Both the position numbers and the translations under genes were made by a program. The notes beneath the pieces are model-generated. The model was not told the origin of the DNA. It was given only the letters and a program-made list of their open reading frames with translations, and searched no databases. From Kitasatospora albolonga (GTDB lineage Bacteria; Actinomycetota; Actinomycetes; Streptomycetales; Streptomycetaceae), in the NCBI GenBank assembly GCA_002082585.1, contig CP020563.1, positions 4,768,001 through 4,832,000 on the forward strand: a stretch of DNA of 64,000 bases, in the 5' to 3' direction. Shown here piece after piece: positions 1 through 64,000 of the stretch (the first letter of the stretch is position 1; the number at the start of each line of letters is the position of its first letter).

Positions 1-1
1 C

Positions 2-1120
2 CACACCTTTCGCACGCACGCCCGCACCTGGCTGGCGACCCACCTCGCCGACGCGGTGAGCCCCCGCGCGTGGGAACGCGAGTTGGGCCAGGCGGGATGG
101 ATCGGCATCGGCTGGCCGGAGGGCGGCGGCGCGGGCTACGGCAACCGCCCCGCCCCCCTCGCCCACCAGGTCGTCTGGGCCGAGGAGTACGCCCGCTCCG
201 CCGCGCCGCCCCGGATGGGCCACATCGGGGAGAACCTCCTCGCGCCCACCCTCATCGCGTACGGCACCGAGGAGCAGCGGCGCCGCCATCTGCCCCCCAT
301 CGCCCGGGGCGAGACCCTCTGGTGCCAGGGGTACAGCGAACCCGGCGCCGGGTCCGACCTCGCGGGCATCCGTACCACCGCCACCCCGGACGGGACCGGG
401 GCCTACACCGTCACCGGGCAGAAGATCTGGACCTCGCTCGCCCAGGACGCCGACTGGTGCTTCGTGCTGGCCCGCACCGAACCCGGCTCCACCCGGCACC
501 GGGGCCTGACCTTCCTCCTGGTCGAGATGGACCAGCCGGGGAGGATCGAGGTGCGGCCGATCCGCCAGATGACGGGGACCAGCGAGTTCAACGAGGTCTT
601 CTTCGACGGGGCCCGGGCCGCCGAGGCGGTCGGCGGGGAGGGCGACGGCTGGGCGGTCGCCCTGGGGCTGCTCGCCCTGGAGCGCGGGGTTTCCACCCTC
701 GCCCAGCAGATCGGATTCGCCCGGGAGCTGGAGGAGGTGGTCGCCGCCGCCGTGGCGAGCGGGGCCGCCGACGACCCGGTCATCCGGGCCCAACTCGTAC
801 GTCAGTGGGCCGAGTTGGTCACCATGCGGCGGCACGCCCTGCGCACCCTCGGCGCCACGGGCGAACCGGGCGCCCCCAGTGTGGCGAAGCTGCTGTGGGG
901 CGGCTGGCACCAGCGGCTCGGCGAGCTGGCCGTGCGGGTGAGGGGGGAGGCGGGGGCGGTCGGCCCGGCGCCCTGGTCGGCGACGGACCCGTATCAACTC
1001 TCCGACGCGCAGCGCCTGTTCCTCTTCAGCCGGGCCGACACCATCTACGGCGGCTCCGACGAGATCCAGCGGAACATCATCGCCGAGCGGGTGCTCGGCC
1101 TACCGAGGGAGCCGAGATGA
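2..1120 (+). CDS. Acyl-CoA dehydrogenase (5' end outside the window)
   Basis: FAD-dependent alpha,beta-dehydrogenation of an acyl-CoA is the expected role. The reading frame is open from the window edge, so the true start lies upstream and the internal GTG at 56 is not the start. Visible family signatures are CQGYSEPGAGSDLAG (flavin/substrate loop), TGTSEFNEVFFD in the middle domain, and a C-terminal YGGSDEIQRNIIAERVLGLP block that is typical of the last helix. The stop codon overlaps the next start as ATGA, so the gene is translationally coupled to the zinc dehydrogenase. Substrate cannot be told from the sequence. Family assignment is secure. Confidence 0.93.
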   Translation, partial: HTFRTHARTWLATHLADAVSPRAWERELGQAGWIGIGWPEGGGAGYGNRPAPLAHQVVWAEEYARSAAPPRMGHIGENLLAPTLIAYGTEEQRRRHLPPIARGETLWCQGYSEPGAGSDLAGIRTTATPDGTGAYTVTGQKIWTSLAQDADWCFVLARTEPGSTRHRGLTFLLVEMDQPGRIEVRPIRQMTGTSEFNEVFFDGARAAEAVGGEGDGWAVALGLLALERGVSTLAQQIGFARELEEVVAAAVASGAADDPVIRAQLVRQWAELVTMRRHALRTLGATGEPGAPSVAKLLWGGWHQRLGELAVRVRGEAGAVGPAPWSATDPYQLSDAQRLFLFSRADTIYGGSDEIQRNIIAERVLGLPREPR

Positions 1121-2166
1121 GAGGCGTCGTCTTCGACGGCACACGGACCGAGGTCGTCGACGACCTGGAGATACGCGGACCGGGCCCCGGCGAGGTGCTG
1201 GTGGCGGTGGCCGCCGCCGGACTCTGCCACAGCGACCTGTCGGTGGTCGACGGCACGATCCCCTTCCCCGTCCCCGTCGTGCTCGGCCACGAGGGCGCGG
1301 GCGTGGTGGAGGCGGTCGGCCCCGGCGTCGGCCACGTACGGCCGGGTGATCATGTGGCGCTCTCCACCCTCGCCAACTGCGGGACCTGCGCCCAGTGCGA
1401 CCGGGGCAGGCCCACGATGTGCCGGAAGGCGATCGGGCGGCCGGGGCGGCCGTTCTCGCGGGGCGGTGAGCAGCTCTTCCAGTTCGCCTCCAACTCGGCT
1501 TTCGCGGAACGTACGTTGGTACGGGCCGTGCAGGCCGTGAAGATCCCGGCCGACCTGCCCCTCACCTCCGCCGCCCTGATCGGCTGCGGGGTCCTCACCG
1601 GTGTCGGGGCCGTACTGAACCGGGCGAAGGTCGACCGGGGCGACACCGTCGTGGTCATCGGCACCGGCGGTGTCGGCCTCAACGTGCTCCAGGGCGCGCG
1701 GCTCGCGGGCGCGCTCACCGTCGTCGCCGTCGACAGCAACCCGGCGAAAGAGGCGGTGGCCCGGCAGTTCGGCGCCACGCACTTCCTGACCTCGGCCGAC
1801 GGCGTACGGGACATCCTCCCCGACGGGGCCGACCACGCCTTCGAGTGCGTCGGCCGCACCGAGCTGATCCGGCAGGCGGTCGACCTGCTGGACCGGCACG
1901 GCCAGGCGGTCCTGCTCGGCGTCCCGGCGGCGGGCGCCGAGGCGTCGTTCACCGTCTCCTCGATGTACCTCGACAAGTCGATCCTCGGCTGCCGTTACGG
2001 CTCCTCGCGCCCGCAGCGGGACATCGCCCTGTACGCGGACCTCTACCGGGAGGGCCGCCTCCTCCTGGACGAACTCGTCACCGAGACCTACCCGGTGGAG
2101 GACTTCGCCAAGGCCGCCGAGGACGCGCACCACGGGCGGGTGGCCCGGGGTGTCCTGGTCTTCTGA
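1117..2166 (+). CDS. Zinc-dependent alcohol dehydrogenase (MDR family)
   Basis: 349-residue NAD(P)-dependent medium-chain dehydrogenase. The catalytic-zinc region reads CHSDLSVVDG and GHEGAGVVEAVG. The structural zinc lobe is the four-cysteine string CGTCAQCDRGRPTMC, and the Rossmann motif is GTGGVGLNVLQ. The start is the ATG of the ATGA overlap with the acyl-CoA dehydrogenase. This coupling suggests the pair handles consecutive acyl-CoA or alcohol/aldehyde steps of one catabolic route. No CTGACG-type operator lies between them; the operon promoter is upstream of the window. The physiological alcohol is unknown. Confidence 0.93.
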   Translation: MRGVVFDGTRTEVVDDLEIRGPGPGEVLVAVAAAGLCHSDLSVVDGTIPFPVPVVLGHEGAGVVEAVGPGVGHVRPGDHVALSTLANCGTCAQCDRGRPTMCRKAIGRPGRPFSRGGEQLFQFASNSAFAERTLVRAVQAVKIPADLPLTSAALIGCGVLTGVGAVLNRAKVDRGDTVVVIGTGGVGLNVLQGARLAGALTVVAVDSNPAKEAVARQFGATHFLTSADGVRDILPDGADHAFECVGRTELIRQAVDLLDRHGQAVLLGVPAAGAEASFTVSSMYLDKSILGCRYGSSRPQRDIALYADLYREGRLLLDELVTETYPVEDFAKAAEDAHHGRVARGVLVF

Positions 2167-2220
2167 CCACCGTTGCCCGAAGGGGAGTTCGGCCGAGGGG
2201 CCCCGGTTCGGGGCGTCGGC

Positions 2221-2265
2221 TCAGGAGGTGTCCGCTCAGGAGGTGCCGACTCAGGAGGTGTCCGC
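2221..2265 (-). repeat. Three 15-bp direct repeats, each containing the stop codon of the GlxA-type gene
   Basis: Units begin at 2221, 2236 and 2251 and start with TCAGGAGGTG on the plus strand. Read on the minus strand each unit ends in TGA, so the last codons (ADTS stop) are echoed twice as VGTS stop and ADTS stop beyond the real end. The protein itself is unaffected. Confidence 0.9.
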
Positions 2266-3240
2266 CGACGCCCGGAACGTACGCCGGTACACCGTCGGCG
2301 GCACCCCCAGCGCCGCCTGGAGGTGCTGGCGCAGGGAGGTCGCCGTGCCGAAACCGGCGTCCCGGGCCACCTGGTCGATCGAGAGGTCCGAGGACTCCAG
2401 CAGATGCCGGGCCCGCTCCACCCGCTGCTGTGTCAGCCACTGGCCGGGGCTGACGCCCACCTCCTCCCGGAAGCGGCGGGTGAAGGTCCGTACGCTCATC
2501 GACTCCTGCTGGGCCATGTCCCGCAGCAGGATCGGCCTCTCCAGCCGCCCCAGCGCCCAGGCCCGGGCGGCGGTGGTCGTCGCGAACTGCGGTTCGGGAA
2601 CGGGGCGCTGGATGTACTGGGCCTGTCCGCCGTCCCGGTACGGGGGGACCACCGTGCGCCGGGCGATCTCGGTGGCGACGGCGGCCCCGTGGTCGCGCCG
2701 CACGAGGTGGAGGCAGAGGTCGATCCCGGCGGCGACCCCGGCGGAGGTGAGGACGTCCCCGTCGTCGATGAACAGCACACCCGGGTCGACGCGGACCTGC
2801 GGGAAGGTCCGCTGGAAGTGGTCGGCGGCCGACCAGTGCGTGGTGGCGGGGCGGCCGTCCAGGTATCCGGCGGCGGCCAGGACGTAACTGCCGGTGCAGA
2901 TGGAGACCATCCGGGTGCCCGGCCGGACGAGCGCGAAGGCGGCGGTCAGCTCCTCGGTGAGCCTGCCCTCGTCGAAGACCGGGCCCAGCTCGTAGGAGGC
3001 GGGGACGACCACGGTGTCGGCGGTGGCGAGCGCCTCGGGGCCGTGCTCCACGAGGATCGAGAAGTCGGAGTCGGTCCGGACGGGCCCCGGCGGGCGGACG
3101 GAGCAGGTCACGACCTCGTACAGCTTCCCGCCCTGGTTGCCCGGTATGGGGTCCAGGGAGCGGCCGAAGATCCGGTCCGGGATGCCCAGTTCGAAGGGGA
3201 GCAGTCCGTCCAGGGCCAGGACGGCGACGCGGTGCGGCAT
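2251..3240 (-). CDS. GlxA-family transcriptional regulator (DJ-1/PfpI domain plus AraC HTH)
   Basis: 329 residues. The N-terminal two thirds is a DJ-1/PfpI-like (class I glutamine amidotransferase-like) fold with the nucleophile-elbow sequence SICTGSYVLAAAGYLDG near residue 115 and THW after it. The C-terminal ~100 residues are an AraC-type double helix-turn-helix (MSVRTFTRRFREEVGVSP, then FGTATSLRQHLQ). The start is supported by AGGAGG seven bases upstream of ATG. It faces a small membrane-protein gene across 93 bp that contains a DasR-like palindrome. Ligand unknown. The 3' end is surrounded by 15-bp repeats. Confidence 0.92.
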   Translation of the reverse strand: MPHRVAVLALDGLLPFELGIPDRIFGRSLDPIPGNQGGKLYEVVTCSVRPPGPVRTDSDFSILVEHGPEALATADTVVVPASYELGPVFDEGRLTEELTAAFALVRPGTRMVSICTGSYVLAAAGYLDGRPATTHWSAADHFQRTFPQVRVDPGVLFIDDGDVLTSAGVAAGIDLCLHLVRRDHGAAVATEIARRTVVPPYRDGGQAQYIQRPVPEPQFATTTAARAWALGRLERPILLRDMAQQESMSVRTFTRRFREEVGVSPGQWLTQQRVERARHLLESSDLSIDQVARDAGFGTATSLRQHLQAALGVPPTVYRRTFRASADTS

Positions 3241-3297
3241 GGCGGGCCTCCTCGGAACGCGCCGACGGGATCGTGGGGGTCCGCCGGGAAGTCACTG

Positions 3298-3313
3298 GTT
3301 GGTATAGACCATG
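3298..3313. promoter_or_regulatory. DasR-responsive-element-like palindrome
   Basis: The core TGGTATAGACCA (3300-3311) matches 11 of 12 positions of the dre core TGGTCTAGACCA known for the GntR-family GlcNAc regulator DasR. It lies 22 bp before the GTG of the DUF2809 gene and about 57 bp before the divergent GlxA-type start, so it could control either. Known fact: DasR binds this motif in Streptomyces. Binding here is inferred. Confidence 0.55.
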
Positions 3314-3333
3314 GGCTGGTACAGGGTAGCGAT

Positions 3334-3840
3334 GTGAGAGAGAAGCCGACAGAGACCGCGTCCATTCCCGACGGCCCGCGTGCGCCGCGGCCGTCGCCAC
3401 CGTTCCGGCCGCCGATGCCGTTCCGGGGGAGGCGTCCCGTACGGGGCTCCGCCCTCCGTGCCCGCGTCCTTGCGGCCTGCGCCGCCCTCCTCACCGTCGC
3501 CGCCGGGCTCGCCGTGCGCGCCGGGGCGGACGGCGCCTTCGCCAAGTACGCGGGGAGCGCGCTCTATACGGTGCTGCTCTGCGCCCTCGTCGCCTTCTGC
3601 GCTCCCCGCGCGCGGCCCCTCGCCGTGGCCGGGATCGGGCTCGGCCTGAGCTGGGCGGTGGAGTTCTTCCAGCTCACGGGGGTGCCCGCGGGGCTGTCGG
3701 CGCGGAGTGCGGTCGCCCGGCTGGTCCTCGGGTCGACGTTCAACGGGCCGGACCTGTTCTGGTACGTGGTGGGCGCGGCGGTGGCGTGGGGCGTGCACGC
3801 GGGCGTACGCCGGGGATTCCGGCCCCGTGCGGTGGCCTGA
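3334..3840 (+). CDS. DUF2809 small membrane protein
   Basis: 168 residues. After a basic, proline-rich N-terminus of about 40 residues come four hydrophobic segments (starting near VLAACAALLTVAAGLAV, ALYTVLLCALVAFCA, VAGIGLGLSWAVEFFQL and DLFWYVVGAAVAW). The string SWAVEFFQLTG followed by LVLGSTFNGPDLFWY is typical of DUF2809/VanZ-like proteins. GTG 3334 is chosen because AGGGTAG precedes it; ATG 3415 is in frame but has no ribosome site. Function unknown. The dre-like site just upstream suggests amino-sugar-linked control. Confidence 0.72.
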   Translation: MREKPTETASIPDGPRAPRPSPPFRPPMPFRGRRPVRGSALRARVLAACAALLTVAAGLAVRAGADGAFAKYAGSALYTVLLCALVAFCAPRARPLAVAGIGLGLSWAVEFFQLTGVPAGLSARSAVARLVLGSTFNGPDLFWYVVGAAVAWGVHAGVRRGFRPRAVA

Positions 3841-3905
3841 TCCCTGCGAACCATGTCCCTCCGGCCACTCGTGGGGGTGGGGCGGCGGACCAGAGGCTGG
3901 TCCCC

Positions 3906-5225
3906 GTGACCGAGACCATCGAAAGCGCGGCCCAGGACGGCGACCGGCAGCGGTCCCGCGCGGGCCGCCGACCCCGTCCCCGTATCCACCGGGCGTGGAC
4001 CGTCGCCGCCGTCACCTTCGTGACGATCGTCGGCGGCGCCGCGTTCGGGACCCTGCCCGGGCTGCTCATCAACCCGCTCCACACCGAGTTCGGCTGGTCG
4101 CGGGGCGAGATCGGGCTCGCGGCCTCCATCAACATGGCGCTGTACGGGGTGACGGCCCCGTTCGCCGCCGCGCTGATGGACCGGTTCGGCATCCGGCGGG
4201 TCGTGGCGACCGCGCTGACCATGGTGGCGGCCGGGGCGCTCGCCAGTGTCTGGATGACGGCCTCCTGGCAGCTGATGATCTACTGGGGAGTCCTCGTCGG
4301 CCTGGGCACCGGTTCCATGGCGATGGCCTTCGCCGCGACCGTCACCCACCGCTGGTTCGTGGCCCGGCGGGGCCTGGTCACCGGCATCCTCACCGCCGCC
4401 GGAGCCTCCGGACAGCTGATCTTCCTCCCGCTCTGCGCCTGGATCGTCTCCGAGCACGGCTGGCGGCCCGCCTCGGTCACCACGGCTCTGGCGGCGCTCG
4501 TCGTGGTCCCGTTCGTCTGGCTCCTGATGCGCGACCACCCGGCCGACGCGGGGCTCGCCCCGTACGGCGGTGTGTACGTGGCGAAGCCCGCCCCGGCGCG
4601 GGGTGCCGCGCGCCGCACGGTGAAGGTGCTGTTCTCGGCGGCGCGCACCGGCCCGTTCTGGCTGCTGGCCGGGACCTTCGCGATCTGCGGGGCCTCCACC
4701 AACGGCCTGATCCGCACCCACTTCGTCCCCTCCGCCCACGACCACGGCATGCCGATCACGGCGGCCGCCTCGCTGCTGGCGGTGATCGGGGTCTTCGACG
4801 TCGTCGGCACGATCTTCTCGGGGTGGCTCACCGACCGCTTCGACGCCCGCCGCCTGCTCGCCGTCTACTACGCGCTGCGCGGGATCTCGCTGCTGTTCCT
4901 GCCGATGCTGATGGCGCCGGAGGTGCAGCCGCCGATGGTCTTCTTCATCGTCTTCTACGGGCTGGACTGGGTGGCCACGGTCCCGCCGACGCTGGCGCTC
5001 TGCCGCGAGCAGTACGGCGACGACAGCGCCATCGTCTTCGGCTGGGTGCTGGCCTCGCACCAGGTGGGCGCGGCGGTAGTGGCATTCCTCGGCGGGGTCG
5101 CGCGGGACGTCTTCGGCAGCTACGACGTGGTCTGGTACGCGGCGGGGGCGCTGTGTGCCGTCGCCGCGCTGATGTCGCTGGTGATCCGGCGGGCCGGGGC
5201 CGCCCGGGCGCCTGTCGGCGGCTGA
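3906..5225 (+). CDS. MFS transporter
   Basis: 439-residue major facilitator with twelve predicted membrane spans, a short charged N-terminus and a longer central loop near residue 205. The loop-2 signature is MDRFGIRRVVATAL and its second-half counterpart is LTDRFDARRLLAVYY. TEFGWSRGEIGLAASINM resembles the oxalate/formate-antiporter branch of MFS, which commonly moves organic anions. GTG 3906 is chosen because the in-frame region before it is an unrelated arginine-rich stretch and GAGG precedes it. The gene lies 65 bp after the DUF2809 gene. Substrate not determinable. Confidence 0.9.
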   Translation: MTETIESAAQDGDRQRSRAGRRPRPRIHRAWTVAAVTFVTIVGGAAFGTLPGLLINPLHTEFGWSRGEIGLAASINMALYGVTAPFAAALMDRFGIRRVVATALTMVAAGALASVWMTASWQLMIYWGVLVGLGTGSMAMAFAATVTHRWFVARRGLVTGILTAAGASGQLIFLPLCAWIVSEHGWRPASVTTALAALVVVPFVWLLMRDHPADAGLAPYGGVYVAKPAPARGAARRTVKVLFSAARTGPFWLLAGTFAICGASTNGLIRTHFVPSAHDHGMPITAAASLLAVIGVFDVVGTIFSGWLTDRFDARRLLAVYYALRGISLLFLPMLMAPEVQPPMVFFIVFYGLDWVATVPPTLALCREQYGDDSAIVFGWVLASHQVGAAVVAFLGGVARDVFGSYDVVWYAAGALCAVAALMSLVIRRAGAARAPVGG

Positions 5226-5345
5226 ACCGGGGCGCGCGGCAGCGGCTGAACACCGGCACCTGCCGACGGGTGAACCGGGGCGCCTCCCGAGCGGCTGAAC
5301 CCCTGCGTGCCCGCTAGCGGCTGAACATCGGCGCGCCTGCTAGCG
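5226..5345. repeat. Imperfect ~26-bp tandem repeats between two convergent genes
   Basis: About five units carry the plus-strand core AGCGGCTGAAC or GGGTGAACCG, starting right after the MFS stop and running into the flavin reductase stop at 5340. On the minus strand the units echo the last codons of the reductase (RFTR stop). The MFS end GGCTGAACC also matches the core, so the array may have grown from either gene end. Confidence 0.8.
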
Positions 5346-5972
5346 GGTGAACCGGCCGAACACCCCCCGGTGGAACAGCAGCGGCTCCCCCTCCGCCACC
5401 GCCCCCAGCGCCTCCACCCGGCCGACCACGATGAGGTGGTCCCCTCCGGTGTGGACGGCGTGCACGCGGCAGTCGATCCAGGCCGGTACGGAGCCGAGCA
5501 GCGGTGACCCCGTCGCCGGGGCGTCCTCGTACGCCACCCCCGCGAACTTGTCCGCCCCGCTCACCGCGAACCCCCGGCACAGCGGCGCCTGTTCGGCCCC
5601 CAGCACGTTGACGCAGAACGCCCCGGCGCGGGCGATGCGCGGCCAGGTCGTCGACGTGCGGGCGACCATGAAGGCGACCAGCGGCGGGTCCAGCGAGAGC
5701 GAGGCGAAGGACTGGCAGGCGAAACCGGCGGGCCCGTCCGCGTCGCGCGCGGTGACGACGGTGACGCCACTGGCGAAGTGGCCCAGTACGCGCCGGAATT
5801 CGGCCGGGTCGACAGGGAGCCGCTCACCGTCCCGGACGGCCCTCAGATCCGGCCGGGGCAGGGCGCCCGGCGGCGCGTGCTCCGCCCCTGCCGCTGTCGT
5901 GTCGGCGCCGACGGACCTGAGGTACCGGACGGCGGTGGCTGCCATGCCTGCGTGTCCCATCACACCGTCCAT
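5340..5972 (-). CDS. Flavin reductase family protein
   Basis: 210-residue FMN-binding split-barrel protein of the flavin:NAD(P)H reductase family, which supplies reduced flavin to two-component monooxygenases (HpaC/HsaB type). Diagnostic strings are FASGVTVVTA, FACQSFASLSLDPPLVAF, FCVNVLG and the C-terminal GDHLIVVGRVEAL. A CTGACG-N3-CGTCAG operator ends five bases before the ATG and there is no Shine-Dalgarno sequence, which suggests a leaderless message. An internal ATG at 5942 is a possible alternative start. No partner oxygenase is adjacent. Confidence 0.9.
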   Translation of the reverse strand: MDGVMGHAGMAATAVRYLRSVGADTTAAGAEHAPPGALPRPDLRAVRDGERLPVDPAEFRRVLGHFASGVTVVTARDADGPAGFACQSFASLSLDPPLVAFMVARTSTTWPRIARAGAFCVNVLGAEQAPLCRGFAVSGADKFAGVAYEDAPATGSPLLGSVPAWIDCRVHAVHTGGDHLIVVGRVEALGAVAEGEPLLFHRGVFGRFTR

Positions 5973-5977
5973 TAGAA

Positions 5978-5992
5978 CTGACGGTTCGTCAG
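5978..5992. promoter_or_regulatory. Palindromic operator, perfect CTGACG-GTT-CGTCAG
   Basis: Fifteen-base dyad with both six-base arms perfect. It sits immediately upstream of the flavin reductase start codon. Its core sequence is identical to the copy at 52284. It is one of eight copies in the window; see findings. Confidence 0.8.
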
Positions 5993-6039
5993 ATGTGAAC
6001 CTCTTCCGCTGGGCGCGCGTTGGGGCGGAGGCCGCCCTT

Positions 6040-6408
6040 TCACCACCAGTAGGCGGGGTAGCGGGCGGTCTTTCCGCTGCGCCCGGCCAGGACGCCGACG
6101 CCCACGATCACGACCGTGGCGAGCAGCAGCAGGGCGAGAAAAAGGGGCGCCGCGGGCTGGGTCGCCACGACGATGACGGCGGTGGCGGCGGCGGGGGAGT
6201 GTCCGGTGCGGGTGAGGGCCATGGCGCCGATCGCCAGGCCGCCCGCCAGGGCCGAGGCCCACACCGAGCCGCCGACGGCGGCGAGGACCGCGAAGCCGGT
6301 GAGCGCCGAGACGAGCTGCCCGCCGATGACATGGCGCGGCTGGGCCAGCGGCAGGGCGGGCGCCGCGAAGACGAGCGCGGCGCTGGCGGCCAGCGGCGGG
6401 ATGAGCAC
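6040..6408 (-). CDS. HPP family integral membrane protein, probably disrupted at the 5' end
   Basis: The open frame from GTG 6408 gives 122 residues with the HPP-family core LIPPLAASAALVFAAP, QPRHVIGGQLVSAL and TRTGHSPAAATAVIV. HPP proteins have four membrane helices, and the first (LGGTVALLLLAAIGHALGQ) is encoded in frame just upstream of 6408, but that extension has no ATG, GTG or TTG. A good ribosome site (AAAGGAA) and GTG do exist at 6590, in a different frame; a single missing base between them would join the two. So the gene is either frameshifted or starts unusually. Some HPP proteins transport nitrite; the role here is unknown. Confidence 0.6.
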   Translation of the reverse strand: MLIPPLAASAALVFAAPALPLAQPRHVIGGQLVSALTGFAVLAAVGGSVWASALAGGLAIGAMALTRTGHSPAAATAVIVVATQPAAPLFLALLLLATVVIVGVGVLAGRSGKTARYPAYWW

Positions 6409-6621
6409 CGTCTGGCCGAGGGCGTGGCCGATGGCCGCGAGCAGCAGCAGGGCGACCGTACCGCCGAGGGTCGCGACCGAGACGGAGGAGGGCTTCGGGT
6501 GGGGCGGCGCCTTGGTGGCCGGCAGGGAGGAGAGGGAGGAGGGGGTGCGGGGGTTGAGCGGGGAGGGTGGTTGAGGGGGGTGTCGGGCACCGGGATTCCT
6601 TTCGCGACGACCTGTTCATGG

Positions 6622-6654
6622 GCTAACGGTTGAAGCATAGATTCATCCGTTAGC
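6622..6654. promoter_or_regulatory. Long inverted repeat in the HPP/CGNR divergent promoter
   Basis: Arms at 6622-6634 and 6642-6654 (GCTAACGG-type outer parts) pair at 12 of 13 positions around a 7-base centre. The dyad lies 37 bp upstream of the first CGNR gene and before the HPP gene. It is a good candidate operator, plausibly for the CGNR protein itself. Confidence 0.6.
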
Positions 6655-6691
6655 TTTGCGGGGGCTTTTCCGTGAGAGGCAGGATGGGGAG

Positions 6692-7363
6692 ATGGCTGAA
6701 GGCGTCGCGGAGGAGCGGGAAGAGCGGGCGGAGGGGCGGGGGGAGCGGGGGCAGTCGTGGGTGGGCGTGCCGCTCACCGGCGAACCGCTTCCCCTCGACC
6801 TGGTCAACACCACGTACATCAAGGGCGGTCTACGGGGACGGCTCGTCGACGCACTCGCCGCCGGGCCGCAGGACCTGGACAGCTGGCTGGCCGCCCAGCG
6901 CCACCGCTTCGCCCCCGGGACCGCCGCCGCGCTGGCCGCCGCACCGCCCGCGGGCCCGGAGCGGCACCACGAGTTCCTGGAGCTGCGCCGGGCCCTGCGC
7001 TCCCTGGCCGGGGCGCGGGCGGCGGGCGGTGGCCCGGACTCCGGCGCGTCGGCCGTGGTGAACACGTACGCGCGCATGGCCGCCGACTGGCCGGAGCTGG
7101 CCCCCGGCCCGGAGTTCCGGGCCGTCGTCCGCCCGGTGGAGGGGGACCCCGTGCGCCGGGCGCTCGGGGCGATCGCCGCCGACGCGGTCGGGCTGTTCAC
7201 GGGCGCCGACGGTGACCGGCTGCGGGCCTGCCCCGCGCCGGGCTGCATCCTCTACTTCGTCAAGACCCATACCCGCCGCGCGTGGTGCACGGCGGGGTGC
7301 GGAAGCCGGGTCCGCGTGGCCCGCCACAGCAGGCGCGCCCGTACGGACGGCGAAGAGGCGTGA
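6692..7363 (+). CDS. CGNR zinc-finger / ABATE-domain regulator, divergent type
   Basis: 223 residues. The N-terminal ABATE-like domain starts at PLTGEPLPLDLVNTTY. The C-terminal zinc finger has CPAPGC, then WCTAGCGSR, where the usual CGNR is changed to CGSR and the usual WLFLD is LYFVK. The family is regarded as a putative stress-linked transcription regulator. ATG 6692 has GGGGA only one base away, so the start is not firmly set. It is convergent with a canonical paralogue at 7445-8065 and has its own upstream inverted repeat. Confidence 0.85.
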   Translation: MAEGVAEEREERAEGRGERGQSWVGVPLTGEPLPLDLVNTTYIKGGLRGRLVDALAAGPQDLDSWLAAQRHRFAPGTAAALAAAPPAGPERHHEFLELRRALRSLAGARAAGGGPDSGASAVVNTYARMAADWPELAPGPEFRAVVRPVEGDPVRRALGAIAADAVGLFTGADGDRLRACPAPGCILYFVKTHTRRAWCTAGCGSRVRVARHSRRARTDGEEA

Positions 7364-7444
7364 CGGGGCGTCCGACGTTCTCCGGTGCGGCCGTCCGGCT
7401 GCCCGCCGGGTGACTTCCCGGGCGGTACGGGCGTGGCTTCCGGC

Positions 7445-8065
7445 TCAGGTACCGGTGCGGCGGGCGTAGTGCCGCTGGGCCTTCGCGCGGTTGCCGCAGC
7501 CGGCCATCGAGCACCAGCGGCGGGTGCCGTTCTTCGAGACGTCGAAGAAGTGCAGGACGCAGGTGCCGTTCGCGCACGCGCGGATGCGGTCGGGCCGGTC
7601 GGCCACCAGCCGGAGCCAGTTCTCGGCCGCGTACCAGGCGGGCCCCCAGGACGGGTCGTCCACCTCCACCGCCGACTCCGGCAGCCCGTTCGCCCCGAGG
7701 CCGCGGCGGATGCGCCCGTGGGACAGCACCTCGTTGAGCGCCGCCGTGGCGGCCGGGGTGGCCGGGGTGGCCGAATCCTGACGGCCGGTCGCGGCTGCTG
7801 ACGGTGCCGATGCCGTCGCCGCCGCCAGCGCTTCGAGCGCGGTGCGGGCCTCCAGCAGCCGGGTCAGGGTCTCGTGATCGGCGGTGGGGGCGAGGGGGGC
7901 CGTGTGCTCGCGCACGAGGTCGCTGCCCAGCCAGATGGCCAGGCCGTCCTCGGATTCCAGCAGGTCACGCGGGCCCTCCGCGTCGACCCACCGGGTGTTC
8001 AGCAGGTCGAGCGCGAGGGGTTCGCCGATCAGCGGCCGGGGGTCGGGCCCGGTGGGGTGCGGCAC
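7445..8065 (-). CDS. CGNR zinc-finger / ABATE-domain regulator, canonical type
   Basis: 206 residues. The ABATE domain begins PLIGEPLALDLLNTRWVD. The C-terminal finger is canonical: CANGTCVLHFFDVSKNGTRRW followed after W by CSMAGCGNRAKAQRHYAR. GTG 8065 is chosen for AAGGGA eight bases upstream, which excludes a 25-residue upstream extension. A 16-bp dyad TGTAC-N6-GTACA lies 31 bp upstream and could be autoregulatory. It faces the VOC gene divergently and the other CGNR gene convergently across an 81-bp gap. Confidence 0.9.
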   Translation of the reverse strand: MPHPTGPDPRPLIGEPLALDLLNTRWVDAEGPRDLLESEDGLAIWLGSDLVREHTAPLAPTADHETLTRLLEARTALEALAAATASAPSAAATGRQDSATPATPAATAALNEVLSHGRIRRGLGANGLPESAVEVDDPSWGPAWYAAENWLRLVADRPDRIRACANGTCVLHFFDVSKNGTRRWCSMAGCGNRAKAQRHYARRTGT

Positions 8066-8095
8066 GGCAGATGTCCCTTCGTCGTGAGTACTTCC

Positions 8096-8111
8096 TGTAC
8101 CCCCGTGTACA
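8096..8111. promoter_or_regulatory. Inverted repeat TGTAC-N6-GTACA
   Basis: Perfect five-base arms upstream of the canonical CGNR gene and within the divergent CGNR/VOC promoter region. This is a candidate regulator site; the protein that binds it is not known. Confidence 0.45.
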
Positions 8112-8143
8112 CCGATACTAACCGGCCATGCGCCTTTCACCGG

Positions 8144-8172
8144 TTGACGGCCTCATCTCTAACCCTTAAATT
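8144..8172 (+). promoter_or_regulatory. Likely vegetative promoter of the VOC gene
   Basis: TTGACG and TAAATT are separated by 17 bp in a locally AT-richer stretch, about 57 bp before the VOC start. This fits a housekeeping sigma-70-type promoter. Confidence 0.5.
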
Positions 8173-8228
8173 CGATTTCACTGGTTACGAGATGTCTCGT
8201 GGCCCCGACCGAAGGCGTGGAATCGATC

Positions 8229-8684
8229 ATGAGCAAGGCGAAGAACCTGCAGACCGGCCACATCGGCCTCAACGTCACCGATCTGACCCGTTCGCTCGCC
8301 TTCTACCGCGAGGTCTTCGATTTCGAGGTGCTGGGCGAGGGCATGGACGGCGAGCGCCGCTGGGCCTTCCTCGGGCGGGACTCCCGGCTCGTGGTGACCC
8401 TGTGGCAGCAGAGCGAGGGCGCCTTCACCCCCACGCTGCCCGGCCTGCACCACCTCTCCTTCCAGGTGGACACCATCGAGGAGGTCCGGGCCACCGAGGA
8501 GGCCCTGCGCGCCCTGGACGCCGAGTTCGCCTACGACGGTGTCGTCCCGCACGGCGAGATCGGCACCTCCGGCGGCATCTTCTTCTCCGACCCCGACGGC
8601 ATCCGCCTGGAGGTCTACGCGCCCTTCGGCGCCGACCCGGCCGACGCCCCGACCGCCGGTGCCCCCACCTGCGGCTTCTTCTAG
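8229..8684 (+). CDS. VOC family protein (glyoxalase/dioxygenase superfamily)
   Basis: 151 residues with one complete vicinal-oxygen-chelate fold: GHIGLNVTDLTRSLAFYREV at the N-terminus (metal-ligand histidine candidate), HHLSFQVDTIEEV in the centre, and GIFFSDPDGIRLEVYAP (glutamate ligand) at the C-terminus. The short form usually acts as a metal-dependent dimer in isomerase, dioxygenase or resistance roles. It is followed 43 bp later by the split-barrel gene and may share its promoter. The exact reaction is unknown. Confidence 0.9.
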   Translation: MSKAKNLQTGHIGLNVTDLTRSLAFYREVFDFEVLGEGMDGERRWAFLGRDSRLVVTLWQQSEGAFTPTLPGLHHLSFQVDTIEEVRATEEALRALDAEFAYDGVVPHGEIGTSGGIFFSDPDGIRLEVYAPFGADPADAPTAGAPTCGFF

Positions 8685-8727
8685 GCGGAACGCGGGTACG
8701 GGCCACTTCTCGGCGAAAGGCAGGATC

Positions 8728-9687
8728 ATGAGCGGCTACCACCGGGGTGAGATCGCCGTGCAGGAGCGGGCGGGCCTCGCCCGCCGGGCCGGACAGTCGC
8801 AGGGGGCCATCGGCAACACCGTCCCCGATGTGGCGGTGGCCTTCCTCGCCGGACAGCCCCACGTGGTGGTGGGCGGCACGGACGAGCGGGGCCGGGTCTG
8901 GGCGACCCAGCTCACCGGGGAGCCGGGCTTCCTGACCGTTCCCCGGCCGCGGACCCTGCACATCGGGGCGCTGCCCCCGCCGGAGGACCCGCTCGCCCCG
9001 CTCCTCTCCGGCGCCGGGAAGGGGGGCGGGACCGGTGCCGGAGGGGAGCCCGTCCGGATCGGCATGATCGGTATCGAGCCGGCCACCCGCCGCCGGATGC
9101 GGATGAACGGCCGGGCGGTCCGCGACGGCCACGGGCTGCGCGTGGAGCTCGACCAGGTCATCGCCAACTGCCCCAAGTACATCCAGAAACGCGACCACCG
9201 CGCGGGTGCGGGCGTGGGTGTGGGCTCGGGTGCGCAGGGGCGGCGTACGGCCGTCGACAGCGCGGAGCTGAGCCCCGCCCAGCAGCGGGTGCTGCGGACC
9301 GCCGACACCTTCTTCGTCGCCACCGCATCCGACCGGGGCGACGCGGACGCCTCCCACCGGGGCGGCAACCCCGGCTTCGTCCAGGTGCTCTCGCCCCGGG
9401 TGCTGCGCTGGCCCGACTACCTCGGCAACGCCATGTTCCTGACCCTGGGCAACCTCGAACTCAACCCGGCGGCAGGGCTGTTCGTCCCCGGCTGGGAGAC
9501 CGGCACCTCCCTGCACCTGACGGGCTCGGCCCGCACGGTGTGGGACGAGGCGGAAGTGGCCCGCCACCCCGGGGCGCAGCGGCTGGTGGAGTTCGAGATC
9601 ACCGCCGTACGGGAGATCGCGGCGGCCTCCCCGCTGCGCTGGTCCGCGCCCGTCTACTCCCGCTTCAATCCGCCGACTTCGGGCTGA
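8728..9687 (+). CDS. Pyridoxamine 5'-phosphate oxidase-like FMN-binding split-barrel protein
   Basis: 319 residues. The N-terminal half (TVPDVAVAFLAGQPHVVVGG, VWATQLTGEPGFL) and the C-terminal half (RTADTFFVATASDR, GNPGFVQVLSP, DYLGNAMFLTLGNLELNPAAG) are both typical of the large PNPOx-like family. A glycine-rich linker separates them. Such proteins are often oxidoreductases fused or linked to ferredoxin modules. Here a free ferredoxin and ferredoxin reductase follow after a 285-bp low-complexity gap, so the three may work together. ATG 8728 has AAAGG/AGGA upstream. Confidence 0.85.
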   Translation: MSGYHRGEIAVQERAGLARRAGQSQGAIGNTVPDVAVAFLAGQPHVVVGGTDERGRVWATQLTGEPGFLTVPRPRTLHIGALPPPEDPLAPLLSGAGKGGGTGAGGEPVRIGMIGIEPATRRRMRMNGRAVRDGHGLRVELDQVIANCPKYIQKRDHRAGAGVGVGSGAQGRRTAVDSAELSPAQQRVLRTADTFFVATASDRGDADASHRGGNPGFVQVLSPRVLRWPDYLGNAMFLTLGNLELNPAAGLFVPGWETGTSLHLTGSARTVWDEAEVARHPGAQRLVEFEITAVREIAAASPLRWSAPVYSRFNPPTSG

Positions 9688-9960
9688 AGGCCCGCCGGGC
9701 CTACCGGGCTCGGCCGGGGCTCCTGGGCTTCGCGGGGGCTCCTGGGTCTTCCGGGCTCAGCCGGGCCTCCCGAGGCTCCCGGGCCTCCCGAGGGGCCCGA
9801 GCATCCCGAGCTCCGCCGGGTCTCCCGGGCCTCCTGGGCTCGGCCGGGCCTCCCGGGCCTCCCGGGGCCCGAGCCCTCCCGGGCTTCCCGAGCTTCCCCT
9901 CGCCTCCCTCCCGAGCTTCCCCCTCGGGAGCTCCCTCCGGCCCCCCGGGCCCACACCTGT
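9688..9960. repeat. Low-complexity GGGCCTCCC-type array
   Basis: About 270 bp of degenerate 8-10 bp units rich in CCGGGCCTCC and CCCGAGG, starting just after the split-barrel gene stop. In one plus-strand frame it would encode collagen-like GPP/GLP strings, but no start or ribosome site supports translation. No gene is called here. Confidence 0.7.
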
Positions 9961-9972
9961 GACGGAGTCCCC

Positions 9973-10167
9973 ATGCAGATCACCGTGGACCTGAACACCT
10001 GCGAGAGTCACGGAAGTTGTGTCTTCGCCGCCCCCGAGGTCTTCTCGTTCGACGATGACGACCACCTCCAGTACGAAGCCGAGCCGGACGACGGGCTCCG
10101 CGCGGTGGCCGAGAAGGCCGCCGCCTCCTGCCCCGTCCGCGCCATCACCGTGGTCCCCGCCTCATGA
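9973..10167 (+). CDS. Short ferredoxin (3Fe-4S or 4Fe-4S, P450-type)
   Basis: 64 residues. Cysteines fall in CESHGSC, then CPVRAI near the C-terminus, the pattern of small single-cluster actinobacterial ferredoxins that usually pass electrons to cytochrome P450s. GGAG precedes ATG 9973. The stop overlaps the reductase start as ATGA, so the two are coupled and probably form one redox relay. No P450 is present in the window; the upstream split-barrel protein or an unlinked P450 may be the acceptor. Confidence 0.92.
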   Translation: MQITVDLNTCESHGSCVFAAPEVFSFDDDDHLQYEAEPDDGLRAVAEKAAASCPVRAITVVPAS

Positions 10168-11375
10168 GCGCCGCCGTCTCTCCCCGTCAGGTGGTGATCG
10201 TCGGGGCCTCGCTGGCCGGGCTGCGGGCCGCGACGGCCCTGCGGGAGGCGGGGTTCACCGGCCGTCTGACCATCGTCGGGGCCGAGCGGCACGCCCCGTA
10301 CGACCGCCCGCCGCTCTCCAAGCAGTTCCTGACGGCCGACGTCCCGGCCGACACCGCCCTCCCCGTCCCCGACGGCCTCCGGGCCCGCTGGCTGCTGGGG
10401 CGGGCGGCGGTCCGGCTCGACCCGTACCGCCGGGTCATCACGCTCGCCGACGGCATGCGCCTGCCCTACTGCGGCCTGGTCATCGCCACCGGGGCCGCCG
10501 CCCGGTCCGGTGTCGTGGACGGCGAACCAGGCCCGGAACAGGGCGTGTTCACCCTGCGCGGCCGGGACGACGCGGCGGCGCTGCGGGCCGCGCTCACCCC
10601 CGGGCGAAGGCTGCTCGTGCTCGGCGCCGGGTTCCTCGGCGGTGAGGTCGCGGCGGCGGGCCGGGCGCTCGGGCTCGACGTCACGCTCGTGGAATCCGGG
10701 GCCGTACCGCTGGAGCGCGCGGTCGGCGCGGAGGTCGGCGCGTTCGTGGGGACGCTCCACCGGGAGAAGGGCATCGACCTGCGCACCGGCACCACGGTCA
10801 CCGAGTTCGGGACCGGCCCCGACGGCAGGCTCAAGGGCGTCCGGCTGGCCGACGACCAGCTTCTCGCGGTGGATGTCGCGGTCCTCGCCCTGGGCGCGGC
10901 CCCGGCCACCGGGTGGCTGGCCGGTTCGGGCATCGAGGCGGTCGGCGGAGTGCCCACCGACTCCCGGCTGCGGGCCCTGTTCCCGGACGGTACGACGGTG
11001 CCCGGCGTGGTCGCGGCGGGCGACGCGGCCCGGGTCCCGCAGCCCCTCGCGGACGGCGCCGCGCCCGCCCTCGGCCACTGGGCGGGCGCGGCGGAGCAGG
11101 GTGCGGCGGCGGCCCGTACGCTGCTGCTGGGCGACGCGGCCCCGGCCTTCGCCGAGGTGCCGTCCTTCTGGTCCGACTTCCACGGTGTCCGGCTCCGCTC
11201 GGTGGGCCTGCCGGGGCTCGCGGACACGGTGAAGGTCCACGAGTGCGACCGGGGCGCCCGGCGCGTGGAGGCCAGCTACCACCTGGACGGGCGCCTGATC
11301 GGCGCCCTGACCATCGGCCGGACTTCCCGACTGGCCGCCTACCGCAGGACGTTGGCCGAGTACACCCCACGCTGA
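10164..11375 (+). CDS. NAD(P)/FAD-dependent ferredoxin reductase
   Basis: 403 residues. The FAD Rossmann motif is VIVGASLAGLRAATALREAG, followed by the family string YDRPPLSKQFL. The second dinucleotide motif is LVLGAGFLGGEVAAAGRALG, then ATGAAAR and a C-terminal reductase domain with FWSDFHGVRLRSVG. This is the putidaredoxin-reductase type that reduces the ferredoxin encoded immediately upstream. The genes overlap by four bases. Confidence 0.94.
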   Translation: MSAAVSPRQVVIVGASLAGLRAATALREAGFTGRLTIVGAERHAPYDRPPLSKQFLTADVPADTALPVPDGLRARWLLGRAAVRLDPYRRVITLADGMRLPYCGLVIATGAAARSGVVDGEPGPEQGVFTLRGRDDAAALRAALTPGRRLLVLGAGFLGGEVAAAGRALGLDVTLVESGAVPLERAVGAEVGAFVGTLHREKGIDLRTGTTVTEFGTGPDGRLKGVRLADDQLLAVDVAVLALGAAPATGWLAGSGIEAVGGVPTDSRLRALFPDGTTVPGVVAAGDAARVPQPLADGAAPALGHWAGAAEQGAAAARTLLLGDAAPAFAEVPSFWSDFHGVRLRSVGLPGLADTVKVHECDRGARRVEASYHLDGRLIGALTIGRTSRLAAYRRTLAEYTPR

Positions 11376-11438
11376 CCCCGTGCTGATCCTCCTGTCCTCA
11401 TGCCAAGCGGGGGGTGGGGGATGGGCCTGGGCCCGGCA

Positions 11439-12860
11439 TCAACTCTCCACCCCCGCCTCCCGTTTGCGCAGACGCAGCACATGGTCGCTGAACAGATGCC
11501 GACCCCGGTCGAGCAGTTCACCCACCTCCGCGTCGCCCTGCGGCTCGTCCGGCGACGGGTGCCAGCGCTGTACCGACTGCCCGGCCCAGACACGCAGCTT
11601 CCTGTCCGGGTCCTCCAGCAGACCGACCGCCGCCCGCAGCGCCACGATGCCGCCCCGCGTGTCGAGCAGCCGGAACGCCCCGACGCGGACGTGCCGCGGC
11701 CGCTCGGAGCCGGTGCGCTCCAGCAGCCAGTCGGCGGGCAGTTCCCCGGCCGAGGGCAGCAGGGCGGCGGCGGTCTCCCGGACGACACCCGCGGCGGGAT
11801 CGTCGAGGAGCGGCCGCAGCCGCTCCGTATCCACGCGGCCCAGCGCCCGCAGCCCCGCCACCGCCCGCGCCCGCACCCCGGGCGCCGGGTGCGCCAGCAG
11901 CGGCCGCAGCAGCCCGGCGTCCGCACGGTCCCCGCACTCGGCCAGCCCGATCACCGCACCGGGCGGCAGCCCGGGGTCGTCCGCCGCCGCGCACCGCTCC
12001 CGGTACCAGGCCGCCGGGTCACCTCCCCGCTGCCGTACGACGTACCGGGCGCAGGCGCGTACGAGGGCGGAACGGTCGCTGAGGAACGGCTCCGCCTGCT
12101 CCGGCCGCCCCGCCCGCCGCAGCGCGGTGACCCCGGCCGAGCGGGTACGCGGGGTGCGTGCGGCCAGCAGGGGAGGCAGCACGCCCTCGTGGGCATCCTC
12201 ATCCGCCAGAGCCGCGAGCGCCGCGGTGGCGCACAGGTCCTGGACCACGGTGTCCCGGTCCCGGGCGGCCACGCGGGCCAGCTCGGCGGGACGGAGCAGC
12301 CGACCCTCGACGGCCAGCCCGTACGCGAACCGCCGGACGACGCGGTCGGGGTCGGCGAGGAGAACGGCGAGCTGTCCGCCGGACGCCTCGCGCAGGACCC
12401 GCCCGAGCACCTCGACGCCGAAGGCTCCTCTGTCGCGGCGGCCGACGCGGAGGACGAGGGGCGCGAGGCCGAGGGCGGCGTCCACGTCCAGGGCCTCCCG
12501 CAGCAACTGCCGGGCCTGCTCGCGGACGGGGCCGACCCAGTCGGCGCAGCGGATCACGACCAGCGGCAGCAGACCGGGGTGCCGGACCGCCTGCCGGACC
12601 GCCTCCTCGCGCACCCGCCCGTCGCGGTGGCAGAGGGCGATGGCGAGCCGGGACTCGTCCAGCCGGGCCAGACCGGCGGGCGGTGCGGCGGAACGCGCCC
12701 ACTCCAGCAGGAACGGCGGGTGGAACCGGGACACCTCGCGCACCCCGCCGTCGAGCGCGAGCCAGTCACCGGGGTCGGCGACATCGAGCGTGCCGGTAAG
12801 CGGCGCGCCTCCCGCGAGCCCCATCGCCGCTGCTTTCACACCCTCGAAGCCCTCAAGCAC
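11439..12860 (-). CDS. HEAT-repeat protein
   Basis: 473 residues of alpha-helical repeats. Repeat-like units are visible as DGRVREEAVRQAVRHP, GPVREQARQLLREAL, PDRVVRRFAYGLAVEG, APGVRARAVAGLRALG and AAGVVRETAAALLPSAG. The fold is a protein-interaction scaffold with no catalytic motif. It starts at GTG 12860, preceded directly by GGGGAAGG. It follows a TPR protein gene, so the operon 14723 to 11439 encodes a membrane protein and two helical-repeat proteins. Function unknown. Confidence 0.8.
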   Translation of the reverse strand: MLEGFEGVKAAAMGLAGGAPLTGTLDVADPGDWLALDGGVREVSRFHPPFLLEWARSAAPPAGLARLDESRLAIALCHRDGRVREEAVRQAVRHPGLLPLVVIRCADWVGPVREQARQLLREALDVDAALGLAPLVLRVGRRDRGAFGVEVLGRVLREASGGQLAVLLADPDRVVRRFAYGLAVEGRLLRPAELARVAARDRDTVVQDLCATAALAALADEDAHEGVLPPLLAARTPRTRSAGVTALRRAGRPEQAEPFLSDRSALVRACARYVVRQRGGDPAAWYRERCAAADDPGLPPGAVIGLAECGDRADAGLLRPLLAHPAPGVRARAVAGLRALGRVDTERLRPLLDDPAAGVVRETAAALLPSAGELPADWLLERTGSERPRHVRVGAFRLLDTRGGIVALRAAVGLLEDPDRKLRVWAGQSVQRWHPSPDEPQGDAEVGELLDRGRHLFSDHVLRLRKREAGVES

Positions 12861-12873
12861 CCTTCCCCGCCCC

Positions 12874-12917
12874 TTTCAGTAAGTCAGGCACCCGGTTTCA
12901 GTAAGTCAGGCACCCGG
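12874..12917 (-). repeat. Perfect 22-bp tandem duplication between the TPR and HEAT genes
   Basis: Two identical 22-bp units (12874-12895 and 12896-12917), each with TGA triplets on the minus strand, lie seven bases beyond the TPR stop codon at 12925. Confidence 0.92.
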
Positions 12918-12924
12918 CCAGGCT

Positions 12925-14367
12925 TCAGAACGGTGGCGCTTCGGACCACAGGTGTGTCGTCGGTACGAGCGGGGGCCGGGAGCTCCTGTGCGGCAGCGAC
13001 AGGATGGCCAGGGCCTCCTCGACGCGGCCGAGGTCGATGAGGTAGCCGGAGAGATCGTGGCCGATCCGGCGGTCGTGCTGCTGGAGGACGGTGACGGCTT
13101 CCCCGGTGCGCCCGGCACCGGCGAGGAGGCGGGCGATGTGCTCCGCCGCGTACCAGGAGGTGCCCTCGGGGTGGGCCCGGGCCCGTTCGACCGCCGCGTC
13201 GACCCCATGGCAGGCGGCGATCAGCGGCAACCGCATCCAGTACAGCTCCCACTCGGTCTCACCGCCGCGCCGGGCGTCGAGGGCGTCGAGATGGGCGAGG
13301 CCGTCGGCGGGGCGTCCCTGGTCGAGGCACAGCTCGGACAGGGCGTGAAGAATCCAGTCGTCGCCGGGGTGCGCGTCGGCCTGGGCGCGCATCACGGCGA
13401 TCGCCTCCTGGCCCCGTCCGTGCCGGGCCAGGAGCCGCGCAAGGTCGCAGGCCGCGTTCGGGTCCCGGGCCGCGGGGCCGTCCGCCTGCCCGTACACCGC
13501 GATCGCGCCCTCCACATCGCCCTGCTCCTCCAGCAGCTCCGCCAGCCGCTGTACGGCCTCCTCGTGCCCGTCCGACGCGGCGTAGGCGCGAAGCTCCTCG
13601 ACGCGGCCGTGCCGGGCCAGCAGGTCGGCGAGCTGGTCCCGGTTGTCGATCGAGGTGATCTGCCGACGGCGGAGCAGGGCGATGGCCTCGTCGATGCGGC
13701 CCTGGCGTTCGCGGAGCGTCGCGAGCAGGCCCAGCGCCAGCTCGGGGTCGAGTCCCCGGCAGCACCACGGGCCGTCGCAGCGGTGGTCGGCCCGGATGTG
13801 CCCGGCGAGCAGCGCGGCGGCCTCCTCTTCGCGGTCGGCCGCGGAGGCGACCTCGACCAGGGCGGTGGCGAGCGTCCAGTCGGTGATGTGCGGCGCGAGC
13901 AGATCGAACGCCTCCCCGGCCCGGCCGTGCCGGGCGAGCAGCCGCGCGTAGGCGTCCAGAGCCAGCGGGTGCCCCGCCTCCATGCGGGCCCGGCTGATCC
14001 CGATCGCCTCCTCGACGCGGCCCCAGCCCTCCAGCAGTTCGGTCATGGCGGCGACAGCCGTCCACCAGCCCGTCGCCACGTACGGGGCGAGCACCTCCGA
14101 AGCGTCGGCCTCGCGCCCCTGCTCGCCCAGCACCCGCGCCCACGCCAGCGCGCAGAACCACTCCCCGCGTCCGGCCTGCGACTCCACCACATCGGCATGG
14201 CCTCGTTCGAGCAGCCGCGAGACCAGCTCCGGCGGGATACAGCCGGACCGCGTCCGGGCCCGGTGGTCAAGGTCAGCAGCGTCCACGGTCCAGAACCTTA
14301 GCGCCCACCTCTGACACCGTACCGACAGCACCGGGCCAGCAGCACCGTCCGCAACGGCATCGGTCAT
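12925..14367 (-). CDS. Tetratricopeptide-like helical repeat protein
   Basis: 480 residues dominated by ~34-residue helical units of the pattern LLARHGRAGEAFDLLAPH, LRERQGRIDEAIALLRRR, LLEEQGDVEGAIAVYGQ, LLARHGRGQEAIAVMRAQ and LLAGAGRTGEAVTVLQQH. A CDGPWCCRG cysteine cluster lies mid-protein. ATG 14367 is chosen because it overlaps the stop of the preceding gene as ATGA; GTG 14286 is an alternative but has a weaker ribosome site. No enzyme motif is present. Likely a scaffold. Confidence 0.8.
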   Translation of the reverse strand: MTDAVADGAAGPVLSVRCQRWALRFWTVDAADLDHRARTRSGCIPPELVSRLLERGHADVVESQAGRGEWFCALAWARVLGEQGREADASEVLAPYVATGWWTAVAAMTELLEGWGRVEEAIGISRARMEAGHPLALDAYARLLARHGRAGEAFDLLAPHITDWTLATALVEVASAADREEEAAALLAGHIRADHRCDGPWCCRGLDPELALGLLATLRERQGRIDEAIALLRRRQITSIDNRDQLADLLARHGRVEELRAYAASDGHEEAVQRLAELLEEQGDVEGAIAVYGQADGPAARDPNAACDLARLLARHGRGQEAIAVMRAQADAHPGDDWILHALSELCLDQGRPADGLAHLDALDARRGGETEWELYWMRLPLIAACHGVDAAVERARAHPEGTSWYAAEHIARLLAGAGRTGEAVTVLQQHDRRIGHDLSGYLIDLGRVEEALAILSLPHRSSRPPLVPTTHLWSEAPPF

Positions 14368-14723
14368 ACGGCGGAGAGCCAGGTGACCGCTGCCAGGACC
14401 AGGGAGACCAGGCAGGCCAGGGCCGCCAGCAGCAGGCTCCGGGCGTCGGCGCGCATCCGCCGCACGGCCGGTGCCAGACGGACCGCGACGAGCACGGCCG
14501 TACCGGCGGACGCACCGCCGACGCACCAGAGCAGGAAGCCCGTCATCGGCACGCCCTCGGCCATCCCCCACACCACCGTCAGACCGGCCAGGGCGACCGG
14601 CAAGGAGATCAGCACCCAGGCGAGCAGCCACAACCCTGCGGCCAGGAGCATCACAGGAGTACGCCGGGGCGGAGGGGCGATCCGGGCCGGTCGGTAGAGA
14701 ATGTCGTACGTACGAGGGTTCAC
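14364..14723 (-). CDS. Small membrane protein, unknown function
   Basis: 119 residues with three predicted membrane helices (VMLLAAGLWLLAWVLISLPV; FLLWCVGGASAGTAVLVAV; LLLAALACLVSLVLAAV) and a basic loop RRMRADARS. GTG 14723 follows GGGGG closely and excludes a proline/glycine-rich extension. Its stop overlaps the TPR gene start, so it heads the three-gene operon. Confidence 0.7.
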   Translation of the reverse strand: MNPRTYDILYRPARIAPPPRRTPVMLLAAGLWLLAWVLISLPVALAGLTVVWGMAEGVPMTGFLLWCVGGASAGTAVLVAVRLAPAVRRMRADARSLLLAALACLVSLVLAAVTWLSAV

Positions 14724-14891
14724 CCCCCGATCCTCACCGGCCCCCGCCGCCCCGGGCATGGGGCGGATGACTCAGCGGACCACGGCCCCGTACTCACTCC
14801 GTCCCGGGGGCTTGCCCGGTGCCACCCTGGACCTGAGCGACAACGAGCCACCGGTGAAGCCGAACGGATCGGCAGACGGGAGGACATCCCC

Positions 14892-15626
14892 ATGACCGCA
14901 TCACGAGCGCCCCTGACCCGGGACAGCCTGCGGGTGAAGATCGTCGTGCAGAAGGTGCGGCTTGCGGGTGCGGAGTACCGCGTGATCCGGCCGGCCAGAC
15001 CGTTGAAGAACGTCGCTCTCCACAAGGACCACGGTTATCAGGGCCACTACAACATGTACGTCGACCGGGCGGACGGCAGGCGCATGGGCACCCTGTGGCT
15101 GCTCGCGGCGCGATCGCCGCGATCGCTGGTCCACGTGCCGATGCGGGCCGGTCCTGCTGTACCCGGTATCGGCCGGGAAGCCGGGCAGCCGCTCGATCTC
15201 GTGCTCGCTCCCCGCTCGGTGCAGTTGCGCCCTTCCCGCTGGAAGCGGATTCGGCAGTATCTCAACGCGGCCCACGCTCCCCGCGAGCTGCGTACCGCGT
15301 GTGTGCCGGAGCGGGACCTTCCTGCCTCCGAGGCCGAGTACGGCATTCCGGACGACCCGAAAGAGGCGAGCCGGTTCCTTCTCCGCAGGGACATCCACGC
15401 CGAGACCCTGCTGCTGACCGGTGGTTCAGCGGCGTTCCGGGAGGGGGCGAAGGAGATCTTCGCCGTCACGAAGCACGGGCCGCCCGCCGCCGCGACCGGG
15501 CTCTACCTGCCCGGGGGCTGCAACTACCACGTCTGCCGGTCCATCTACGACTGGGACTCCGGTCCACGGGACCTGAGCGGCTGGGAACAGTTACATGTGG
15601 AGTTCTGCCCGTCATGGGCAAGATGA
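14892..15626 (+). CDS. Hypothetical protein
   Basis: 244 residues that I do not recognise. GGGAGG lies eight bases before ATG. The protein is basic, with no signal peptide or membrane segment. Visible features are HKDHGYQGHYNMYVDRADGR, an RPSRWKRIRQYLN helix, and a C-terminal part with cysteines in GGCNYHVCR and EFCPSW. The codon bias is less extreme than in neighbours. It lies alone, divergent from the membrane-protein operon. Confidence 0.6.
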   Translation: MTASRAPLTRDSLRVKIVVQKVRLAGAEYRVIRPARPLKNVALHKDHGYQGHYNMYVDRADGRRMGTLWLLAARSPRSLVHVPMRAGPAVPGIGREAGQPLDLVLAPRSVQLRPSRWKRIRQYLNAAHAPRELRTACVPERDLPASEAEYGIPDDPKEASRFLLRRDIHAETLLLTGGSAAFREGAKEIFAVTKHGPPAAATGLYLPGGCNYHVCRSIYDWDSGPRDLSGWEQLHVEFCPSWAR

Positions 15627-15720
15627 CGGTACCCGGGCAGCAACTCTCCGACCCCACAGATGTTTTCGCCCGTGGTCGCAGACCCCGGAGCGAACAGCCC
15701 CGCCGGAGCGGAACGCTCTC

Positions 15721-16635
15721 TCAGTACCCCCGGTACTCCGGTGCGCGCCGCTCGACGAACGCGGCGACGCCCTCGTTGGCGTCCCGGGTGGTCATGTTGA
15801 TCTCCTGGGCGGCCGCCTCCGCCGCGAACGCCGTGGCCCGGTCGCCGGTCAGGGAGTCGTTCACGAGCTGCTTGGTCAGGGCGATGGCCCGGGTCGGCCC
15901 GCAGGCCAGCCGTCCGGCCCACGCGGTGGCGAGGGCGGTCAACTCATCGGGCGGTACGGTGCGGTTGACGAGGCCCAGCCGTTCCGCGTCTGCCGCCGTC
16001 AGCGCGTCCCCGAAGAACATCAGCTCCTTCGCCCGCTGCGGCCCCACCAGCCGGGGCAGCAGATACGCGCCGCCGCCGTCCGGGACGAGCCCCCGGCGTA
16101 CGAAGACCTCGATGAACGTCGCCGTATCGGCCGCCAGGACCAGATCGCAGGCGAACGCCAGATGCGCGCCGATCCCGGCGGCGGTCCCGTTGACGGCGGC
16201 GATCACCGGCTTCTCGCAGTCCAGTACGGCGGCGACCAGCCGCTGGGCGCCGAGCCGGACGGTCCGGGCGACATCTCCGGGAAGGCGCTCGCCGGTCCGG
16301 GCCGGGGAGCCGCGCAGGTCGGCGCCCGCGCAGAAGCCCCGGCCGGTGGCGGTGAGCACGACGGCCCGTACGGCGGGGTCGGCGGAGGCGTCGGCCAGCA
16401 GGGCGATGACCCGTTCACGCTGCTCCCAGGTGACGGCGTTCATCGCCTCGGGACGGTTGAGGGTGATCCAGGAGACGCCGTCGGGGGTGGTGGAGTGGAG
16501 GACGGTGGACTCCACGGGTTCGGCATGCCCCGGGTCCGATGCCCCGCCGTTCACGGGCTCCGGGCTCGCTGACGCACCTCCGGTCGCGAGCTCCGGACCC
16601 ACCGGCTCACCACCGTTCACGGGCTCCCGGCTCAC
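15721..16635 (-). CDS. Enoyl-CoA hydratase/isomerase (crotonase family)
   Basis: 304 residues. The crotonase core starts at residue ~45 (VSWITLNRPEAMNAVTW). Oxyanion-hole strings are GRGFCAGADL and NGTAAGIGAHLAFACDL, and FVRRGLVPDGGGAYLLPRLVG follows. The GTG start overlaps the stop of the acyl-CoA synthetase as GTGA. The first ~44 residues are a low-complexity leader with repeated EPVNGG-type blocks that come from the duplicated gene junction, so they may be dispensable. Cotranscribed with the synthetase under two CTGACG-type operators. Confidence 0.92.
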   Translation of the reverse strand: MSREPVNGGEPVGPELATGGASASPEPVNGGASDPGHAEPVESTVLHSTTPDGVSWITLNRPEAMNAVTWEQRERVIALLADASADPAVRAVVLTATGRGFCAGADLRGSPARTGERLPGDVARTVRLGAQRLVAAVLDCEKPVIAAVNGTAAGIGAHLAFACDLVLAADTATFIEVFVRRGLVPDGGGAYLLPRLVGPQRAKELMFFGDALTAADAERLGLVNRTVPPDELTALATAWAGRLACGPTRAIALTKQLVNDSLTGDRATAFAAEAAAQEINMTTRDANEGVAAFVERRAPEYRGY

Positions 16636-18869
16636 CGGCACACCGCCAGCGCGTCCAGCGCCACCGCGCCCTGTCCGCGCCCCAGCACCACCAGCGGGTT
16701 GATGTCCAGCTCGGTCAGGTCGTCGCCCAGCTCCAGGGCCATGCGCTGCACCCGCAGCACCACCTCCACCAGGGCGTCCACATCGACGGGCGCCCCGCCG
16801 CGCACCCCGGCCAGCAGCGCCCGGCCGCGCAGCTCGTCGAGCATGTCCCGGGCCTCCTTCTCGCCGAAGGGGGGCACCCGTACCGCCGTGTCGTGCAGCA
16901 CCTCCACCAGCACCCCGCCGAGCCCGACCGTGACCGTCGGCCCGAAGAGAGGGTCGTGGGTGACGCCGACCATCATCTCGACGCCCCGGTCGATCATCTG
17001 GCAGACCAGGACGCCGTCCAGGTCGACGGATTCGAAGCGGGCGATGTCCGTCAACTCGCGGTAGGCATCGCGCACTTGGCTGGCCGATGTCAGGCCCACC
17101 TTCACCAGGCCCAGTTCCGTCTTGTGGGCGAGGCGGGGGCCGGACGCCTTCATCACGACCGGGTAGCCGACCGGCCCGGCCGCCCGTACGGCCGCTGCCG
17201 CGCTCGTCACGAGCTGCTCGCGCGGGACGCGGATGCCGTACGCGCGCAGGAGCTGCTTCGCCGCGTGCTCGCTGAGCTGCTGGCCCGGGCGCATCAGGGC
17301 CCGCGCCTTGCGGAAGGAGGGGGAGGGGGTGCGCGGGGCCTCGTCGAAGGGGGAGCGGTAGCCGGAGGTGAAGCGGTGGTGGTCCAGGTAGGACTTCACG
17401 GCGGTGACGCAGTTGGCGAACGTACGGAAGGTGGCGACGCGGGAGGAGCCGAGGAGCGTGGTGCGGTAGGCGTCCTCGGTGCCCACGGGGGAGCCCCAGA
17501 TCACGCACACCAGCTTGTCCGTGGCCTCCGCCGCGTCCACCAGGTCCTGGGCGAGCCGGTCGCTCATCGGCGGGAACGGGCCGGTGATCGGGCAGATGAG
17601 CACCCCGACGGACGGGTCCGCGAGGATCGCGTCGATGATCTTCCGGCCGCGCCAGTCCCCGACGGGGTGGCCGCCGTTGTCGATCGGGTTGGCGACGCTG
17701 AGGTAACCCGGTATCCAGGCGTGCAGCTCGTCCTGCTTGGCGGCGGAGAGGGTGGGCAGGGTGAGCCCGGCCGCCGTGGCGAGGTCCGCGAAGTGGGCGC
17801 CGGTGCCGCCGGAGATGGAGTACACGGCGACGCCCTCCGCGCGCGGTGGCCGGGCACGGGCCAACAGGGCGGCGGTGTCCTGGAGTTCGTCGAGGCCGTC
17901 CACCCGGACCACCCCGAACTGCCGCATCGCCGCGTCCACCACCCGGTCGGCCCCGGTCAGCTTCCCGGTGTGCGAGGCGGCGGCCTCGGCCCCGGTCTCC
18001 GTACGCCCCACCTTCACCGCCACCACCGGCACCCCCGCCCGTGCGGCCCGGTCGGCGGCGAGCAGGAACGAACGGCCGTCCTTGAGCCCCTCCACGTAAC
18101 AGGCGATGGCCCCCACCTCGGGAAGCTGGGCGAAGTACGCCAGAAAGTCGGCGGTCTCCAGATCGGCCTCGTTGCCCGTGGGCGCCCAGTGCGACAGCCG
18201 GATGCCCAGCTGCTGGAGGGCGTGCAGGGGCCGCCCCTGGTGTCCGGACTGGGTGATGAGGGCGATGGCCGGGCCCGCCAGGTCGTCCCGGAACTCCTCG
18301 AAGGCGTTGAGGTTGGTGTTCGGCCCCAGCAGCCGCACCCCGGACCGCTCCACGGCCGCCGCCAGCCGGGCCTGGGCCACCGCACCGGCCTCCCCGGTCT
18401 CGGCGAACCCGGAGGCGAAGGCCACGGCGAAGGGGATCTTGGCCTCGGCCAGCTCCTCGATCACCGGGAGCGGGTCGGCGACCAGGAGGACGGCGAGGTC
18501 GACGGGTTCGTCCAGTTCGGCCAGCGCGGCGACGCTCGGCACACAGAGCCGCCCGAACACGGCCTCCCGGGCCGGGTGCACGGGGTGCAGCCGCGCCCCG
18601 ACCCGCTCGGCCCAGGCGATGAGCTGCCGGGTGATCCCGGCGTTCGGGCGCCCCTCGGTGTCGGAGGCGCCGACGACGGCGACCGAGCGCGGCCGGAAGA
18701 AGCGGTCCAGGTCGGGCACGGCCAGGTGCAGCGGCCGTCCGCTGACATCGAGGCCGCCCTGCCGGGTGGCGGTGGGCAGACTGACGACGGAGGCGTGCGG
18801 CTCCTCGCCGCAGGCCACCACCCGGGCGCGGAAGTCGGTGGTGAAGGTGCCGTGAGTCGATCCAAGCAT
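16632..18869 (-). CDS. ADP-forming acyl-CoA synthetase (acetate--CoA ligase family)
   Basis: 745 residues carrying both halves of an NDP-forming ligase. The CoA-binding domain has SVAVVGASDTEGRPNAG near residue 55, the succinyl-CoA-ligase-like domain has the phospho-histidine region ITQSGHQG, and the C-terminal ATP-grasp has YPVVMKASGPRLAHKTELG. The family converts acyl-CoA plus ADP and phosphate to acid plus ATP, or the reverse. AGGAG precedes ATG 18869 by nine bases. Two CTGACG-type palindromes lie 75-114 bp upstream, which places it in the proposed catabolic regulon with the coupled hydratase. Confidence 0.9.
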   Translation of the reverse strand: MLGSTHGTFTTDFRARVVACGEEPHASVVSLPTATRQGGLDVSGRPLHLAVPDLDRFFRPRSVAVVGASDTEGRPNAGITRQLIAWAERVGARLHPVHPAREAVFGRLCVPSVAALAELDEPVDLAVLLVADPLPVIEELAEAKIPFAVAFASGFAETGEAGAVAQARLAAAVERSGVRLLGPNTNLNAFEEFRDDLAGPAIALITQSGHQGRPLHALQQLGIRLSHWAPTGNEADLETADFLAYFAQLPEVGAIACYVEGLKDGRSFLLAADRAARAGVPVVAVKVGRTETGAEAAASHTGKLTGADRVVDAAMRQFGVVRVDGLDELQDTAALLARARPPRAEGVAVYSISGGTGAHFADLATAAGLTLPTLSAAKQDELHAWIPGYLSVANPIDNGGHPVGDWRGRKIIDAILADPSVGVLICPITGPFPPMSDRLAQDLVDAAEATDKLVCVIWGSPVGTEDAYRTTLLGSSRVATFRTFANCVTAVKSYLDHHRFTSGYRSPFDEAPRTPSPSFRKARALMRPGQQLSEHAAKQLLRAYGIRVPREQLVTSAAAAVRAAGPVGYPVVMKASGPRLAHKTELGLVKVGLTSASQVRDAYRELTDIARFESVDLDGVLVCQMIDRGVEMMVGVTHDPLFGPTVTVGLGGVLVEVLHDTAVRVPPFGEKEARDMLDELRGRALLAGVRGGAPVDVDALVEVVLRVQRMALELGDDLTELDINPLVVLGRGQGAVALDALAVCR

Positions 18870-18944
18870 CGTTCCGCCACTCCTGCTCGATGGTCCTGCT
18901 CGATGGTCCGCCGGCCCGGTGTCCGTGGGGGCAGGCGCAATTGG

Positions 18945-18959
18945 CTGACGCACTGTCAG
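18945..18959. promoter_or_regulatory. Palindromic operator CTGACG-CAC-TGTCAG
   Basis: Eleven of twelve arm positions match CTGACG-N3-CGTCAG. It is the proximal of two copies upstream of the acyl-CoA synthetase operon; the centres of the two are 24 bp apart. Confidence 0.7.
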
Positions 18960-18968
18960 GTTACTGAA

Positions 18969-18983
18969 CTGACGGGCCGTCAG
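18969..18983. promoter_or_regulatory. Palindromic operator, perfect CTGACG-GGC-CGTCAG
   Basis: All twelve arm positions match. It is the distal copy upstream of the acyl-CoA synthetase/hydratase operon. Confidence 0.8.
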
Positions 18984-19067
18984 GAATGGTCGTGCAGGCA
19001 AAGGCTTCCGGGGAGGCCGTCGCCGGTCACGGAGAGGTGCGAAGTGGCGTAGGGTGGGACGCACCGA

Positions 19068-19141
19068 CGCGGGGTGGAGCAGCTCGGTAGCTCGCTGGGC
19101 TCATAACCCAGAGGTCGCAGGTTCAAATCCTGTCCCCGCTA
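19068..19141 (+). tRNA. Initiator tRNA-fMet (CAT)
   Basis: 74-base cloverleaf without encoded CCA. Anticodon CAT is flanked by three consecutive G-C pairs in the anticodon stem (GGGCTCATAACCC), the hallmark of bacterial initiators. The first acceptor pair is unpaired (C1 opposite U72), again as in initiators. D-arm GAGCAGCTCGGTAGCTC and T-arm GGTTCAAATCC are standard. Confidence 0.96.
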
Positions 19142-19157
19142 CTGATGAAGAAGATGA

Positions 19158-19191
19158 CCGAGGCCCGGATCTCCTGAGATCCGGGCCTCGG
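19158..19191 (+). terminator. Hairpin terminator after tRNA-fMet
   Basis: Perfect 15-bp stem (CCGAGGCCCGGATCT and its complement) with the 4-base loop CCTG, 16 bp after the tRNA. There is no T-run, as usual in Streptomyces. Confidence 0.85.
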
Positions 19192-19290
19192 CCGTGTGCC
19201 CGGGGCGGGACGCGAGGGCCGGACGGCTGGACATCCCTCCCGGACGCTGAGCCATGGCGGGCGGGACCGTGCCGGGCGAGGCTGGTGCGC

Positions 19291-20160
19291 ATGACACAGA
19301 CAGCAGAAGCCAACACCGCACCTTCCCCCGTCCTGGTCCTCGGCGCCACCGGCAAGACCGGCCGCAGGGTGCTGGCCCGCCTCCGTGAGCTGGGGGTGGA
19401 GACCCGGGCCGCCTCGCGCTCCGGGGAGACCCCGTTCGACTGGGCGGACCCGAAGACCTGGGGGCCCGCCCTGGAGGGGGCCGCCGCCGTCTACATCGTC
19501 CCGCTGGACACCACGCCCTCCCCGACGCCCGCCTTCGTCGAGCGGGCCGTGGCGGCCGGGGTGCGGCGGCTGGTGCTGCTCTCGGCCCGGGGCGTGGACA
19601 CACCGGGCTACTTCGGTTCCCCCGACTACGACGGCGGCCCGCACGCCCAGGGCGAGGAGGCCGTACGGTCCTCCGACGTGACCTGGACGATCCTGCGGCC
19701 GGGCTGGTTCGCCCAGAACTTCACCGAGGGCGTCTTCCTCGAAGACATCCGCAACGGGTCCCTGACCCTGCCCGTCGGGGACGGCGAGGCGTCGTACATC
19801 GACGCGGACGACATCGCTGCGGTGGCGGTGGCGGCGCTCACCGAGGACGGCCACGAGGGCGAGGCGTACGAGCTGTCGGGGCCGCGCGCGCTCGGCGTGG
19901 CCGACGTCCTGGACGAGATCGCGAAGGTCTCCGACGTACGGGCCTCCTACATCCCGGCCGAGGAGGCCGCGTTCCGGGAGGGGCTGGTGGCGCAGGGGAT
20001 GTCGGAGGTGGAGGCCGCGCTCTGGACCGCCGCGCTGGACCCGATCCGCACGAGCCGGGAGGCCCCGGTGAAGGACGGGGTCGAGCGGGCCCTGGGCCGT
20101 CCCCCGCGCGACCTCGCCGAGGTCGTCCGGGAGGCGGCGGAGAAGGGGGCCTGGGGCTGA
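19291..20160 (+). CDS. NAD(P)H-binding (NmrA-like SDR) protein
   Basis: 289 residues. The N-terminal nucleotide motif is VLVLGATGKTGRRVLARL. RLVLLSARGVDT and TWTILRPGWFAQNFTEG are characteristic of atypical short-chain dehydrogenases of the NmrA/azoreductase-like group. SYIDADDIAAVAVAAL follows. These act as redox sensors or quinone/azo reductases; substrate unknown. The start is ATG 19291, and the gene stands alone between the tRNA terminator and a repeat array. Confidence 0.9.
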   Translation: MTQTAEANTAPSPVLVLGATGKTGRRVLARLRELGVETRAASRSGETPFDWADPKTWGPALEGAAAVYIVPLDTTPSPTPAFVERAVAAGVRRLVLLSARGVDTPGYFGSPDYDGGPHAQGEEAVRSSDVTWTILRPGWFAQNFTEGVFLEDIRNGSLTLPVGDGEASYIDADDIAAVAVAALTEDGHEGEAYELSGPRALGVADVLDEIAKVSDVRASYIPAEEAAFREGLVAQGMSEVEAALWTAALDPIRTSREAPVKDGVERALGRPPRDLAEVVREAAEKGAWG

Positions 20161-20188
20161 CCGGGTGCGGATGCTCGCCCGTACGGCA

Positions 20189-20272
20189 TCAGATCTCGTC
20201 CGTGCGGCGTCAGATCTCGTCCGTGCGGCGTCAGACCTCGCCCGTGCGGCGTCAGATCTCGTCCGTACGGGC
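20189..20272 (-). repeat. Four 21-bp tandem repeats that echo a gene end
   Basis: Units start at 20189, 20210, 20231 and 20252, each beginning TCAGATCTCGTCCGTGCG or close to it. The unit at 20252 contains the stop codon of the minus-strand gene, and the other three repeat its last codons (RTDEI stop) downstream. Confidence 0.92.
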
Positions 20273-20788
20273 CAGGGCGTCCGAGATCAGCCGGGTGGCG
20301 AAGTCGGGGTCGTCGGTGATGCGGTTGATGTGCTCCGCGAGCAGGAAGGCGGTGGCCTCCAGGGGGGTCATCTCCGCCTCGGTCCACCCCCCGTACTGCT
20401 TGCGCCACAGGTTCGGGCTCAGTCCGGTGCCGGCGGCGATGACCAGGCCCGCCATGGTGGGGATGGCCTCGGGGCGGATGCTCATGGGCATCATGCGCAT
20501 CGAGGCCACGAGGTTGGGCACCACGTACTCGATGACGTCCTTGCCGTGGTCCTCGTGGGCTCCCCGCAGCCAGACCATGAACATGTAGATGATCGTGCAC
20601 GCGCCGTCCAGGACGTCATGGGCTCCCTTCGCGTCCATCGACGCGGTGAACTGCTCGATCAGCTCCCGCTGTTCGGTGTCGCCCTCAACGGTTCCGCTGT
20701 GGATGCTCTTGAGCCGGGAGTCGATCATCAGGAGCGCTGCGCCCACATCGCCTGCGGGGGCGTTCTGGGGGCCGTAGGGCGATGACAC
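20252..20788 (-). CDS. Hypothetical helical protein
   Basis: 178 residues, not recognised. It is mostly alpha-helical, with no signal peptide; MFMVWLRGAHEDHGKDVIEY and ATAFLLAEHINRITDDPDF are the best-defined segments. Composition is unusual for the region (many Met, Ile, Asn). The 3' end is reiterated in a 21-bp repeat array. It is transcribed divergently from the gene-free stretch that follows. Confidence 0.65.
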   Translation of the reverse strand: MSSPYGPQNAPAGDVGAALLMIDSRLKSIHSGTVEGDTEQRELIEQFTASMDAKGAHDVLDGACTIIYMFMVWLRGAHEDHGKDVIEYVVPNLVASMRMMPMSIRPEAIPTMAGLVIAAGTGLSPNLWRKQYGGWTEAEMTPLEATAFLLAEHINRITDDPDFATRLISDALARTDEI

Positions 20789-21279
20789 GGGATGCCTCCT
20801 CGGACGGGCTGCTGCCGGGTGGGGCAGCGCGGACGTGTCCGTACAGTAGACGGCCGTCGCGGCGGGCCCGGTGGGCTTTTCCCTTTACGGGACAGGGCGG
20901 GGGCCGGTGGGTTATGGCCCCGGTGGGGAGGGGCGCCGGAGGTGGTGCCGATGCCCCGGGACCGTGCGGGCCCGGGGCCGGTCGCCCCCGCTGTGACGTG
21001 CGCGGAAGCCGTCCGGCGGGGGCGCGGGGCCGCTGCCCGAGAGGGAGGGGCGACGCCCTCGGGAGGGGGGTGAGGGCGGGGAGCGGGGCTTACGGTGCAC
21101 GGGTTCGGGTCCCCCGAAAGAGGGGCGGGCGACGCTCACGATGGACGCCCGTCCCTCACTCCGTACGGGACCCGCCTTCGTACTGCGGGACTCGCCCCCG
21201 TACCGACTCGCCTTCGTACTACGGGACCCGCTCCCGTACGGGACTCACCCCTGTACGGGACCCGCCCCCGTACGGCATC
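20789..21279. other. Gene-free 490-bp stretch
   Basis: No credible coding region. 20810-21100 holds the promoter side of the hypothetical gene and G-rich sequence. 21165-21279 holds degenerate repeats of GTACGGGACCCGCC-type units that run up to the stop codon of the AraC gene at 21280. Confidence 0.6.
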
Positions 21280-22230
21280 TCACCCCGCCGGAGCCTCCCG
21301 TACGCGGTCCGGGGCCGGGGTCTCCTGCCGGTACGCGCTCGGGCTCTCGCCCCGGAGCCGCTTGAACGCCGCGCTGAAGCCGAACGCGTCCGCGTAGCCG
21401 ACCCGCCGGGCCACCGCCGCCACGGTCAGCTCCGGGCGGGTCAGCAGGTCGGCGGCGAGGGTCATGCGCCACTCGGTCAGGTACGCCACCGGGCCGTCCC
21501 CGACCAGCTCCGTGAACCGCTTCGCCAGGGTGGTCCTCGACACCCCTGCCAGGGACGCCAGTTCGGCCGTCGTCCAGGGGTGGGCCGGGTCCTCGTGCAT
21601 CGCCCGCAGCGCGGGCCCCGCGACCTCGTCGCCGAGGGCCCCGTACCACCCCGGCGGCTCGGCCTCCGGGCGGTCGAACCAGTCCCGCAGGGTGCATACG
21701 AGCATCCAGTCCAGCAGCCGGTCCAGCACGATCTGGTGCCCGGGCCGCGCACCGCCGATCTGCGCGACCAGGTAGTCGCGCAGCGGCTCGCAGTCGTCCT
21801 CGTCGGGCACGACGAGAACCGGCGGAAGGGCCCGGAGCAGCCGTTGGGGGACCTCCGCCCGCACGTCGTAGGCGGCGGCCAACAGCACGGTGGGGCCGTC
21901 CAGTTCGGCACCGTGCCCGGCGGCGGGCGCCAGGTCGTCGCCCCAGCGGACCTCCCGTACGCCCGGGGCGGCCCCCGGCCCCGTACCGTTCGACGGGTCG
22001 TCGGTGAAGGTGAACGGCGCAGGCCCCCGGACGATCGCGGCCTCGCCGAAAGCCAGCCGCCGCGGCTCCCCGTCCTCCGGAACGATCCACCCGGCCCCCC
22101 GCATCGGCAGGCACAGGGTCAGATAGGCCCCGTCCGTGAAGCGCAGGGACCACGGCGGCCAGAGCACCGACTGCCCGAACACCGCGCCCTTGCCCCGCAC
22201 GCCCCGCAACAACTCGTCGAACACGTCCAT
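21280..22230 (-). CDS. AraC-family transcriptional regulator (cupin plus HTH)
   Basis: 316 residues. The N-terminal AraC-binding cupin begins MDVFDELLRGVRGKGAVFGQ and includes AYLTLCLPMRGAGW. The C-terminal HTH_18 includes WTTAELASLAGVSRTTLAKR and VAAVARRVGYADAFGFSAAF. ATG 22230 is selected because the upstream extension is low-complexity. The domain order matches regulators such as RCS-type cupin AraC proteins that control adjacent oxidoreductases. The nearest intact downstream partner on the same strand is the helical protein. Confidence 0.9.
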   Translation of the reverse strand: MDVFDELLRGVRGKGAVFGQSVLWPPWSLRFTDGAYLTLCLPMRGAGWIVPEDGEPRRLAFGEAAIVRGPAPFTFTDDPSNGTGPGAAPGVREVRWGDDLAPAAGHGAELDGPTVLLAAAYDVRAEVPQRLLRALPPVLVVPDEDDCEPLRDYLVAQIGGARPGHQIVLDRLLDWMLVCTLRDWFDRPEAEPPGWYGALGDEVAGPALRAMHEDPAHPWTTAELASLAGVSRTTLAKRFTELVGDGPVAYLTEWRMTLAADLLTRPELTVAAVARRVGYADAFGFSAAFKRLRGESPSAYRQETPAPDRVREAPAG

Positions 22231-22301
22231 GGGCCCACGATAGGCAGACGCACCGCCCGCTCCGGACGTTCGCCTATGCACAGCGGACGGATGCCCATGG
22301 G

Positions 22302-22802
22302 TCAGGCGGTCCGGGTGTCGCCCGACACCACGGCGATCTTCCACTCGGTGGCCCCGCCGGTGACGCGGACCGAGAGCCGCTGCGGTTCGATCTCCGTGTG
22401 GATGACCCCCACGGTCTGCACGTCGTTGCAGACGATCGCATGGGGTTCGCCGCCCGGGTTGTCCCGGTCCACGAGGGTGACCGAGCCGTTCCCCGAACAG
22501 CCCGCGTAGATCGTGTAGATCTCCTCGGCAGGCGTGAACGCGGGAAGGTCCTTGTTGCCGGAGCCGGAGGTCTCGGGCACCAGGGAGGGCGCCTTTCCCG
22601 GAACGACCAGCCGGGGCGCGGCCGTTCCGTCCGAGGGCGCGGGCTGGGACGGGGACGGGGGCTGGGACGCGGCGGGCTCGCTCGCCGTGGGCGAGGCGGG
22701 ACGGCCGGACCCCTCGGGGGTGCCGGTGTCCGCGGAACCGGTGCAGCCACTGATGAGAAGGACGGCGGTGAGCGGGGCGGCGGCGAGAACGCGTCGGCGC
22801 AA
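22302..22802 (-). CDS. Secreted lipoprotein, unknown function
   Basis: 166 residues. Signal peptide with lipobox LISGC at residues 16-20, then a Ser/Pro/Thr-rich spacer to about residue 65, and a compact C-terminal domain with two cysteines (YAGCSGNGSVTLVDRD, HAIVCNDVQTVGVIH) probably disulfide-bonded. The start is ATG after AAGGTG/GGAG. It sits between the AraC gene and the unusual secreted protein on the same strand. Confidence 0.85.
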   Translation of the reverse strand: MRRRVLAAAPLTAVLLISGCTGSADTGTPEGSGRPASPTASEPAASQPPSPSQPAPSDGTAAPRLVVPGKAPSLVPETSGSGNKDLPAFTPAEEIYTIYAGCSGNGSVTLVDRDNPGGEPHAIVCNDVQTVGVIHTEIEPQRLSVRVTGGATEWKIAVVSGDTRTA

Positions 22803-22921
22803 GGTGTGCTCCTTGGAGTGCGGCGGACTGCCCGGCCCGGGTGACCGGGCCGGGCAGCGGACGAGCCGAGGTGGTGGTGCCCTCCGGCTGATGATCCAGC
22901 CGTCGGCCGGTGATCCAGCCC

Positions 22922-22968
22922 CTCAGCTGAGGGCCCGGTTCTCAGCTGAGGGCCCGGTTCTCAGCTGA
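22922..22968 (-). repeat. 19-bp tandem repeats echoing the secreted-protein stop
   Basis: Units at 22922-22940, 22941-22959 and 22960 onward share CTCAGCTGAGGGCCCGGTT. The last unit contains the stop codon of the 22961-23629 gene, so TCAGC-TGA is repeated downstream. Confidence 0.88.
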
Positions 22969-23629
22969 TGACCCAGCCGTTGCGGTAGGGCGCCCATGCC
23001 TTCATGTTCTGCTTGTTGCTCTTCTGGCAGGCGCTGCCGCGGTGGTACTTGTAGCCTTCGATGTTCTCCTTGTAGATCCCGAAGTCGCCCTTCACGGTGC
23101 TCTTCGCCTTCACCTTGCCCCCGGTCTCGATGCCGATCTCCGAGGTCCAGCTCTTCTTGGCACTGGCCTGGATTTCGGCCTTGATGGAGCCGAGGATCTT
23201 GACGCCGATATCGGCGCTGATGGTCACGGACGCGCCGAGTTCGGTGGTTCCGGACTTCCTGGAGCTGAACTTGTAGTCGATGGCGTAGTTCTTTTTGTTC
23301 TCGACGAATGCCCTGTCCTTGACGGACATCGTGTTCTTGGTGTTCTTGGTTATCTTGAAGAACCAGCCCGGTGTGCACTCCAGCCCGTCCGGCGTGTCGG
23401 GCTCGGTGTCGGGGAACTTGACCTCCGGCGGCTCACCCGGAATCGGCAGGTCCTCTTCGTACTCGCCCTCGGCCGGGGTGTCGGCGGCCGAAGTGACGCT
23501 CCCGGGGGCGCTGTTGCTCGCGGCGGGCGCGGCGGGCGCGGCGGCGTGGGCGGCGACCGCGGGTGTGCCGAGTCCGGTGACGACCGCCAGTGCGACAACG
23601 GTGGTGAATCTCGCTCTGTTGATCTTGAT
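22961..23629 (-). CDS. Secreted beta-strand-rich protein with probable ATC start
   Basis: 222 residues. Sec signal peptide (KINRARFTTVVALAVVTGLG, cleavage near AHAAAP), an acidic linker (EGEYEEDLPIPGEPPEVKF), then a domain with two cysteines (LECTPGWFF, SACQKSN) and alternating Ser/Thr/charged residues such as ELGASVTISADIGVKILGSI. The pattern recalls beta-rich pore-forming or aegerolysin-like secreted proteins, but I cannot assign a family. No ATG, GTG or TTG exists between the upstream junk frame and the signal peptide; ATC at 23629 has GAGGGG seven bases upstream. Codon use is AT-richer than neighbours. SARP-like repeats lie upstream. Confidence 0.72.
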   Translation of the reverse strand: MKINRARFTTVVALAVVTGLGTPAVAAHAAAPAAPAASNSAPGSVTSAADTPAEGEYEEDLPIPGEPPEVKFPDTEPDTPDGLECTPGWFFKITKNTKNTMSVKDRAFVENKKNYAIDYKFSSRKSGTTELGASVTISADIGVKILGSIKAEIQASAKKSWTSEIGIETGGKVKAKSTVKGDFGIYKENIEGYKYHRGSACQKSNKQNMKAWAPYRNGWVIS

Positions 23630-23731
23630 GGCCTTTTCCCCTCGTTCTCGCTCCCGTGGCGGGAGCGGATGAGGCAGGAATCTAGGGCCTCGCGAATGCT
23701 TAGCGGAAGCGAATTTTCGCGATCCGGGCAA

Positions 23732-23764
23732 GATATGAGGTTGATATGAGGTTGATATGAGGTT
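23732..23764 (-). promoter_or_regulatory. Three perfect 11-bp direct repeats upstream of the secreted protein gene
   Basis: GATATGAGGTT occurs three times in tandem at 23732, 23743 and 23754. The minus-strand reading is TCAACCT-CATA three times. An 11-bp period with a 7-base core matches the architecture of sites bound by SARP or PhoP/AfsR-type activators. The rest of the 364-bp intergenic region (23630-23993) is AT-richer and has no gene. Confidence 0.6.
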
Positions 23765-23993
23765 GACGGGATGGATTGAGTGGAGTAATTGATTCCGAAA
23801 CGATCGGTGCGGGCATAAGTGATGCCGTTTTCCGTGGAAGGGTTCCACTCTTTTCGGCTTTCTTTTCGGCCGCGAGGTCAAAGGCTTGAGGTTGGCCGGT
23901 TCTCGCCGTTCAGGGGGCGCGGGCACAGCGCGGGGGCCGCCACCGTGACCCGCGGCGCGGCTGGAGGGCCTTCCGTGGCGGCGGCCCGGGGCG

Positions 23994-25187
23994 TTAGTGC
24001 GCCCGCGCCACCCGCTTGGCGATCTTCCCCGCGTCCAGGGCCAGTTCGCGCAGCATCCCGCTGATCGGGTTGGTGAAGCCGGTGAAGTAGAGGCCCGGGG
24101 CCTGCTTGGGGGAGCGGGCGCCGTGGACGACCGGGCGGCCCCGCGCGTCCAGCACATCCAGGTGGCCGAGCAGCGGCTCCAGGGCGCGGGTGTAGCCGGT
24201 CGCCGCGATGACGGTGTCCGGGGCGATGCGGGTGCCGTCGGCCAGCACCACCGCGTCCTGGTCGAAGGAGGCGACGGCCGCCACCGGAACCACCCGGCCG
24301 GTCCTCACCGCGTCGATCAGCCCGACGTCCTGGACCGGGATCGCACCCTCGCGGACCCGGGAGTACAGGCCCTTCTCCGGGCGCGGCAGCCCCTGCGCCG
24401 ACAGGTCCGGTACGGCGATCCGGGCCAGGACGGCCCCCAGCCGGTCCACCAGCCACACCGGCAGCCGGCGGACCAGGACACCGGTCGCCTGCGCGGGCCA
24501 GCCCGCAGTGGAGCGGCGCACGATGTGCGGGGCGGTGCGCACCGCGATCCGCACCCGGGAGGCGCCGCCCTCCGCCAGGTCCGCCGCGATCTCGGCCCCC
24601 GTGTTGCCGATGCCGACCACCAGGACGTCCTTGTCGGCGTACGGGGCCGGGTTCCGGTACTCCGCCGCGTGCAGCAGCTCCCCGGTGAACGTGTCGCGGC
24701 CCGGCCAGTCCGGCAGGCGCGGGGTGTGGTTGAAGCCGGTGGCGACGACGACCGCGCGGGCCCGCAGGACCCGGCCGCCGGTGGCGGTGAGCTGCCAGTC
24801 GCCGGAGCCGTCGGGGTGCGGGTCGACCCGGTTCACCTCGACGCCCGTCACCACTTCCAGCTCGTGGTGCTCGGTGTACTTCTCCAGATACCGCACCAGG
24901 TCGTCCCGGCCCACCCAGCGCCCGAACCTGCGCGGCATCCTCAGCCCCGGCAGCGCCGACCAGCGGCGGGTGGTGTGCAGGTGCAGCCGGTCGTAGTGGC
25001 CGCGCCAGGAGGCACCCACCCGGTCCGCCTTCTCCAGGACCACCGCCCGTACGCCCCGGGTGCGCAGCGCGGCAGCGGTGGCGAGCCCTCCCGGGCCGCC
25101 GCCGATGACGTAGACGGGACGGTCGTCCGTACGGTCGGTGAGGGCGACGGCGTCGGTACTGCCGGTGGGGGACGGGCTGTTGGGCAT
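23994..25187 (-). CDS. Flavin-containing monooxygenase-like NAD(P)/FAD oxidoreductase
   Basis: 397 residues. FAD motif YVIGGGPGGLATAAALRTRG near residue 28, then GASWRGHYDRLHLHT (the RLHLHT string is frequent in YUCCA-like flavoproteins). The NADP Rossmann motif is VLVVGIGNTGAEIAADLAEG, and the C-terminal ATG motif is VIAATGYTRAL. It probably oxygenates or oxidises a small soluble substrate; role unknown. It is divergent from the iron-uptake operon, whose iron box lies 122 bp from this start. A 17-bp dyad at 25239-25255 (ATCGATT-GCG-AATTGAT) lies between. Confidence 0.9.
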   Translation of the reverse strand: MPNSPSPTGSTDAVALTDRTDDRPVYVIGGGPGGLATAAALRTRGVRAVVLEKADRVGASWRGHYDRLHLHTTRRWSALPGLRMPRRFGRWVGRDDLVRYLEKYTEHHELEVVTGVEVNRVDPHPDGSGDWQLTATGGRVLRARAVVVATGFNHTPRLPDWPGRDTFTGELLHAAEYRNPAPYADKDVLVVGIGNTGAEIAADLAEGGASRVRIAVRTAPHIVRRSTAGWPAQATGVLVRRLPVWLVDRLGAVLARIAVPDLSAQGLPRPEKGLYSRVREGAIPVQDVGLIDAVRTGRVVPVAAVASFDQDAVVLADGTRIAPDTVIAATGYTRALEPLLGHLDVLDARGRPVVHGARSPKQAPGLYFTGFTNPISGMLRELALDAGKIAKRVARAH

Positions 25188-25308
25188 GGTTCGGAGCGTA
25201 ATCGTCCGCTCTGTTGATGGGTCTCGGTCATGGTGGGAATCGATTGCGAATTGATCACGGGGGGCGGGATGCGGTGGTTGCGCACCCTTTCTGGCCCCTC
25301 GCCCCGCC

Positions 25309-25327
25309 TAAGGTAAGGCTAACCTTG
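25309..25327 (+). promoter_or_regulatory. Iron box (DmdR/IdeR operator)
   Basis: TAAGGTAAGGCTAACCTTG matches 15 of 19 positions of the actinobacterial iron box TTAGGTTAGGCTAACCTAA. It lies 88 bp before the siderophore-binding protein gene, predicting repression by iron-loaded DmdR1. Confidence 0.85.
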
Positions 25328-25414
25328 CTTCGGTTGTTGTGAGGTGGCCACCGGGGGGCCCTCGCGCGGTGCAGTGCCGCGCGCCCGCCAGGCGGTCGAA
25401 GGGGTGGGACGTAC

Positions 25415-26419
25415 ATGAACGGCAGACAGCTTCGGACCCGGTTCCAGGGGGTGGCGGTCGTCGCCGCCGGACTCCTCGCGCTCACCGCTTGCGGCAGCTC
25501 CGCTCCGGCCGACAAGAGCGCCGGGAGCGGCAAGGACGACAAGGCGTCCGCCGCGACCCGCTCCGTCAAGCACGACGCCGGAACCGCCGAGAAGGTGCCC
25601 GCCCAGCCCCAGCGCATCGTCTCGGTCAGCGTCACCATGACGGGCCATCTGCTGGCCCTCGACGCCCCGGTCATCGCCTCCCAGGCCACCCCGCCCTCGG
25701 TCATCACCGACAAGCAGGGCTTCTTCACCCAGTGGTCCGACGCCGCCGCCAAGAACAGCGTCAAGGTCGCCTACCAGGGCTTCGAGCCCGAGGTGGAGAA
25801 GGTCCTCGCGCTGAAGCCGGACCTCATCATCGGCGCCTCCTCCGGCGCGGAGAACGCCGAGAAGTTCTACGACAAGCTCTCGGCCGTCGCCCCCACCCTC
25901 CTCTACCGTCACGACGACGTCTCCTGGCAGGACCTCACCGCCCGCCTCGGCAAGGACCTCGGCCTGGAGGAGCGCGCGACCGAGGTCGTCGCCGCCCACG
26001 ACAAGCGGGTCGGCGAGGTCAAGGCCGCCATCACCGTGCCGAAGCAGTCCGCCGCGCTCGTCCGCGACAACCAGTCCGCGATGACCGTCTTCACCCCCGA
26101 GTCCGCCCAGGGCCGGCTGCTCACCTCGCTCGGCTTCACGGTGCTGGAGCCCCCGGCCGGCAAGGGCCAGACGCAGGGCGGCCGTTCGGACTTCGCGGAG
26201 TTCAGCCAGGAGAAGGTGGCCGACACCGCGAAGGACAGCTCGCTCCTCTTCGTCAGCCACACCCCCGAGGAGATCACCGCCGCCACCGCGCGCCCGGTCT
26301 GGAAGGACCTGCCCGCCGTCAAGGACAAGCGCGTGTACGACCTCGGCCTGGACACGTTCCGGCTGGACTACTACAGCGCGGGCAACCTGATCGACAAGAT
26401 CGAGAAGTCCTTCGGCTGA
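25415..26419 (+). CDS. Ferric-siderophore ABC transporter, substrate-binding lipoprotein
   Basis: 334 residues. Signal peptide with lipobox LTAC at residues 24-27, charged spacer, then a periplasmic-binding fold of the FepB/TroA class: QPQRIVSVSVTMTGHLLAL, EKVLALKPDLIIGASSG and LPAVKDKRVYDLGLDTFRLD. Cells should use it to capture an iron(III)-siderophore outside the membrane. The permease gene begins 37 bp later. Iron box upstream. Confidence 0.92.
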   Translation: MNGRQLRTRFQGVAVVAAGLLALTACGSSAPADKSAGSGKDDKASAATRSVKHDAGTAEKVPAQPQRIVSVSVTMTGHLLALDAPVIASQATPPSVITDKQGFFTQWSDAAAKNSVKVAYQGFEPEVEKVLALKPDLIIGASSGAENAEKFYDKLSAVAPTLLYRHDDVSWQDLTARLGKDLGLEERATEVVAAHDKRVGEVKAAITVPKQSAALVRDNQSAMTVFTPESAQGRLLTSLGFTVLEPPAGKGQTQGGRSDFAEFSQEKVADTAKDSSLLFVSHTPEEITAATARPVWKDLPAVKDKRVYDLGLDTFRLDYYSAGNLIDKIEKSFG

Positions 26420-26456
26420 GGTCGAGGCCGGGACCGAGGCCGATACCGGCATTGAT

Positions 26457-27500
26457 GTGATCCGTAAGCGATCCGCCGTACGCGTACGGTACGCCGCCGG
26501 GCTCACGGCGGGGCTGGTCCTCCTGGCCCTCGCCGTGGCCGGCGGCCTTGCCGTGGGCGCGCAGCCCGTGCCCCCGGCGCAGGTGCTGGCCGCGCTGTTC
26601 GACCCGGACGCCCCGCACGCCTCGCTGGTCCGCGAGGTCCGGGTGCCGCGCACGCTCCTCGCCGTGGCGGCCGGGGCGGCGCTGGGCCTGGCCGGGGCGG
26701 TGATGCAGGGCATGACCCGTAACCCCCTGGCCGACCCCGGCATCCTCGGCGTCAACACCGGGGCCGCCTGCGCGGTGGTCGCCGCGACCGTGCTGCTCGG
26801 TACGCGCTCGCTCCAGGCCGTCGTCTGGTGGGCGCTGCTCGGGGCGGCCGTCGCGGTGATCGTGGTGTATCTGCTCGGCGGCCGGGGCGCGGGGCGCGGT
26901 ACCCCCGAAGGGCTCGTGCTCGCGGGGGTGGCCGTCACCGCGGTGCTGGGGGCGGTGGTCAGCGGGCTCGGGGTGCTGGACGCGGACGCGTACGGGACCC
27001 TGCGCATCTGGTCCGTCGGCACGCTGGCGGGGCGCGAACTCCCGGTGCTGTGGGAGGTGTTGCCGTTCCTGCTGGTCGGTGCGGTGCTGGCGCTCGCCGT
27101 GGCGCCCGCGCTCAACGCGTTCGCGCTCGGCGACGAGGCGGGCCGGGCGCTGGGCGTCGCCCCCGGCCGCGTACGGCTGCTCGGCACGCTCGCCACGGTG
27201 CTGCTCAGCGGGGCCGCCACCGCCGCCATCGGCCCGGTCGGCTTCATCGGCCTGGTCGCCCCGCACGTGGCCCGCCTGCTCACCGGCCCGGACCACCGCC
27301 GCCTGATGCCGTACGCGGTCCTCATCGGCGCGGGCCTGCTGCTCGTCGCGGACATCGTGGGCCGGGTGATCGCGCGCCCGGCCGAGATCCAGGTGGGCAT
27401 CGTGACGGCGTTCGTGGGCGCGCCCGTACTGATCTGGCTGATCGGCCGCAACCGGCGGACCCGCCGGAGCGCTTCCCGGAAGGCGGTGGCGTCGGCATGA
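26457..27500 (+). CDS. Ferric-siderophore ABC transporter permease (FecCD family, first)
   Basis: 347 residues with about ten membrane helices. FecCD signatures are VRVPRTLLAVAAGAALGLAGAVMQGMTRNPLADPGILGV and TAAIGPVGFIGLVAPHVARLL. GTG 26457. The C-terminus RKAVASA is copied immediately downstream by a 32-bp duplication. It probably forms a heterodimer with the next gene product in the cytoplasmic membrane. Confidence 0.92.
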   Translation: MIRKRSAVRVRYAAGLTAGLVLLALAVAGGLAVGAQPVPPAQVLAALFDPDAPHASLVREVRVPRTLLAVAAGAALGLAGAVMQGMTRNPLADPGILGVNTGAACAVVAATVLLGTRSLQAVVWWALLGAAVAVIVVYLLGGRGAGRGTPEGLVLAGVAVTAVLGAVVSGLGVLDADAYGTLRIWSVGTLAGRELPVLWEVLPFLLVGAVLALAVAPALNAFALGDEAGRALGVAPGRVRLLGTLATVLLSGAATAAIGPVGFIGLVAPHVARLLTGPDHRRLMPYAVLIGAGLLLVADIVGRVIARPAEIQVGIVTAFVGAPVLIWLIGRNRRTRRSASRKAVASA

Positions 27501-27535
27501 GCGTTTGCCGGAAGGCGGTGGCGTCCACATGAGCG
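27476..27535 (+). repeat. Tandem duplication of the permease/permease gene junction
   Basis: 27476-27503 and 27508-27535 are 26/28 identical and both carry the stop/start overlap ATGAGCG. Translating from the first ATG (27497) gives an 11-codon peptide that repeats RKAVAS and then stops at the second ATGA, so the working start has moved to 27529. Confidence 0.93.
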
Positions 27536-28617
27536 CCGTGCCCCGTACCCGATCCCGTGCCCGTGCCCGTACGGAGAAGGCGGCCCATCCCGTGTCCGTA
27601 CGGGGCCGGACCCTCCGCCTCGCCTCCGGCCGCTTCTCCCTCCGCGTCCGCCCCCGCCCCCTCGCCATCACCCTCCTCCTCACCCTCCTCGCGGCGGGCA
27701 GCGGGGCCCTCGCGCTGACCCGGGACGGTCTCGTACCGCCCGCGGAGGTGCTGGGCGCGCTGTTCGGCGCGGGCTCGGAGCAGGCCGCGTTCGTGGTCCT
27801 GGAGCTGCGGCTGCCCCGGGTGGCCCTCGGGCTCGTCGTCGGCGCGGCGCTGGGCGCGGCCGGGGCGCTGTTCCAGCAGCTCTCCCGCAACCCGCTCGGC
27901 AGCCCGGACATCGTGGGCTTCAACTCCGGTGCGGCGACGGGGGCGTTGCTGGTCCTGCTGCACGGCGACCCGGCGTACGTGGCGGCGGGCGCGGCGGGCG
28001 GCGGCCTCGCCACGGCCGTGATCGTCCAACTCCTGGCCCGGCGCGGCTCGTTCCGGGGCAACCGGCTGATCCTCGCCGGGATCGCGGTCGGTTCGCTGCT
28101 GACCTCGGTCAACTCCTACCTGCTCACCCGGGCCGCCCTGGACCACGCCCAGTCGGCCCAGCTCTGGCTGATCGGCAGCCTCGGCTCCACCGAACGCGAC
28201 CAGATCCTCCCCGCCCTCCTCGCCCTGGCGGCCCTGCTCCTGCTCGCCCTCCCCCTGGTCCGCCGCCTGGACCTGCTGGAGATGGGCGACGAGGCGGCCG
28301 GCGGCCTGGGCATCGACGCGGGCCGGACGCGCGTGCTCGTGCTCCTGGTCGCGGTGGGGCTCAGCGCGGTGGCGGTCTCGGTGGCCGGACCGATCGTGTT
28401 CGTGGCGCTCTGCGCACCGCAGTTGGCCCGCCGCCTCAGCCGCGGTACGGGAACGGGGCTGCTGCCCGCCGCCGCGATGGGGGCCCTGCTGCTCTCCGCC
28501 TCGGACCTGCTGGCGGTCACCCTGCCGACGGCGGGTCCGCTGCCGGTGGGGGTGGTGACGGGCGCGCTGGGCGGGGTCTATCTGGCGTGGCTGCTGGGGC
28601 GGAGGCAGCGGGGCTAG
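27529..28617 (+). CDS. Ferric-siderophore ABC transporter permease (FecCD family, second)
   Basis: 362 residues with a basic N-terminal extension and about ten membrane helices. Signatures are LRLPRVALGLVVGAALGAAGALFQQLSRNPLGSPDIVGF and VSVAGPIVFVALCAPQLARRL. ATG 27529 is the second of two ATGA junction copies. The operon ends here in a strong hairpin: no ATP-binding subunit gene follows, so an ATPase encoded elsewhere must energise the importer. Confidence 0.92.
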   Translation: MSAVPRTRSRARARTEKAAHPVSVRGRTLRLASGRFSLRVRPRPLAITLLLTLLAAGSGALALTRDGLVPPAEVLGALFGAGSEQAAFVVLELRLPRVALGLVVGAALGAAGALFQQLSRNPLGSPDIVGFNSGAATGALLVLLHGDPAYVAAGAAGGGLATAVIVQLLARRGSFRGNRLILAGIAVGSLLTSVNSYLLTRAALDHAQSAQLWLIGSLGSTERDQILPALLALAALLLLALPLVRRLDLLEMGDEAAGGLGIDAGRTRVLVLLVAVGLSAVAVSVAGPIVFVALCAPQLARRLSRGTGTGLLPAAAMGALLLSASDLLAVTLPTAGPLPVGVVTGALGGVYLAWLLGRRQRG

Positions 28618-28685
28618 GTCTCGGGCGGCGGGGCGGAATTCCCGGTATCGGCCGTCTGCGCACTCTCCAGCTGACAAGTCGGTTT

Positions 28686-28730
28686 GAGGTGTGGTGTATT
28701 CGGCGCCTCACGTCGAATACACCACACCTC
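28686..28730. terminator. Bidirectional hairpin terminator
   Basis: Perfect 17-bp stem (GAGGTGTGGTGTATTCG and complement) with an 11-base loop, followed by TTTCG. It separates the siderophore permease from the convergent winged-helix regulator gene. Confidence 0.85.
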
Positions 28731-28760
28731 TTTCGACTTCCGGTACACGCGACCGATCAG

Positions 28761-29078
28761 TCAGTCGTGTTCGTCCACGATGGCGCGAAGACTGGTCAGA
28801 TAGGCGGCGAAACGCTCGCGTCCGGTGTCGGAGATACGGACGTGTGTGACCGTGACCCTCTTCACGCGCAGCTTTGCCACGTCGACCAGTTCCTCCTTCT
28901 CCAGAATGGCGATCTGGCGCGACAGTTCGGCGGCGGTCAGGTCGAGGCTCTCGCGCAGATCGGAGAAGGCGACATGCTGGACCCGGTTGAGGGTGGCGAG
29001 GATGGCCAGACGCGTCGGTGAGTGAATGGCGTTGACCAGCGCCTCGCGTGGCTGGCGAGGCAGCGTTCCGTCGCCCAT
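28761..29078 (-). CDS. Winged-helix (ArsR/MarR-like) transcriptional regulator
   Basis: 105 residues. SPTRLAILATLNRVQHVAFS, DLRESLDLTAAELSRQIAIL and EELVDVAKLRVKRVTVTHVR form a compact winged helix of the kind annotated as winged-helix DNA-binding (HTH_34) regulators. There is no metal-binding cysteine cluster. It starts three bases after the stop of a membrane-protein gene, so the two form a regulator/membrane-partner operon. Confidence 0.88.
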   Translation of the reverse strand: MGDGTLPRQPREALVNAIHSPTRLAILATLNRVQHVAFSDLRESLDLTAAELSRQIAILEKEELVDVAKLRVKRVTVTHVRISDTGRERFAAYLTSLRAIVDEHD

Positions 29079-29081
29079 GGG

Positions 29082-29507
29082 TCACCGCCTCCAGCGCAGG
29101 ACGAGGTGGACCGCGCCGGCGACGGTGGGGACCGCGGCGGCCACGAGGTGCGCGGCCAGTGTGTCGGGTCCGTCGCCGAAGACGAGGTTGATGCCCGGGA
29201 TCGCCATGAGGACGGGCCCGCCGAACCGGGCCGCGCTCTCCACACGTGTGTACGGCCGTCGGCGTGCGGCGCCGATGTGGTGGGTGTTCCACGCGATGAA
29301 TGCGGCCAGCCCCAGGACGAAGACGCCGACCCCGGCGGCACGGGGCAGGTCGAACTCCATGGCGGCGACCAGGCAGGCATAGAGAACGACGAGGGTGCCG
29401 AGCCCCGCGACGCGTTCGGCGGCGGAGGCGGGCCGGGTGAGGTCCGGGGCCGCGGCGATGGTGGCGAGCTGGTCGGCGGGGCTGGGTCCCGGGGCGTCGT
29501 GCGTCAT
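29082..29507 (-). CDS. Membrane protein, unknown function
   Basis: 141 residues with four hydrophobic segments (LGTLVVLYACLVAAMEF; GVGVFVLGLAAFIAWNTHHIG; FGGPVLMAIPGINLVFG; LVAAAVPTVAGAVHLVL). ATG 29507 is preferred over an in-frame upstream start whose N-terminus looks untranslated. The AT-rich sequence upstream is likely its promoter. Coupled to the winged-helix regulator three bases downstream. Confidence 0.75.
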   Translation of the reverse strand: MTHDAPGPSPADQLATIAAAPDLTRPASAAERVAGLGTLVVLYACLVAAMEFDLPRAAGVGVFVLGLAAFIAWNTHHIGAARRRPYTRVESAARFGGPVLMAIPGINLVFGDGPDTLAAHLVAAAVPTVAGAVHLVLRWRR

Positions 29508-29668
29508 ATTTGAATAATTGCATCCACTTACGGAAACCGCAACTGCTTGCGCCATGCGTAGCGGTGGGCCGCGTCCGCCCTCGCGGCGGTGGTGCGTCGA
29601 GGCCGTCGCCTCCGTGTGGGGTGTTCGGTGATGCGCGCCCCTTGTGTTCGAGTGCCCCGTCCAGTGAA

Positions 29669-29683
29669 CTGACGTACCGTCAG
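29669..29683. promoter_or_regulatory. Palindromic operator, perfect CTGACG-TAC-CGTCAG
   Basis: All twelve arm positions match. It ends 27 bp upstream of the DoxX-like gene start and belongs to the eight-copy set. Confidence 0.8.
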
Positions 29684-29710
29684 ATAGCAGATAGCGACCG
29701 GAGGCTGCCC

Positions 29711-30163
29711 GTGCAGACGATCTGGCTCAGCGGTGCGGAATGGCTCGCCGTCCTGCGCATCGGTCTCGGCCTGTGGTGGCTGGAGAGCTGGCGGCACAAG
29801 GACAGGAAGGGCTGGTTCGAGCGCGGTACGGGGATCGCCTGGGCGGCCGACGTGGCGGGCAAGCACCGCTGGGGTGTGGTCCGTACCGGCTTCCGGCGGG
29901 TTGTCGAACCGCGCCCGAAGCTGATCGCGTACGTCGTCGTCTACGCCGAACTGGCCCTCGGACTGGGCCTGGTGACGGGCTTCCTGACCCCGGTCGCCCT
30001 GATCGCCGGGCTCCTCCTCAACCTGCTCTACCTCACCCTGATGATCCACGACTGGGCCGAGCAGGGGCAGAACGCGATGATGGCGCTGATCTCGCTGGTG
30101 GCCCTGTTCGCGATGGCCTGGCAGACGTGGTCGCTGGACGCGGCGTTCGGGCTGTTCCTGTGA
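29711..30163 (+). CDS. DoxX-like membrane protein
   Basis: 150 residues with three to four membrane helices. ISLVALFAMAWQTWSLDAAF, VVVYAELALGLGLVTGF and VLRIGLGLWWLESWRHKD match the DoxX/TQO-small-subunit type. Such proteins are membrane redox or carrier accessories. GTG 29711. Its stop overlaps the DUF35 gene start as GTGA, and a perfect operator precedes it, so both belong to the proposed catabolic regulon. Confidence 0.85.
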   Translation: MQTIWLSGAEWLAVLRIGLGLWWLESWRHKDRKGWFERGTGIAWAADVAGKHRWGVVRTGFRRVVEPRPKLIAYVVVYAELALGLGLVTGFLTPVALIAGLLLNLLYLTLMIHDWAEQGQNAMMALISLVALFAMAWQTWSLDAAFGLFL

Positions 30164-30669
30164 GCCCGGAGCCCGGGGCGGCGCCGCGTCCTGTGCACCC
30201 CGGGCCCGGGGCGGCGCCGCGCCCCGTGAGCCCGGAGCGTGCGGTGGCCCCGCGCTTCGACCTTCCGGAGCCGGACGCCTTCACCCGGCCGTACTGGGAC
30301 GCGGCGGGGGAGGGGCGGCTGCTGATCCGGCGGTGCGCCGGGTGCGGCCGGGCGCATCACTACCCGCGCGAGTTCTGCCCGTACTGCTGGAGCGAGGACG
30401 TCGGGTGGGAGCGCGCGAGCGGGGGCGCGACCCTGTACACCTGGTCCGTCGTCCACCGCAACGACCTGGCGCCCTTCGGGAGCCGCGTCCCGTACGTCGC
30501 CGCCGTGGTCGACCTGGCCGAGGGGCCCCGGATGATGACGGAGGTCGTGGAGTGCGCGCATGGCGACCTCCGCGTCGGTATGGGGCTGACGGTCACGTTC
30601 CGGGAGGCGGGGGAGGGCGGCGGCCCGGCCGTACCGGTCTTCCGGCCTGCGGGGCGGGGGGCGGCGTAG
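30160..30669 (+). CDS. Zn-ribbon/OB-fold DUF35 protein with tandem-repeat N-terminus
   Basis: 169 residues. The first ~36 residues are imperfect 11-12-residue repeats (SPEPGAAPRPV, HPGPGAAPRPV, SPERAVAPRF) created by duplication of the gene junction. The real domain starts at FDLPEPDAFTRPYWDAAGEG. The zinc ribbon is CAGCGRAHHYPREFCPYC, followed by an OB-fold (ATLYTWSVVHRND, YVAAVVDLAEGPRMMTEVV). DUF35 proteins bind Ltp-type thiolases and are needed for retro-aldol or hydratase steps in steroid side-chain breakdown. The nearest unpaired Ltp gene is at 33788. Confidence 0.9.
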   Translation: MSPEPGAAPRPVHPGPGAAPRPVSPERAVAPRFDLPEPDAFTRPYWDAAGEGRLLIRRCAGCGRAHHYPREFCPYCWSEDVGWERASGGATLYTWSVVHRNDLAPFGSRVPYVAAVVDLAEGPRMMTEVVECAHGDLRVGMGLTVTFREAGEGGGPAVPVFRPAGRGAA

Positions 30670-30693
30670 GCGGTCGCACGGAGCCGCTGGTTC

Positions 30694-31236
30694 TCAGCCC
30701 GCGGACAGCCAGCTGTGCAGAAGGGCCTCCCGCTGCCGCGAGTTCGGCGTCCCGGTCGGCTGTGCCTCCTCCTGCCAGTCGGACAGGACGGCGGGCGAAG
30801 AGGTGCCCTGGACGAAGCGGGCGAGCAGCGCGTGCGAGAGGTCGACCTCCCGTTGCGTGTACGCGGACGAGGCGCCCGAGTGGACCGGTGTCCTGATCTC
30901 GTCGTTCCGGGCCGTGACCACCACGGTCATCTCGGCCGGGCTGCCGGGAGTCCAGGCGTTCAGAGCCGCCGCGGCGAAGGACGCCGCCCGGGACGCCCAC
31001 CGGGTGACCGTCGAACGGACAGGCGCCTCGGTCACGCGTACGGCCGAGAGGCCGGACCACGTCCACCGCAGGGGGTCGGCCCCGGTGATACGGAGGCCCT
31101 CCGGAGTGATGGTCACCCCCGGGGCCGGGGCGACCGGTGGCATGCCCAGGTGGATCGCCTCCGCCCCGATCCAGAAGAGGCCGACCATGGCGCCCGACCG
31201 CTGCTGCGGGTGGACCTGGGGCGATATCGGTTCCAA
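30694..31236 (-). CDS. Hypothetical protein
   Basis: 180 residues, not recognised. GLFWIGAEAIHLGMPPVAPAPG opens a beta-rich N-terminal half (GVTITPEGLRITGADPLRW), which looks like a small PH-like or sensor domain. A helical C-terminus ends HSWLSAG. No signal peptide or membrane helix is convincing. It lies on the minus strand before the PspAB gene. Confidence 0.65.
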   Translation of the reverse strand: MEPISPQVHPQQRSGAMVGLFWIGAEAIHLGMPPVAPAPGVTITPEGLRITGADPLRWTWSGLSAVRVTEAPVRSTVTRWASRAASFAAAALNAWTPGSPAEMTVVVTARNDEIRTPVHSGASSAYTQREVDLSHALLARFVQGTSSPAVLSDWQEEAQPTGTPNSRQREALLHSWLSAG

Positions 31237-31345
31237 CGGTCACTCCTCGGCTTCTCGCCGGGCCCCGGCTCGGGCCCGGCGCTGCCGAAGATATGCGGGC
31301 GCCCGCATGGGGCTGCCGGATTCGAGCCATGTCCAGGCCCACGGC

Positions 31346-31939
31346 TCACAGCCCCGGCGCCCCCCACACCGGGAACCACCGCGACAGGTCCTTCTCCACC
31401 CGGAGGTCGTCGCCGAGCGCGCCCCGTACCTGGAGCTCCAGCTGGTTGTCCCGCTTCTCGGCGTCGCCGGGGAGCGGGGCGAAGGGGTAGAACGTGCCGC
31501 GCTTGTAGAGGTACACGAGCGCCAGCGACCGGCTCTCGGCGCCCTCCCCGCCCCGGAAGCCGATCAGCGAGCAGAGCAGATGCGGGCCGAAGCCGCCGTC
31601 CTGGAGCAGGGTGTTCACCGCGTGCAGATCGTTGACCAGGCCCGCCGTGTCGTCGGCCGGGTGGGTGGCCAGCAGCCAGGTGTAGCCGTACGGGTCCCGG
31701 CTGAACTCCACCGGGATGCCCCCGCGCTCCGTGTCCGCGTCGAGCAGCTCCCGTACGTCCTCCTGGAGGCGGGCGAAGCCGCCCCCCTCCACCCCCGCGA
31801 AACAGACCGAGCCCAGGCCGGTCGGGGTGAAGCCGGTGGCGGCCTGGAGGGTGAGGGCGGCCGAGGGGACGGCGAAGAGCTGGTCGAGGTCGGGGCGGAC
31901 GGGTTTGCTGCGGCCGAGGATCGCGTCGAGCAGGCCCAC
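31346..31939 (-). CDS. PspA-associated protein PspAB
   Basis: 197 residues beginning GLLDAILGRSKPVRPDLDQL and continuing SAALTLQAATGFTPTGLGSVC, DPYGYTWLLATHP and FYPFAPLPGDAEKRDNQLEL, the pattern of the actinobacterial PspAB family linked to envelope-stress (PspA) systems. GTG 31939 has GGAG eight bases upstream. It follows htpX by 20 bp on the same strand, a gene order often seen in Streptomyces; no pspA is nearby. Confidence 0.85.
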   Translation of the reverse strand: MGLLDAILGRSKPVRPDLDQLFAVPSAALTLQAATGFTPTGLGSVCFAGVEGGGFARLQEDVRELLDADTERGGIPVEFSRDPYGYTWLLATHPADDTAGLVNDLHAVNTLLQDGGFGPHLLCSLIGFRGGEGAESRSLALVYLYKRGTFYPFAPLPGDAEKRDNQLELQVRGALGDDLRVEKDLSRWFPVWGAPGL

Positions 31940-31959
31940 GGGCGTCACTCCTTGAAGGG

Positions 31960-32868
31960 TCAACGGGACAGGTCGGCGGAGATGCGGGACAGCTGGTCCA
32001 GGCGCTGTTCCAGCGTCGGGTGCGAGGAGAACAGCCGGCCCAGGGACTCCTTCGAGGAGAACGCGGGCATGAAGTAGAACGCGTTGTACGGCTCCGCCTT
32101 CCGCAGGTCCTCGGTCGGGATGCGGGCCATCTGCCCGCTGACCTTCGTCAGGGCCGAGGCGAGGGCGGAGGGCCTGCCGGTGAGCAGGGCGGCGGCGCGG
32201 TCGGCGGAGAGCTCCCGGTAGCGGGAGAGCAGCCGGGTGAGCAGGAAGCTGATCGCGTACACGACCGCGCTGATCAGCGGGATGAGCAGAAGCAGGATGC
32301 CCGCCGGGTCGTTGCCGGGGCGGCTGCGCGCGAAGCCGCCCCACAGGGCGATCCGGGTGATGACGCCCGCCAGGACGCCGAGGAACGAGGCGATCGTCAT
32401 CACGGCCACGTCCCGGTGCGCCACGTGCGACATCTCGTGGGCGAGGACACCTTCCAGCTCCTCGGGCTCCAGTCTGCGGAGCAGGCCGGTCGTCGCGCAG
32501 ACGAGGGCCGTCTTCTCGCTGCGGCCGGTGGCGAACGCGTTCGGTACGTCACTCTCGGCGATGGCCACCTTGGGCTTCGGCATGTCGGCCAGCGCGCAGA
32601 TGCGGTCGATGGTGCCGTGCAGCTCGGGGGCCTGTTCGGGGGTGACCTCGCGGGCGCCCATGCCGTACGCCGCGATGCGGTCGCTGAACCAGAACTGGGC
32701 GATGAACAGGCCGCCCGTGATGATCAGGATGATCGGCCAGGACCCGCGCAGGGCCGCGAGGAGCACGCCCACGAAGACGACGTACAGCAGCCCGATCAGG
32801 AACATGGTGGTGACCATGCGGCCGGTCAGGCCCCGGTCCGGGGCGTAGCGGGAACGGGCTCGTGGCAT
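31960..32868 (-). CDS. htpX: Membrane zinc metalloprotease HtpX
   Basis: 302 residues, M48 family. Two N-terminal membrane helices (TMFLIGLLYVVFVGVLLAAL; WPIILIITGGLFIAQFW), the zinc motif HEMSHVAHRD near residue 143, a third glutamate in RELSADRAAA, and two further helices between them. Its known role is proteolytic quality control of membrane proteins under stress. Cotranscribed with PspAB, which supports an envelope-stress function. Confidence 0.95.
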   Translation of the reverse strand: MPRARSRYAPDRGLTGRMVTTMFLIGLLYVVFVGVLLAALRGSWPIILIITGGLFIAQFWFSDRIAAYGMGAREVTPEQAPELHGTIDRICALADMPKPKVAIAESDVPNAFATGRSEKTALVCATTGLLRRLEPEELEGVLAHEMSHVAHRDVAVMTIASFLGVLAGVITRIALWGGFARSRPGNDPAGILLLLIPLISAVVYAISFLLTRLLSRYRELSADRAAALLTGRPSALASALTKVSGQMARIPTEDLRKAEPYNAFYFMPAFSSKESLGRLFSSHPTLEQRLDQLSRISADLSR

Positions 32869-32935
32869 CGGTGCCTCCCAGCGGTTCGCCTCCTCCCATA
32901 GTGCCCTCTTCCTGTTGAAACCGGGTTAAGCCGGT

Positions 32936-33000
32936 TGTAGGGGAGCCTCCGGGCGCTCCGGGTGCTCCGGGCGCCTCAGGGCACTCCGGGAGCTCAGGGC
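32936..33000 (-). repeat. 9/18-bp repeats after the PdxH-like gene
   Basis: CTCAGGGC recurs with 18-bp spacing (stop triplet of the gene at 32994, echo at 32976), followed by several copies of the 9-bp unit GCTCCGGGC. The repeats fill the gap between htpX and the oxidase gene end. Confidence 0.75.
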
Positions 33001-33689
33001 CAGAGCAGCTCGCGGGTCCAGGTGCCGGTCTGCGTGCCCGTTCCCGTATCGCTCTCCGTACGGCGGTAGCGCAGCCGGATGTGGCGGCGGCGGGCGTCGC
33101 CCTGGAAGAACTCGGCCTCCGTCGGCTCGACCACGTACCGGGTCCAGGTCGGAGCCTCGGCGTCCGGTTCGGCCCGGGCCCGCTCCCAGGCCGCGTCCGC
33201 CGCCCGGTGGAGGGTGTCCACGGACTCCACGACCTCGCTCTGCGCCCCGGTCAGCGCGGCGGCGAGCGCCCCGGTGGAGCGGGCGTGCAGGTCGGCGTGG
33301 CTCTCGGCGGGGGTGCAGCGGAGGACGGGGCCCCGGACGCGTACCTGCCGCCCCAGGCTCGGCCAGTAGAAGCCGAGCGCGGCGTACGGGCGGGCGGCGA
33401 GCTGGTGGCCCTTGGCGCTGGTGGCGTGCGAGGCGAAGTGGAAGCCGCGCTCGTCGGCGCCGTGGAGGAGCAGCGTGCGTACGTCGGGGAGGCCGTCGGC
33501 GTCCGCCGTGGCCAGCGTCATCGCGTGCGGCTCGGGCTGCCCGGCGGCCACCGCGTCCGCGAACCAGGTGTGGAAAAGGGGGACGGGGGCGGGCGGGGCG
33601 GTCGCCGGGTCGAAGGACGGCAGCTCGGTGTCCCAGACGCGCTGGGCGTGCAGGAGGGCGGGGAAGGGGCGCGGGGCGGGTGCGTTCAT
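32994..33689 (-). CDS. Pyridoxamine 5'-phosphate oxidase (PdxH-type)
   Basis: 231 residues. FMN-binding core EPHAMTLATADADGLPDVRTLL, SHATSAKGHQLAARPYAALGFYWPSLGRQVRVRGPV and the PdxH C-terminal dimerisation end RYVVEPTEAEFFQGDARRRHIRLRY. This is a good match to flavin-dependent PNP/PMP oxidases of vitamin B6 salvage, though actinobacterial paralogues may use other substrates. The C-terminus carries a short TGTGTQTGTW repeat. Single-gene unit. Confidence 0.88.
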   Translation of the reverse strand: MNAPAPRPFPALLHAQRVWDTELPSFDPATAPPAPVPLFHTWFADAVAAGQPEPHAMTLATADADGLPDVRTLLLHGADERGFHFASHATSAKGHQLAARPYAALGFYWPSLGRQVRVRGPVLRCTPAESHADLHARSTGALAAALTGAQSEVVESVDTLHRAADAAWERARAEPDAEAPTWTRYVVEPTEAEFFQGDARRRHIRLRYRRTESDTGTGTQTGTWTRELLWP

Positions 33690-33787
33690 GGTGGCTATTG
33701 GACCGCACGCGCCCGTGAGAGGGCAGCTTCCTCAAGTCGGCCCCCTCGCCCTCGTTCCCTCGCCCCTGTCCTCTCGCCCCCGGCCCT

Positions 33788-34963
33788 TCACCCCCGCCCC
33801 AGCACCACCGTCCCCGACGAGCAGAACCAGCCGCCCGTCCCCGAGGCCACCGCCAGCTCCGGGAGGCGCCCGCCCGCCTTGTGGACCTGGCGCTCCCCGG
33901 CCTCGCCGCGCAACTGGCGTACCGCCTCCACCAGCAGGAACAGCCCGCGCATCCCGGGATGGCAGGCGGAGAGGCCGCCGCCGTCCGTGTTCACCGGGAG
34001 CTCGCCGCGCAGGCCCGTGCGGCCCTTCTCCACGAACGCGCCGCCCTCCCCCTTCGCGCAGAACCCCAGGTCCTCCAGTGTCACCAGCGTCATGTACGTG
34101 AACGCGTCGTAGATCTCCGCCAGGTCGATGTCGGCGGGGCGCACCCCGGCGCGTTCGAAGGCCAGGCGGCCCGAGACGGCGGCGGGGGAGACCGTGAAGT
34201 CCTCCCACTCCGACATCGTGGCGTGCGAGACGTGCTCCCCGGCGCCCAGGACCCACACCGGGGCCTTCGCCGTGTCCGGTACGTACTCCTCGGCGGCCAG
34301 CAGCACCGCGCAGCCCCCGTCGCTGCGGATGCAGCAGTGCAGTCTGGTGAACGGGTCCGCGATCATCGGGCCGGAGAGGACCTCGTCGACCGTGATCGGG
34401 GTGCGGAACATCGCCTCCGGGTTGGCCGCCGCGTTCGCCCGCGCCTGTACGGCCACCTCGGCGAGCTGTTCCAGGGTCGTGCCGTACTCGTGCATGTGGC
34501 GGCGGGCGGCCATCGCGTACTTGGCGATCAGGCTGTGCCCGTACGGCACCTCGAACTGGAGCGGCCCCCGCGCCCCGAACGACAGGTTCGACGTGCGGCG
34601 GCCCGCCCTGATGTCGGCCCGTGCCGTCGACCCGTAGACCAGGAGTACCGCCCTGGCCCGGCCCGCCGCGATGGCGTCCGCCGCGTGGGCGGCCATCACC
34701 TCCCAGGTGGCGCCGCCCACCGCCGTGGAGTCGACCCAGGTGGGCCGCAGCCCCAGGTACTCCGCGACCTCTACCGGGGCCAGCGTCCCGAGCCCGGCGG
34801 AGGCGAAGCCGTCGACCACCGAGCGGTCCAGGCCGGAGTCGGCCAGCGCGCGGCGGGCCGCCTGGGCGTGCAGGGCGTAGGGGGTGGCGTCGTCGACGCG
34901 TCCGCAGTCCGCGAGGGAGATGCCGACGACAGCGACCTTGCGGGGGTGGCGGGAGGCGGGCAT
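33788..34963 (-). CDS. Ltp-type thiolase-fold protein (lipid-transfer/aldolase family)
   Basis: 391 residues with the thiolase fold (VAVVGISLADCG, ALADSGLDRSVVDGF, GGLSACHPGMRGLFLLVEAV) and the Ltp hallmark EIYDAFTYMTLVTLEDLGFC followed by GEGGAFVEKG. The position of the usual nucleophilic cysteine reads STAVGGATWEVM, without cysteine, as in Ltp2 retro-aldolases of steroid side-chain degradation. Such proteins need a DUF35 partner; candidates are at 30160 and 44247. The operator ends four bases before ATG and no ribosome site exists, suggesting leaderless expression. Confidence 0.9.
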   Translation of the reverse strand: MPASRHPRKVAVVGISLADCGRVDDATPYALHAQAARRALADSGLDRSVVDGFASAGLGTLAPVEVAEYLGLRPTWVDSTAVGGATWEVMAAHAADAIAAGRARAVLLVYGSTARADIRAGRRTSNLSFGARGPLQFEVPYGHSLIAKYAMAARRHMHEYGTTLEQLAEVAVQARANAAANPEAMFRTPITVDEVLSGPMIADPFTRLHCCIRSDGGCAVLLAAEEYVPDTAKAPVWVLGAGEHVSHATMSEWEDFTVSPAAVSGRLAFERAGVRPADIDLAEIYDAFTYMTLVTLEDLGFCAKGEGGAFVEKGRTGLRGELPVNTDGGGLSACHPGMRGLFLLVEAVRQLRGEAGERQVHKAGGRLPELAVASGTGGWFCSSGTVVLGRG

Positions 34964-34967
34964 GAAT

Positions 34968-34982
34968 CTGACGGTACATCAG
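34968..34982. promoter_or_regulatory. Palindromic operator CTGACG-GTA-CATCAG
   Basis: Eleven of twelve arm positions match. It lies directly before the Ltp-type gene start, in the divergent region shared with the acyl-CoA dehydrogenase gene. Confidence 0.72.
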
Positions 34983-35139
34983 ATAGGGGGAGTCGGAACC
35001 GTCGGTGCGTGCTCCTCGGGGAGGGGCGCGGTTATGCGGTGCGCGCGACTCGGGGAGGGGTGCGGTTGTGCGGTGCGCGTGGCTTCCGCGTCCATGCCTG
35101 CGTGCGGGACCCTGGGAATCGCCGCTCTCCGCACCTAAT

Positions 35140-35154
35140 ATGACGACCCGTCAG
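35140..35154. promoter_or_regulatory. Palindromic operator ATGACG-ACC-CGTCAG
   Basis: Eleven of twelve arm positions match. It overlaps a -10-like TAATAT (35136-35141) and lies 39 bp upstream of the acyl-CoA dehydrogenase start. Confidence 0.72.
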
Positions 35155-35193
35155 ATCGGGGACCGCCGGTCCCTGAGGGGAAGGAGCCCGACC

Positions 35194-36507
35194 GTGGACG
35201 CCGCCTTCACCGCGGAACAGGACGAGATCCGCCGCACCCTGCGCGAACTGCTCGCCAAGCACGGCGGACCTCGCGAGGTCCGCGCCGCCGTAGGTACCCC
35301 CGAGGGCCACGACCCGGCCCTGTGGCACCGGCTCGCCCGGGAGCTCGGGCTGCCGGGGTTGGCGCTCGGGGAGGAGTACGGCGGCGTCGGCTGCACCGCC
35401 ACCGAGCTGGCCCTCGCCTGCGAGGAGACGGGCCGCGCCCTGCTGCCCTCCCCGCTGCTCGCCACCGCCGTACTCGCCGCCCCCCTGATCACCGCCCTGG
35501 GCACCCCCGGTCAGCGCGCCCGGCTGCTGCCCCGGATCGCCGACGGGACCCTCACCGCCGCCCTCGCCGTCCCCGGCGGGTCGATGGCCACCGCCCTCGG
35601 CCTCACCGCCGACAACCGGGCCGCAGCCTGGGCGGGCGGCGGCCGGGCCGGTGGCGTCCAGGCCCGCCGGGACCCCGAGGGCGGCGGCTGGCGGCTGTAC
35701 GGGGAGGCGGACCGGGTGCTGGACGGGCACAGCGCCGGGCTCCTCCTGGTCGCCGCCCACACCGGGGGCTACCCGCGCAGCCGGACGCTCCTGTTCCTGG
35801 TCTCCGCCGAGGCGCCCGCCCGGGCCCCGGTCCCCGCTGAGGCGCCTGCCCCGGTCCCGGTCCCCGCCGAGGTGTCCGCTCCGGTCGACGGGCTGACACG
35901 TACCCGGCTGACCTCCATGGACGAGACCCGGCCCCTCGCCCGCGTCGAGCTGCGTGACACCCCGGCCGAACTCCTGGGCACGGACGACGCCGTGGACGGT
36001 ACGGACGTCTGCGGCGCGCTCGCCGACACCGGGTGCACCGCCGCCGCCGTGCTGGCCGCCGAGGCGGTCGGGGCGGCGGCGGGCGCGCTGGAGAGGACCG
36101 TGGCGTACGTGAAGGAGCGCGAGCAGTTCGGCCGGGCCATCGGGTCGTTCCAGGCGGTCAAACACCGCCTCGCGGACCTGTACGTACGGGTGGAGGCGGC
36201 CCGCTCCGCCGCGTACCACGCCGCCCGGGACCCGGCGGCGGGCCCGCTCGCGCTGGCCCAGGCGCTGGAGGCGGCCCGGATCGTGGCCGGTGAGGCCGTG
36301 CAGCTGCACGGGGGGATCGGCTTCACCTGGGAGCACGAGGCGCATCTGTACGTGAAGCGGGCGGCGGCGGACGAGCTGCTCTTCGGGCCCGTCCACCGGC
36401 TGCGCGACCACGCGGCGGGGCGGGCCGGGCTGTTCGGGGACGTAACGTCGCGGAGTCTGGCGTACGGGACCTCCGCAACGGGTGCCGCGCGCGGGGCGGC
36501 CGTCTGA
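35194..36507 (+). CDS. Acyl-CoA dehydrogenase (FadE-like)
   Basis: 437 residues. N-terminal helical domain (FTAEQDEIRRTLRELL), EEYGGVGCTATELALACEETG, and C-terminal YVKEREQFGRAIGSFQAVKHRLADLYVRVEAAR plus QLHGGIGFTWEHEAHLYVKR. Within the middle domain the usual flavin-binding stretch is shortened and an insert of Ala/Pro/Val repeats (PAEAPAPVPVPAEV) lies near residue 215, as in some heteromeric steroid FadE subunits that lack full FAD contacts. GTG 35194 with GGGGAAGGAG upstream. Divergent from the Ltp gene under paired operators. Confidence 0.92.
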   Translation: MDAAFTAEQDEIRRTLRELLAKHGGPREVRAAVGTPEGHDPALWHRLARELGLPGLALGEEYGGVGCTATELALACEETGRALLPSPLLATAVLAAPLITALGTPGQRARLLPRIADGTLTAALAVPGGSMATALGLTADNRAAAWAGGGRAGGVQARRDPEGGGWRLYGEADRVLDGHSAGLLLVAAHTGGYPRSRTLLFLVSAEAPARAPVPAEAPAPVPVPAEVSAPVDGLTRTRLTSMDETRPLARVELRDTPAELLGTDDAVDGTDVCGALADTGCTAAAVLAAEAVGAAAGALERTVAYVKEREQFGRAIGSFQAVKHRLADLYVRVEAARSAAYHAARDPAAGPLALAQALEAARIVAGEAVQLHGGIGFTWEHEAHLYVKRAAADELLFGPVHRLRDHAAGRAGLFGDVTSRSLAYGTSATGAARGAAV

Positions 36508-37001
36508 TGGCCGGTGGTGCCGACGGCCGGGCTGTCCGGGCCGTCCAGAAGGTCTCCTCCACCCGCGCCTTCGCGAAGCTCGCCCCGCACGTCGTCCCCG
36601 TCCTGGACCGCACCGTGCACCGGCTCACCCGGGGCCGGGTGCTGCCCAGCGCCCGGATGCTGCCGGGGCTCGTCCTGACCGTGCCGGGCGCGCGCACCGG
36701 GCGGCCGAGGGTGACCCCGCTGGCCTGTATGCCGGAGGGGGAGGCGGAAAGCACCTGGATTCTCGTCGGCAGCAACTTCGGCCGTACGGGGCATCCGGCC
36801 TGGACCGCGAATCTGCTGGCCCGCCCGGACGAGGCCGTCATCAGCTGGCGCGGCCGGTCCATTCCGGTACGGGCGCGGCTGCTGGAGGGGGCGGAGCGGG
36901 AGGAGGTGTGGCGGGTGGCGCTGACGTTCTGGCCGCCGTACGCGGCGTACCAGGCGCGGGTGGAGCGGCAGATCCGGCTCTTCCGGCTGGAGCGGCGGTA
37001 G
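36507..37001 (+). CDS. Nitroreductase-family deazaflavin (F420)-dependent oxidoreductase
   Basis: 164 residues of the DDN-like split-barrel family: LPGLVLTVPGARTGRPRVTPLACM, WILVGSNFGRTGHPAWTANLLA and VISWRGRSIPVRARLL. Known members use reduced coenzyme F420 for two-electron reductions, including of quinones and unsaturated rings. The start ATG overlaps the FadE stop by one base (TGATG), so it is coupled and probably belongs to the same regulon. Confidence 0.9.
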   Translation: MAGGADGRAVRAVQKVSSTRAFAKLAPHVVPVLDRTVHRLTRGRVLPSARMLPGLVLTVPGARTGRPRVTPLACMPEGEAESTWILVGSNFGRTGHPAWTANLLARPDEAVISWRGRSIPVRARLLEGAEREEVWRVALTFWPPYAAYQARVERQIRLFRLERR

Positions 37002-37040
37002 CCGCTGCGCGCAGCTGCTCGTCGGGGGCGTCCGGGTACG

Positions 37041-37085
37041 CCGACGGCGGACCACCGGCAGGGGTGCGTGGTGGTCCGCCGTCGG
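37041..37085. terminator. Bidirectional hairpin terminator
   Basis: Perfect 16-bp stem CCGACGGCGGACCACC with its complement and a 13-base loop, placed between the convergent F420-oxidoreductase and TetR genes. Confidence 0.85.
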
Positions 37086-37107
37086 TGCGACAGGACGTGC
37101 CGGTGGG

Positions 37108-37755
37108 CTACTTGGTGGGCTTCTTGCCGGTGATGCCGAGGTGCACCAACAGCGCCAGGTTCGGGCGCAGTTCGGCCTGCTTCACGCCCCAGGTGGTGAA
37201 CCCCTTCTGGTGCGAGGCGACCGCCGCCAGCATCGCGACCAGGGAGCCCGCCATCGCGGCGGCGCTGACGTCCTTGTCGACCTTGCCCTTGGCCTGGAGC
37301 TCCTTCACCGAATCGGTGAGGGAGTTGGTGACCGAGTTCAGGATCTTCATACGGATCTTGTAGAACCGTTTGTCGCCCTCGGCCGCGCCGAGGTCGATCA
37401 CGCGGAGGATCGCGTCGTTGCGGCGCCAGAAGTCGAGGAACCCTTCGACGAGTTCCTCGGCCGTCTGCCAGCCGGCCTTGCCGACCCAGGAGCGTCCGGC
37501 GACCAGTTCGGTCAGTCCGGCGCCCTCCTTGGCGACTTCCTCGGCGATTTCGAGGACGGCGCCCTCCACATCGGGGAAGTACTGGTAGAAAGTCGCGGGT
37601 GAAGTCCCGGCCTTCCGGGCGACGTCGATGACTTTGACGTCCCGGTACGGCGAGGAGCTGAGCATCTCGCTGAGGCAGTCGAGCAGCTTCTGCCGCGTCG
37701 CCTGACCGCGTCGACCGGCCACGCGGCCGTCGACGGTACGTACTTGTCCTGTCAT
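37108..37755 (-). CDS. TetR-family transcriptional regulator
   Basis: 215 residues. N-terminal HTH: RRGQATRQKLLDCLSEML, VKVIDVARKAGTSPATFYQY, FPDVEGAVLEIAEEVA. The helical ligand domain includes LVEGFLDFWRRNDAILRVID, RFYKIRMKILNSVTNSLTDS and AAAMAGSLVAMLAAVA. The LDFWRRNDAILRV pattern is typical of TetR proteins linked to lipid and acyl-CoA catabolism in actinobacteria. It is the only TetR gene here, lies next to FadE, and a degenerate copy of the CTGACG palindrome overlaps its start codon, so it is the leading candidate to bind the eight operators (inference). Confidence 0.93.
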   Translation of the reverse strand: MTGQVRTVDGRVAGRRGQATRQKLLDCLSEMLSSSPYRDVKVIDVARKAGTSPATFYQYFPDVEGAVLEIAEEVAKEGAGLTELVAGRSWVGKAGWQTAEELVEGFLDFWRRNDAILRVIDLGAAEGDKRFYKIRMKILNSVTNSLTDSVKELQAKGKVDKDVSAAAMAGSLVAMLAAVASHQKGFTTWGVKQAELRPNLALLVHLGITGKKPTK

Positions 37756-37763
37756 GCCGTCAG
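37749..37763. promoter_or_regulatory. Degenerate operator over the TetR start codon
   Basis: CTGTCA-TGC-CGTCAG matches 10 of 12 arm positions of the consensus and covers the ATG. It would fit autoregulation, but it is the weakest copy. Confidence 0.4.
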
Positions 37764-38203
37764 CTTACCGAGGGGCGGTGGGAGCGCGATTCGGCCGACT
37801 GCAAATGGGGAACGCCGCAGGACCGGCGGGGTGCGGGGGCGCGGAACGAATGTTTTCGGCCGCTGTGGTGGCGGCGGGCGCGAGGGCCGGTCCAGGGCCT
37901 GATTCCGGCCGCGCGAACCAGTGGCGACCGGCCGCGCCGGACTGCGGTGACGGGCCGGGCCGGGCCTGGCGGCGGTGGCCGCGGTGTGTGGCTGGCGAAA
38001 GTGTTATCAACAGCCTGTGGACAACTTCGGTGGACAACTTTCGTCCACATGGTGACCGCGCCTTCATTATCCGAGCAAATGTTCCCTATGGGGCGTTCGG
38101 CGTCTGCCGGGGCGCGCCGGGTCGGCTGCGACGTTACGTTGACTGTGACGGGCGTCACGGCGACGGGGCCGCGACGGAACCGCGACGGAAGGGACCGGGC
38201 CCC
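37756..38203. other. 448-bp intergenic region with locally AT-rich core
   Basis: No gene seen. 37990-38095 is clearly AT-richer than its surroundings and holds the DnaA-box-like cluster. A dyad GTGACG-GG-CGTCAC lies at 38145-38158 before the VOC gene. Confidence 0.6.
38004..38049. promoter_or_regulatory. Cluster of four DnaA-box-like 9-mers
   Basis: TTATCAACA at 38004, TGTGGACAA at 38016 (perfect reverse complement of TTGTCCACA), GGTGGACAA at 38029 (8/9) and TCGTCCACA at 38041 (8/9). The starts are 12-13 bp apart. The last two also form the inverted repeat GTGGAC-N7-GTCCAC. This may be a DnaA-binding cluster or a dyad operator. Confidence 0.5.
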
Positions 38204-39013
38204 ATGGCCGCATTCGCGCACTCGGCGCCGTGCTGGGTGGACGTGCAGCTCTCCGACCTCGAAGCGGGCAAACGCTTCTACGGCGGCCTCTTCGGCTGGA
38301 CCTTCCGCGCGGGCGACGGCATGCCCTTCGCGGACGCCCTGAGCGGCGGCAGGCTCGTCGCCGCCCTCGCCGCCAAGAAGGACGGGCGGATGCCGACCGC
38401 CTGGGGCGTCTACTTCGCCACCGAGGACATCCGGGCCACCGTCGCCGCGATCCGCGAGCACGGCGGCCAGATCATCACCGACCCCGTACGGGCGGGCCGG
38501 GCCGGGATCGTGGCGCAGGCCGCCGACCCCGGGGGCGCGGTCTTCGGCCTCTGGCAGCCGGAGGAGCGCGAGGGCTTCGAGAAGCAGAACGAGCCCGGCT
38601 CCTTCTGCTGGACCGAGGTCCACACCCGCCGCCCGGAGAGCGTGGACCCCTTCTACGAGAAGGTCTTCGGCTTCCGGGGCACCGGCCTGGACGAGGCGGG
38701 CAACGACGTCTCCGGCGACGCCGAGGCGCTGGTCGACTTCCGGATGTGGTCGCCCGAGGGCACCGAGCCCGGCCCGGACACCGCCGTGGGGGGCCGCAGC
38801 GTCATCACGGACGCGTTCCCCGCCGAGCTGCCCAGCTACTTCCTCACCTACTTCGCCGTGGCCGACTGCGAGGCGGCGGCCGAACTCGCCGTACAGCTCG
38901 GCGGCCGGGTCTCCGCACCGCCCTTCGACATCCCGTACGGGCGGATGGCCGTCCTCCACGACGACCAGGGCGCCCTCTTCGCCGTACTGCAACCGAGAGA
39001 GCTGCTTCCGTAA
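38204..39013 (+). CDS. VOC family protein with two glyoxalase domains
   Basis: 269 residues in two tandem VOC modules. Module 1 is APCWVDVQLSDLEAGKRFYGG to DPGGAVFGLWQP. Module 2 starts GSFCWTEVHTRRPESVDPFYEK and ends YGRMAVLHDDQGALFAVLQP. This matches the hydroxylase/CFP-30-like double-domain group in Streptomyces, often secondary-metabolism associated; no reaction is proven. ATG 38204 follows AGGGACC. It lies upstream of afsK on the same strand. Confidence 0.88.
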   Translation: MAAFAHSAPCWVDVQLSDLEAGKRFYGGLFGWTFRAGDGMPFADALSGGRLVAALAAKKDGRMPTAWGVYFATEDIRATVAAIREHGGQIITDPVRAGRAGIVAQAADPGGAVFGLWQPEEREGFEKQNEPGSFCWTEVHTRRPESVDPFYEKVFGFRGTGLDEAGNDVSGDAEALVDFRMWSPEGTEPGPDTAVGGRSVITDAFPAELPSYFLTYFAVADCEAAAELAVQLGGRVSAPPFDIPYGRMAVLHDDQGALFAVLQPRELLP

Positions 39014-39241
39014 CCCGTACGCGTACCGGTGTGGGCGAGAATCAGCCGAAGTGACATGAGACACCCCCATCCGCCCCCGGGTTCGCAACCGGCGCCCGAG
39101 CCAGGAAGAATCAGGGTGCGCACCGCCAGGCGGTGCCCAGCGGTGAGACGCTGCGCAGGCCGGGAATCGCACCGGGCGGTGACGGGCGGTAGTTCGCGGG
39201 CTTCGTTCCTGAGGCCAGTAGGGGGAGGTGGCAGGCACGTG

Positions 39242-41668
39242 ATGGAGCAGCTGACGCAGCACGACCCGAGACGGATCGGCCCGTTCGAGGTGCTGGGACG
39301 GCTCGGGGCCGGCGGCATGGGGCTGGTCTATCTCGCCCGGTCGGCGTCGGGCCGACGGGTGGCGATCAAGACGGTACGGACGGAGCTCGCCGAGGACCAG
39401 CTCTTCCGGGTCCGCTTCACGCGCGAGGTGGAGGCCGCCCGCGCGGTCAGCGGGTTCTACACCGCCGCCGTGGTCGACGCCGACCCGCGCGCCGCCGTGC
39501 CGTGGCTGGCCACCGCCTATGTGCCCGCGCCCTCGCTCGAGGAAATAGTGAACGAGTGCGGCCCCATGCCGACCCAGGCCGTGCGCTGGCTGGCCGCGGG
39601 CATCGCCGAGGCCCTCCAGTCCATCCACGGCGCCGGGCTCGTCCACCGCGACATGAAGCCCTCCAACGTGCTCGTCGTGGAGGACGGCCCCCGGGTCATC
39701 GACTTCGGCATCGCGTCCGGCGTCTCCAACACCCGGCTGACCATGACGAACGTCGCCGTCGGCACCCCCGCCTACATGTCGCCCGAGCAGGCCCGCGACT
39801 CGCGCAGCGTCACCGGGGCCAGCGACATCTTCTCGCTGGGCTCGACACTGGTCTTCGCCGCCACCGGCCACGCCCCCTTCCACGGGGCCAACCCGGTCGA
39901 GACGGTGTTCATGCTGCTGCGCGAGGGGCCCGACCTGGAAGGGCTGCCGGACGACCTGCGCCCGCTGATCGAGTCCTGCATGCAGATGGACGCCTCCCGG
40001 CGCCCCAGCCCCGCCGACCTCCAGGCCCAGCTCTCCCCGCACCTCTTCGCCTCCGGCGGCGACGACAGCGGTACGGCGTCGGCCTGGCTGCCCTCGCAGG
40101 CCACCGCCATGATCGAACGGCGCCGGGGAGGCGGCCGGACCGCCCCGCCCGCCCCCACCGCGCCCCCGCCGCGCCCTCCGCAGCCCCCGCGCGCGCCGGA
40201 GCCCGCCCCCGCCCCGGACCGGGGGCCCGAGTGGGGCGGCGGCGACCTGCGCTCGCCCTCCCCGCGCTCCTCGCCCGCGCCGGTCTCCGCCCTGCCGTCC
40301 GCCCCGGCCCCGGACGGCGGCCCCGTCCACCTGCCCGGGGCGAAGGTGCCGATCGGGCCCGGGCCGCGTGCGGGGGAGGGGCGAGGTGCCGCCGCCGCGC
40401 ACCCGGCCGCCGCGACGGGCTGGGTCCGCCCGCCCGCCGGACCGAACGGCCCGGCCGGTCCGTCCACGGCCCCCACCGCCCCCGTACCGGCTCCGGGTCC
40501 TTCCCCGGACACCGCACCGCCCGCCGCCCCCGACCGCTGGCGGCCCTGGCGCTTCCGCATGTCCAACGACGTGTGGGGGACGCCGGTCGTCTTCGGTGAC
40601 CTGCTGTACGTGACGTCCTTCGAGATCCACGCCCTGGACGTGGGCAACGGGCGGCGCCAGTTCAAGACCCGGGACGTGGCCTGGGCGATGGCGGTGGAGG
40701 GCGGCCGCATCCACGCCTCGGACGGCCCGTCCCTGTACGCCCTGGACGCGGCGACCGGCACCGAGCAGTGGCGGCTCCGGACCGACGCCTGGGTGTACGC
40801 GCTCAAGGCCGACCGGGGCACGGTCCTGACCGCGACCCGCGGTGGCGGCGTCCAGGGGTGGGAGGCGTCCAACGGCGACAAGCTGTGGGAGATCACCGGG
40901 GTCCAGAGCGACTTCGAGACGGCGGAGGCCGCACCGGTCATCCACGACGGCACGGTCTACGTCTGGCAGGACGCCCGGCTGCGCGCGCTGGACGCCCGTA
41001 CGGGCCTGGAACGCTGGTCGTACCCGATCGGCGACGCGGCCTCCTGCGGCGGCGTCCCGGTCCGGGTCACCGCGGCCCCCGACGGCTATGTGTACATCGC
41101 GGCGGGCACCCGGGTGCTGGCCGTGGAGACCGTCTCCGGCCGGGTGCGCTGGCACTTCGAGGCCCCGGCGGTCTTCCTCTCCCCGCCCGCGTTCGCCCCG
41201 GGCCCGGCCGTCACCGGGGGCGGGGTCTACCTCGCGGACTACCTCGGTACGGTGTACGCGCTCGACGCGACGACCGGCAAGGACCGCTGGCGCATCGCCA
41301 CGGAGGCCCGCTCCTCCCTCGAACCGGTGCTCGTCGCGGTGGGCAACGTCCACGTGGGCAGCGGCAGCGCGCTCTACACCCTGGACGCGGTCACCGGCAC
41401 CCCGAAATGGCGCTTCGCGGCGGGCGGCGACGTGGTGGGCTCCCCGGTCGTGGCGGACGGCCGCGTCCACTTCGGCTCGGCGGACCATGTGCTCTACACC
41501 CTGGACGCGGCGGGCGGCCAGCTCCGCTGGAAGCTGGCCACGGGCGGCGAGATCACGGGCTCCCCGGTGGCCCAGGCGGGCGTGGTGTACGCGTGCAGCA
41601 AGGACCGCTGCGTCTACGCACTGGACGCCCTGAAGGGCACGGGCACAGGAAACAGAGCAAGAACCTGA
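39242..41668 (+). CDS. afsK: Serine/threonine protein kinase AfsK with C-terminal PQQ-type beta-propeller
   Basis: 808 residues. The kinase begins [20 protein letters not shown], with the glycine loop [19 protein letters not shown] lysine VAIKTV, catalytic [10 protein letters not shown] and DFGIAS. A Pro/Ala-rich linker spans roughly residues 290-430. The C-terminal ~370 residues are PQQ-like propeller blades ([57 protein letters not shown]). Length, start sequence and domain order match S. coelicolor AfsK, which phosphorylates AfsR to switch on afsS and antibiotic production. The start could also be GTG 39239. Confidence 0.93.
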
Positions 41669-41700
41669 CCCTCAGCCGATGCGCCGGAAATCCAGCCGGT

Positions 41701-41801
41701 CCGGGCGCTCTCCGGCCGGTCCGGGCACTCTCCAGCGGGTCCGGGCACTCTCCGGCCGGGTCTGGGCACTTTCCGGCTGGTCCGGCCACTCTCCAGCCCG
41801 T
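41701..41801. repeat. Five 20-bp tandem repeats downstream of afsK
   Basis: Degenerate units of the type CCGGGCACTCTCCGGCCGGT repeat from 41701 to 41801 with one slipped base, beginning 33 bp after the afsK stop. Confidence 0.8.
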
Positions 41802-41894
41802 CCGGCGTTTGAGGACGGAACCCTCGACGGGGTGACCGTCAGCTCCAAGGGGCCGGGTGCGCCGGAAATCCCAGCCCGTCCGGCGCTTGAGGAC
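41793..41894. repeat. Two copies of a Streptomyces-type intergenic repeat (AGCCCGTCCGGCG...TGAGGAC)
   Basis: 41793-41816 and 41871-41894 are identical except one base. Related CAGCCCSTCCGGCGNTTGAGG sequences are common between genes in Streptomyces chromosomes. Function unknown. Confidence 0.7.
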
Positions 41895-41916
41895 GCCCCC
41901 CCCGGCAGGGGCACCG

Positions 41917-42630
41917 TCACCCCTGACGAGGCGGCGGCGGAGGCGGCGGCCGATGCGGCGGATGCACCGGGTCCCGAGGGTCCGACTCCGCCGACGGCAC
42001 CTCGGGATGCGACGGATACGACGGATACGACCGCGTCCGCCCGTCCTGGGGATCGGGCCCCACATACGGGTCCACCTCCGGCTCCGGCCACGGCGTCGTC
42101 TGCACGGACATCCCCGGCTCCTGCGTGGGCGGCCAGGTGTCCACCTGATCCGGCGCGGGCGCGGCGTACGGCTCCGGCGCCGACCGAGCCCTCCGCCCTT
42201 GGCCCCGGTCCCGCCCCCGACCCCGCCCCGTCATCAGCAGCGCCCCGATCAGCATCAGCACCCCGCCCGCGGCCGCGTTCGCCACCCCCACCTGCAACCC
42301 CGCCCCGTCCCCGCCCACCACCAGCGACCCCGCCGCCTGCCCCTGGCGGACCATCCACAGGATCGTGAAGCCCAGCACCACCACCCCCGCGAACGCGACC
42401 ACGATCCGCGACCGCACCACCACCCCCGCGATCACCAGCAGCGCCGCGAACAGGAACGGCAGCAGGATCGAGACCAGCACCCCCGACTCCGTGGCGGTGA
42501 TCCCGCCGAACAGGTCCCGCACCCGGTAGTCCTGCCCCGCCCGTCCGGCGTACCAGTCGCGGAACGGGCTCAGCACGGCGGACACCGCCCCGGCGAGGGC
42601 GACGAGTGAGCCGAGGATGTTGCGGATCAT
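41917..42630 (-). CDS. Membrane protein with proline-rich cytoplasmic tail
   Basis: 237 residues. Four membrane helices (MIRNILGSLVALAGAVSAVL; LVSILLPFLFAALLVIAGVV; IVVAFAGVVVLGFTILW; ANAAAGGVLMLIGALLM), then a ~95-residue disordered tail rich in Pro/Asp/Glu ending in PHRPPPPPPPRQG. ATG 42630 has GGAGG nearby; an upstream start would add arginine-rich junk. Convergent with afsK. Function unknown. Confidence 0.75.
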   Translation of the reverse strand: MIRNILGSLVALAGAVSAVLSPFRDWYAGRAGQDYRVRDLFGGITATESGVLVSILLPFLFAALLVIAGVVVRSRIVVAFAGVVVLGFTILWMVRQGQAAGSLVVGGDGAGLQVGVANAAAGGVLMLIGALLMTGRGRGRDRGQGRRARSAPEPYAAPAPDQVDTWPPTQEPGMSVQTTPWPEPEVDPYVGPDPQDGRTRSYPSYPSHPEVPSAESDPRDPVHPPHRPPPPPPPRQG

Positions 42631-42857
42631 CGTCAGCCTCCAACGGCGTACGGCGAACACCCCCCGCACGGCCGACGCTACGCCGGGACGATCACCCCCG
42701 CCACGCGGACGCGGCCGCCCGCCGCGCGGATGCCCCGGCCCGTGGACCATGACGGGACCGTGACAGGCTCATGACCTACGAGCTGTCCGCACCCGGCATG
42801 CTGGGCACGGACAGAGCAAGGAACGGCAGACGACCGACAACAAGGGGGGCTGCGTCC

Positions 42858-43382
42858 ATGATGCGGCGACAGATCAAGCTCGCGGCGGTCCTGGTCGTGG
42901 TGGTGCTCGCGCTCACCGGGTTCTCCACGTCCAGCAGCGGCAAGAGCGGAAAGAGCAAGGGCAGCAGCAGTTCGGGCGGCGGCTGCTCCAACTCCAAGAA
43001 GAGCAACAGCGGTTACCGCCACAACTACGACAACGACAATGACGACGACACCTCCTCGTCCGGCTCGTCCGGTTCCTATGCGACCCCGACGCCCACCGCG
43101 TCCGACGCCCCCGCCTTCCGGGTGATCCGCTGCGCCCAGCCGCGCAAGGGCAAGCGCAAGGCGGTCACCTCGTCCCTCATCGAGCTGCGCTCCAGCGAGA
43201 TCGGCTCGCAGAAGTACGAGGTCGACGTGGCCTTCCTCGACGCCCGCGGGAACACCGTCGACACCGCCGAGACCACGGCGACGCTCGACTACGGCGACAC
43301 CCGCAACCTCACCGTGCGGATGGACCGCCCCGGCAAGGTGTCCCGGGTCAAGAGCTGCGATGTCAAGGTCCAACTGCTCTGA
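42858..43382 (+). CDS. Secreted protein with Ser-rich linker
   Basis: 174 residues. Short signal/anchor (RRQIKLAAVLVVVVLALTGF), then a low-complexity Ser/Gly/Lys and Asn/Asp linker (SNSGYRHNYDNDNDDD), then a compact beta domain with two cysteines (VIRCAQPRKGKRKAVTSSL and SCDVKVQLL at the end). Similar architecture occurs in unassigned Streptomyces extracellular proteins. AAGGGGGG precedes ATG 42858 by nine bases. The stop region is duplicated in 27-bp units. Confidence 0.78.
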   Translation: MMRRQIKLAAVLVVVVLALTGFSTSSSGKSGKSKGSSSSGGGCSNSKKSNSGYRHNYDNDNDDDTSSSGSSGSYATPTPTASDAPAFRVIRCAQPRKGKRKAVTSSLIELRSSEIGSQKYEVDVAFLDARGNTVDTAETTATLDYGDTRNLTVRMDRPGKVSRVKSCDVKVQLL

Positions 43383-43427
43383 CGGAGAAGGGGGTTCACG
43401 CTGCTCTGGCGGAGAAGGGGTTTCACG
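43374..43427 (+). repeat. 27-bp tandem duplication containing the stop codon
   Basis: 43374-43400 and 43401-43427 match at 25 of 27 positions (CTGCTCT, GCGGAGAAG, TTCACG cores). The first carries the TGA stop; in the second it has become TGG. Confidence 0.93.
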
Positions 43428-43445
43428 GCGCGGAACCCGCCACCG

Positions 43446-44243
43446 TCACCGCACCCTCGGCTCCCCGTTCCGGTCGCCGCTCCCGCCCCCGCCCCGTCGC
43501 CCCTCGAACAACTCGGCCTGCTTCTCCAGGGCCAGGTTCCCGAGTGCGATCAGGGCGGGCGCCTGGGCCATCGCCTGCGTACGGGCGGCCTCCCGCGCCG
43601 ACCACACCGCCCGGACCGTGCCCTGCACCGCCTCCGTCGGATACCCGGCGATCACGGCCGCCGCCCGCAGCGCCGCCGCCACCGCGCCGCCCGGCTCCGT
43701 CACCTCGCTGACCAGCCCGACCGCGTACGCCCGTTCGGCGCCGATGCGTTCCGCGGTGCCCATCAGGGCCATCCGGGCCACCTCCCCGAACGGCATCCGC
43801 TGGGCCATCGCGACGGCCTCGTACGCCGAGACCATCCCGTACGTCGTGTGCGGGTCGAAGAAGGTGGCCGCGCGTGAGGCGACGATGAACTCCGCCTCGC
43901 CCAGCAGGTAGAACGCCCCGCCGCACGCCATCCCCTCCACGGCCGCGACCACCGGCTTCCACAGGTCGTTCGCCTTCGGCCCGACGCGCAGGAGCGGGTC
44001 GTCGATCGCGTACGGGGACGGGGGCTGCGGGACCCGTACGCCCCGGTCGATCCCGGTGCAGAAGGCGCGCGTGCCGGTTCCGGTGAGGACCACGGCCCGC
44101 ACCGACTCGTCGTACCGCAACTCCCGCCACGTCGAGGCGAGTTCACCGGCCGTCTCCAGGTCGATGGCGTTCAGCTTCTCCGGCCGGTCCAGCACCACGA
44201 GCGCGACCCCGCGCTCCCCGTCCCGCTCGATGCGCAGCGCCAT
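43446..44243 (-). CDS. Enoyl-CoA hydratase/isomerase (crotonase family)
   Basis: 265 residues. Crotonase core VALVVLDRPEKLNAIDL, first oxyanion-hole region TGTGTRAFCTGIDRG and second VEGMACGGAFYLLGEAEFIVA. The helix that usually carries a catalytic glutamate reads FFDPHTTYGMVSAYEAVAMA. It is the last gene of the Ltp2/DUF35/hydratase operon and starts three bases after the DUF35 stop, so it probably hydrates or isomerises the same CoA intermediates. Confidence 0.92.
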   Translation of the reverse strand: MALRIERDGERGVALVVLDRPEKLNAIDLETAGELASTWRELRYDESVRAVVLTGTGTRAFCTGIDRGVRVPQPPSPYAIDDPLLRVGPKANDLWKPVVAAVEGMACGGAFYLLGEAEFIVASRAATFFDPHTTYGMVSAYEAVAMAQRMPFGEVARMALMGTAERIGAERAYAVGLVSEVTEPGGAVAAALRAAAVIAGYPTEAVQGTVRAVWSAREAARTQAMAQAPALIALGNLALEKQAELFEGRRGGGGSGDRNGEPRVR

Positions 44244-44246
44244 GGC

Positions 44247-44699
44247 TCACCGCTCCAGCAACCAGCGTACGAGCGGGAAACCGTCGGGTCCCACCGGGCA
44301 GAAGACGGCCCGCACCGGTGCCCCGATCCGCAGCCGCGCCGGGTCCACCGAGTTCAGCGGCGCGTCGGCGGAGGCGACGACGTTCCCGGCCAGCCGGATG
44401 TGCGGGGCCTCCACCAGTTCCACCACCACCGCGTTGTACGGGGCCTGTTCGGCATAGGCGGGGAGCAGCGGCGGGTGCGGGATCACGTACGACCAGAGCC
44501 GCCCGCGTCCGCTCATCTCCCGCCACTCGCTCGCGAACGACCCGCAGTGCGGGCAGCAGGGCCGGGGCGGGAAGCGCAGTTCGCCGCAGGCGGGTGCGGC
44601 GCAGGACTGGACGCGCAGTTCGCCCCGGGCGGCGTACTCCCAGAAGGGGGCGCCGTCCTCGTCGGCGACGGGAAGCAGCAGCGAATCGTTCACACCCAT
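44247..44699 (-). CDS. Zn-ribbon/OB-fold DUF35 protein
   Basis: 150 residues. ADEDGAPFWEYAARGELRVQ leads to a zinc ribbon CAAPACGELRFPPRPCCPHC, then an OB-fold (GRLWSYVIPHPPLLP, YNAVVVELVEAPHIRLAGNV). DUF35 partners activate Ltp-type thiolases, and this one lies 22 bp after such a gene, an obvious complex pair. GAGGAG lies ahead of both ATG 44699 and GTG 44693; either could be used. Confidence 0.92.
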   Translation of the reverse strand: MGVNDSLLLPVADEDGAPFWEYAARGELRVQSCAAPACGELRFPPRPCCPHCGSFASEWREMSGRGRLWSYVIPHPPLLPAYAEQAPYNAVVVELVEAPHIRLAGNVVASADAPLNSVDPARLRIGAPVRAVFCPVGPDGFPLVRWLLER

Positions 44700-44721
44700 C
44701 TCCTCAACTCTCCTCACCTGC

Positions 44722-45870
44722 TCAGTTCCGCAACAGGACAGCCGACGTCGGTACACCCTCACCTGCTGTGACCAGGCAGGTGGCGGCGTCCGGCACCTGG
44801 GCGGTGGACGTGCCCCGCAGCTGCTTGACGCCCTCGGTGATGAGGTTGAACCCGTGGACGTACGCCTCGCTCAGCCCGCCGCCCCCGGTGTTGACCGGCA
44901 GCCGCCCCCCGCTCTCCAGCGCCCCGCCCTCGGTGAACGCCCCGCCCTCGCCACGCCCGCAGAAGCCGTACCCCTCCAGGGAGAGCGGGACGAGCGGGGT
45001 GAACGCGTCGTAGATCTGGGCCACATCGACGTCGTCCGGCCCGAAGTCGGCCTGTTTCCACAGCTGTCGGGCGGCTGTCCAGGCGGGTCCGGTGAGCGGG
45101 TCGTCGTTCCAGTAGTTGACCATCCCGTGGTGCTGGGCGGGCAGCCCCTGGGCGACCGAGTGGAGGTAGACGGGGCGCTGACGGCAGTCGCGGGCGCGCT
45201 CGGCGGAGACGATGACACAGGCCAACGCCCCGTCCGTCTCCAGGCAGTTGTCGAAGAGGCAGAGGGGTTCGCTGATCCAGCGGGAGGTCATGTACATCTC
45301 GCGGGTCAGCGGGCGCTCGTACATGATCGCGTCCGGGTTCTGGTTGGCCCGGTTGCGGCAGGCGAGGGCCACGTTGAAGAGGTGGTCGCGGGTGGCCCCG
45401 TACTCGTGCATGTAGCGGCGGGCCAGCATCCCGATCTCGTCGGCGGGGCGCAGGAGTCCGTAGGGCCGGGTCCACTGGGCGGGGGTGGGCAGCTGGACGG
45501 CGGTGTTCTTCCACGGTCGCGGGCCCGACCCGCGCTTCCGCGACCGCCAGGCCACCCCGACGCTCGCCTGTCCGGTGGCGACGGCGGCGGCGAGATGGCC
45601 GAGGGTGGCGCACGAACCGCCGCCCCCGTAACCGACCTTCGAGAAGAAGGTGACGTCCCCGGCGCCGATCGCCTTGGCGACCTCCACCTCGTCGGTCTCC
45701 TCCATCGTGTACGAGGCGAAGCCGTCGACCTCCGAGGGGGCGATGCCCGCGTCGTCGAGGGCGGCCAGGATCGCCCGGCAGGCGAGGGTCTTCTCGGATT
45801 CCGGGAGCCGTTTCGCGAAGGCCGTCTGCCCGATCCCGGCTATCGCTGTCGCGTCCTTGAGCGTCGCCAT
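44722..45870 (-). CDS. Ltp-type thiolase-fold protein (lipid-transfer/aldolase family)
   Basis: 382 residues. Thiolase fold with TAIAGIGQTAFAKRLPESEK, ALDDAGIAPSEVDGF, the Ltp string QIYDAFTPLVPLSLEGYGFC and GEGGAFTEGG, and the GGGGLSEAYVHGFNLITEGV end. Unlike the copy at 33788, the nucleophile region contains a cysteine (GGGGSCATLGHLAAAV), so thiolase-like activity is not excluded. First gene of an operon with DUF35 and hydratase; divergent from the FadD3-like ligase across an operator. Confidence 0.92.
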   Translation of the reverse strand: MATLKDATAIAGIGQTAFAKRLPESEKTLACRAILAALDDAGIAPSEVDGFASYTMEETDEVEVAKAIGAGDVTFFSKVGYGGGGSCATLGHLAAAVATGQASVGVAWRSRKRGSGPRPWKNTAVQLPTPAQWTRPYGLLRPADEIGMLARRYMHEYGATRDHLFNVALACRNRANQNPDAIMYERPLTREMYMTSRWISEPLCLFDNCLETDGALACVIVSAERARDCRQRPVYLHSVAQGLPAQHHGMVNYWNDDPLTGPAWTAARQLWKQADFGPDDVDVAQIYDAFTPLVPLSLEGYGFCGRGEGGAFTEGGALESGGRLPVNTGGGGLSEAYVHGFNLITEGVKQLRGTSTAQVPDAATCLVTAGEGVPTSAVLLRN

Positions 45871-45925
45871 CCGCCAACCTCCCGCACTCCCGCGCCTGCT
45901 GACAGCCGCAGAGGCTACCGCTAAT

Positions 45926-45940
45926 CTGACGGATAGTCAG
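45926..45940. promoter_or_regulatory. Palindromic operator CTGACG-GAT-AGTCAG
   Basis: Eleven of twelve arm positions match. It sits in the 97-bp divergent region between the Ltp2-type operon and the acyl-CoA ligase gene and could control both. Confidence 0.75.
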
Positions 45941-45967
45941 CTAGTGCGGCGGCGGGAAGGCGGGCGC

Positions 45968-47527
45968 GTGATGCGGGACGACGAGGAGTGGGGCACCATC
46001 CCGGGGCTGGTACGGGAAGCGGCACGGCGGTACGGACCGGTGGAGGCGGTCGTCGAGGGCCGCACCCGTCTGACGTACGCGGAACTCGGCGACCGGGTGG
46101 AGCGCACCGCCGCCGCGTGCCTGGCCGCCGGGGTGGAGCCGGGCGACCGGGTCGCGATCTGGGCCCCGAACACGCTGGACTGGATCGTCTCCGCGCTCGG
46201 GGCGGTGAGCGCGGGCGCGGTGCTGGTGCCCCTCAACACCCGCTTCAAGGGCACGGAGGCGGCGCACATCCTGCGGCGCAGCCGGGCGAGGCTGCTCTTC
46301 GTCACCGGCACGTTCCTGGGGACGTCGTACGTGGCGTCCCTGCGCCGGTCGGAGGTGAAGCTGCCGGACCTGGAACGGGTGGTGGTGCTGGCGGACACGG
46401 CCCCCGAGGACTACACGAGCCGGCCGGACTTCCTGGCGGCGGGCGCGGGCGTACCGGCCTCCGCCGTACGGGAGCGGGCCGACGCCATCCGCCCCTTCGA
46501 CCCCTCCGACATCATCTACACCTCGGGCACCACGGGCGACCCCAAGGGTGCGGTGATCACCCACGCCCAGACGCTGCGCGCGTACGCGATCTGGAGCGAG
46601 CTGGCGGGTCTGCGCGAGGGCGACCGCTATCTGATCGTGAACCCCTTCTTCCACACCTTCGGCTACAAGGCGGGGATCATCGCCTGCCTGATGCGGGGGG
46701 CCACGATGGTCCCGCAGCCGGTGTTCAACGTGGACACGGTGCTGGCGAACATCGCGGCGGAACGTATCTCCGTCCTGCCCGGCCCGCCCACCCTCCACCA
46801 GTCCCTGCTGGACCACCCGGCCCGCGACGCCCACGACCTCTCCGCGCTCCGCCTGGTGGTGACGGGCGCGGCGGTGGTCCCCCTCCGGCTGGTGGAGCGC
46901 CTGCGCACCGAACTGGGCATCGCCACGGTCCTCACGGCGTACGGCCTCTCCGAGGCGAGCGGCATCGTCACGATGTGCCGCCGGGGCGACCCGCCCGAGA
47001 CCGTGGCCACCACGTCCGGCCGTGCGATCCCCGGCACCGAGGTCCGCGTCCTCGCCGCCCCCGGCAGCCCCGGCGAGATCCAGGTCCGGGGCTTCAACGT
47101 CATGACCGGCTACTTCGAGGACCCGGCCACCACGGCCGCCACGATCACCCCCGACGGCTGGCTCCGCACCGGTGACGTGGGCGTCCTGGACGCGGCGGGC
47201 AACCTGCGGATCACGGACCGGATCAAGGACATGTTCATCGTGGGCGGCTTCAACGCCTACCCGGCCGAGATCGAACAGCTCATCGGCCTCCACCCGGACA
47301 TCGCCGACGTGGCGGTCGTCGGCGTCCCCGACCCCCGCCTCGGCGAGGTCGGCAAGGCGTACGCGGTCCGCCGCCGGGGCGCCACGGTGACGGCGGACGA
47401 CCTGATCGCCTGGTCCCGCCGGGAGATGGCGAACTTCAAGGTGCCGAGGACGGTGGAGTTCGTCCCGGAACTCCCGCGCAACGCGAGCGGCAAGGTGGTG
47501 AAGGGGGAGCTGCGGGGGCGGGGGTAG
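45968..47527 (+). CDS. FadD3-like acyl-CoA synthetase (AMP-forming)
   Basis: 519 residues of the ANL superfamily: DIIYTSGTTGDPKGAVITHAQ (ATP loop), NPFFHTFGYKAGIIACLMRG, TAYGLSEASGIVT, DGWLRTGDVGVLDAAGNLRI, DRIKDMFIVGGFNAYPAEIE and the catalytic lysine in PRNASGKVVKGEL. The overall pattern resembles FadD3, the ligase for the steroid C/D-ring propionate HIP, but substrate is inferred only. GTG 45968 has GGAAGG seven bases upstream; ATG 45971 is the alternative. Operator upstream. Confidence 0.92.
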   Translation: MMRDDEEWGTIPGLVREAARRYGPVEAVVEGRTRLTYAELGDRVERTAAACLAAGVEPGDRVAIWAPNTLDWIVSALGAVSAGAVLVPLNTRFKGTEAAHILRRSRARLLFVTGTFLGTSYVASLRRSEVKLPDLERVVVLADTAPEDYTSRPDFLAAGAGVPASAVRERADAIRPFDPSDIIYTSGTTGDPKGAVITHAQTLRAYAIWSELAGLREGDRYLIVNPFFHTFGYKAGIIACLMRGATMVPQPVFNVDTVLANIAAERISVLPGPPTLHQSLLDHPARDAHDLSALRLVVTGAAVVPLRLVERLRTELGIATVLTAYGLSEASGIVTMCRRGDPPETVATTSGRAIPGTEVRVLAAPGSPGEIQVRGFNVMTGYFEDPATTAATITPDGWLRTGDVGVLDAAGNLRITDRIKDMFIVGGFNAYPAEIEQLIGLHPDIADVAVVGVPDPRLGEVGKAYAVRRRGATVTADDLIAWSRREMANFKVPRTVEFVPELPRNASGKVVKGELRGRG

Positions 47528-47616
47528 GGCGGGCCCGCCGGGCACCTCTGTTCGACTTCACCGGATGGAGTGAACGGGCGGGGCCGGTGCCGCGCCCCGG
47601 AGGTATGGTCGTAAGT

Positions 47617-47904
47617 ATGGCAACCAAGAAATACACGGTCACCCTGCCGGAGGAGCTGGCGGAGGAGATCCGGGCGGAGGTCGGCCCGGGGGCCTTCAGT
47701 GCGTATGTCACCAGGGCCATAGAGCGTCAGCGCGAGCACGACCGGCTGGGGGAGCTGGTGGCGTGGATGCAGACGGAACGTGGTCCGCTCACCGAGGAGG
47801 AGCAGGATGCGGCCGCCGCCGAGATGCGTGACATCGAGCGGTGGTTCGAGGAGCGGGAAGCCGGCAGACGCGGCGGGCACGGCGAAGAGGCGGCAGCCGC
47901 CTGA
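47617..47904 (+). CDS. Ribbon-helix-helix antitoxin-like protein
   Basis: 95 residues. The N-terminus KKYTVTLPEELAEEIRAEVG followed by FSAYVTRAIERQREHDRL has the strand-helix-helix pattern of CopG/RHH antitoxins, and the acidic C-terminal half (TEEEQDAAAAEMRDIERWFE) would wrap a toxin. The stop overlaps the PIN gene start by one base, the usual antitoxin-toxin layout. ATG 47605 in the same frame sits directly after GGAGGT and could be the real start. Confidence 0.88.
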   Translation: MATKKYTVTLPEELAEEIRAEVGPGAFSAYVTRAIERQREHDRLGELVAWMQTERGPLTEEEQDAAAAEMRDIERWFEEREAGRRGGHGEEAAAA

Positions 47905-48299
47905 TGAAGGACATCTGCTTCGTCCTGGACTCCGAGGCGCTGTCCAGGATCGCTCTGCGTGACCGTGAGATGACAGCGATTCTCGCGAAGGCGCATCAGG
48001 CGGGTAGCCGCGTGATGACGAGCCCCATGACCCTCGTGGAGGCGTACCACGGCAAAGTCCGTCCGGCGGAGTGGAACTGGGCCATGTCCCGCCTGGTCGT
48101 CGAGCCCGTCACCAAGGAGGTCGCCGACGAGGCGATCCGGCTCCTGCTGGACACGGGCCTCCACGGCCACAAGTACGCCATTGACTCGGTGCTGGCTGTG
48201 CTCGCCAACCGGCAGCGCGGCCGGACGGTCGTCTTCACCTCCGACGCGGACGACCTGACCAAACTGTGCGCGCCGCGCGTGCAGGTCCGGGCCCTGTAG
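47904..48299 (+). CDS. PIN-domain ribonuclease toxin (VapC-like)
   Basis: 131 residues. Acidic PIN residues appear in CFVLDSEALSRIA (Asp), PMTLVEAYHGK (Glu), YAIDSVLAVLAN (Asp) and TSDADDLTKLC (Asp). The product is expected to cleave RNA, with the RHH protein as neutraliser. It overlaps the antitoxin gene by one base and ends before a hairpin terminator. The pair is inserted between the FadD3-like ligase and afsS. Confidence 0.9.
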   Translation: MKDICFVLDSEALSRIALRDREMTAILAKAHQAGSRVMTSPMTLVEAYHGKVRPAEWNWAMSRLVVEPVTKEVADEAIRLLLDTGLHGHKYAIDSVLAVLANRQRGRTVVFTSDADDLTKLCAPRVQVRAL

Positions 48300-48329
48300 C
48301 GGGCCCGCCCGGAGACTCCCGCGCACGCC

Positions 48330-48367
48330 CGAGGGGCCCGAGCCCATCCCCAGGCCCGGGCCCCTCG
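48330..48367. terminator. Hairpin terminator after the VapC-like gene
   Basis: Fifteen-base arms (CGAGGGGCCCGAGCC type) with one mismatch and an 8-base loop, 30 bp after the toxin stop and convergent with afsS. The following 48368-48450 contains degenerate CGTACGTCCCCC repeats. Confidence 0.75.
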
Positions 48368-48504
48368 TGCTCCCCCGTACGTCCCCCGTAGATCCCCCGT
48401 GGGTCTCCGTACGTCCCCCGTACGTCCCCCCCCGTTGTCCCCCGTACCGCGACCGCGGCGGCTCCCCCTCGGCGCCGCCGTGGCCGCTCCCCCCGGGGAA
48501 CCGG

Positions 48505-48672
48505 TCAGCGCGGGTCCGCGCCCGTCATGTGGCTGTCCAGCGGCTTCACCGTGGGCTTGGTGGCGGGCTTGGCGGTGGTGGGCTCGCCCGTCATGTGGCT
48601 GTCCTCGGGCTTGACGTCACCCGGGGTGCCGGGCTGGGCCTTCGGCGGCTTGATGTTCTTCGGCTCGGTCAT
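48505..48672 (-). CDS. afsS: AfsS, small antibiotic-production activator
   Basis: 55 residues. Two copies of a VKP-x-DSHMTG repeat (GDVKPEDSHMTG and TVKPLDSHMTG) joined by a Thr/Pro/Lys-rich spacer. AfsS of S. coelicolor is a 63-residue protein built from similar DSHM-containing repeats and lies just downstream of afsR, as here. It raises antibiotic gene expression by an unknown mechanism. The two-repeat form is slightly shorter than the classical protein. SARP-type repeats and a leader hairpin precede it. Confidence 0.88.
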   Translation of the reverse strand: MTEPKNIKPPKAQPGTPGDVKPEDSHMTGEPTTAKPATKPTVKPLDSHMTGADPR

Positions 48673-48710
48673 GGCGAACTCCGTTGCTCGGTGCATGGAC
48701 TGTTGGCGAA

Positions 48711-48748
48711 GCCCGTCCGGCTGCTCCCCCGTGGGCTGCCGGACGGGC
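48711..48748 (-). terminator. Hairpin between afsR and afsS (terminator or afsS leader element)
   Basis: Perfect 11-bp stem GCCCGTCCGGC with a 16-base loop. It lies downstream of the probable AfsR site and upstream of the afsS start, so it would fold inside the afsS leader RNA or end afsR transcripts. Confidence 0.7.
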
Positions 48749-48841
48749 CCTTCAGAGCCGCTCACCTTAGTGCTCGGTTCCACTGCCGAATCGTCTGCCC
48801 CCCGACGCGACGTTTCGACGGGAGCAACACTGCACGGCGGC

Positions 48842-48859
48842 GATAAACGAACGATGAAC
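48842..48859 (-). promoter_or_regulatory. Probable AfsR/PhoP binding site of afsS
   Basis: On the minus strand GTTCATC-GTTC-GTTTATC gives two heptamers spaced 11 bp apart, seven bases past the afsR stop. In S. coelicolor AfsR and PhoP compete at an 11-bp direct-repeat site overlapping the afsS -35 region. A -10-like CAGTGT follows nine bases later. Confidence 0.65.
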
Positions 48860-48865
48860 GCGCTG

Positions 48866-51800
48866 TCAGCTCCCGTCGGAGGCACCCACGGTGGCTCCTG
48901 CGGCACCGCCCCTGGGGGTTCCCGAAGCGGCTCCCGCGGCGGTCCCGGCGACGGCCCCCGCTACGCCTCCCGCGGCCGCCCCGGCTACGGCTCCGGCGAC
49001 GGTCCCGGAAAGCAGGCGGCGGACCGACTCGCTCTCCGGGGCCTCCAGCCGCTCGAAGACCGCGAGCGCCTCCCGCCAGCAAGCCTGCGCCCGGTCGGCC
49101 TGCCCTATGCCGTGCAGCGCCTGGCCGAGCACGGTGAGCACATTGGCGCGGCGCCACTCGCCCCCTATGTGCAGCAGCACCGTGAGCGCCTGCTCGGCGA
49201 GGGCGGCGGCCCGGGCCGGGCGTTCGGCGGTGAGCTGGACCTCGGCCAGCCGGAACAGCGTCATCCCCTCCCAGAGGCGCTGGCGGCTCTCCCGGAAGAC
49301 GGCCAGGGCCTCCTGGAGCCGCTCCTCCGCCTCGTCCGGCCGGTTGGCGCGGGCCAGTGCCAGGCCCAGCGCGTAACGGCCGTTCGCCAGGCGCAGGGTG
49401 AGGCCCATCCGGTTGTAGAGGGCGACGCCCTCGCCCGCCAGTCTCACCGCGCTGTCGGTGCGGCCCATCGCGAGGTGGACGCGCGAGAGGTTGCACAGGG
49501 CGCTGGCCTCCCCGGCCTGGTTGCTGTCCGCGCGGAACGCGGTGCACGCCTGCCGCAGGAGCGCCTCGGCCTCGCTCTGCTGATTGCGGTACGCGGCGAT
49601 GATGCCCAGCTCGTTCGGCGCGTTGCAGTGGGTCCACACGTCGTCCGCCGCCGGGGCGAGCAGCAGGGCCCGGCGCGCCTCCTCCGCCGCCTGGTCGAAC
49701 CGGCCCGCCATGCTGTGCACCTGGGCGAGGGTGGTCCGCGCCCTGGCTTCGGCGTACGGGTCCCCGGCCTGCGCCGCCGCGTCCCGCGCCACCGTGGCCG
49801 CGGACTCGAACTGGCGGGAGTTCGCCCCCGACTCCGCCAGGTCCTTCGAGGCCAGCAGGAGATCCACCGCCCGCCGGACCGACCCGGCGCCGCGGTGCTG
49901 CTGGACGCAGGCGAGCAGGCAGCCCGCCTCCGCGTACAGCCAGTCGAGGGCCCGGCCGTGGTCGGTGAACGAGAGCCCCTCGTACCGCGTCGCCTCCAGA
50001 TGGTCCACGGTCCGGTCCCCCGGCCGCTCCAGCGCGTACACCCCCGCCGCCGTCGCCAGGTAGAAGTCCAGCAGCCGGGAGAGGGCCGCCTCGCCTTCCG
50101 TCGGCGCTTCGTCGCGTTCCGCGCAGGCACGGGCGTAGAGGCGTACGAGGTCGTGGTAGCGGTAGCGGCCCGGGGCGGCCGACTCCAGGAGGGAGGTGTC
50201 GACCAGGGCCTCCAGCAGGTCCTCCGCCGTGTGCGGCTCCAGGTCGAGCAGGGCCGCCGCCGCTGCCAGGGAGATGTCGGGGCCGTCCGCGAGGCCCAGC
50301 AGGCGGAAGGCGCGGGCCTGGGCCGGTTCCAGCTGGCCGTAACCGAGTTCGAAGGTGGCCTTGACCGCGAGGTCGCCCGCCTGGAGCTCGTCCAGGCGGC
50401 GGCGCTCGTCGGCCAGCTTGGCGGCCAGGACGGAGACCGTCCAGGTGCGGCGCGCGGCCAGCCGGGAGGCGGCGATGCGGATGGCGAGGGGGAGGAAACC
50501 GCAGGCGGCCACCACGTCGAGCGCCGCCTCGCGCTCCGCGCCGACGCGTTCGGTGCCCACGATCCGGGTGAAGAGCTGGAGCGCCTCCTCCGGTGACATC
50601 ACGTCCAGGTCCACCAGATACGCCCCGGCCAGGTCGACCATCCGCACCCGGCTCGTCACCAGGGCCGCGCAGCCGGGCGTACCGGGCAGCAACGGGCGGA
50701 TCTGGGCCGCGTCGTGGGCGTTGTCCAGCAGGACCAGGACACGGCGGCCGGCCAGCGTCGAACGGTAGAGCGCGGCCCGCTCGTCCAGGGTGTCCGGGAT
50801 CGCCGAGTCCGCCGTACCGAGCGCCCGCAGGAACGAGCCGAGGACCGTCTCCGGCTCCGCCGCCCGCGCCCCCGCGCCCTGGAGGTCCACGTACAGCTGG
50901 CCGTCCGGGAAGTGCGGGCGGGCCTGGTGGGCGACATGGACGGCCAGGGTCGTCTTGCCGACCCCGCCGATCCCGGCCAGTGCGGAGACCGCCATCACCG
51001 ACCCCTCGGCGGTGGCCAGTTGGGCACCCAGCTCCCGGACGAAGGGGACCCGCCCGGTGAAGTCCGGCACGGTGGCCGGGAGTTGCGCGGGCTTCAACGG
51101 CGCGGGCGCGGCGGCCGGTTCGTCCGCCGGGCGGGCCAGCTCCTCGTCGGCGCGCAGGATGCGCTGCTGAAGCTGGGACAGTTCGGGGCGCGGGTCGACC
51201 CCCAGTTCCTCGGCGAGGAGGCGGCGGGTGTCCGCGTACACGGCGAGGGCCTCCGCCTGCCGCCCGCTGCGGTAGAGCGCCACCATCAGCAGCTCCCGCA
51301 GCCGTTCGCGCAGCGGGTGGGCCGCCGTGAGCGCGGTGAGCTCCGAGACGGCCTCCGCGTGGTCGCCGACCTCCAGGTCCAGATCGAGCCGGGTCTCGGT
51401 GAGCGTGAGGTGCCACTCCTCCAGCCGGGCGCGCTGGTTCTCCGCGTACGGTCCCGGCACCGAGGCCAGCGCCTCCCCGGCCCAGAGCCCGAGGATCTTG
51501 TTGAGCAGGGTGCGGGCCTGCCCCCGGTCGCCGCCCGCCCGGGCCTTCTCCGCCTCGGCGGCCAGGTCCTGCGCCAGGGTGAGGTCGAGCGCGCCCCGGC
51601 CGATCCGGATCGCGTACCCGCCGGACTCGCTCACCAGGGTCTCCTGCCCCAGGATCTTGCGGAGCCGGGAGGCGTACGTACGGATCGTGGCCAGCGCCTG
51701 CGAGGGCGGCTCCTCGCCCCAGAACGCGTCGATCAGCTCGGCCGCCGTGGCCGTCCGGCCCTCGCGCAGGAGCAGGGCGGCCAGCAGGGCGCGCTGCTGG

Positions 51801-51943
51801 GGCGAGCCGGAGGGGAGCGACTCCGCCCCGCGCCATGCCCGTACGGGACCCAGGACGGTGAACCTGAGGGAGTCGGCGGCCCCCGGTTCCCCCGGAGCGC
51901 GCTGCTCCGGTACGCGCACGCGTGGCCCGTGGTCACGGTCCAT
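48866..51943 (-). CDS. afsR: AfsR, SARP-family global regulator with NB-ARC and TPR domains
   Basis: 1025 residues. The SARP DNA-binding domain (LRFTVLGPVRAWRGAESLPS, SPQQRALLAALLLREGRTAT) is followed by the BTAD domain (TALTAAHPLRERLRELLMVALYRSGRQAEAL). The ATPase has a Walker A GIGGVGKTT and a Walker B VLVLLDNAH, and TPR repeats fill the C-terminal third. Sequence and order match S. coelicolor AfsR, the phospho-target of AfsK. ATG 51943 has AGGGGG upstream. Unusual: the last ~45 residues are an Ala/Gly/Val repeat tail (VAGAVAGTAAGAASG). Confidence 0.95.
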   Translation of the reverse strand: MDRDHGPRVRVPEQRAPGEPGAADSLRFTVLGPVRAWRGAESLPSGSPQQRALLAALLLREGRTATAAELIDAFWGEEPPSQALATIRTYASRLRKILGQETLVSESGGYAIRIGRGALDLTLAQDLAAEAEKARAGGDRGQARTLLNKILGLWAGEALASVPGPYAENQRARLEEWHLTLTETRLDLDLEVGDHAEAVSELTALTAAHPLRERLRELLMVALYRSGRQAEALAVYADTRRLLAEELGVDPRPELSQLQQRILRADEELARPADEPAAAPAPLKPAQLPATVPDFTGRVPFVRELGAQLATAEGSVMAVSALAGIGGVGKTTLAVHVAHQARPHFPDGQLYVDLQGAGARAAEPETVLGSFLRALGTADSAIPDTLDERAALYRSTLAGRRVLVLLDNAHDAAQIRPLLPGTPGCAALVTSRVRMVDLAGAYLVDLDVMSPEEALQLFTRIVGTERVGAEREAALDVVAACGFLPLAIRIAASRLAARRTWTVSVLAAKLADERRRLDELQAGDLAVKATFELGYGQLEPAQARAFRLLGLADGPDISLAAAAALLDLEPHTAEDLLEALVDTSLLESAAPGRYRYHDLVRLYARACAERDEAPTEGEAALSRLLDFYLATAAGVYALERPGDRTVDHLEATRYEGLSFTDHGRALDWLYAEAGCLLACVQQHRGAGSVRRAVDLLLASKDLAESGANSRQFESAATVARDAAAQAGDPYAEARARTTLAQVHSMAGRFDQAAEEARRALLLAPAADDVWTHCNAPNELGIIAAYRNQQSEAEALLRQACTAFRADSNQAGEASALCNLSRVHLAMGRTDSAVRLAGEGVALYNRMGLTLRLANGRYALGLALARANRPDEAEERLQEALAVFRESRQRLWEGMTLFRLAEVQLTAERPARAAALAEQALTVLLHIGGEWRRANVLTVLGQALHGIGQADRAQACWREALAVFERLEAPESESVRRLLSGTVAGAVAGAAAGGVAGAVAGTAAGAASGTPRGGAAGATVGASDGS

Positions 51944-52283
51944 TGATGCCCCCTGTCCTGCTCGCCTGCCGACCCCGCTCTTTAGCGGGTCCTGCCGGTG
52001 GTGCCCGTGCCCGTACCCGTACCTGAGCCCGCATCCGGAAGCCGTCCGCCCGCTGTCGTCCATGGCGCCCGTCCGCGCGTCCGGATGTGCGCGCGGACGT
52101 GCGCGCGGACGTGCGTACGGCGGAGTGCGGGTGCGGGCGTACATCCGGATTGCTCGGTACCGCTGGTATTGCGCTCAACAGTCTGCCTTGTCGCGGGCGG
52201 ACTCGTCAGCAGTGGGTGACGCTCTGCACAAGGCTTCGACAACGATTGGGGAACCGTGTGCGGTACCGGTGCCGGACAGATAG
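51944..52283. other. afsR/amidohydrolase divergent intergenic region
   Basis: No gene seen. It holds the afsR leader with short CCCGTG/CCCGTA repeats near 52000 and two perfect 12-bp repeats GTGCGCGCGGAC at 52087-52110 with a degenerate third. It becomes AT-richer near 52150-52260. Confidence 0.6.
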
Positions 52284-52298
52284 CTGACGGTTCGTCAG
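52284..52298. promoter_or_regulatory. Palindromic operator, perfect CTGACG-GTT-CGTCAG
   Basis: All twelve arm positions match, and the core and the downstream AT are identical to the copy at 5978. It ends 21 bp before the amidohydrolase ATG. Confidence 0.8.
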
Positions 52299-52319
52299 AT
52301 CGACGCTACCGTGGAACGC

Positions 52320-53540
52320 ATGGAGACCTTCCCCAAGATCATCTCGGTGGACGACCACACGGTGGAGCCCGCACATGTCTGGCGGGACCGGCTCCCGTCC
52401 AAGTACGCGGACTCCGGGCCGCGGGTCGTCCGCGCACCGCTGAAGGAAATGACCTTCCTGGGCGGAAAGTTCGCACCCGTGATGGGTGCACCGGGCGACG
52501 AGGGCCCGGTGGGCGACTGGTGGGTCTACGAGGACCTGCGCCGGCCGCTCACCCGCCTGGACACCGCCGTCGGCTACGACAGGGACGAGATCAAGCTGGA
52601 GATCATCACCTACGAGCAGATGCGGCCGGGCTCCTTCTCGGTCCCCGACCGGCTCGCCGACATGGACGTCAACCACGTCCAGTCCGCCCTCTGTTTCCCG
52701 ACCTTCCCGCGCTTCTGCGGCCAGACGTTCACCGAAGCGAAGGATCGCGAGCTGGGGCTGCTCGGGGTGCGCGCGTACAACGACTGGATGGTGGAGGAGT
52801 GGTGCGGCCCCGAGGCGCACGGCCGCCTCATCCCGCTCACCCTCGTCCCGCTCTGGGACGCGGAGCTGGCCGCCGCCGAGGTCCGGCGCAACGCGGCCCG
52901 GGGCGTGCGCGCGGTCGCGTTCTCCGAGATACCTCCCCATCTCGGGCTTCCGTCGATACATACGGACGAATGGAATCCGTTTCTCGCGGCCTGCGACGAG
53001 ACCGGGACCGTCATCGCCATGCACATCGGCTCCTCGTCGAGGATGCCGTCCACCTCCGCCGACGCCCCGCCCGCCGTCGGCTCCACCATCACCTTCGCCA
53101 ACTGCTGCTTCTCGATGGTCGACTGGCTGATGAGCGGCAAGTTCGAACGCTTCCCGAACCTCCGGATCATGTACGCGGAGGGCCAGATCGGCTGGATTCC
53201 GTACATCCTGGAACGCGCCGACGTCGTCTGGGAGGAGAACCGCGCCTGGGGCGGCGTCGCCGACAAGGTCCACCGCCCGCCGTCCGAACTGTTCGCCGAC
53301 CACGTCTACGGCTGCTTCTTCGACGACGCCTTCGGGCTGCGGAACCTGGACGCGATCGGGGTCGGCAACGTTCTGTACGAGACGGACTACCCGCACTCCG
53401 ACTCCACCTGGCCCAAGTCCCGCGAGGTCGGCGAGGCACAGATGGGCCACCTCGCCCCGGACGTCGTGGACCGTATCGTCCGGGGCAACGCGATCGACCT
53501 GCTGGGGCTGACGGAGGACGGGCTCTGGGCGGGGGCGTAG
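52320..53540 (+). CDS. Amidohydrolase family protein (metal-dependent hydrolase/decarboxylase)
   Basis: 406 residues of the amidohydrolase-2 type. ISVDDHTVEPAHVW carries an altered first metal motif (DDH rather than HxH). Later residues are VIAMHIGSSSRMPS (histidine), MYAEGQIGWIPYILERAD and LYETDYPHSDSTWP (terminal aspartate with PHSD), all typical of the ACMSD/TIM-barrel group. Members hydrolyse or decarboxylate ring-cleavage products. ATG 52320 is used; GTG 52311 is in frame and either could be leaderless. A perfect operator precedes it. Confidence 0.92.
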   Translation: METFPKIISVDDHTVEPAHVWRDRLPSKYADSGPRVVRAPLKEMTFLGGKFAPVMGAPGDEGPVGDWWVYEDLRRPLTRLDTAVGYDRDEIKLEIITYEQMRPGSFSVPDRLADMDVNHVQSALCFPTFPRFCGQTFTEAKDRELGLLGVRAYNDWMVEEWCGPEAHGRLIPLTLVPLWDAELAAAEVRRNAARGVRAVAFSEIPPHLGLPSIHTDEWNPFLAACDETGTVIAMHIGSSSRMPSTSADAPPAVGSTITFANCCFSMVDWLMSGKFERFPNLRIMYAEGQIGWIPYILERADVVWEENRAWGGVADKVHRPPSELFADHVYGCFFDDAFGLRNLDAIGVGNVLYETDYPHSDSTWPKSREVGEAQMGHLAPDVVDRIVRGNAIDLLGLTEDGLWAGA

Positions 53541-53663
53541 AGGGGGTACGTCCCCGGGAGCACGTGCCCGGGAGTACGTTCCGGGGCGACTTGGGATGTC
53601 ATCCGGCTCACCGGCTCACCGGCTCACCCGCATCCCCGCGTCCACCGTCCCGGGCCACGCGGT

Positions 53664-53701
53664 GCGTGTACGGGGAGGGGCCGCCCCCTCCCCGTACACG
53701 C
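53664..53701. terminator. Bidirectional hairpin terminator
   Basis: Perfect 17-bp stem (GCGTGTACGGGGAGGGG and complement) with loop CCGC, between the convergent amidohydrolase and MerR genes. The 53541-53640 stretch before it contains short ACGTCCCCGGGAG and GGCTCACC repeats. Confidence 0.85.
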
Positions 53702-53707
53702 GGCGGG

Positions 53708-54544
53708 TCAGACCCGCTCCGCCCGCTCCACCGGCTCCTGGAGCTCCGTCACCCAGGCGTCCCGGTCCGGCGGGCACTCAAGGGTGACCTCGCGGGCGTA
53801 CCCCGTGGAGCGGTAGCCGTTCTCCTCCAGCCAGTGGGCCAGGGTCTGCGCGGTCGGCAGCACGTCGTCCATCGCGCCCCGGTGCACGATCGTCGCCGCC
53901 TCGAACGGGGGCAGCTCCACCACCGTCACCCCGGTGTCCCCGACCGGACCCACCGGGGCCGACACGGTCACCCCCGCGTGGACGACGATCGCGCCGCCGC
54001 CCTCGGCCGCGTCCGCGTACCGCGCGATCCCGGGACCGGTGGGCCGGATTCCGGCGCCCTCCAGGAGCGGGAAGAGGTTCTCGTACAGCGGACCGATCAC
54101 CGGCCCGATGTCCCGCGGCTCGTAGCTCGCGGCCGTCCCGGTCAGCTCGGCCACCCGGACCGCGGGAACGGTCTTCATCACGACGTCCTCGGCAGGCATA
54201 CGCCCCTCGCTCTCGATCGACCGGAGCCTCGCCTCGACCCGGGCCAGCCGCAGGGTGGCGGCCTCCACCGCCGCCGCCAGCTCCGCCCGGCGCAGCCGCA
54301 GCATTCCGCGCAGCTCCTCCGGGCCCACCCGCTCGTCCAGGACGGCCCGCACCTGCTGGAGCGTGAAGCCGAGGTCCTTGAGCGCGATGATCCGGTTGAG
54401 CCGGGCGAGCTGGGCGGCGCCGTAGAAGCGGTAGCCGGTGGCGGGGTCGGTACGGTCGGGGCGCAGCAGCCCGATGGCGTCGTAATGACGCAGCATCCGG
54501 GGCGACACCCGCCCGTACCTGGCGAAGTCTCCGATGGTGAACAT
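53708..54544 (-). CDS. MerR-family regulator with GyrI-like effector domain
   Basis: 278 residues. The MerR winged helix begins MFTIGDFARYGRVSPRMLRH, followed by GYRFYGAAQLARLNRIIALK and a coiled-coil dimerisation helix. The C-terminal ~150 residues are a GyrI/BmrR-like small-molecule-binding domain (MKTVPAVRVAELTGTA, HWLEENGYRSTGYAREV). This is the BmrR/TipA class that senses drugs or hydrophobic cations. An IR with a MerR-type promoter layout lies 20 bp upstream, indicating autoregulation. Confidence 0.92.
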   Translation of the reverse strand: MFTIGDFARYGRVSPRMLRHYDAIGLLRPDRTDPATGYRFYGAAQLARLNRIIALKDLGFTLQQVRAVLDERVGPEELRGMLRLRRAELAAAVEAATLRLARVEARLRSIESEGRMPAEDVVMKTVPAVRVAELTGTAASYEPRDIGPVIGPLYENLFPLLEGAGIRPTGPGIARYADAAEGGGAIVVHAGVTVSAPVGPVGDTGVTVVELPPFEAATIVHRGAMDDVLPTAQTLAHWLEENGYRSTGYAREVTLECPPDRDAWVTELQEPVERAERV

Positions 54545-54563
54545 GACGGCTCCCACTGAACGG

Positions 54564-54580
54564 CTTCACACGGGGTGAAG
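54564..54580 (-). promoter_or_regulatory. MerR-type operator/promoter
   Basis: CTTCAC-N5-GTGAAG inverted repeat, with TTGACC (54580-54585, minus strand) just upstream as the -35 element. This fits the long-spacer promoters that MerR proteins distort. Confidence 0.65.
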
Positions 54581-54622
54581 GTCAAGCACCGCCGGTCCTC
54601 GCGCCGACGGCAGCCCGTACCG

Positions 54623-54640
54623 CTGCCTGTATACAGGCAG
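54623..54640. repeat. Perfect 18-bp palindrome
   Basis: CTGCCTGTATACAGGCAG reads the same on both strands. A partial second copy (ACACAGGCAGGAGC) lies 40 bp further on. It stands between the MerR promoter and the cold-shock terminator; role unknown. Confidence 0.7.
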
Positions 54641-54673
54641 GAGCACAGCCCGTACCGCAGCCCGTACACAGGC

Positions 54674-54715
54674 AGGAGCCCCGTTCCTCCGCCGAAGCGG
54701 GGGAGCGGGGCTCCT
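54674..54715 (-). terminator. Hairpin terminator of the cold-shock gene
   Basis: Ten-base outer stem (AGGAGCCCCG with CGGGGCTCCT) plus an inner GC stem and CGAA loop, 43 bp after the cold-shock stop on the minus strand. Confidence 0.8.
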
Positions 54716-54757
54716 TGGGTACTGCTATGTGCGGCCGCGATCGGCCGACCCGGGCAA

Positions 54758-54961
54758 CTAGGCCGGGGTGACGTTCTCAGCCTGCGGACCCTTGGGTCCC
54801 TGAGTGACGTCGAAGTTCACGACCTGGTTCTCCTCGAGGGAGCGGAACCCGGACGCGTTGATCGCGGAGTAGTGAACGAAGACATCCGGGCCGCCGCCGT
54901 CCTGGGCGATGAAGCCGAAGCCCTTTTCAGCGTTGAACCACTTGACGGTTCCGGTAGCCAT
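54758..54961 (-). CDS. Cold-shock protein (CspA family)
   Basis: 67 residues. [20 protein letters not shown] (RNP1) and DVFVHYSAI (RNP2) are exact family motifs, and the length is standard. It binds single-stranded RNA/DNA as an RNA chaperone. AAGGAGGG precedes ATG 54961 closely. The leader upstream is long and AT-richer and contains an 8-bp hairpin, as expected for temperature-controlled csp mRNAs. Located between the MerR gene and mqnA, an arrangement I recall from S. coelicolor. Confidence 0.96.
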
Positions 54962-55027
54962 AAGCCCTCCTTGGGCCAAAGGGTTGCCCTGCTCCAGAAC
55001 CTGCAAACAAGTCTGAAAACTACAAAA

Positions 55028-55053
55028 GCCTGCGGGTTACATGCTCCGCAGGC
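55028..55053 (-). promoter_or_regulatory. Hairpin in the cold-shock gene leader
   Basis: GCCTGCGG and its complement CCGCAGGC around a 10-base loop, 67 bp upstream of the start codon. The rest of 54962-55338 holds the csp promoter region and a G-rich stretch before mqnA; no gene seen. Confidence 0.55.
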
Positions 55054-55329
55054 TCTGTACTGCAAGGGAAACCAAACTGCAACTTGCGAGCGAGCCTAGC
55101 ACGCAGTCTCCGGAGAGCGGTAGAGGGAAAGATCACTTCACCCGAATGTTTGATTGCCCTGTCGGAGGTATGACGGGGAGGGCCGTACGGGGGAGCGCGG
55201 GCCGGGGTGAGGGCGGGGCGCGGACAGGGCGCGGACAAGGTGCGGGACGGGCGTGGGAGGGGTGCGGGAGGGGCGCGGAAGGGGTGTGCGGGGCGCCCCG
55301 GTGGTGCCCGCCGCCGGAGGCGGGTCTAG

Positions 55330-56265
<936 letters not shown>

Positions 56266-56615
56266 GCCGAACCGGGGAACCGGTCCGCGGAACCGGGGAA
56301 TGGAGAGAATTCGCTTTTCCGTTCCCGGGCCGTGAATGGAGAGTCGGCGCAACAGCACATTCGCGCCTTTCCCCGGGGCGAAAACATCCCCTCCTGCCCT
56401 GAGAAGGGGGAATGGTCCGGCTGTTTCCCGGTGACCGCGCCGGTGGCGCCCCCTAGGCTTCGGTCCGAGTCCGGACCGTCTGCGAGGTTCTCAGCGGTCC
56501 ACCGGGACCGGCGGCGCGCGAGGCCAGGGGTCCCGAGGGGTAAGGGGTCCACAGGGGCCAGTGGTCCACCGGGCCCAGCCGTTCACCGGGTTCAGCCGTT
56601 CACAGGGGAGTCCAT
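56266..56615. other. 350-bp intergenic region before the receptor kinase
   Basis: No gene seen. GAACCGGGGAA is repeated at 56269 and 56290, just after the mqnA stop. CAGCCGTTCAC is repeated at 56576 and 56593, just before the kinase start. The centre is relatively AT-rich and probably contains the kinase promoter. Confidence 0.55.
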
Positions 56616-58526
56616 ATGCAGCCGCTGGAAGCGGGCGAACCGCGCACCATCGGTGCCTACCGGCTGCTCGGCAGGCTCGGCGCGGGCGGTATGGGCCGGG
56701 TCTATCTGGGGCGCAGCGTCGGCGGCCGTACGGTCGCGGTCAAGGTCGTCCACCCGCACTTCGCCCTGGACGAGCAGTTCCGCGCCCGGTTCCGGCGCGA
56801 GGTCGAGTCCGCGCGGCGGATCGGCGCGCAGTGGACCGCCCCGGTCCTGGACGCCGACCCGGACGCCCCGGTGCCATGGGTGGCCACGGGGTACGTCGCC
56901 GGGCCGCCGCTCTCCCAGGCGATCACCGAGCACGGCCCGCTGCCCGAACACGCGGTCCGCGCCCTGGGCGCCGGGCTCGCCGAGGCCCTCCACGTGGTCC
57001 ACGGCCAGGGCATCGTCCACCGCGATGTGAAGCCCTCCAACGTGCTGCTGGCCCTGGACGGCCCCCGCCTCATCGACTTCGGCATCGCCCGGGCCCTCGG
57101 CGCGACCGTCTCGCTCACCTCCACCGGGGTCTCCGTCGGCTCGCCCGGCTACATGGCGCCCGAGCAGATCCGGGGCCGGGACGTCTCGGGGGCGGCGGAC
57201 GTCTTCTCGCTGGGCGCGGTCCTGGCGTACGCGGCGACCGGCGAGGCCCCCTTCCCCGGCGACTCCTCCGCCGTACTCCTCTACAAGGTGGTGCACGAGG
57301 AGCCCGAACTCGGCGACCTGGAGGGCGACCTGCGCGAGGTGGTCGCCGGGTGCCTGGCCAAGGACCCGGACGCCCGTCCCACTCCGGCCGACCTCGCCCG
57401 CACCCTGGCTCCGGACGGGGCGGCGTCGATGGTGGCGGCGGGGTGGCTGCCGGGCCGCCTGGTGGGCGAGGTCAGCCGGTCGGCGGTGGCGCTGCTGGAC
57501 CTGGAACCGCAGGACGCGCCGCCGGTCTCGGGCCCGGTGCCGTTCAGCAGCGCGTCCCTGGGGGCGGGGGCCGGGCCGGGGGCGGCGGCGCACGAAGGTT
57601 CCGGCCGCGATGGACGCACGGGCTCCGACTTCCGTACGGGCTCCGAACCCGACTCCCGTACGACCTCCGGCCCTGACTCCCGTACGGGGTCCGAATCCGA
57701 CCCCCGTACGGGCCCCGCACCCGGCTCGCGTACCGGCTCCGACCCCCGTACCGGCGCCGGACCCGACACCGGCCTCCTCGGGGTCTTCGGCCCGCCCCTC
57801 ATCCACGTACCGGACACCCCGCCCCCGCCCACCGCGCCCCCGGACGGCTTCCCCGGGCAGCGGGGCCACGACCCCCGGTTCTCCGTCACCGTCACCGCCG
57901 ACGCGCAGACGGGCCCGGGCGCGGGCTCCGGCGCGGGCGCGCGCCGGAGCCGCCGGGTGAGCTGCACCGTCGCCCTGGCCGTGGCGGGCTCGTTCGCGGT
58001 CGTCGCCCTCGGCTCGGGCCTGCTCGACGGGCTCTTCCCGGGCCTGGGCGGCGACGCGGACCGCCGCAAGGGGGACGACATCGCCGCCACACCCCCCTCC
58101 GCGACGGCCCCGTCCGAGGACCCCTCCGACGCGGGCGAGGCCCCGCCGAGCGAGGTGCCGAAGGCGTTCGTCGGCACCTGGGAAGGCCCGCTGACGGAGA
58201 AGACGACCGGGCACCCGCACGGCACCCTCACCGCCGTGTTCAGCGAGGGCGGAAAGGGCGCCCAGGTGGTCAGGATGTCCAACACCATCTCCCAGCTCGG
58301 TATCACCGTCACCTGCAACAGCGTCGGCACCCTCACCTCCGGCACCGCGAAGGAGCTGAGGGTCCGCGAGCGCACCGACCCGGACCGCCCGAGCACCCCG
58401 GGCTTCTGCACCACCACCGAGGCCGACCTCGTCTTCCGGCTCACCGACGACGGAACGCTCGGCTACCGCTCGCAGGAGCGCGGCGCGGGCCTCCCGTACG
58501 GGAACCTCACCCGGTCCGGCCGCTGA
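56616..58526 (+). CDS. Membrane receptor serine/threonine protein kinase
   Basis: 636 residues. N-terminal kinase with [22 protein letters not shown], catalytic HRDVKPSNVLL, DFGIAR and SPGYMAPEQ. A disordered linker (roughly residues 300-440) contains repeats of the type SRTGSDPRTG. One membrane helix (TVALAVAGSFAVVALGSGLL) is near residue 455, and an extracellular domain of ~140 residues follows, starting VPKAFVGTWEGPLTEKTTG with two cysteines (VTCNSVG, GFCTTTEAD). The layout is PknB-like: outside sensing, inside phosphorylation. Ligand unknown. Confidence 0.93.
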   Translation: MQPLEAGEPRTIGAYRLLGRLGAGGMGRVYLGRSVGGRTVAVKVVHPHFALDEQFRARFRREVESARRIGAQWTAPVLDADPDAPVPWVATGYVAGPPLSQAITEHGPLPEHAVRALGAGLAEALHVVHGQGIVHRDVKPSNVLLALDGPRLIDFGIARALGATVSLTSTGVSVGSPGYMAPEQIRGRDVSGAADVFSLGAVLAYAATGEAPFPGDSSAVLLYKVVHEEPELGDLEGDLREVVAGCLAKDPDARPTPADLARTLAPDGAASMVAAGWLPGRLVGEVSRSAVALLDLEPQDAPPVSGPVPFSSASLGAGAGPGAAAHEGSGRDGRTGSDFRTGSEPDSRTTSGPDSRTGSESDPRTGPAPGSRTGSDPRTGAGPDTGLLGVFGPPLIHVPDTPPPPTAPPDGFPGQRGHDPRFSVTVTADAQTGPGAGSGAGARRSRRVSCTVALAVAGSFAVVALGSGLLDGLFPGLGGDADRRKGDDIAATPPSATAPSEDPSDAGEAPPSEVPKAFVGTWEGPLTEKTTGHPHGTLTAVFSEGGKGAQVVRMSNTISQLGITVTCNSVGTLTSGTAKELRVRERTDPDRPSTPGFCTTTEADLVFRLTDDGTLGYRSQERGAGLPYGNLTRSGR

Positions 58527-58597
58527 CGGCACAAGGGGCTGGCGTACGCTGGATCGGTCCGAGGTTCCCCCAAAAACCGCCGAAAGGTGACAGCCCG

Positions 58598-59797
58598 GTG
58601 ACCGAGAAGGCCGACCTTCAGCCCGTCCTCGACCGAGCCGCCGAGGGCGGTCGGATCACTCCGGAGGAGGCGCTCGACCTCTACCGTTCGGCGCCGCTGC
58701 ACGCGCTGGGGTCAGCCGCGGACGCCGTACGCCGACGCCGTTACGCCGGTACGGAGCACATCGCGACGTACATCATCGAGCGGAACATCAACTACACCAA
58801 CGTGTGTGTGACGGCCTGCAAGTTCTGCGCCTTTTACGCGCCCCCCAAGGACAAGGCCAAGGGCTGGACCCGGAACATCGAGGACATCCTGCGCCGTTGC
58901 GCGGAGACCGTCGAGCTCGGCGGCACCCAGATCATGTTCCAGGGCGGCCACCACCCGGACTTCGGCGTGGAGTACTACGAGGAGCACTTCTCCGCGATCA
59001 AGAAGGCGTTCCCGCAGCTGGTCATCCACTCCCTGGGCGCCTCCGAGATCGAGCACATGGCCCGGATCTCCAAGGTCTCCGCCGAGGAGGCCATCGCCCG
59101 TATCCACGCGGCCGGGCTCGACTCCTTCGCGGGCGCGGGCGCCGAGCTGCTGCCCGCCCGGCCGCGCACCGCCATCGCCCCGCTCAAGGAGTCCGGCGAG
59201 CGGTGGCTGGAGATCATGGAGATCGCGCACGGCCTCGGCGTCGAGTCCACCTCCACCATGCTGATGGGGACCGGCGAGACCAACGCCGAGCGCATCGAGC
59301 ACCTGCGGATGATCCGGGACGTCCAGGACCGTACGGGCGGCTTCCGCGCCTTCATCCCGTACACCTACCAGCCGGAGAACAACAAGCTGAAGGGCCGCAC
59401 GCAGGCCACGCTCTTCGAGTACCTGCGGATGATCGCCATCGCCCGGCTCTTCCTCGACAACGTGGCCCACATCCAGGGCTCCTGGCTGACCACCGGCAAG
59501 GAGGTCGGCCAGCTGTCGCTGCACTACGGCGCCGACGACCTCGGCTCGATCATGCTGGAGGAGAACGTCGTCTCCTCGGCCGGTGCCAAGCACCGCTCCA
59601 ACCGGCTGGAGATCATCGACCTGATCCGCAAGGCGGACCGGGTCCCGGCGCAGCGCGCCACGACGTACGAGCACCTCGTCGTGCACGACGACCCGGCGAA
59701 CGACCCGGTCGACGAGCGGGTGGTCTCGCACATCTCCTCGACTGCGATCGAGGGCGGCACGGCCCACCCGGAGCTGAAGCTCCTCAACGCCAACTAG
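58598..59797 (+). CDS. mqnC: Cyclic dehypoxanthinyl futalosine synthase MqnC
   Basis: 399 residues, radical SAM. The CX3CX2C cluster motif is CVTACKFCAF near residue 70, preceded by YIIERNINYTNV, which distinguishes MqnC from MqnE. GGTQIMFQGGHHPDFG and FIPYTYQPENNKLKGR are further family strings. It closes the cyclohexane ring in the futalosine route. GTG 58598 has AAAGGTGA upstream. It is separated from mqnA by the receptor kinase gene and followed eight bases later by an amidohydrolase remnant. Confidence 0.95.
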   Translation: MTEKADLQPVLDRAAEGGRITPEEALDLYRSAPLHALGSAADAVRRRRYAGTEHIATYIIERNINYTNVCVTACKFCAFYAPPKDKAKGWTRNIEDILRRCAETVELGGTQIMFQGGHHPDFGVEYYEEHFSAIKKAFPQLVIHSLGASEIEHMARISKVSAEEAIARIHAAGLDSFAGAGAELLPARPRTAIAPLKESGERWLEIMEIAHGLGVESTSTMLMGTGETNAERIEHLRMIRDVQDRTGGFRAFIPYTYQPENNKLKGRTQATLFEYLRMIAIARLFLDNVAHIQGSWLTTGKEVGQLSLHYGADDLGSIMLEENVVSSAGAKHRSNRLEIIDLIRKADRVPAQRATTYEHLVVHDDPANDPVDERVVSHISSTAIEGGTAHPELKLLNAN

Positions 59798-59804
59798 CCC
59801 TCCT

Positions 59805-60479
59805 GTGCTGACGATTCACGCCGCGCCGCTGGTCCTTCCGGTCGGTGCGGCGGCTTTCGTGGAGGGCGCCGTGGCCGTGGACGGCGACCGGATCGCCGCC
59901 ATCGGCCCGTACGAGGAGGTCGTCGCCGCCCACCCGGCGGCCCGGGTCCGCCGCTGGCCCGGCCTCCTCACCCCCGGGCTCCGCCAGGACCGGGCCCGGG
60001 AGCTGCTCACCCGCTGCTACCACCCGGACCCGCGCGAGGCGGACGAGCTGGGCGAACTGCCGCTGTGGGGCGAGGAGTTCGACCGGCTCGCGGCGACGAT
60101 GGACCCGGCCCGGCGGGCGGGCAGCGTACGGCGCGGACTCCAGCGGATGCTGCGGTACGGCACCACACATGTGGTGGGCCCGTTCGACGCGGACGATCCC
60201 GTGCTGCGGGCGGCCGTGAACCGGTCGGGGCTGGTCCAACTGCCTTCAAGGGATGGTCCGTCGAGGCTGGCCGGGGCGTCGTCCCCTGGTCCCGCGGACC
60301 TGGACCCCTTCGCGTACGGCGGCGATCTCGCCTCCACCGTCCACGGCCCGCTGACCGTGGGCGCCCGTGCGGACTTCGCCGTCTTCGACGTGCCCGACGG
60401 GGCGGCCCTGTGCGCGGGCGGGGCGGTCCGCTGTGTGGCGACGGTGCTCGCGGGACGGCTCGTGCACCGCGCCCGCTGA
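59805..60479 (+). CDS. Amidohydrolase-like protein lacking the catalytic barrel
   Basis: 224 residues. The ends look like an imidazolonepropionase/deaminase: N-terminal composite sandwich AFVEGAVAVDGDRIAAIGPY and C-terminal GPLTVGARADFAVFDVPDG. Where the HxH metal motif should follow the TPGL string it reads TPGLRQDRAREL, and most of the TIM barrel is missing (family members are ~400 residues). It sits eight bases after mqnC, where other bacteria carry aminodeoxyfutalosine deaminase, so it may be a decayed or repurposed copy. It is probably not a working hydrolase. Confidence 0.8.
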   Translation: MLTIHAAPLVLPVGAAAFVEGAVAVDGDRIAAIGPYEEVVAAHPAARVRRWPGLLTPGLRQDRARELLTRCYHPDPREADELGELPLWGEEFDRLAATMDPARRAGSVRRGLQRMLRYGTTHVVGPFDADDPVLRAAVNRSGLVQLPSRDGPSRLAGASSPGPADLDPFAYGGDLASTVHGPLTVGARADFAVFDVPDGAALCAGGAVRCVATVLAGRLVHRAR

Positions 60480-60505
60480 GCCCGCTCCGCCCGAAGCGCG
60501 AGGGC

Positions 60506-61531
60506 TCACGGCACCGAAGGGCCGCCCAGATAGCGCCCCTTGGCGTCGTACGGCCAGGCGTTGGCGACGCACCCCTTCAGCCCGTCGATCTGCTGCATCA
60601 TCGCGGGCGCGGGGCGTCCCTTCCCCGGGCAGGTCTCGTGGCCGCGCCCCAGCCAGTGGCCGACCTCGTGGTTGATGATCAGGGCCCGGTACTCGGTGAC
60701 CGGCCCGTCGAACTGCGGTGAACCCAGCTGCCAGCGCTTCAGGTTGACCATGACCTCCTCGCCGCCCCGGCAGTTGACCTCGCCCCGGGTCTTCAGGCCG
60801 TACCGGCCGCAGAGCCGGTCCGTGGTCGCCGGGGTGCCTATCCTGACCACCAGCCCGGCCGACTTGTCCGTGACCTGGCGGAACGAGCGCTCGCCGCCGT
60901 GGGTCCAGCCGCGCGGGTGGGCCAGGATCGCGGCGATCTCCTCGGCGGCCCGGTCGGGGTCGACGCCGATGCCGTCCTCCACCTCGACCCGGTAGGGCTC
61001 GCCCTTGCCGGACTTCGTGACGCCCGCGCGGGCGACGGTGAACGTGCCGGGGCCGGAGGCGGGGACGTCGGAGGCGCGGGGCGGCCGGTCCGTGTCGGCC
61101 GGGGGTGTGGGAGCGGGGGCGGGGGAGGGCGGTGCGGTGGTGGGAGGCGCGGTCGGCGGGGCCGGGGCGAGCGGGGTCTCGGCGTTGTCGGCCCCGGACC
61201 CGGGACCCGCGTCGGCGGTGACGGACGGGTCCCCGTTCCGCCGGGGGAGGTCGACGAGGACCGCCACCAGCGCCACGGCCGCCAGGGCGAGCACGACGAG
61301 CCCCGCCGTCCGGCGCCGGTTCCGCCGTCTTCGCCGCTCGCGGGAACGGGTACGGGAGCGGCTCTCCGTGCGGCCTCTCGGCGCCCGTCCCGGGCCGCCT
61401 GCCCTCGTCCCTGCCCCCGCCCCAGTCCCCGTCCCCGGGCGTTCCCCCGGGAGGGCGCGCAGCCGGAACGTCTCGGTGTCGCGGGCCGGTTCCTCGCGCG
61501 GCAGCGTGCCCAGACCGCGGCGGCCCGTCAC
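60506..61531 (-). CDS. DUF3152 metzincin-like membrane-anchored protein
   Basis: 341 residues. A basic N-terminal region (RRRRNRRRTAGLVVLALAAV) forms one membrane anchor, then a Pro/Thr/Ala-rich stalk, then a DUF3152 domain with PYRVEVEDGIGVDPDRAAEE and the zinc-protease-like motif NHEVGHWLGRGHETC plus four cysteines. The start GTG 61531 overlaps the preceding stop as GTGA. Third gene of an ECF sigma operon, so it is probably expressed with it and acts at the cell surface. Protease activity is inferred from the HExxHxxGxxH motif only. Confidence 0.88.
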   Translation of the reverse strand: MTGRRGLGTLPREEPARDTETFRLRALPGERPGTGTGAGAGTRAGGPGRAPRGRTESRSRTRSRERRRRRNRRRTAGLVVLALAAVALVAVLVDLPRRNGDPSVTADAGPGSGADNAETPLAPAPPTAPPTTAPPSPAPAPTPPADTDRPPRASDVPASGPGTFTVARAGVTKSGKGEPYRVEVEDGIGVDPDRAAEEIAAILAHPRGWTHGGERSFRQVTDKSAGLVVRIGTPATTDRLCGRYGLKTRGEVNCRGGEEVMVNLKRWQLGSPQFDGPVTEYRALIINHEVGHWLGRGHETCPGKGRPAPAMMQQIDGLKGCVANAWPYDAKGRYLGGPSVP

Positions 61532-61998
61532 CGGGTCGCCCCGGTGAATGAGGGCGTGGGGCTGGGCGAGGACGTAGCCGAGGGTGTCGGTGTGGGCCGG
61601 GGTGAGGACGTGGAGGAGAGCGTGGGCGAGGACGGGGGCGGGGATGTGGGGGAGGGCGGGGACGAGGGGGTCGGCATGCCGGTTACGGGCTCCGTCAGGT
61701 CGGGGGAAGGGGGCGGCGCGGGCCGGGTGATGGACGGGCCGGGGGCGGGGGCGCCGGGGTCGGTGTCGGGTGCCGGCCGCACCAAGGGTCCCAGCAGGGC
61801 GACCCCCAGCGTCACGGAGGTCACCGCGACGAAGGCGCCCGCCACCGCGAGCCCCCGGCTCCTGGCCCGTCGCCGCCGCCCTTCCCGTACGGCGTCGGGC
61901 ACCAGGTCGGGCAGCGGGGACAGGGTGTCGGCGGTGCGGGTGAGCGCGTCCCGGAACAGCTCTTCCTCGGGCGAACGCGGCTGTGGTGGTGGCTTCAT
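61528..61998 (-). CDS. Single-pass membrane protein following the sigma factor
   Basis: 156 residues. An acidic helical N-terminus (EEELFRDALTRTADTLSPL), one membrane helix (LAVAGAFVAVTSVTLGVALL) and an extracytoplasmic Pro/Ser/Thr-rich tail (SSPTLSSTSSPRPTPTPSAT). Position and topology resemble the anti-sigma-like partners of SigE-family ECF factors, but no zinc anti-sigma motif is present. Overlaps the DUF3152 gene by four bases. Confidence 0.78.
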   Translation of the reverse strand: MKPPPQPRSPEEELFRDALTRTADTLSPLPDLVPDAVREGRRRRARSRGLAVAGAFVAVTSVTLGVALLGPLVRPAPDTDPGAPAPGPSITRPAPPPSPDLTEPVTGMPTPSSPPSPTSPPPSSPTLSSTSSPRPTPTPSATSSPSPTPSFTGATR

Positions 61999-62007
61999 GA
62001 CCGGCCC

Positions 62008-62556
62008 TCAGCTTCCGGTGGAGTAGAGCCGGGCGTCGCCCATGCGGGCGCGCAGCCGGACGAGTGAACGCGAGCACTGGCTCTTGACCGTGGACTCGCT
62101 GCACCGCAGCAGCGCGGCGACCCGCTCCACGCTCAGGTCGTCCCAGTACCGCAGGACGACCATCGCCCGGGCCCGGGGCGGGAGTTCGTCGAGCAGGGCG
62201 AGCAGGGTGACGCGGAGATCGGCGTGGGCCGCCGGATTGGGCTGCGGGCGGGGTGCGTTGGACCGATGGGCGAGCACGTCCCTCACCGTGCGGCGGCGTT
62301 CGGCCACATAGGTGCGGACGAGGACGGTCTTGGCGTAGGCGTCGAGGTTGTCCGCCCGGCTCGCCCGGCGCCAGTGCTGGAACAGCTTGGCGAGGGTCGT
62401 CTGCGTCAGGTCCTTCGCGCCTTCCACGTTTCCGCAGAGCAGGTAGGCCGTCCGGTACAGCCGCCGCTGCCCGTCCCGCGCGTACGCCTCGAACGCGGCG
62501 CTGTCGCCGTCCGCCCCGCCGGGCCCCGCTCCACCGGGCTCCGCCCCTGCCGGCAT
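62008..62556 (-). CDS. ECF RNA polymerase sigma factor (SigE family)
   Basis: 182 residues. Region 2 is AYLLCGNVEGAKDLTQTTLAKLFQHW, and region 4 is LDELPPRARAMVVLRYWDDL with VAALLRCSESTVKSQCSRSL. The pattern is that of Streptomyces SigE-family (not the cell-envelope SigE) ECF factors. ATG 62556 is chosen because AGGGAGG lies five bases upstream; an in-frame ATG at 62601 lacks a site. It heads the operon with the membrane partner and the DUF3152 protein. Confidence 0.93.
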   Translation of the reverse strand: MPAGAEPGGAGPGGADGDSAAFEAYARDGQRRLYRTAYLLCGNVEGAKDLTQTTLAKLFQHWRRASRADNLDAYAKTVLVRTYVAERRRTVRDVLAHRSNAPRPQPNPAAHADLRVTLLALLDELPPRARAMVVLRYWDDLSVERVAALLRCSESTVKSQCSRSLVRLRARMGDARLYSTGS

Positions 62557-63028
62557 CCGCCCTCCCTTTCCTCGCTCACCCCTTACAGAGTTCGCGGGCA
62601 CGGAAAAGGTTGAAGGCGAATCGCCATCGATTCGCGAGCCCGGTCCGCGGGACGGAACGTCTCACTCCGCGGTACGAACCTGGTGCCTCGCGGAGCGCCT
62701 GTGCTAGAACAACTGCCGTGACAGTCGATCGTTTTCTGGTGGAGTGCCTCCACATCGATCTCTGCCGTGTGTCCAGCGCTTCCTGTTGCTGAAGCCCTGC
62801 CCGCGGCATCCTCGGTGATGCCCCGACACGTTGACACGTGGACGCGCTGAGACACGCTGACGTCTCCGCCCCCGCTCTCCCCGTGTCTCTTTCCGCCTCC
62901 CGGTGTGCGCACCCGTCGGCCGACTCTTCGGCGGGCCCACTCTCCTTGCCTTCCGGCGGTCGCCCGCGCCCGGCTCGCCCCTGAGCCCGGCGTTCCGTTC
63001 CGGCCCGCCCTCGTCCCCGGAGCCCTCC
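62557..63028. other. Intergenic region with leader peptide before the sulfonate transporter
   Basis: Contains the cysteine-rich leader ORF (62718-62792), then a small stem GGCATC-CTCGGT-GATGCC (62805-62822) and further CACGT-type dyads around 62830-62860 before the permease gene. No other gene seen. Confidence 0.6.
62718..62792 (+). CDS. Cysteine-rich leader peptide of the sulfur operon
   Basis: 24 codons from GTG 62718 to TGA. The peptide has four cysteines and ends HIDLCRVSSASCC, matching the (R/H)xHxDLxRVSSAxC pattern of small leader peptides found upstream of sulfur-assimilation genes in actinobacteria. There a terminal Cys-Cys is thought to let ribosome stalling on scarce Cys-tRNA control downstream expression. 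It lies 236 bp before the sulfonate permease gene. No strong ribosome site is seen. Too short for automatic gene calls. Confidence 0.75.
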   Translation: MTVDRFLVECLHIDLCRVSSASCC

Positions 63029-63904
63029 ATGACCACGCCCACTTCCGTACGGAAACGGGCTGCCGACGCCCCTGCCCCCGCCCCAGCCGTCGGGGCCGAG
63101 GGTCGGCGGCCGGAGCGCGGCGCCCGCCTGCGCCGCGTCGGGCTCCGGCTCGTCGCCCTCGCCACCCTGCTCGCGCTCTGGCAGCTGGTGGTCGTCCTCC
63201 AGCTCTGGTCGCCGGTCCTGGTGCCCTCGCCCGCTGCCGTGTGGAACGCGCTGCTGGAGACCTCCGGTACGCACGACGGAGTGCGCGGGTACCAGGGCCA
63301 CACCCTGATCGAGCACCTCGGCATCAGCCTGCGCCGCATCCTCATCGGGGCCGGGGCGGGTGTCGTCGCGGGGCTGGTCGTCGGTGTCCTGATGGGAACG
63401 CTGCCGTGGGTACGGGTGGTGCTGGAGCCCGCCGTGGCGTTCCTGCGTACCCTGCCGCCGCTCGCCTACTTCAGCCTGCTGATCATCTGGTTCGGCATCG
63501 ACGAGGCGCCCAAGCTCTGGCTGCTCGCCATCGCCGCGATGCCGCCGGTCGCCGTGGCCACCGCCTCCGCCGTCGCCTCCGCGCCGACCGCCCTGGTGGA
63601 GGCGGCGCGGGCGATCGGGGCCCGGCGCGGGCAGGTCGTGACGTCGGTCGTGCTGCCGTCCGCGCTGCCCGAGATCCTGGTCGGCGTCCGCCTCGCCTTC
63701 GGCATCGCGTACTCCTCGGTGGTGGCCGCCGAGACGGTCAACGGCCTGCCGGGCATCGGCGGTCTGATCCGCGACGCCCAGCGCTACAACCAGTCGGACA
63801 CCGTCATCCTCGGCCTCTTCGCCATCGGCGTCTCCGGCCTGCTCATCGACGCCGGGCTACGGGTGCTGTCGGACCGGCTCGCCCCGTGGCGACGCCACGC
63901 GTAA
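63029..63904 (+). CDS. Sulfonate/taurine-type ABC transporter permease (SsuC/TauC family)
   Basis: 291 residues with six membrane helices. VVEAARAIGA-type EAA loop (EAARAIGARRGQVVTSVVLP), LRTLPPLAYFSLLIIWFGID and AETVNGLPGIGGLIRDAQRY are characteristic of aliphatic sulfonate/taurine importers. ATG 63029 follows GGAG. The substrate-binding gene begins 52 bp later; an ATPase gene is expected outside the window. The upstream cysteine leader supports a sulfur-acquisition role. Confidence 0.9.
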   Translation: MTTPTSVRKRAADAPAPAPAVGAEGRRPERGARLRRVGLRLVALATLLALWQLVVVLQLWSPVLVPSPAAVWNALLETSGTHDGVRGYQGHTLIEHLGISLRRILIGAGAGVVAGLVVGVLMGTLPWVRVVLEPAVAFLRTLPPLAYFSLLIIWFGIDEAPKLWLLAIAAMPPVAVATASAVASAPTALVEAARAIGARRGQVVTSVVLPSALPEILVGVRLAFGIAYSSVVAAETVNGLPGIGGLIRDAQRYNQSDTVILGLFAIGVSGLLIDAGLRVLSDRLAPWRRHA

Positions 63905-63956
63905 GCCCACCCGCTCTCCCTTCCCTCTCATTCCCTCCCGTACGAAGGAAACACAC

Positions 63957-64000
63957 ATGGCCGGAACACGCGGTTGGCTCCGCCTCTCCTCGACCGTCGC
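63957..64000 (+). CDS. ABC transporter substrate-binding protein (start only, cut by window end)
   Basis: Begins ATG 63957 after GAAGGAAAC with MAGTRGWLRLSSTV, a typical basic start of an exported protein. By position it should be the sulfonate-binding lipoprotein partner of the permease. Only 14 codons are visible, so identity rests on context. Confidence 0.65.
   Translation, partial: MAGTRGWLRLSSTV

Follow-up and report, generated by a model that had tools for sequence, protein, structure and literature searches.

A dispersed palindromic motif in Kitasatospora albolonga and Streptomyces, and its probable reader, a putative KstR-like TetR repressor of acyl-CoA catabolism

The palindrome CTGACG-N3-CGTCAG, scattered among catabolic promoters of Kitasatospora albolonga, is very probably the operator of a TetR-family protein that carries the PF19352 domain, and we regard that protein as an autorepressing, KstR-like repressor of the catabolism of alicyclic or branched acyl-CoA compounds. 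The motif, its location at promoters, its conservation and its link to the tetR gene come directly from computation; binding, repression, ligand and substrate we infer. The original prediction, a dispersed catabolic regulon read by a centrally placed TetR protein, is supported at the level of sequence by genome counts, by footprints across species, by an autoregulatory site that all 89 Streptomyces-type tetR upstream regions retain, and by co-occurrence and co-loss across genomes. The window, meaning the whole 64,000-nucleotide stretch that was analysed, comprises bases 4768001-4832000 of a single-contig genome of 8.03 Mb; it is 73% GC, and 83% of it is called coding by a simple codon-usage script whose gene starts are approximate.

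Operator copies in the window and the genome

Eight copies of the palindrome had been predicted in the window, and every coordinate and mismatch count proved correct: four match at 12/12 arm positions and four carry one mismatch (Table 1). As had also been claimed, the copies are intergenic and lie beside the catabolic genes with which they were associated (8/8 by the approximate gene calls, the longer mechanical open reading frames that overlap some of the sites not being counted as genes). Among all 6+6 palindromes with gaps of 0-8 in the window, this one has the most perfect copies, four, the next palindromes having three. Loose matching was dropped: at up to three mismatches the 15-mer is not enriched in the window (51 matches versus 66.7 ± 8.3 in shuffles), and since this count is not above chance, the signal resides in strict sites only.

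The full operator extends over about 19 bp, A-N-CTGACG-N3-CGTCAG-N-T. In 94 distinct footprint sites, all selected at no more than one mismatch, conservation within the arm is 100% for T, G and A, 93% for C and 88% for the inner G. The AT-rich flanks remarked on in the original prediction turn out to be part of the motif: counted on both strands, position -9 is an A in 83% of these sites, and position -8 is a T or an A in 66%. A symmetric 19-bp matrix, trained on 108 intergenic sites at other Streptomyces loci, ranks the eight window sites first with scores of 19.7-30.3. Since the loci used for training flank tetR in other species, they contribute some orthologues of the window sites. The site on the tetR start is ninth with 11.4, and the best other position in the window reaches 7.2; first-order shuffles of the window have on average 0.21 positions that score at least 14, and the highest score in 100 shuffles is 19.1.

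The regulon reaches well beyond the window. In the whole genome the 19-mer at no more than one mismatch, which we call a strict site, occurs 19 times versus 0 for the reversed control; at up to two mismatches the counts are 107 and 19, and the 15-mer at up to one mismatch is found in 113 places versus 15 for the reversed pattern. Fourteen of the 19 strict sites lie beside catabolic genes and five do not, three of these five falling inside genes. We scanned 458 kb with the matrix, made up of the window and 40 stretches selected for holding motif hits, and found 57 positions scoring at least 12; the best 28 are all intergenic, and the 29th is inside rplP. An even spread of hits through coding DNA, which the original prediction had named as its refutation, is not what the top of this ranking shows, in stretches that were selected for motif hits. 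Of the top 28 sites, 22 adjoin a gene for a CoA-ester, redox or hydrolase-type enzyme, two are borderline, and for four we identified no such neighbour. For 26 of the 28, the distance to the closest called start is 12-163 bp, and many operators are doubled or common to divergent genes, an arrangement that fits steric repression.

The strict match at 4989092, in the gene at the rplP position of the ribosomal protein operon, recurs in near-identical letters among the matches of other genomes. We take it as probably due to coding conservation and not as an operator.

Table 1. Operators and tagged genes. Window positions count from the first base of the window; genome positions are those of the contig. 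Genome rows for tagged genes are from among the matches listed, and the regulon list is not exhaustive.
Feature	Numbering	Position	Strand	Remarks
Operator	window	5978..5992		perfect; upstream of flavin reductase
Operator	window	18945..18959		one mismatch; first of pair
Operator	window	18969..18983		perfect; second of pair
Operator	window	29669..29683		perfect; upstream of DoxX-DUF35
Operator	window	34968..34982		one mismatch; directly upstream of LtpA
Operator	window	35140..35154		one mismatch; upstream of FadE
Autoregulatory operator (proposed)	window	37749..37763		on tetR start codon; CTGACGGCATGACAG on tetR strand
Operator	window	45926..45940		one mismatch; common to divergent Ltp2 and FadD3
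Operator	window	52284..52298		perfect; upstream of amidohydrolase
Flavin reductase, HsaB-like	window	5340..5972	-	below NCBIfam cut-off; start perhaps 5945
Enoyl-CoA hydratase	window	15721..16515	-	downstream of ADP-forming synthetase
ADP-forming acyl-CoA synthetase	window	16632..18869	-
DoxX-like membrane protein	window	29711..30163	+	Pfam match below cut-off
DUF35 / ChsH2-type OB-fold protein	window	30244..30669	+	start uncertain
Ltp-type thiolase LtpA	window	33788..34963	-
Acyl-CoA dehydrogenase FadE	window	35194..36507	+	nearest named model IpdE2, below cut-off
F420H2-dependent quinone reductase / deazaflavin oxidoreductase	window	36507..37001	+	directly 3' of FadE
TetR-family regulator, 215 aa	window	37108..37755	-	PF00440 + PF19352 (TetR_C_38); proposed motif reader
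Enoyl-CoA hydratase	window	43446..44243	-
DUF35 partner of Ltp2	window	44247..44699	-	frame open to 44762
Lipid-transfer protein / thiolase Ltp2	window	44722..45870	-	PRK07855 above cut-off
FadD3-family acyl-CoA ligase	window	45971..47527	+	equivalog, NCBIfam NF005801: 823.6 vs cut-off 657
Amidohydro_2 family protein	window	52320..53540	+
Divergent acyl-CoA ligase and amidohydrolase/acyl-CoA dehydrogenase	genome	4761282, 4761372		two operators
Cyclase + SDR	genome	4766830
Luciferase-like oxygenases	genome	3166334 + 3166396; 1929933; 6156706
Fourth luciferase-like oxygenase	genome	below 3168290		beside SDR
MFE-2-type hydratase + alcohol dehydrogenase	genome	1919853
Two-domain acyl-CoA dehydrogenase	genome	1925086		lower score
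DUF35 + thiolase	genome	808738
Aldehyde dehydrogenase + ferredoxin	genome	1955913
Ferredoxin reductase	genome	1700457
SDRs	genome	6357438, 3131867
Hydratase + ligase	genome	120829
Nitronate-monooxygenase-class enzyme + ligase	genome	139828
Isochorismatase-fold + PNPOx proteins	genome	761659		borderline
Polyketide-cyclase/lipid-transport-fold protein	genome	769719		borderline
Strict sites, no catabolic neighbour	genome	1547058, 2045548
Strict sites inside genes	genome	4989092, 6514044, 7590328
Top-28 sites, no such neighbour identified	genome	4083195, 4912225, 2836864, 1547058		judged by start of neighbour protein

The TetR protein and the site on its start codon

The proposed reader has an N-terminal helix-turn-helix (PF00440, 26.8 bits against a cut-off of 24) and matches the whole PF19352 domain at its C terminus with 246 bits against a curated cut-off of 23.9. 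Its predicted model (pLDDT 92.2) has an all-helical TetR fold. Orthologues are present in 24/24 same-genus relatives at 73-99% identity and in all 34 Streptomyces genomes searched, and the protein is not confined to that genus, as Frankia, Actinomadura and further actinomycetes have it too. Of the named TetRs at the loci, the one from Streptomyces griseus NCTC13033 is the closest, with 97% identity, and the genome is accordingly treated here as Streptomyces. An alignment of 24 TetRs shows no variation at the positions TSxATFYQYF of the recognition helix, locus L154 having been left out after the first alignment as its called gene is not the TetR.

A degenerate copy of the palindrome had been predicted at the start of tetR, and it is there, at 37749 with two mismatches, the start codon lying inside the right half of the operator. 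At the same position and with no more than one mismatch, this operator is found in 89 of 89 distinct Streptomyces-type upstream regions, 75 of them exact; these are regions with a TetR identity of at least 70%, and 10 loci that repeat another locus's upstream are not counted. The ATGACAG half is unchanged in all 89 together with its Thr codon ACA, which is rare (23 of 1029 Thr codons across the genes called in the window); an invariant half with a rare codon suggests selection on the DNA and not on the protein. Farther afield, a start-codon site with 0-2 mismatches to the Streptomyces one is present at 4/4 Actinomadura loci, in Yinghuangia and at five loci of family f3 (L076-L080), and most of the Frankia-type, f14, f15, f16 and f20 loci have a site with one mismatch, either in the tetR start or a short distance 5' of it. 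At L145, where the TetR is 61% identical, the variant at tetR is degraded, and no tetR operator was found at L153, L154 or L212. The last of these is an Acidimicrobiales metagenome-assembled genome whose TetR is 50% identical and which has one perfect palindrome 5.4 kb away, a hint of an older origin or of transfer.

It is improbable, in our estimate, that the operators are genuine and read by a different regulator, the TetR gene merely possessing a similar site. That reading draws on the score of the tetR site, the lowest among the nine window sites, on the gene for a BTAD regulator that is divergent to the 52284 site, and on the many copies in four of the five f15 genomes, which have no PF19352 (see below). 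Against it, we found no regulator gene other than tetR whose own start carries an operator, tetR-adjacent operators recur in several families, and the BTAD gene is kept near tetR in two site-poor genomes (G010 and G017), where its best upstream site has at least two mismatches. We favour the PF19352 protein as the reader.

Conservation and co-occurrence across genomes

We asked of up to 75 tetR loci (74 Streptomyces and one Yinghuangia) whether an operator with no more than one mismatch lies within 220 bp upstream of each orthologue of the window genes. It is kept upstream of FadE in 47/47, LtpA in 52/52, Ltp2 in 29/30, FadD3 in 28/28 and DoxX in 17/17 cases; these counts are not independent, as FadE and LtpA have one common intergenic region, likewise Ltp2 and FadD3, and all the loci are related by descent. 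A further row for the first DUF35 protein (14/14) was left out; its query overlaps DoxX and counts the same site. None of the 297 pooled control upstreams has the operator, neither those of non-target genes (F420 oxidoreductase 0/54, glyoxalase-type 0/62, kinase 0/66, PNPOx 0/53) nor those of genes inside operons (hydratase 0/45, DUF35 0/17).

Targets far from tetR behave in the same way, with a site no more than about 300 bp upstream in 14/14 Streptomyces orthologues of a luciferase-like oxygenase and 13/14 of a MaoC hydratase. The nearest homologues of both in family f3 have none (0/5 and 0/5), and a second luciferase-like copy in that family has it in 5/5. A core of LtpA-FadE, Ltp2-FadD3, luciferase-like oxygenase and MaoC recurs in many of the Streptomyces searched, and members of the regulon come and go between genomes.

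This turnover bears on the possibility, tentative and somewhat short of an even chance, that the TetR is a global regulator of several unrelated acid-degrading modules and not of one pathway. The tagged genes include four AMP-forming ligases and an ADP-forming synthetase, four luciferase-like oxygenases, three Ltp-type thiolases and three DUF35 proteins, and members vary between genomes that hold anywhere from 2 to 48 sites within the genus. The recurring core, on the other hand, and gene types that fit one degradation scheme argue for a single pathway.

The regulator and its sites also occur together. One PF19352 match each was found in 25 of 148 genomes of the class (E <= 1e-20). With family f15 left out, the median number of strict sites is 11 where PF19352 is present (0-31, n=24) and 1 where it is absent (0-12, n=119); the Mann-Whitney p is 7e-12, or 5e-11 with f15 included. 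Strict sites number 2-48 in same-genus relatives (controls 0-1); among named genomes, five Streptomyces have 18-43, three Actinomadura 5-7, three Frankia-type genomes 5-12 and Yinghuangia 61 (controls 0-4). In ten Streptomyces selected by site count, LtpA (E <= 1e-90) is absent from 6/6 site-poor genomes (2-13) and present in 4/4 site-rich ones (29-48). G010 and G017 keep tetR and its own operator with only 2 and 5 strict sites. The exceptions run in both directions: G168, 86% complete, has 12 sites and no PF19352 match, and G060 and G069 have a match yet 0 and 3 sites. At L154 of G069, the PF19352 homologue is reported with an in-frame stop, and the three motif sites of that genome equal its control count.

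Family f15 (G051, G073, G091, G107 and G123; loci L236-L255) has 122-277 strict copies per genome: four genomes without PF19352 have 122-129, and the fifth, with PF19352, has 277. Since most of these genomes lack the domain, the palindrome alone is no proof of a PF19352 regulator. A 400-kb portion of G051 has 11 perfect copies, 6 of them inside genes and 3 between convergent gene ends; they have no A/T flanks and so look unrelated. The convergent copies, together with a 6-bp stem and 3-nt loop that could fold, are what might recommend an RNA hairpin or a structural chromosome element in place of a protein operator. We consider this highly improbable, as the best Streptomyces copies are at promoters, several of them common to divergent genes, and the A/T flanks are conserved outside the six-base arms. 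G123, the one f15 genome with PF19352 (locus L155), has about twice as many sites as the rest of the family, and some of its copies lie near tetR or inside genes. When palindromes were counted de novo in eight small pools of loci (Frankia, Actinomadura and others), the motif came first in none and second in f14 and f15, because GC-rich palindromes dominate there.

Proposed mechanism and related regulators

We propose that A-N-CTGACG-N3-CGTCAG-N-T serves as the operator for the TetR encoded at 37108-37755. A dimer, as expected from the family, would occupy operators mostly 12-163 bp from catabolic start codons, often between divergent genes and sometimes paired, and block transcription; it would repress its own gene through the weaker copy on the tetR start codon. 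An inducer would then release it. The target list and what is known of KstR-type regulators lead us to suspect a CoA thioester made by a regulated ligase as the most likely inducer. The derepressed enzymes (CoA ligases, acyl-CoA dehydrogenases, MaoC and crotonase hydratases, Ltp thiolases, DUF35 proteins, SDRs, luciferase-like oxygenases, and flavin and ferredoxin reductases) may degrade a bulky alicyclic or branched carboxylic acid.

The KstR2 regulon for HIP is alike in the tagged FadD3-family ligase, the IpdE2-like dehydrogenase and the NMO/FabK-class enzyme, IpdC being said to resemble FabK, whereas the IpdE2, HsaB and FabK model scores obtained here are below their cut-offs. The KstR2 operator also differs from CTGACG-N3-CGTCAG. 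As for steroid enzymes, none of the models such as IpdE2, HsaB, cyclohexanecarboxylate ligase and PimC reaches its cut-off, so we assign no substrate.

By fold, the closest relative of the TetR model is EthR of Mycobacterium tuberculosis, by a clear margin in both Foldseek and VIA-align and at about 19% identity; the acyl-CoA-binding TetRs FasR, DesT and FadR are lower in the fold-match lists. EthR has a long hydrophobic pocket, and its gene is divergent from one gene for a Baeyer-Villiger monooxygenase. There is no monooxygenase neighbour of that kind here, where tetR is divergent from a glyoxalase-domain gene (38204-39013), and one divergent target contrasts with tens of operators. Among the PDB sequence matches of the TetR (26 and 19), many of whose names are generic, no chain is named KstR; KstR is also absent from the VIA-align list of the model, to which we give no weight.

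In style, the closest match is the cholesterol regulon of mycobacterial KstR. According to PMC1995591, KstR (Rv3574) is a self-repressing TetR repressor of lipid catabolism with 16 intergenic palindromes in one species and 31 in another; many of them separate divergent genes, and some are doubled. On the reading proposed here, a TetR protein, autorepression, scattered intergenic palindromes and lipid-type catabolism would be common to both systems. The motif published there, TnnAACnnGTTnnA, bears out the earlier statement that CTGACG-N3-CGTCAG is a different sequence (PMC1995591). The two systems also differ in reach: a steroid survey records no steroid pathway in 55/57 Streptomyces genomes (PMC4810484), whereas the TetR described here is present in every one of the same-genus relatives. 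The substrate would therefore be something other than a steroid, possibly something abundant in soil. That a master repressor controls a dispersed pathway for a non-steroid alicyclic or terpenoid-like carboxylic acid, as a streptomycete counterpart of the mycobacterial cholesterol regulon, we consider evenly balanced.

The arrangement is known from KstR-type regulons, and the substrate is the interesting part. Searches of open-licence PubMed Central papers, including searches with motif strings, found no description of a PF19352 TetR or of this operator; PMC3784963 deals with a different gene. If our reading is correct, one regulator would link some twenty or more dispersed "putative" catabolic genes throughout a major genus of soil bacteria, there would be a common inducer to seek for them, and with the ligand in hand the operator could be used directly as a sensor part.

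Two groups of genes lie close to the tagged ones in the window. A small gene followed by a PIN-domain gene (47617-48299), likely a toxin-antitoxin pair, is situated between FadD3 and the BTAD regulator, and menaquinone-type genes (VitK2_biosynth and a CofH/MqnC C-terminal domain; 55339-59797) lie just beyond the cluster. By synteny, SCO4502 and SCO4503 of S. coelicolor probably correspond to the Ltp2 and FadD3 genes. Tables in the S. coelicolor literature give SCO4502 as a thiolase and SCO4503 as a CoA ligase, and an RNA-seq table lists SCO4499 as a TetR gene. In the same literature, SCO4502 is listed as down-regulated (-1.037) on over-expression of SCO3201, and a ChIP-seq paper on ScbR/ScbR2 includes SCO4503 in one of its tables.
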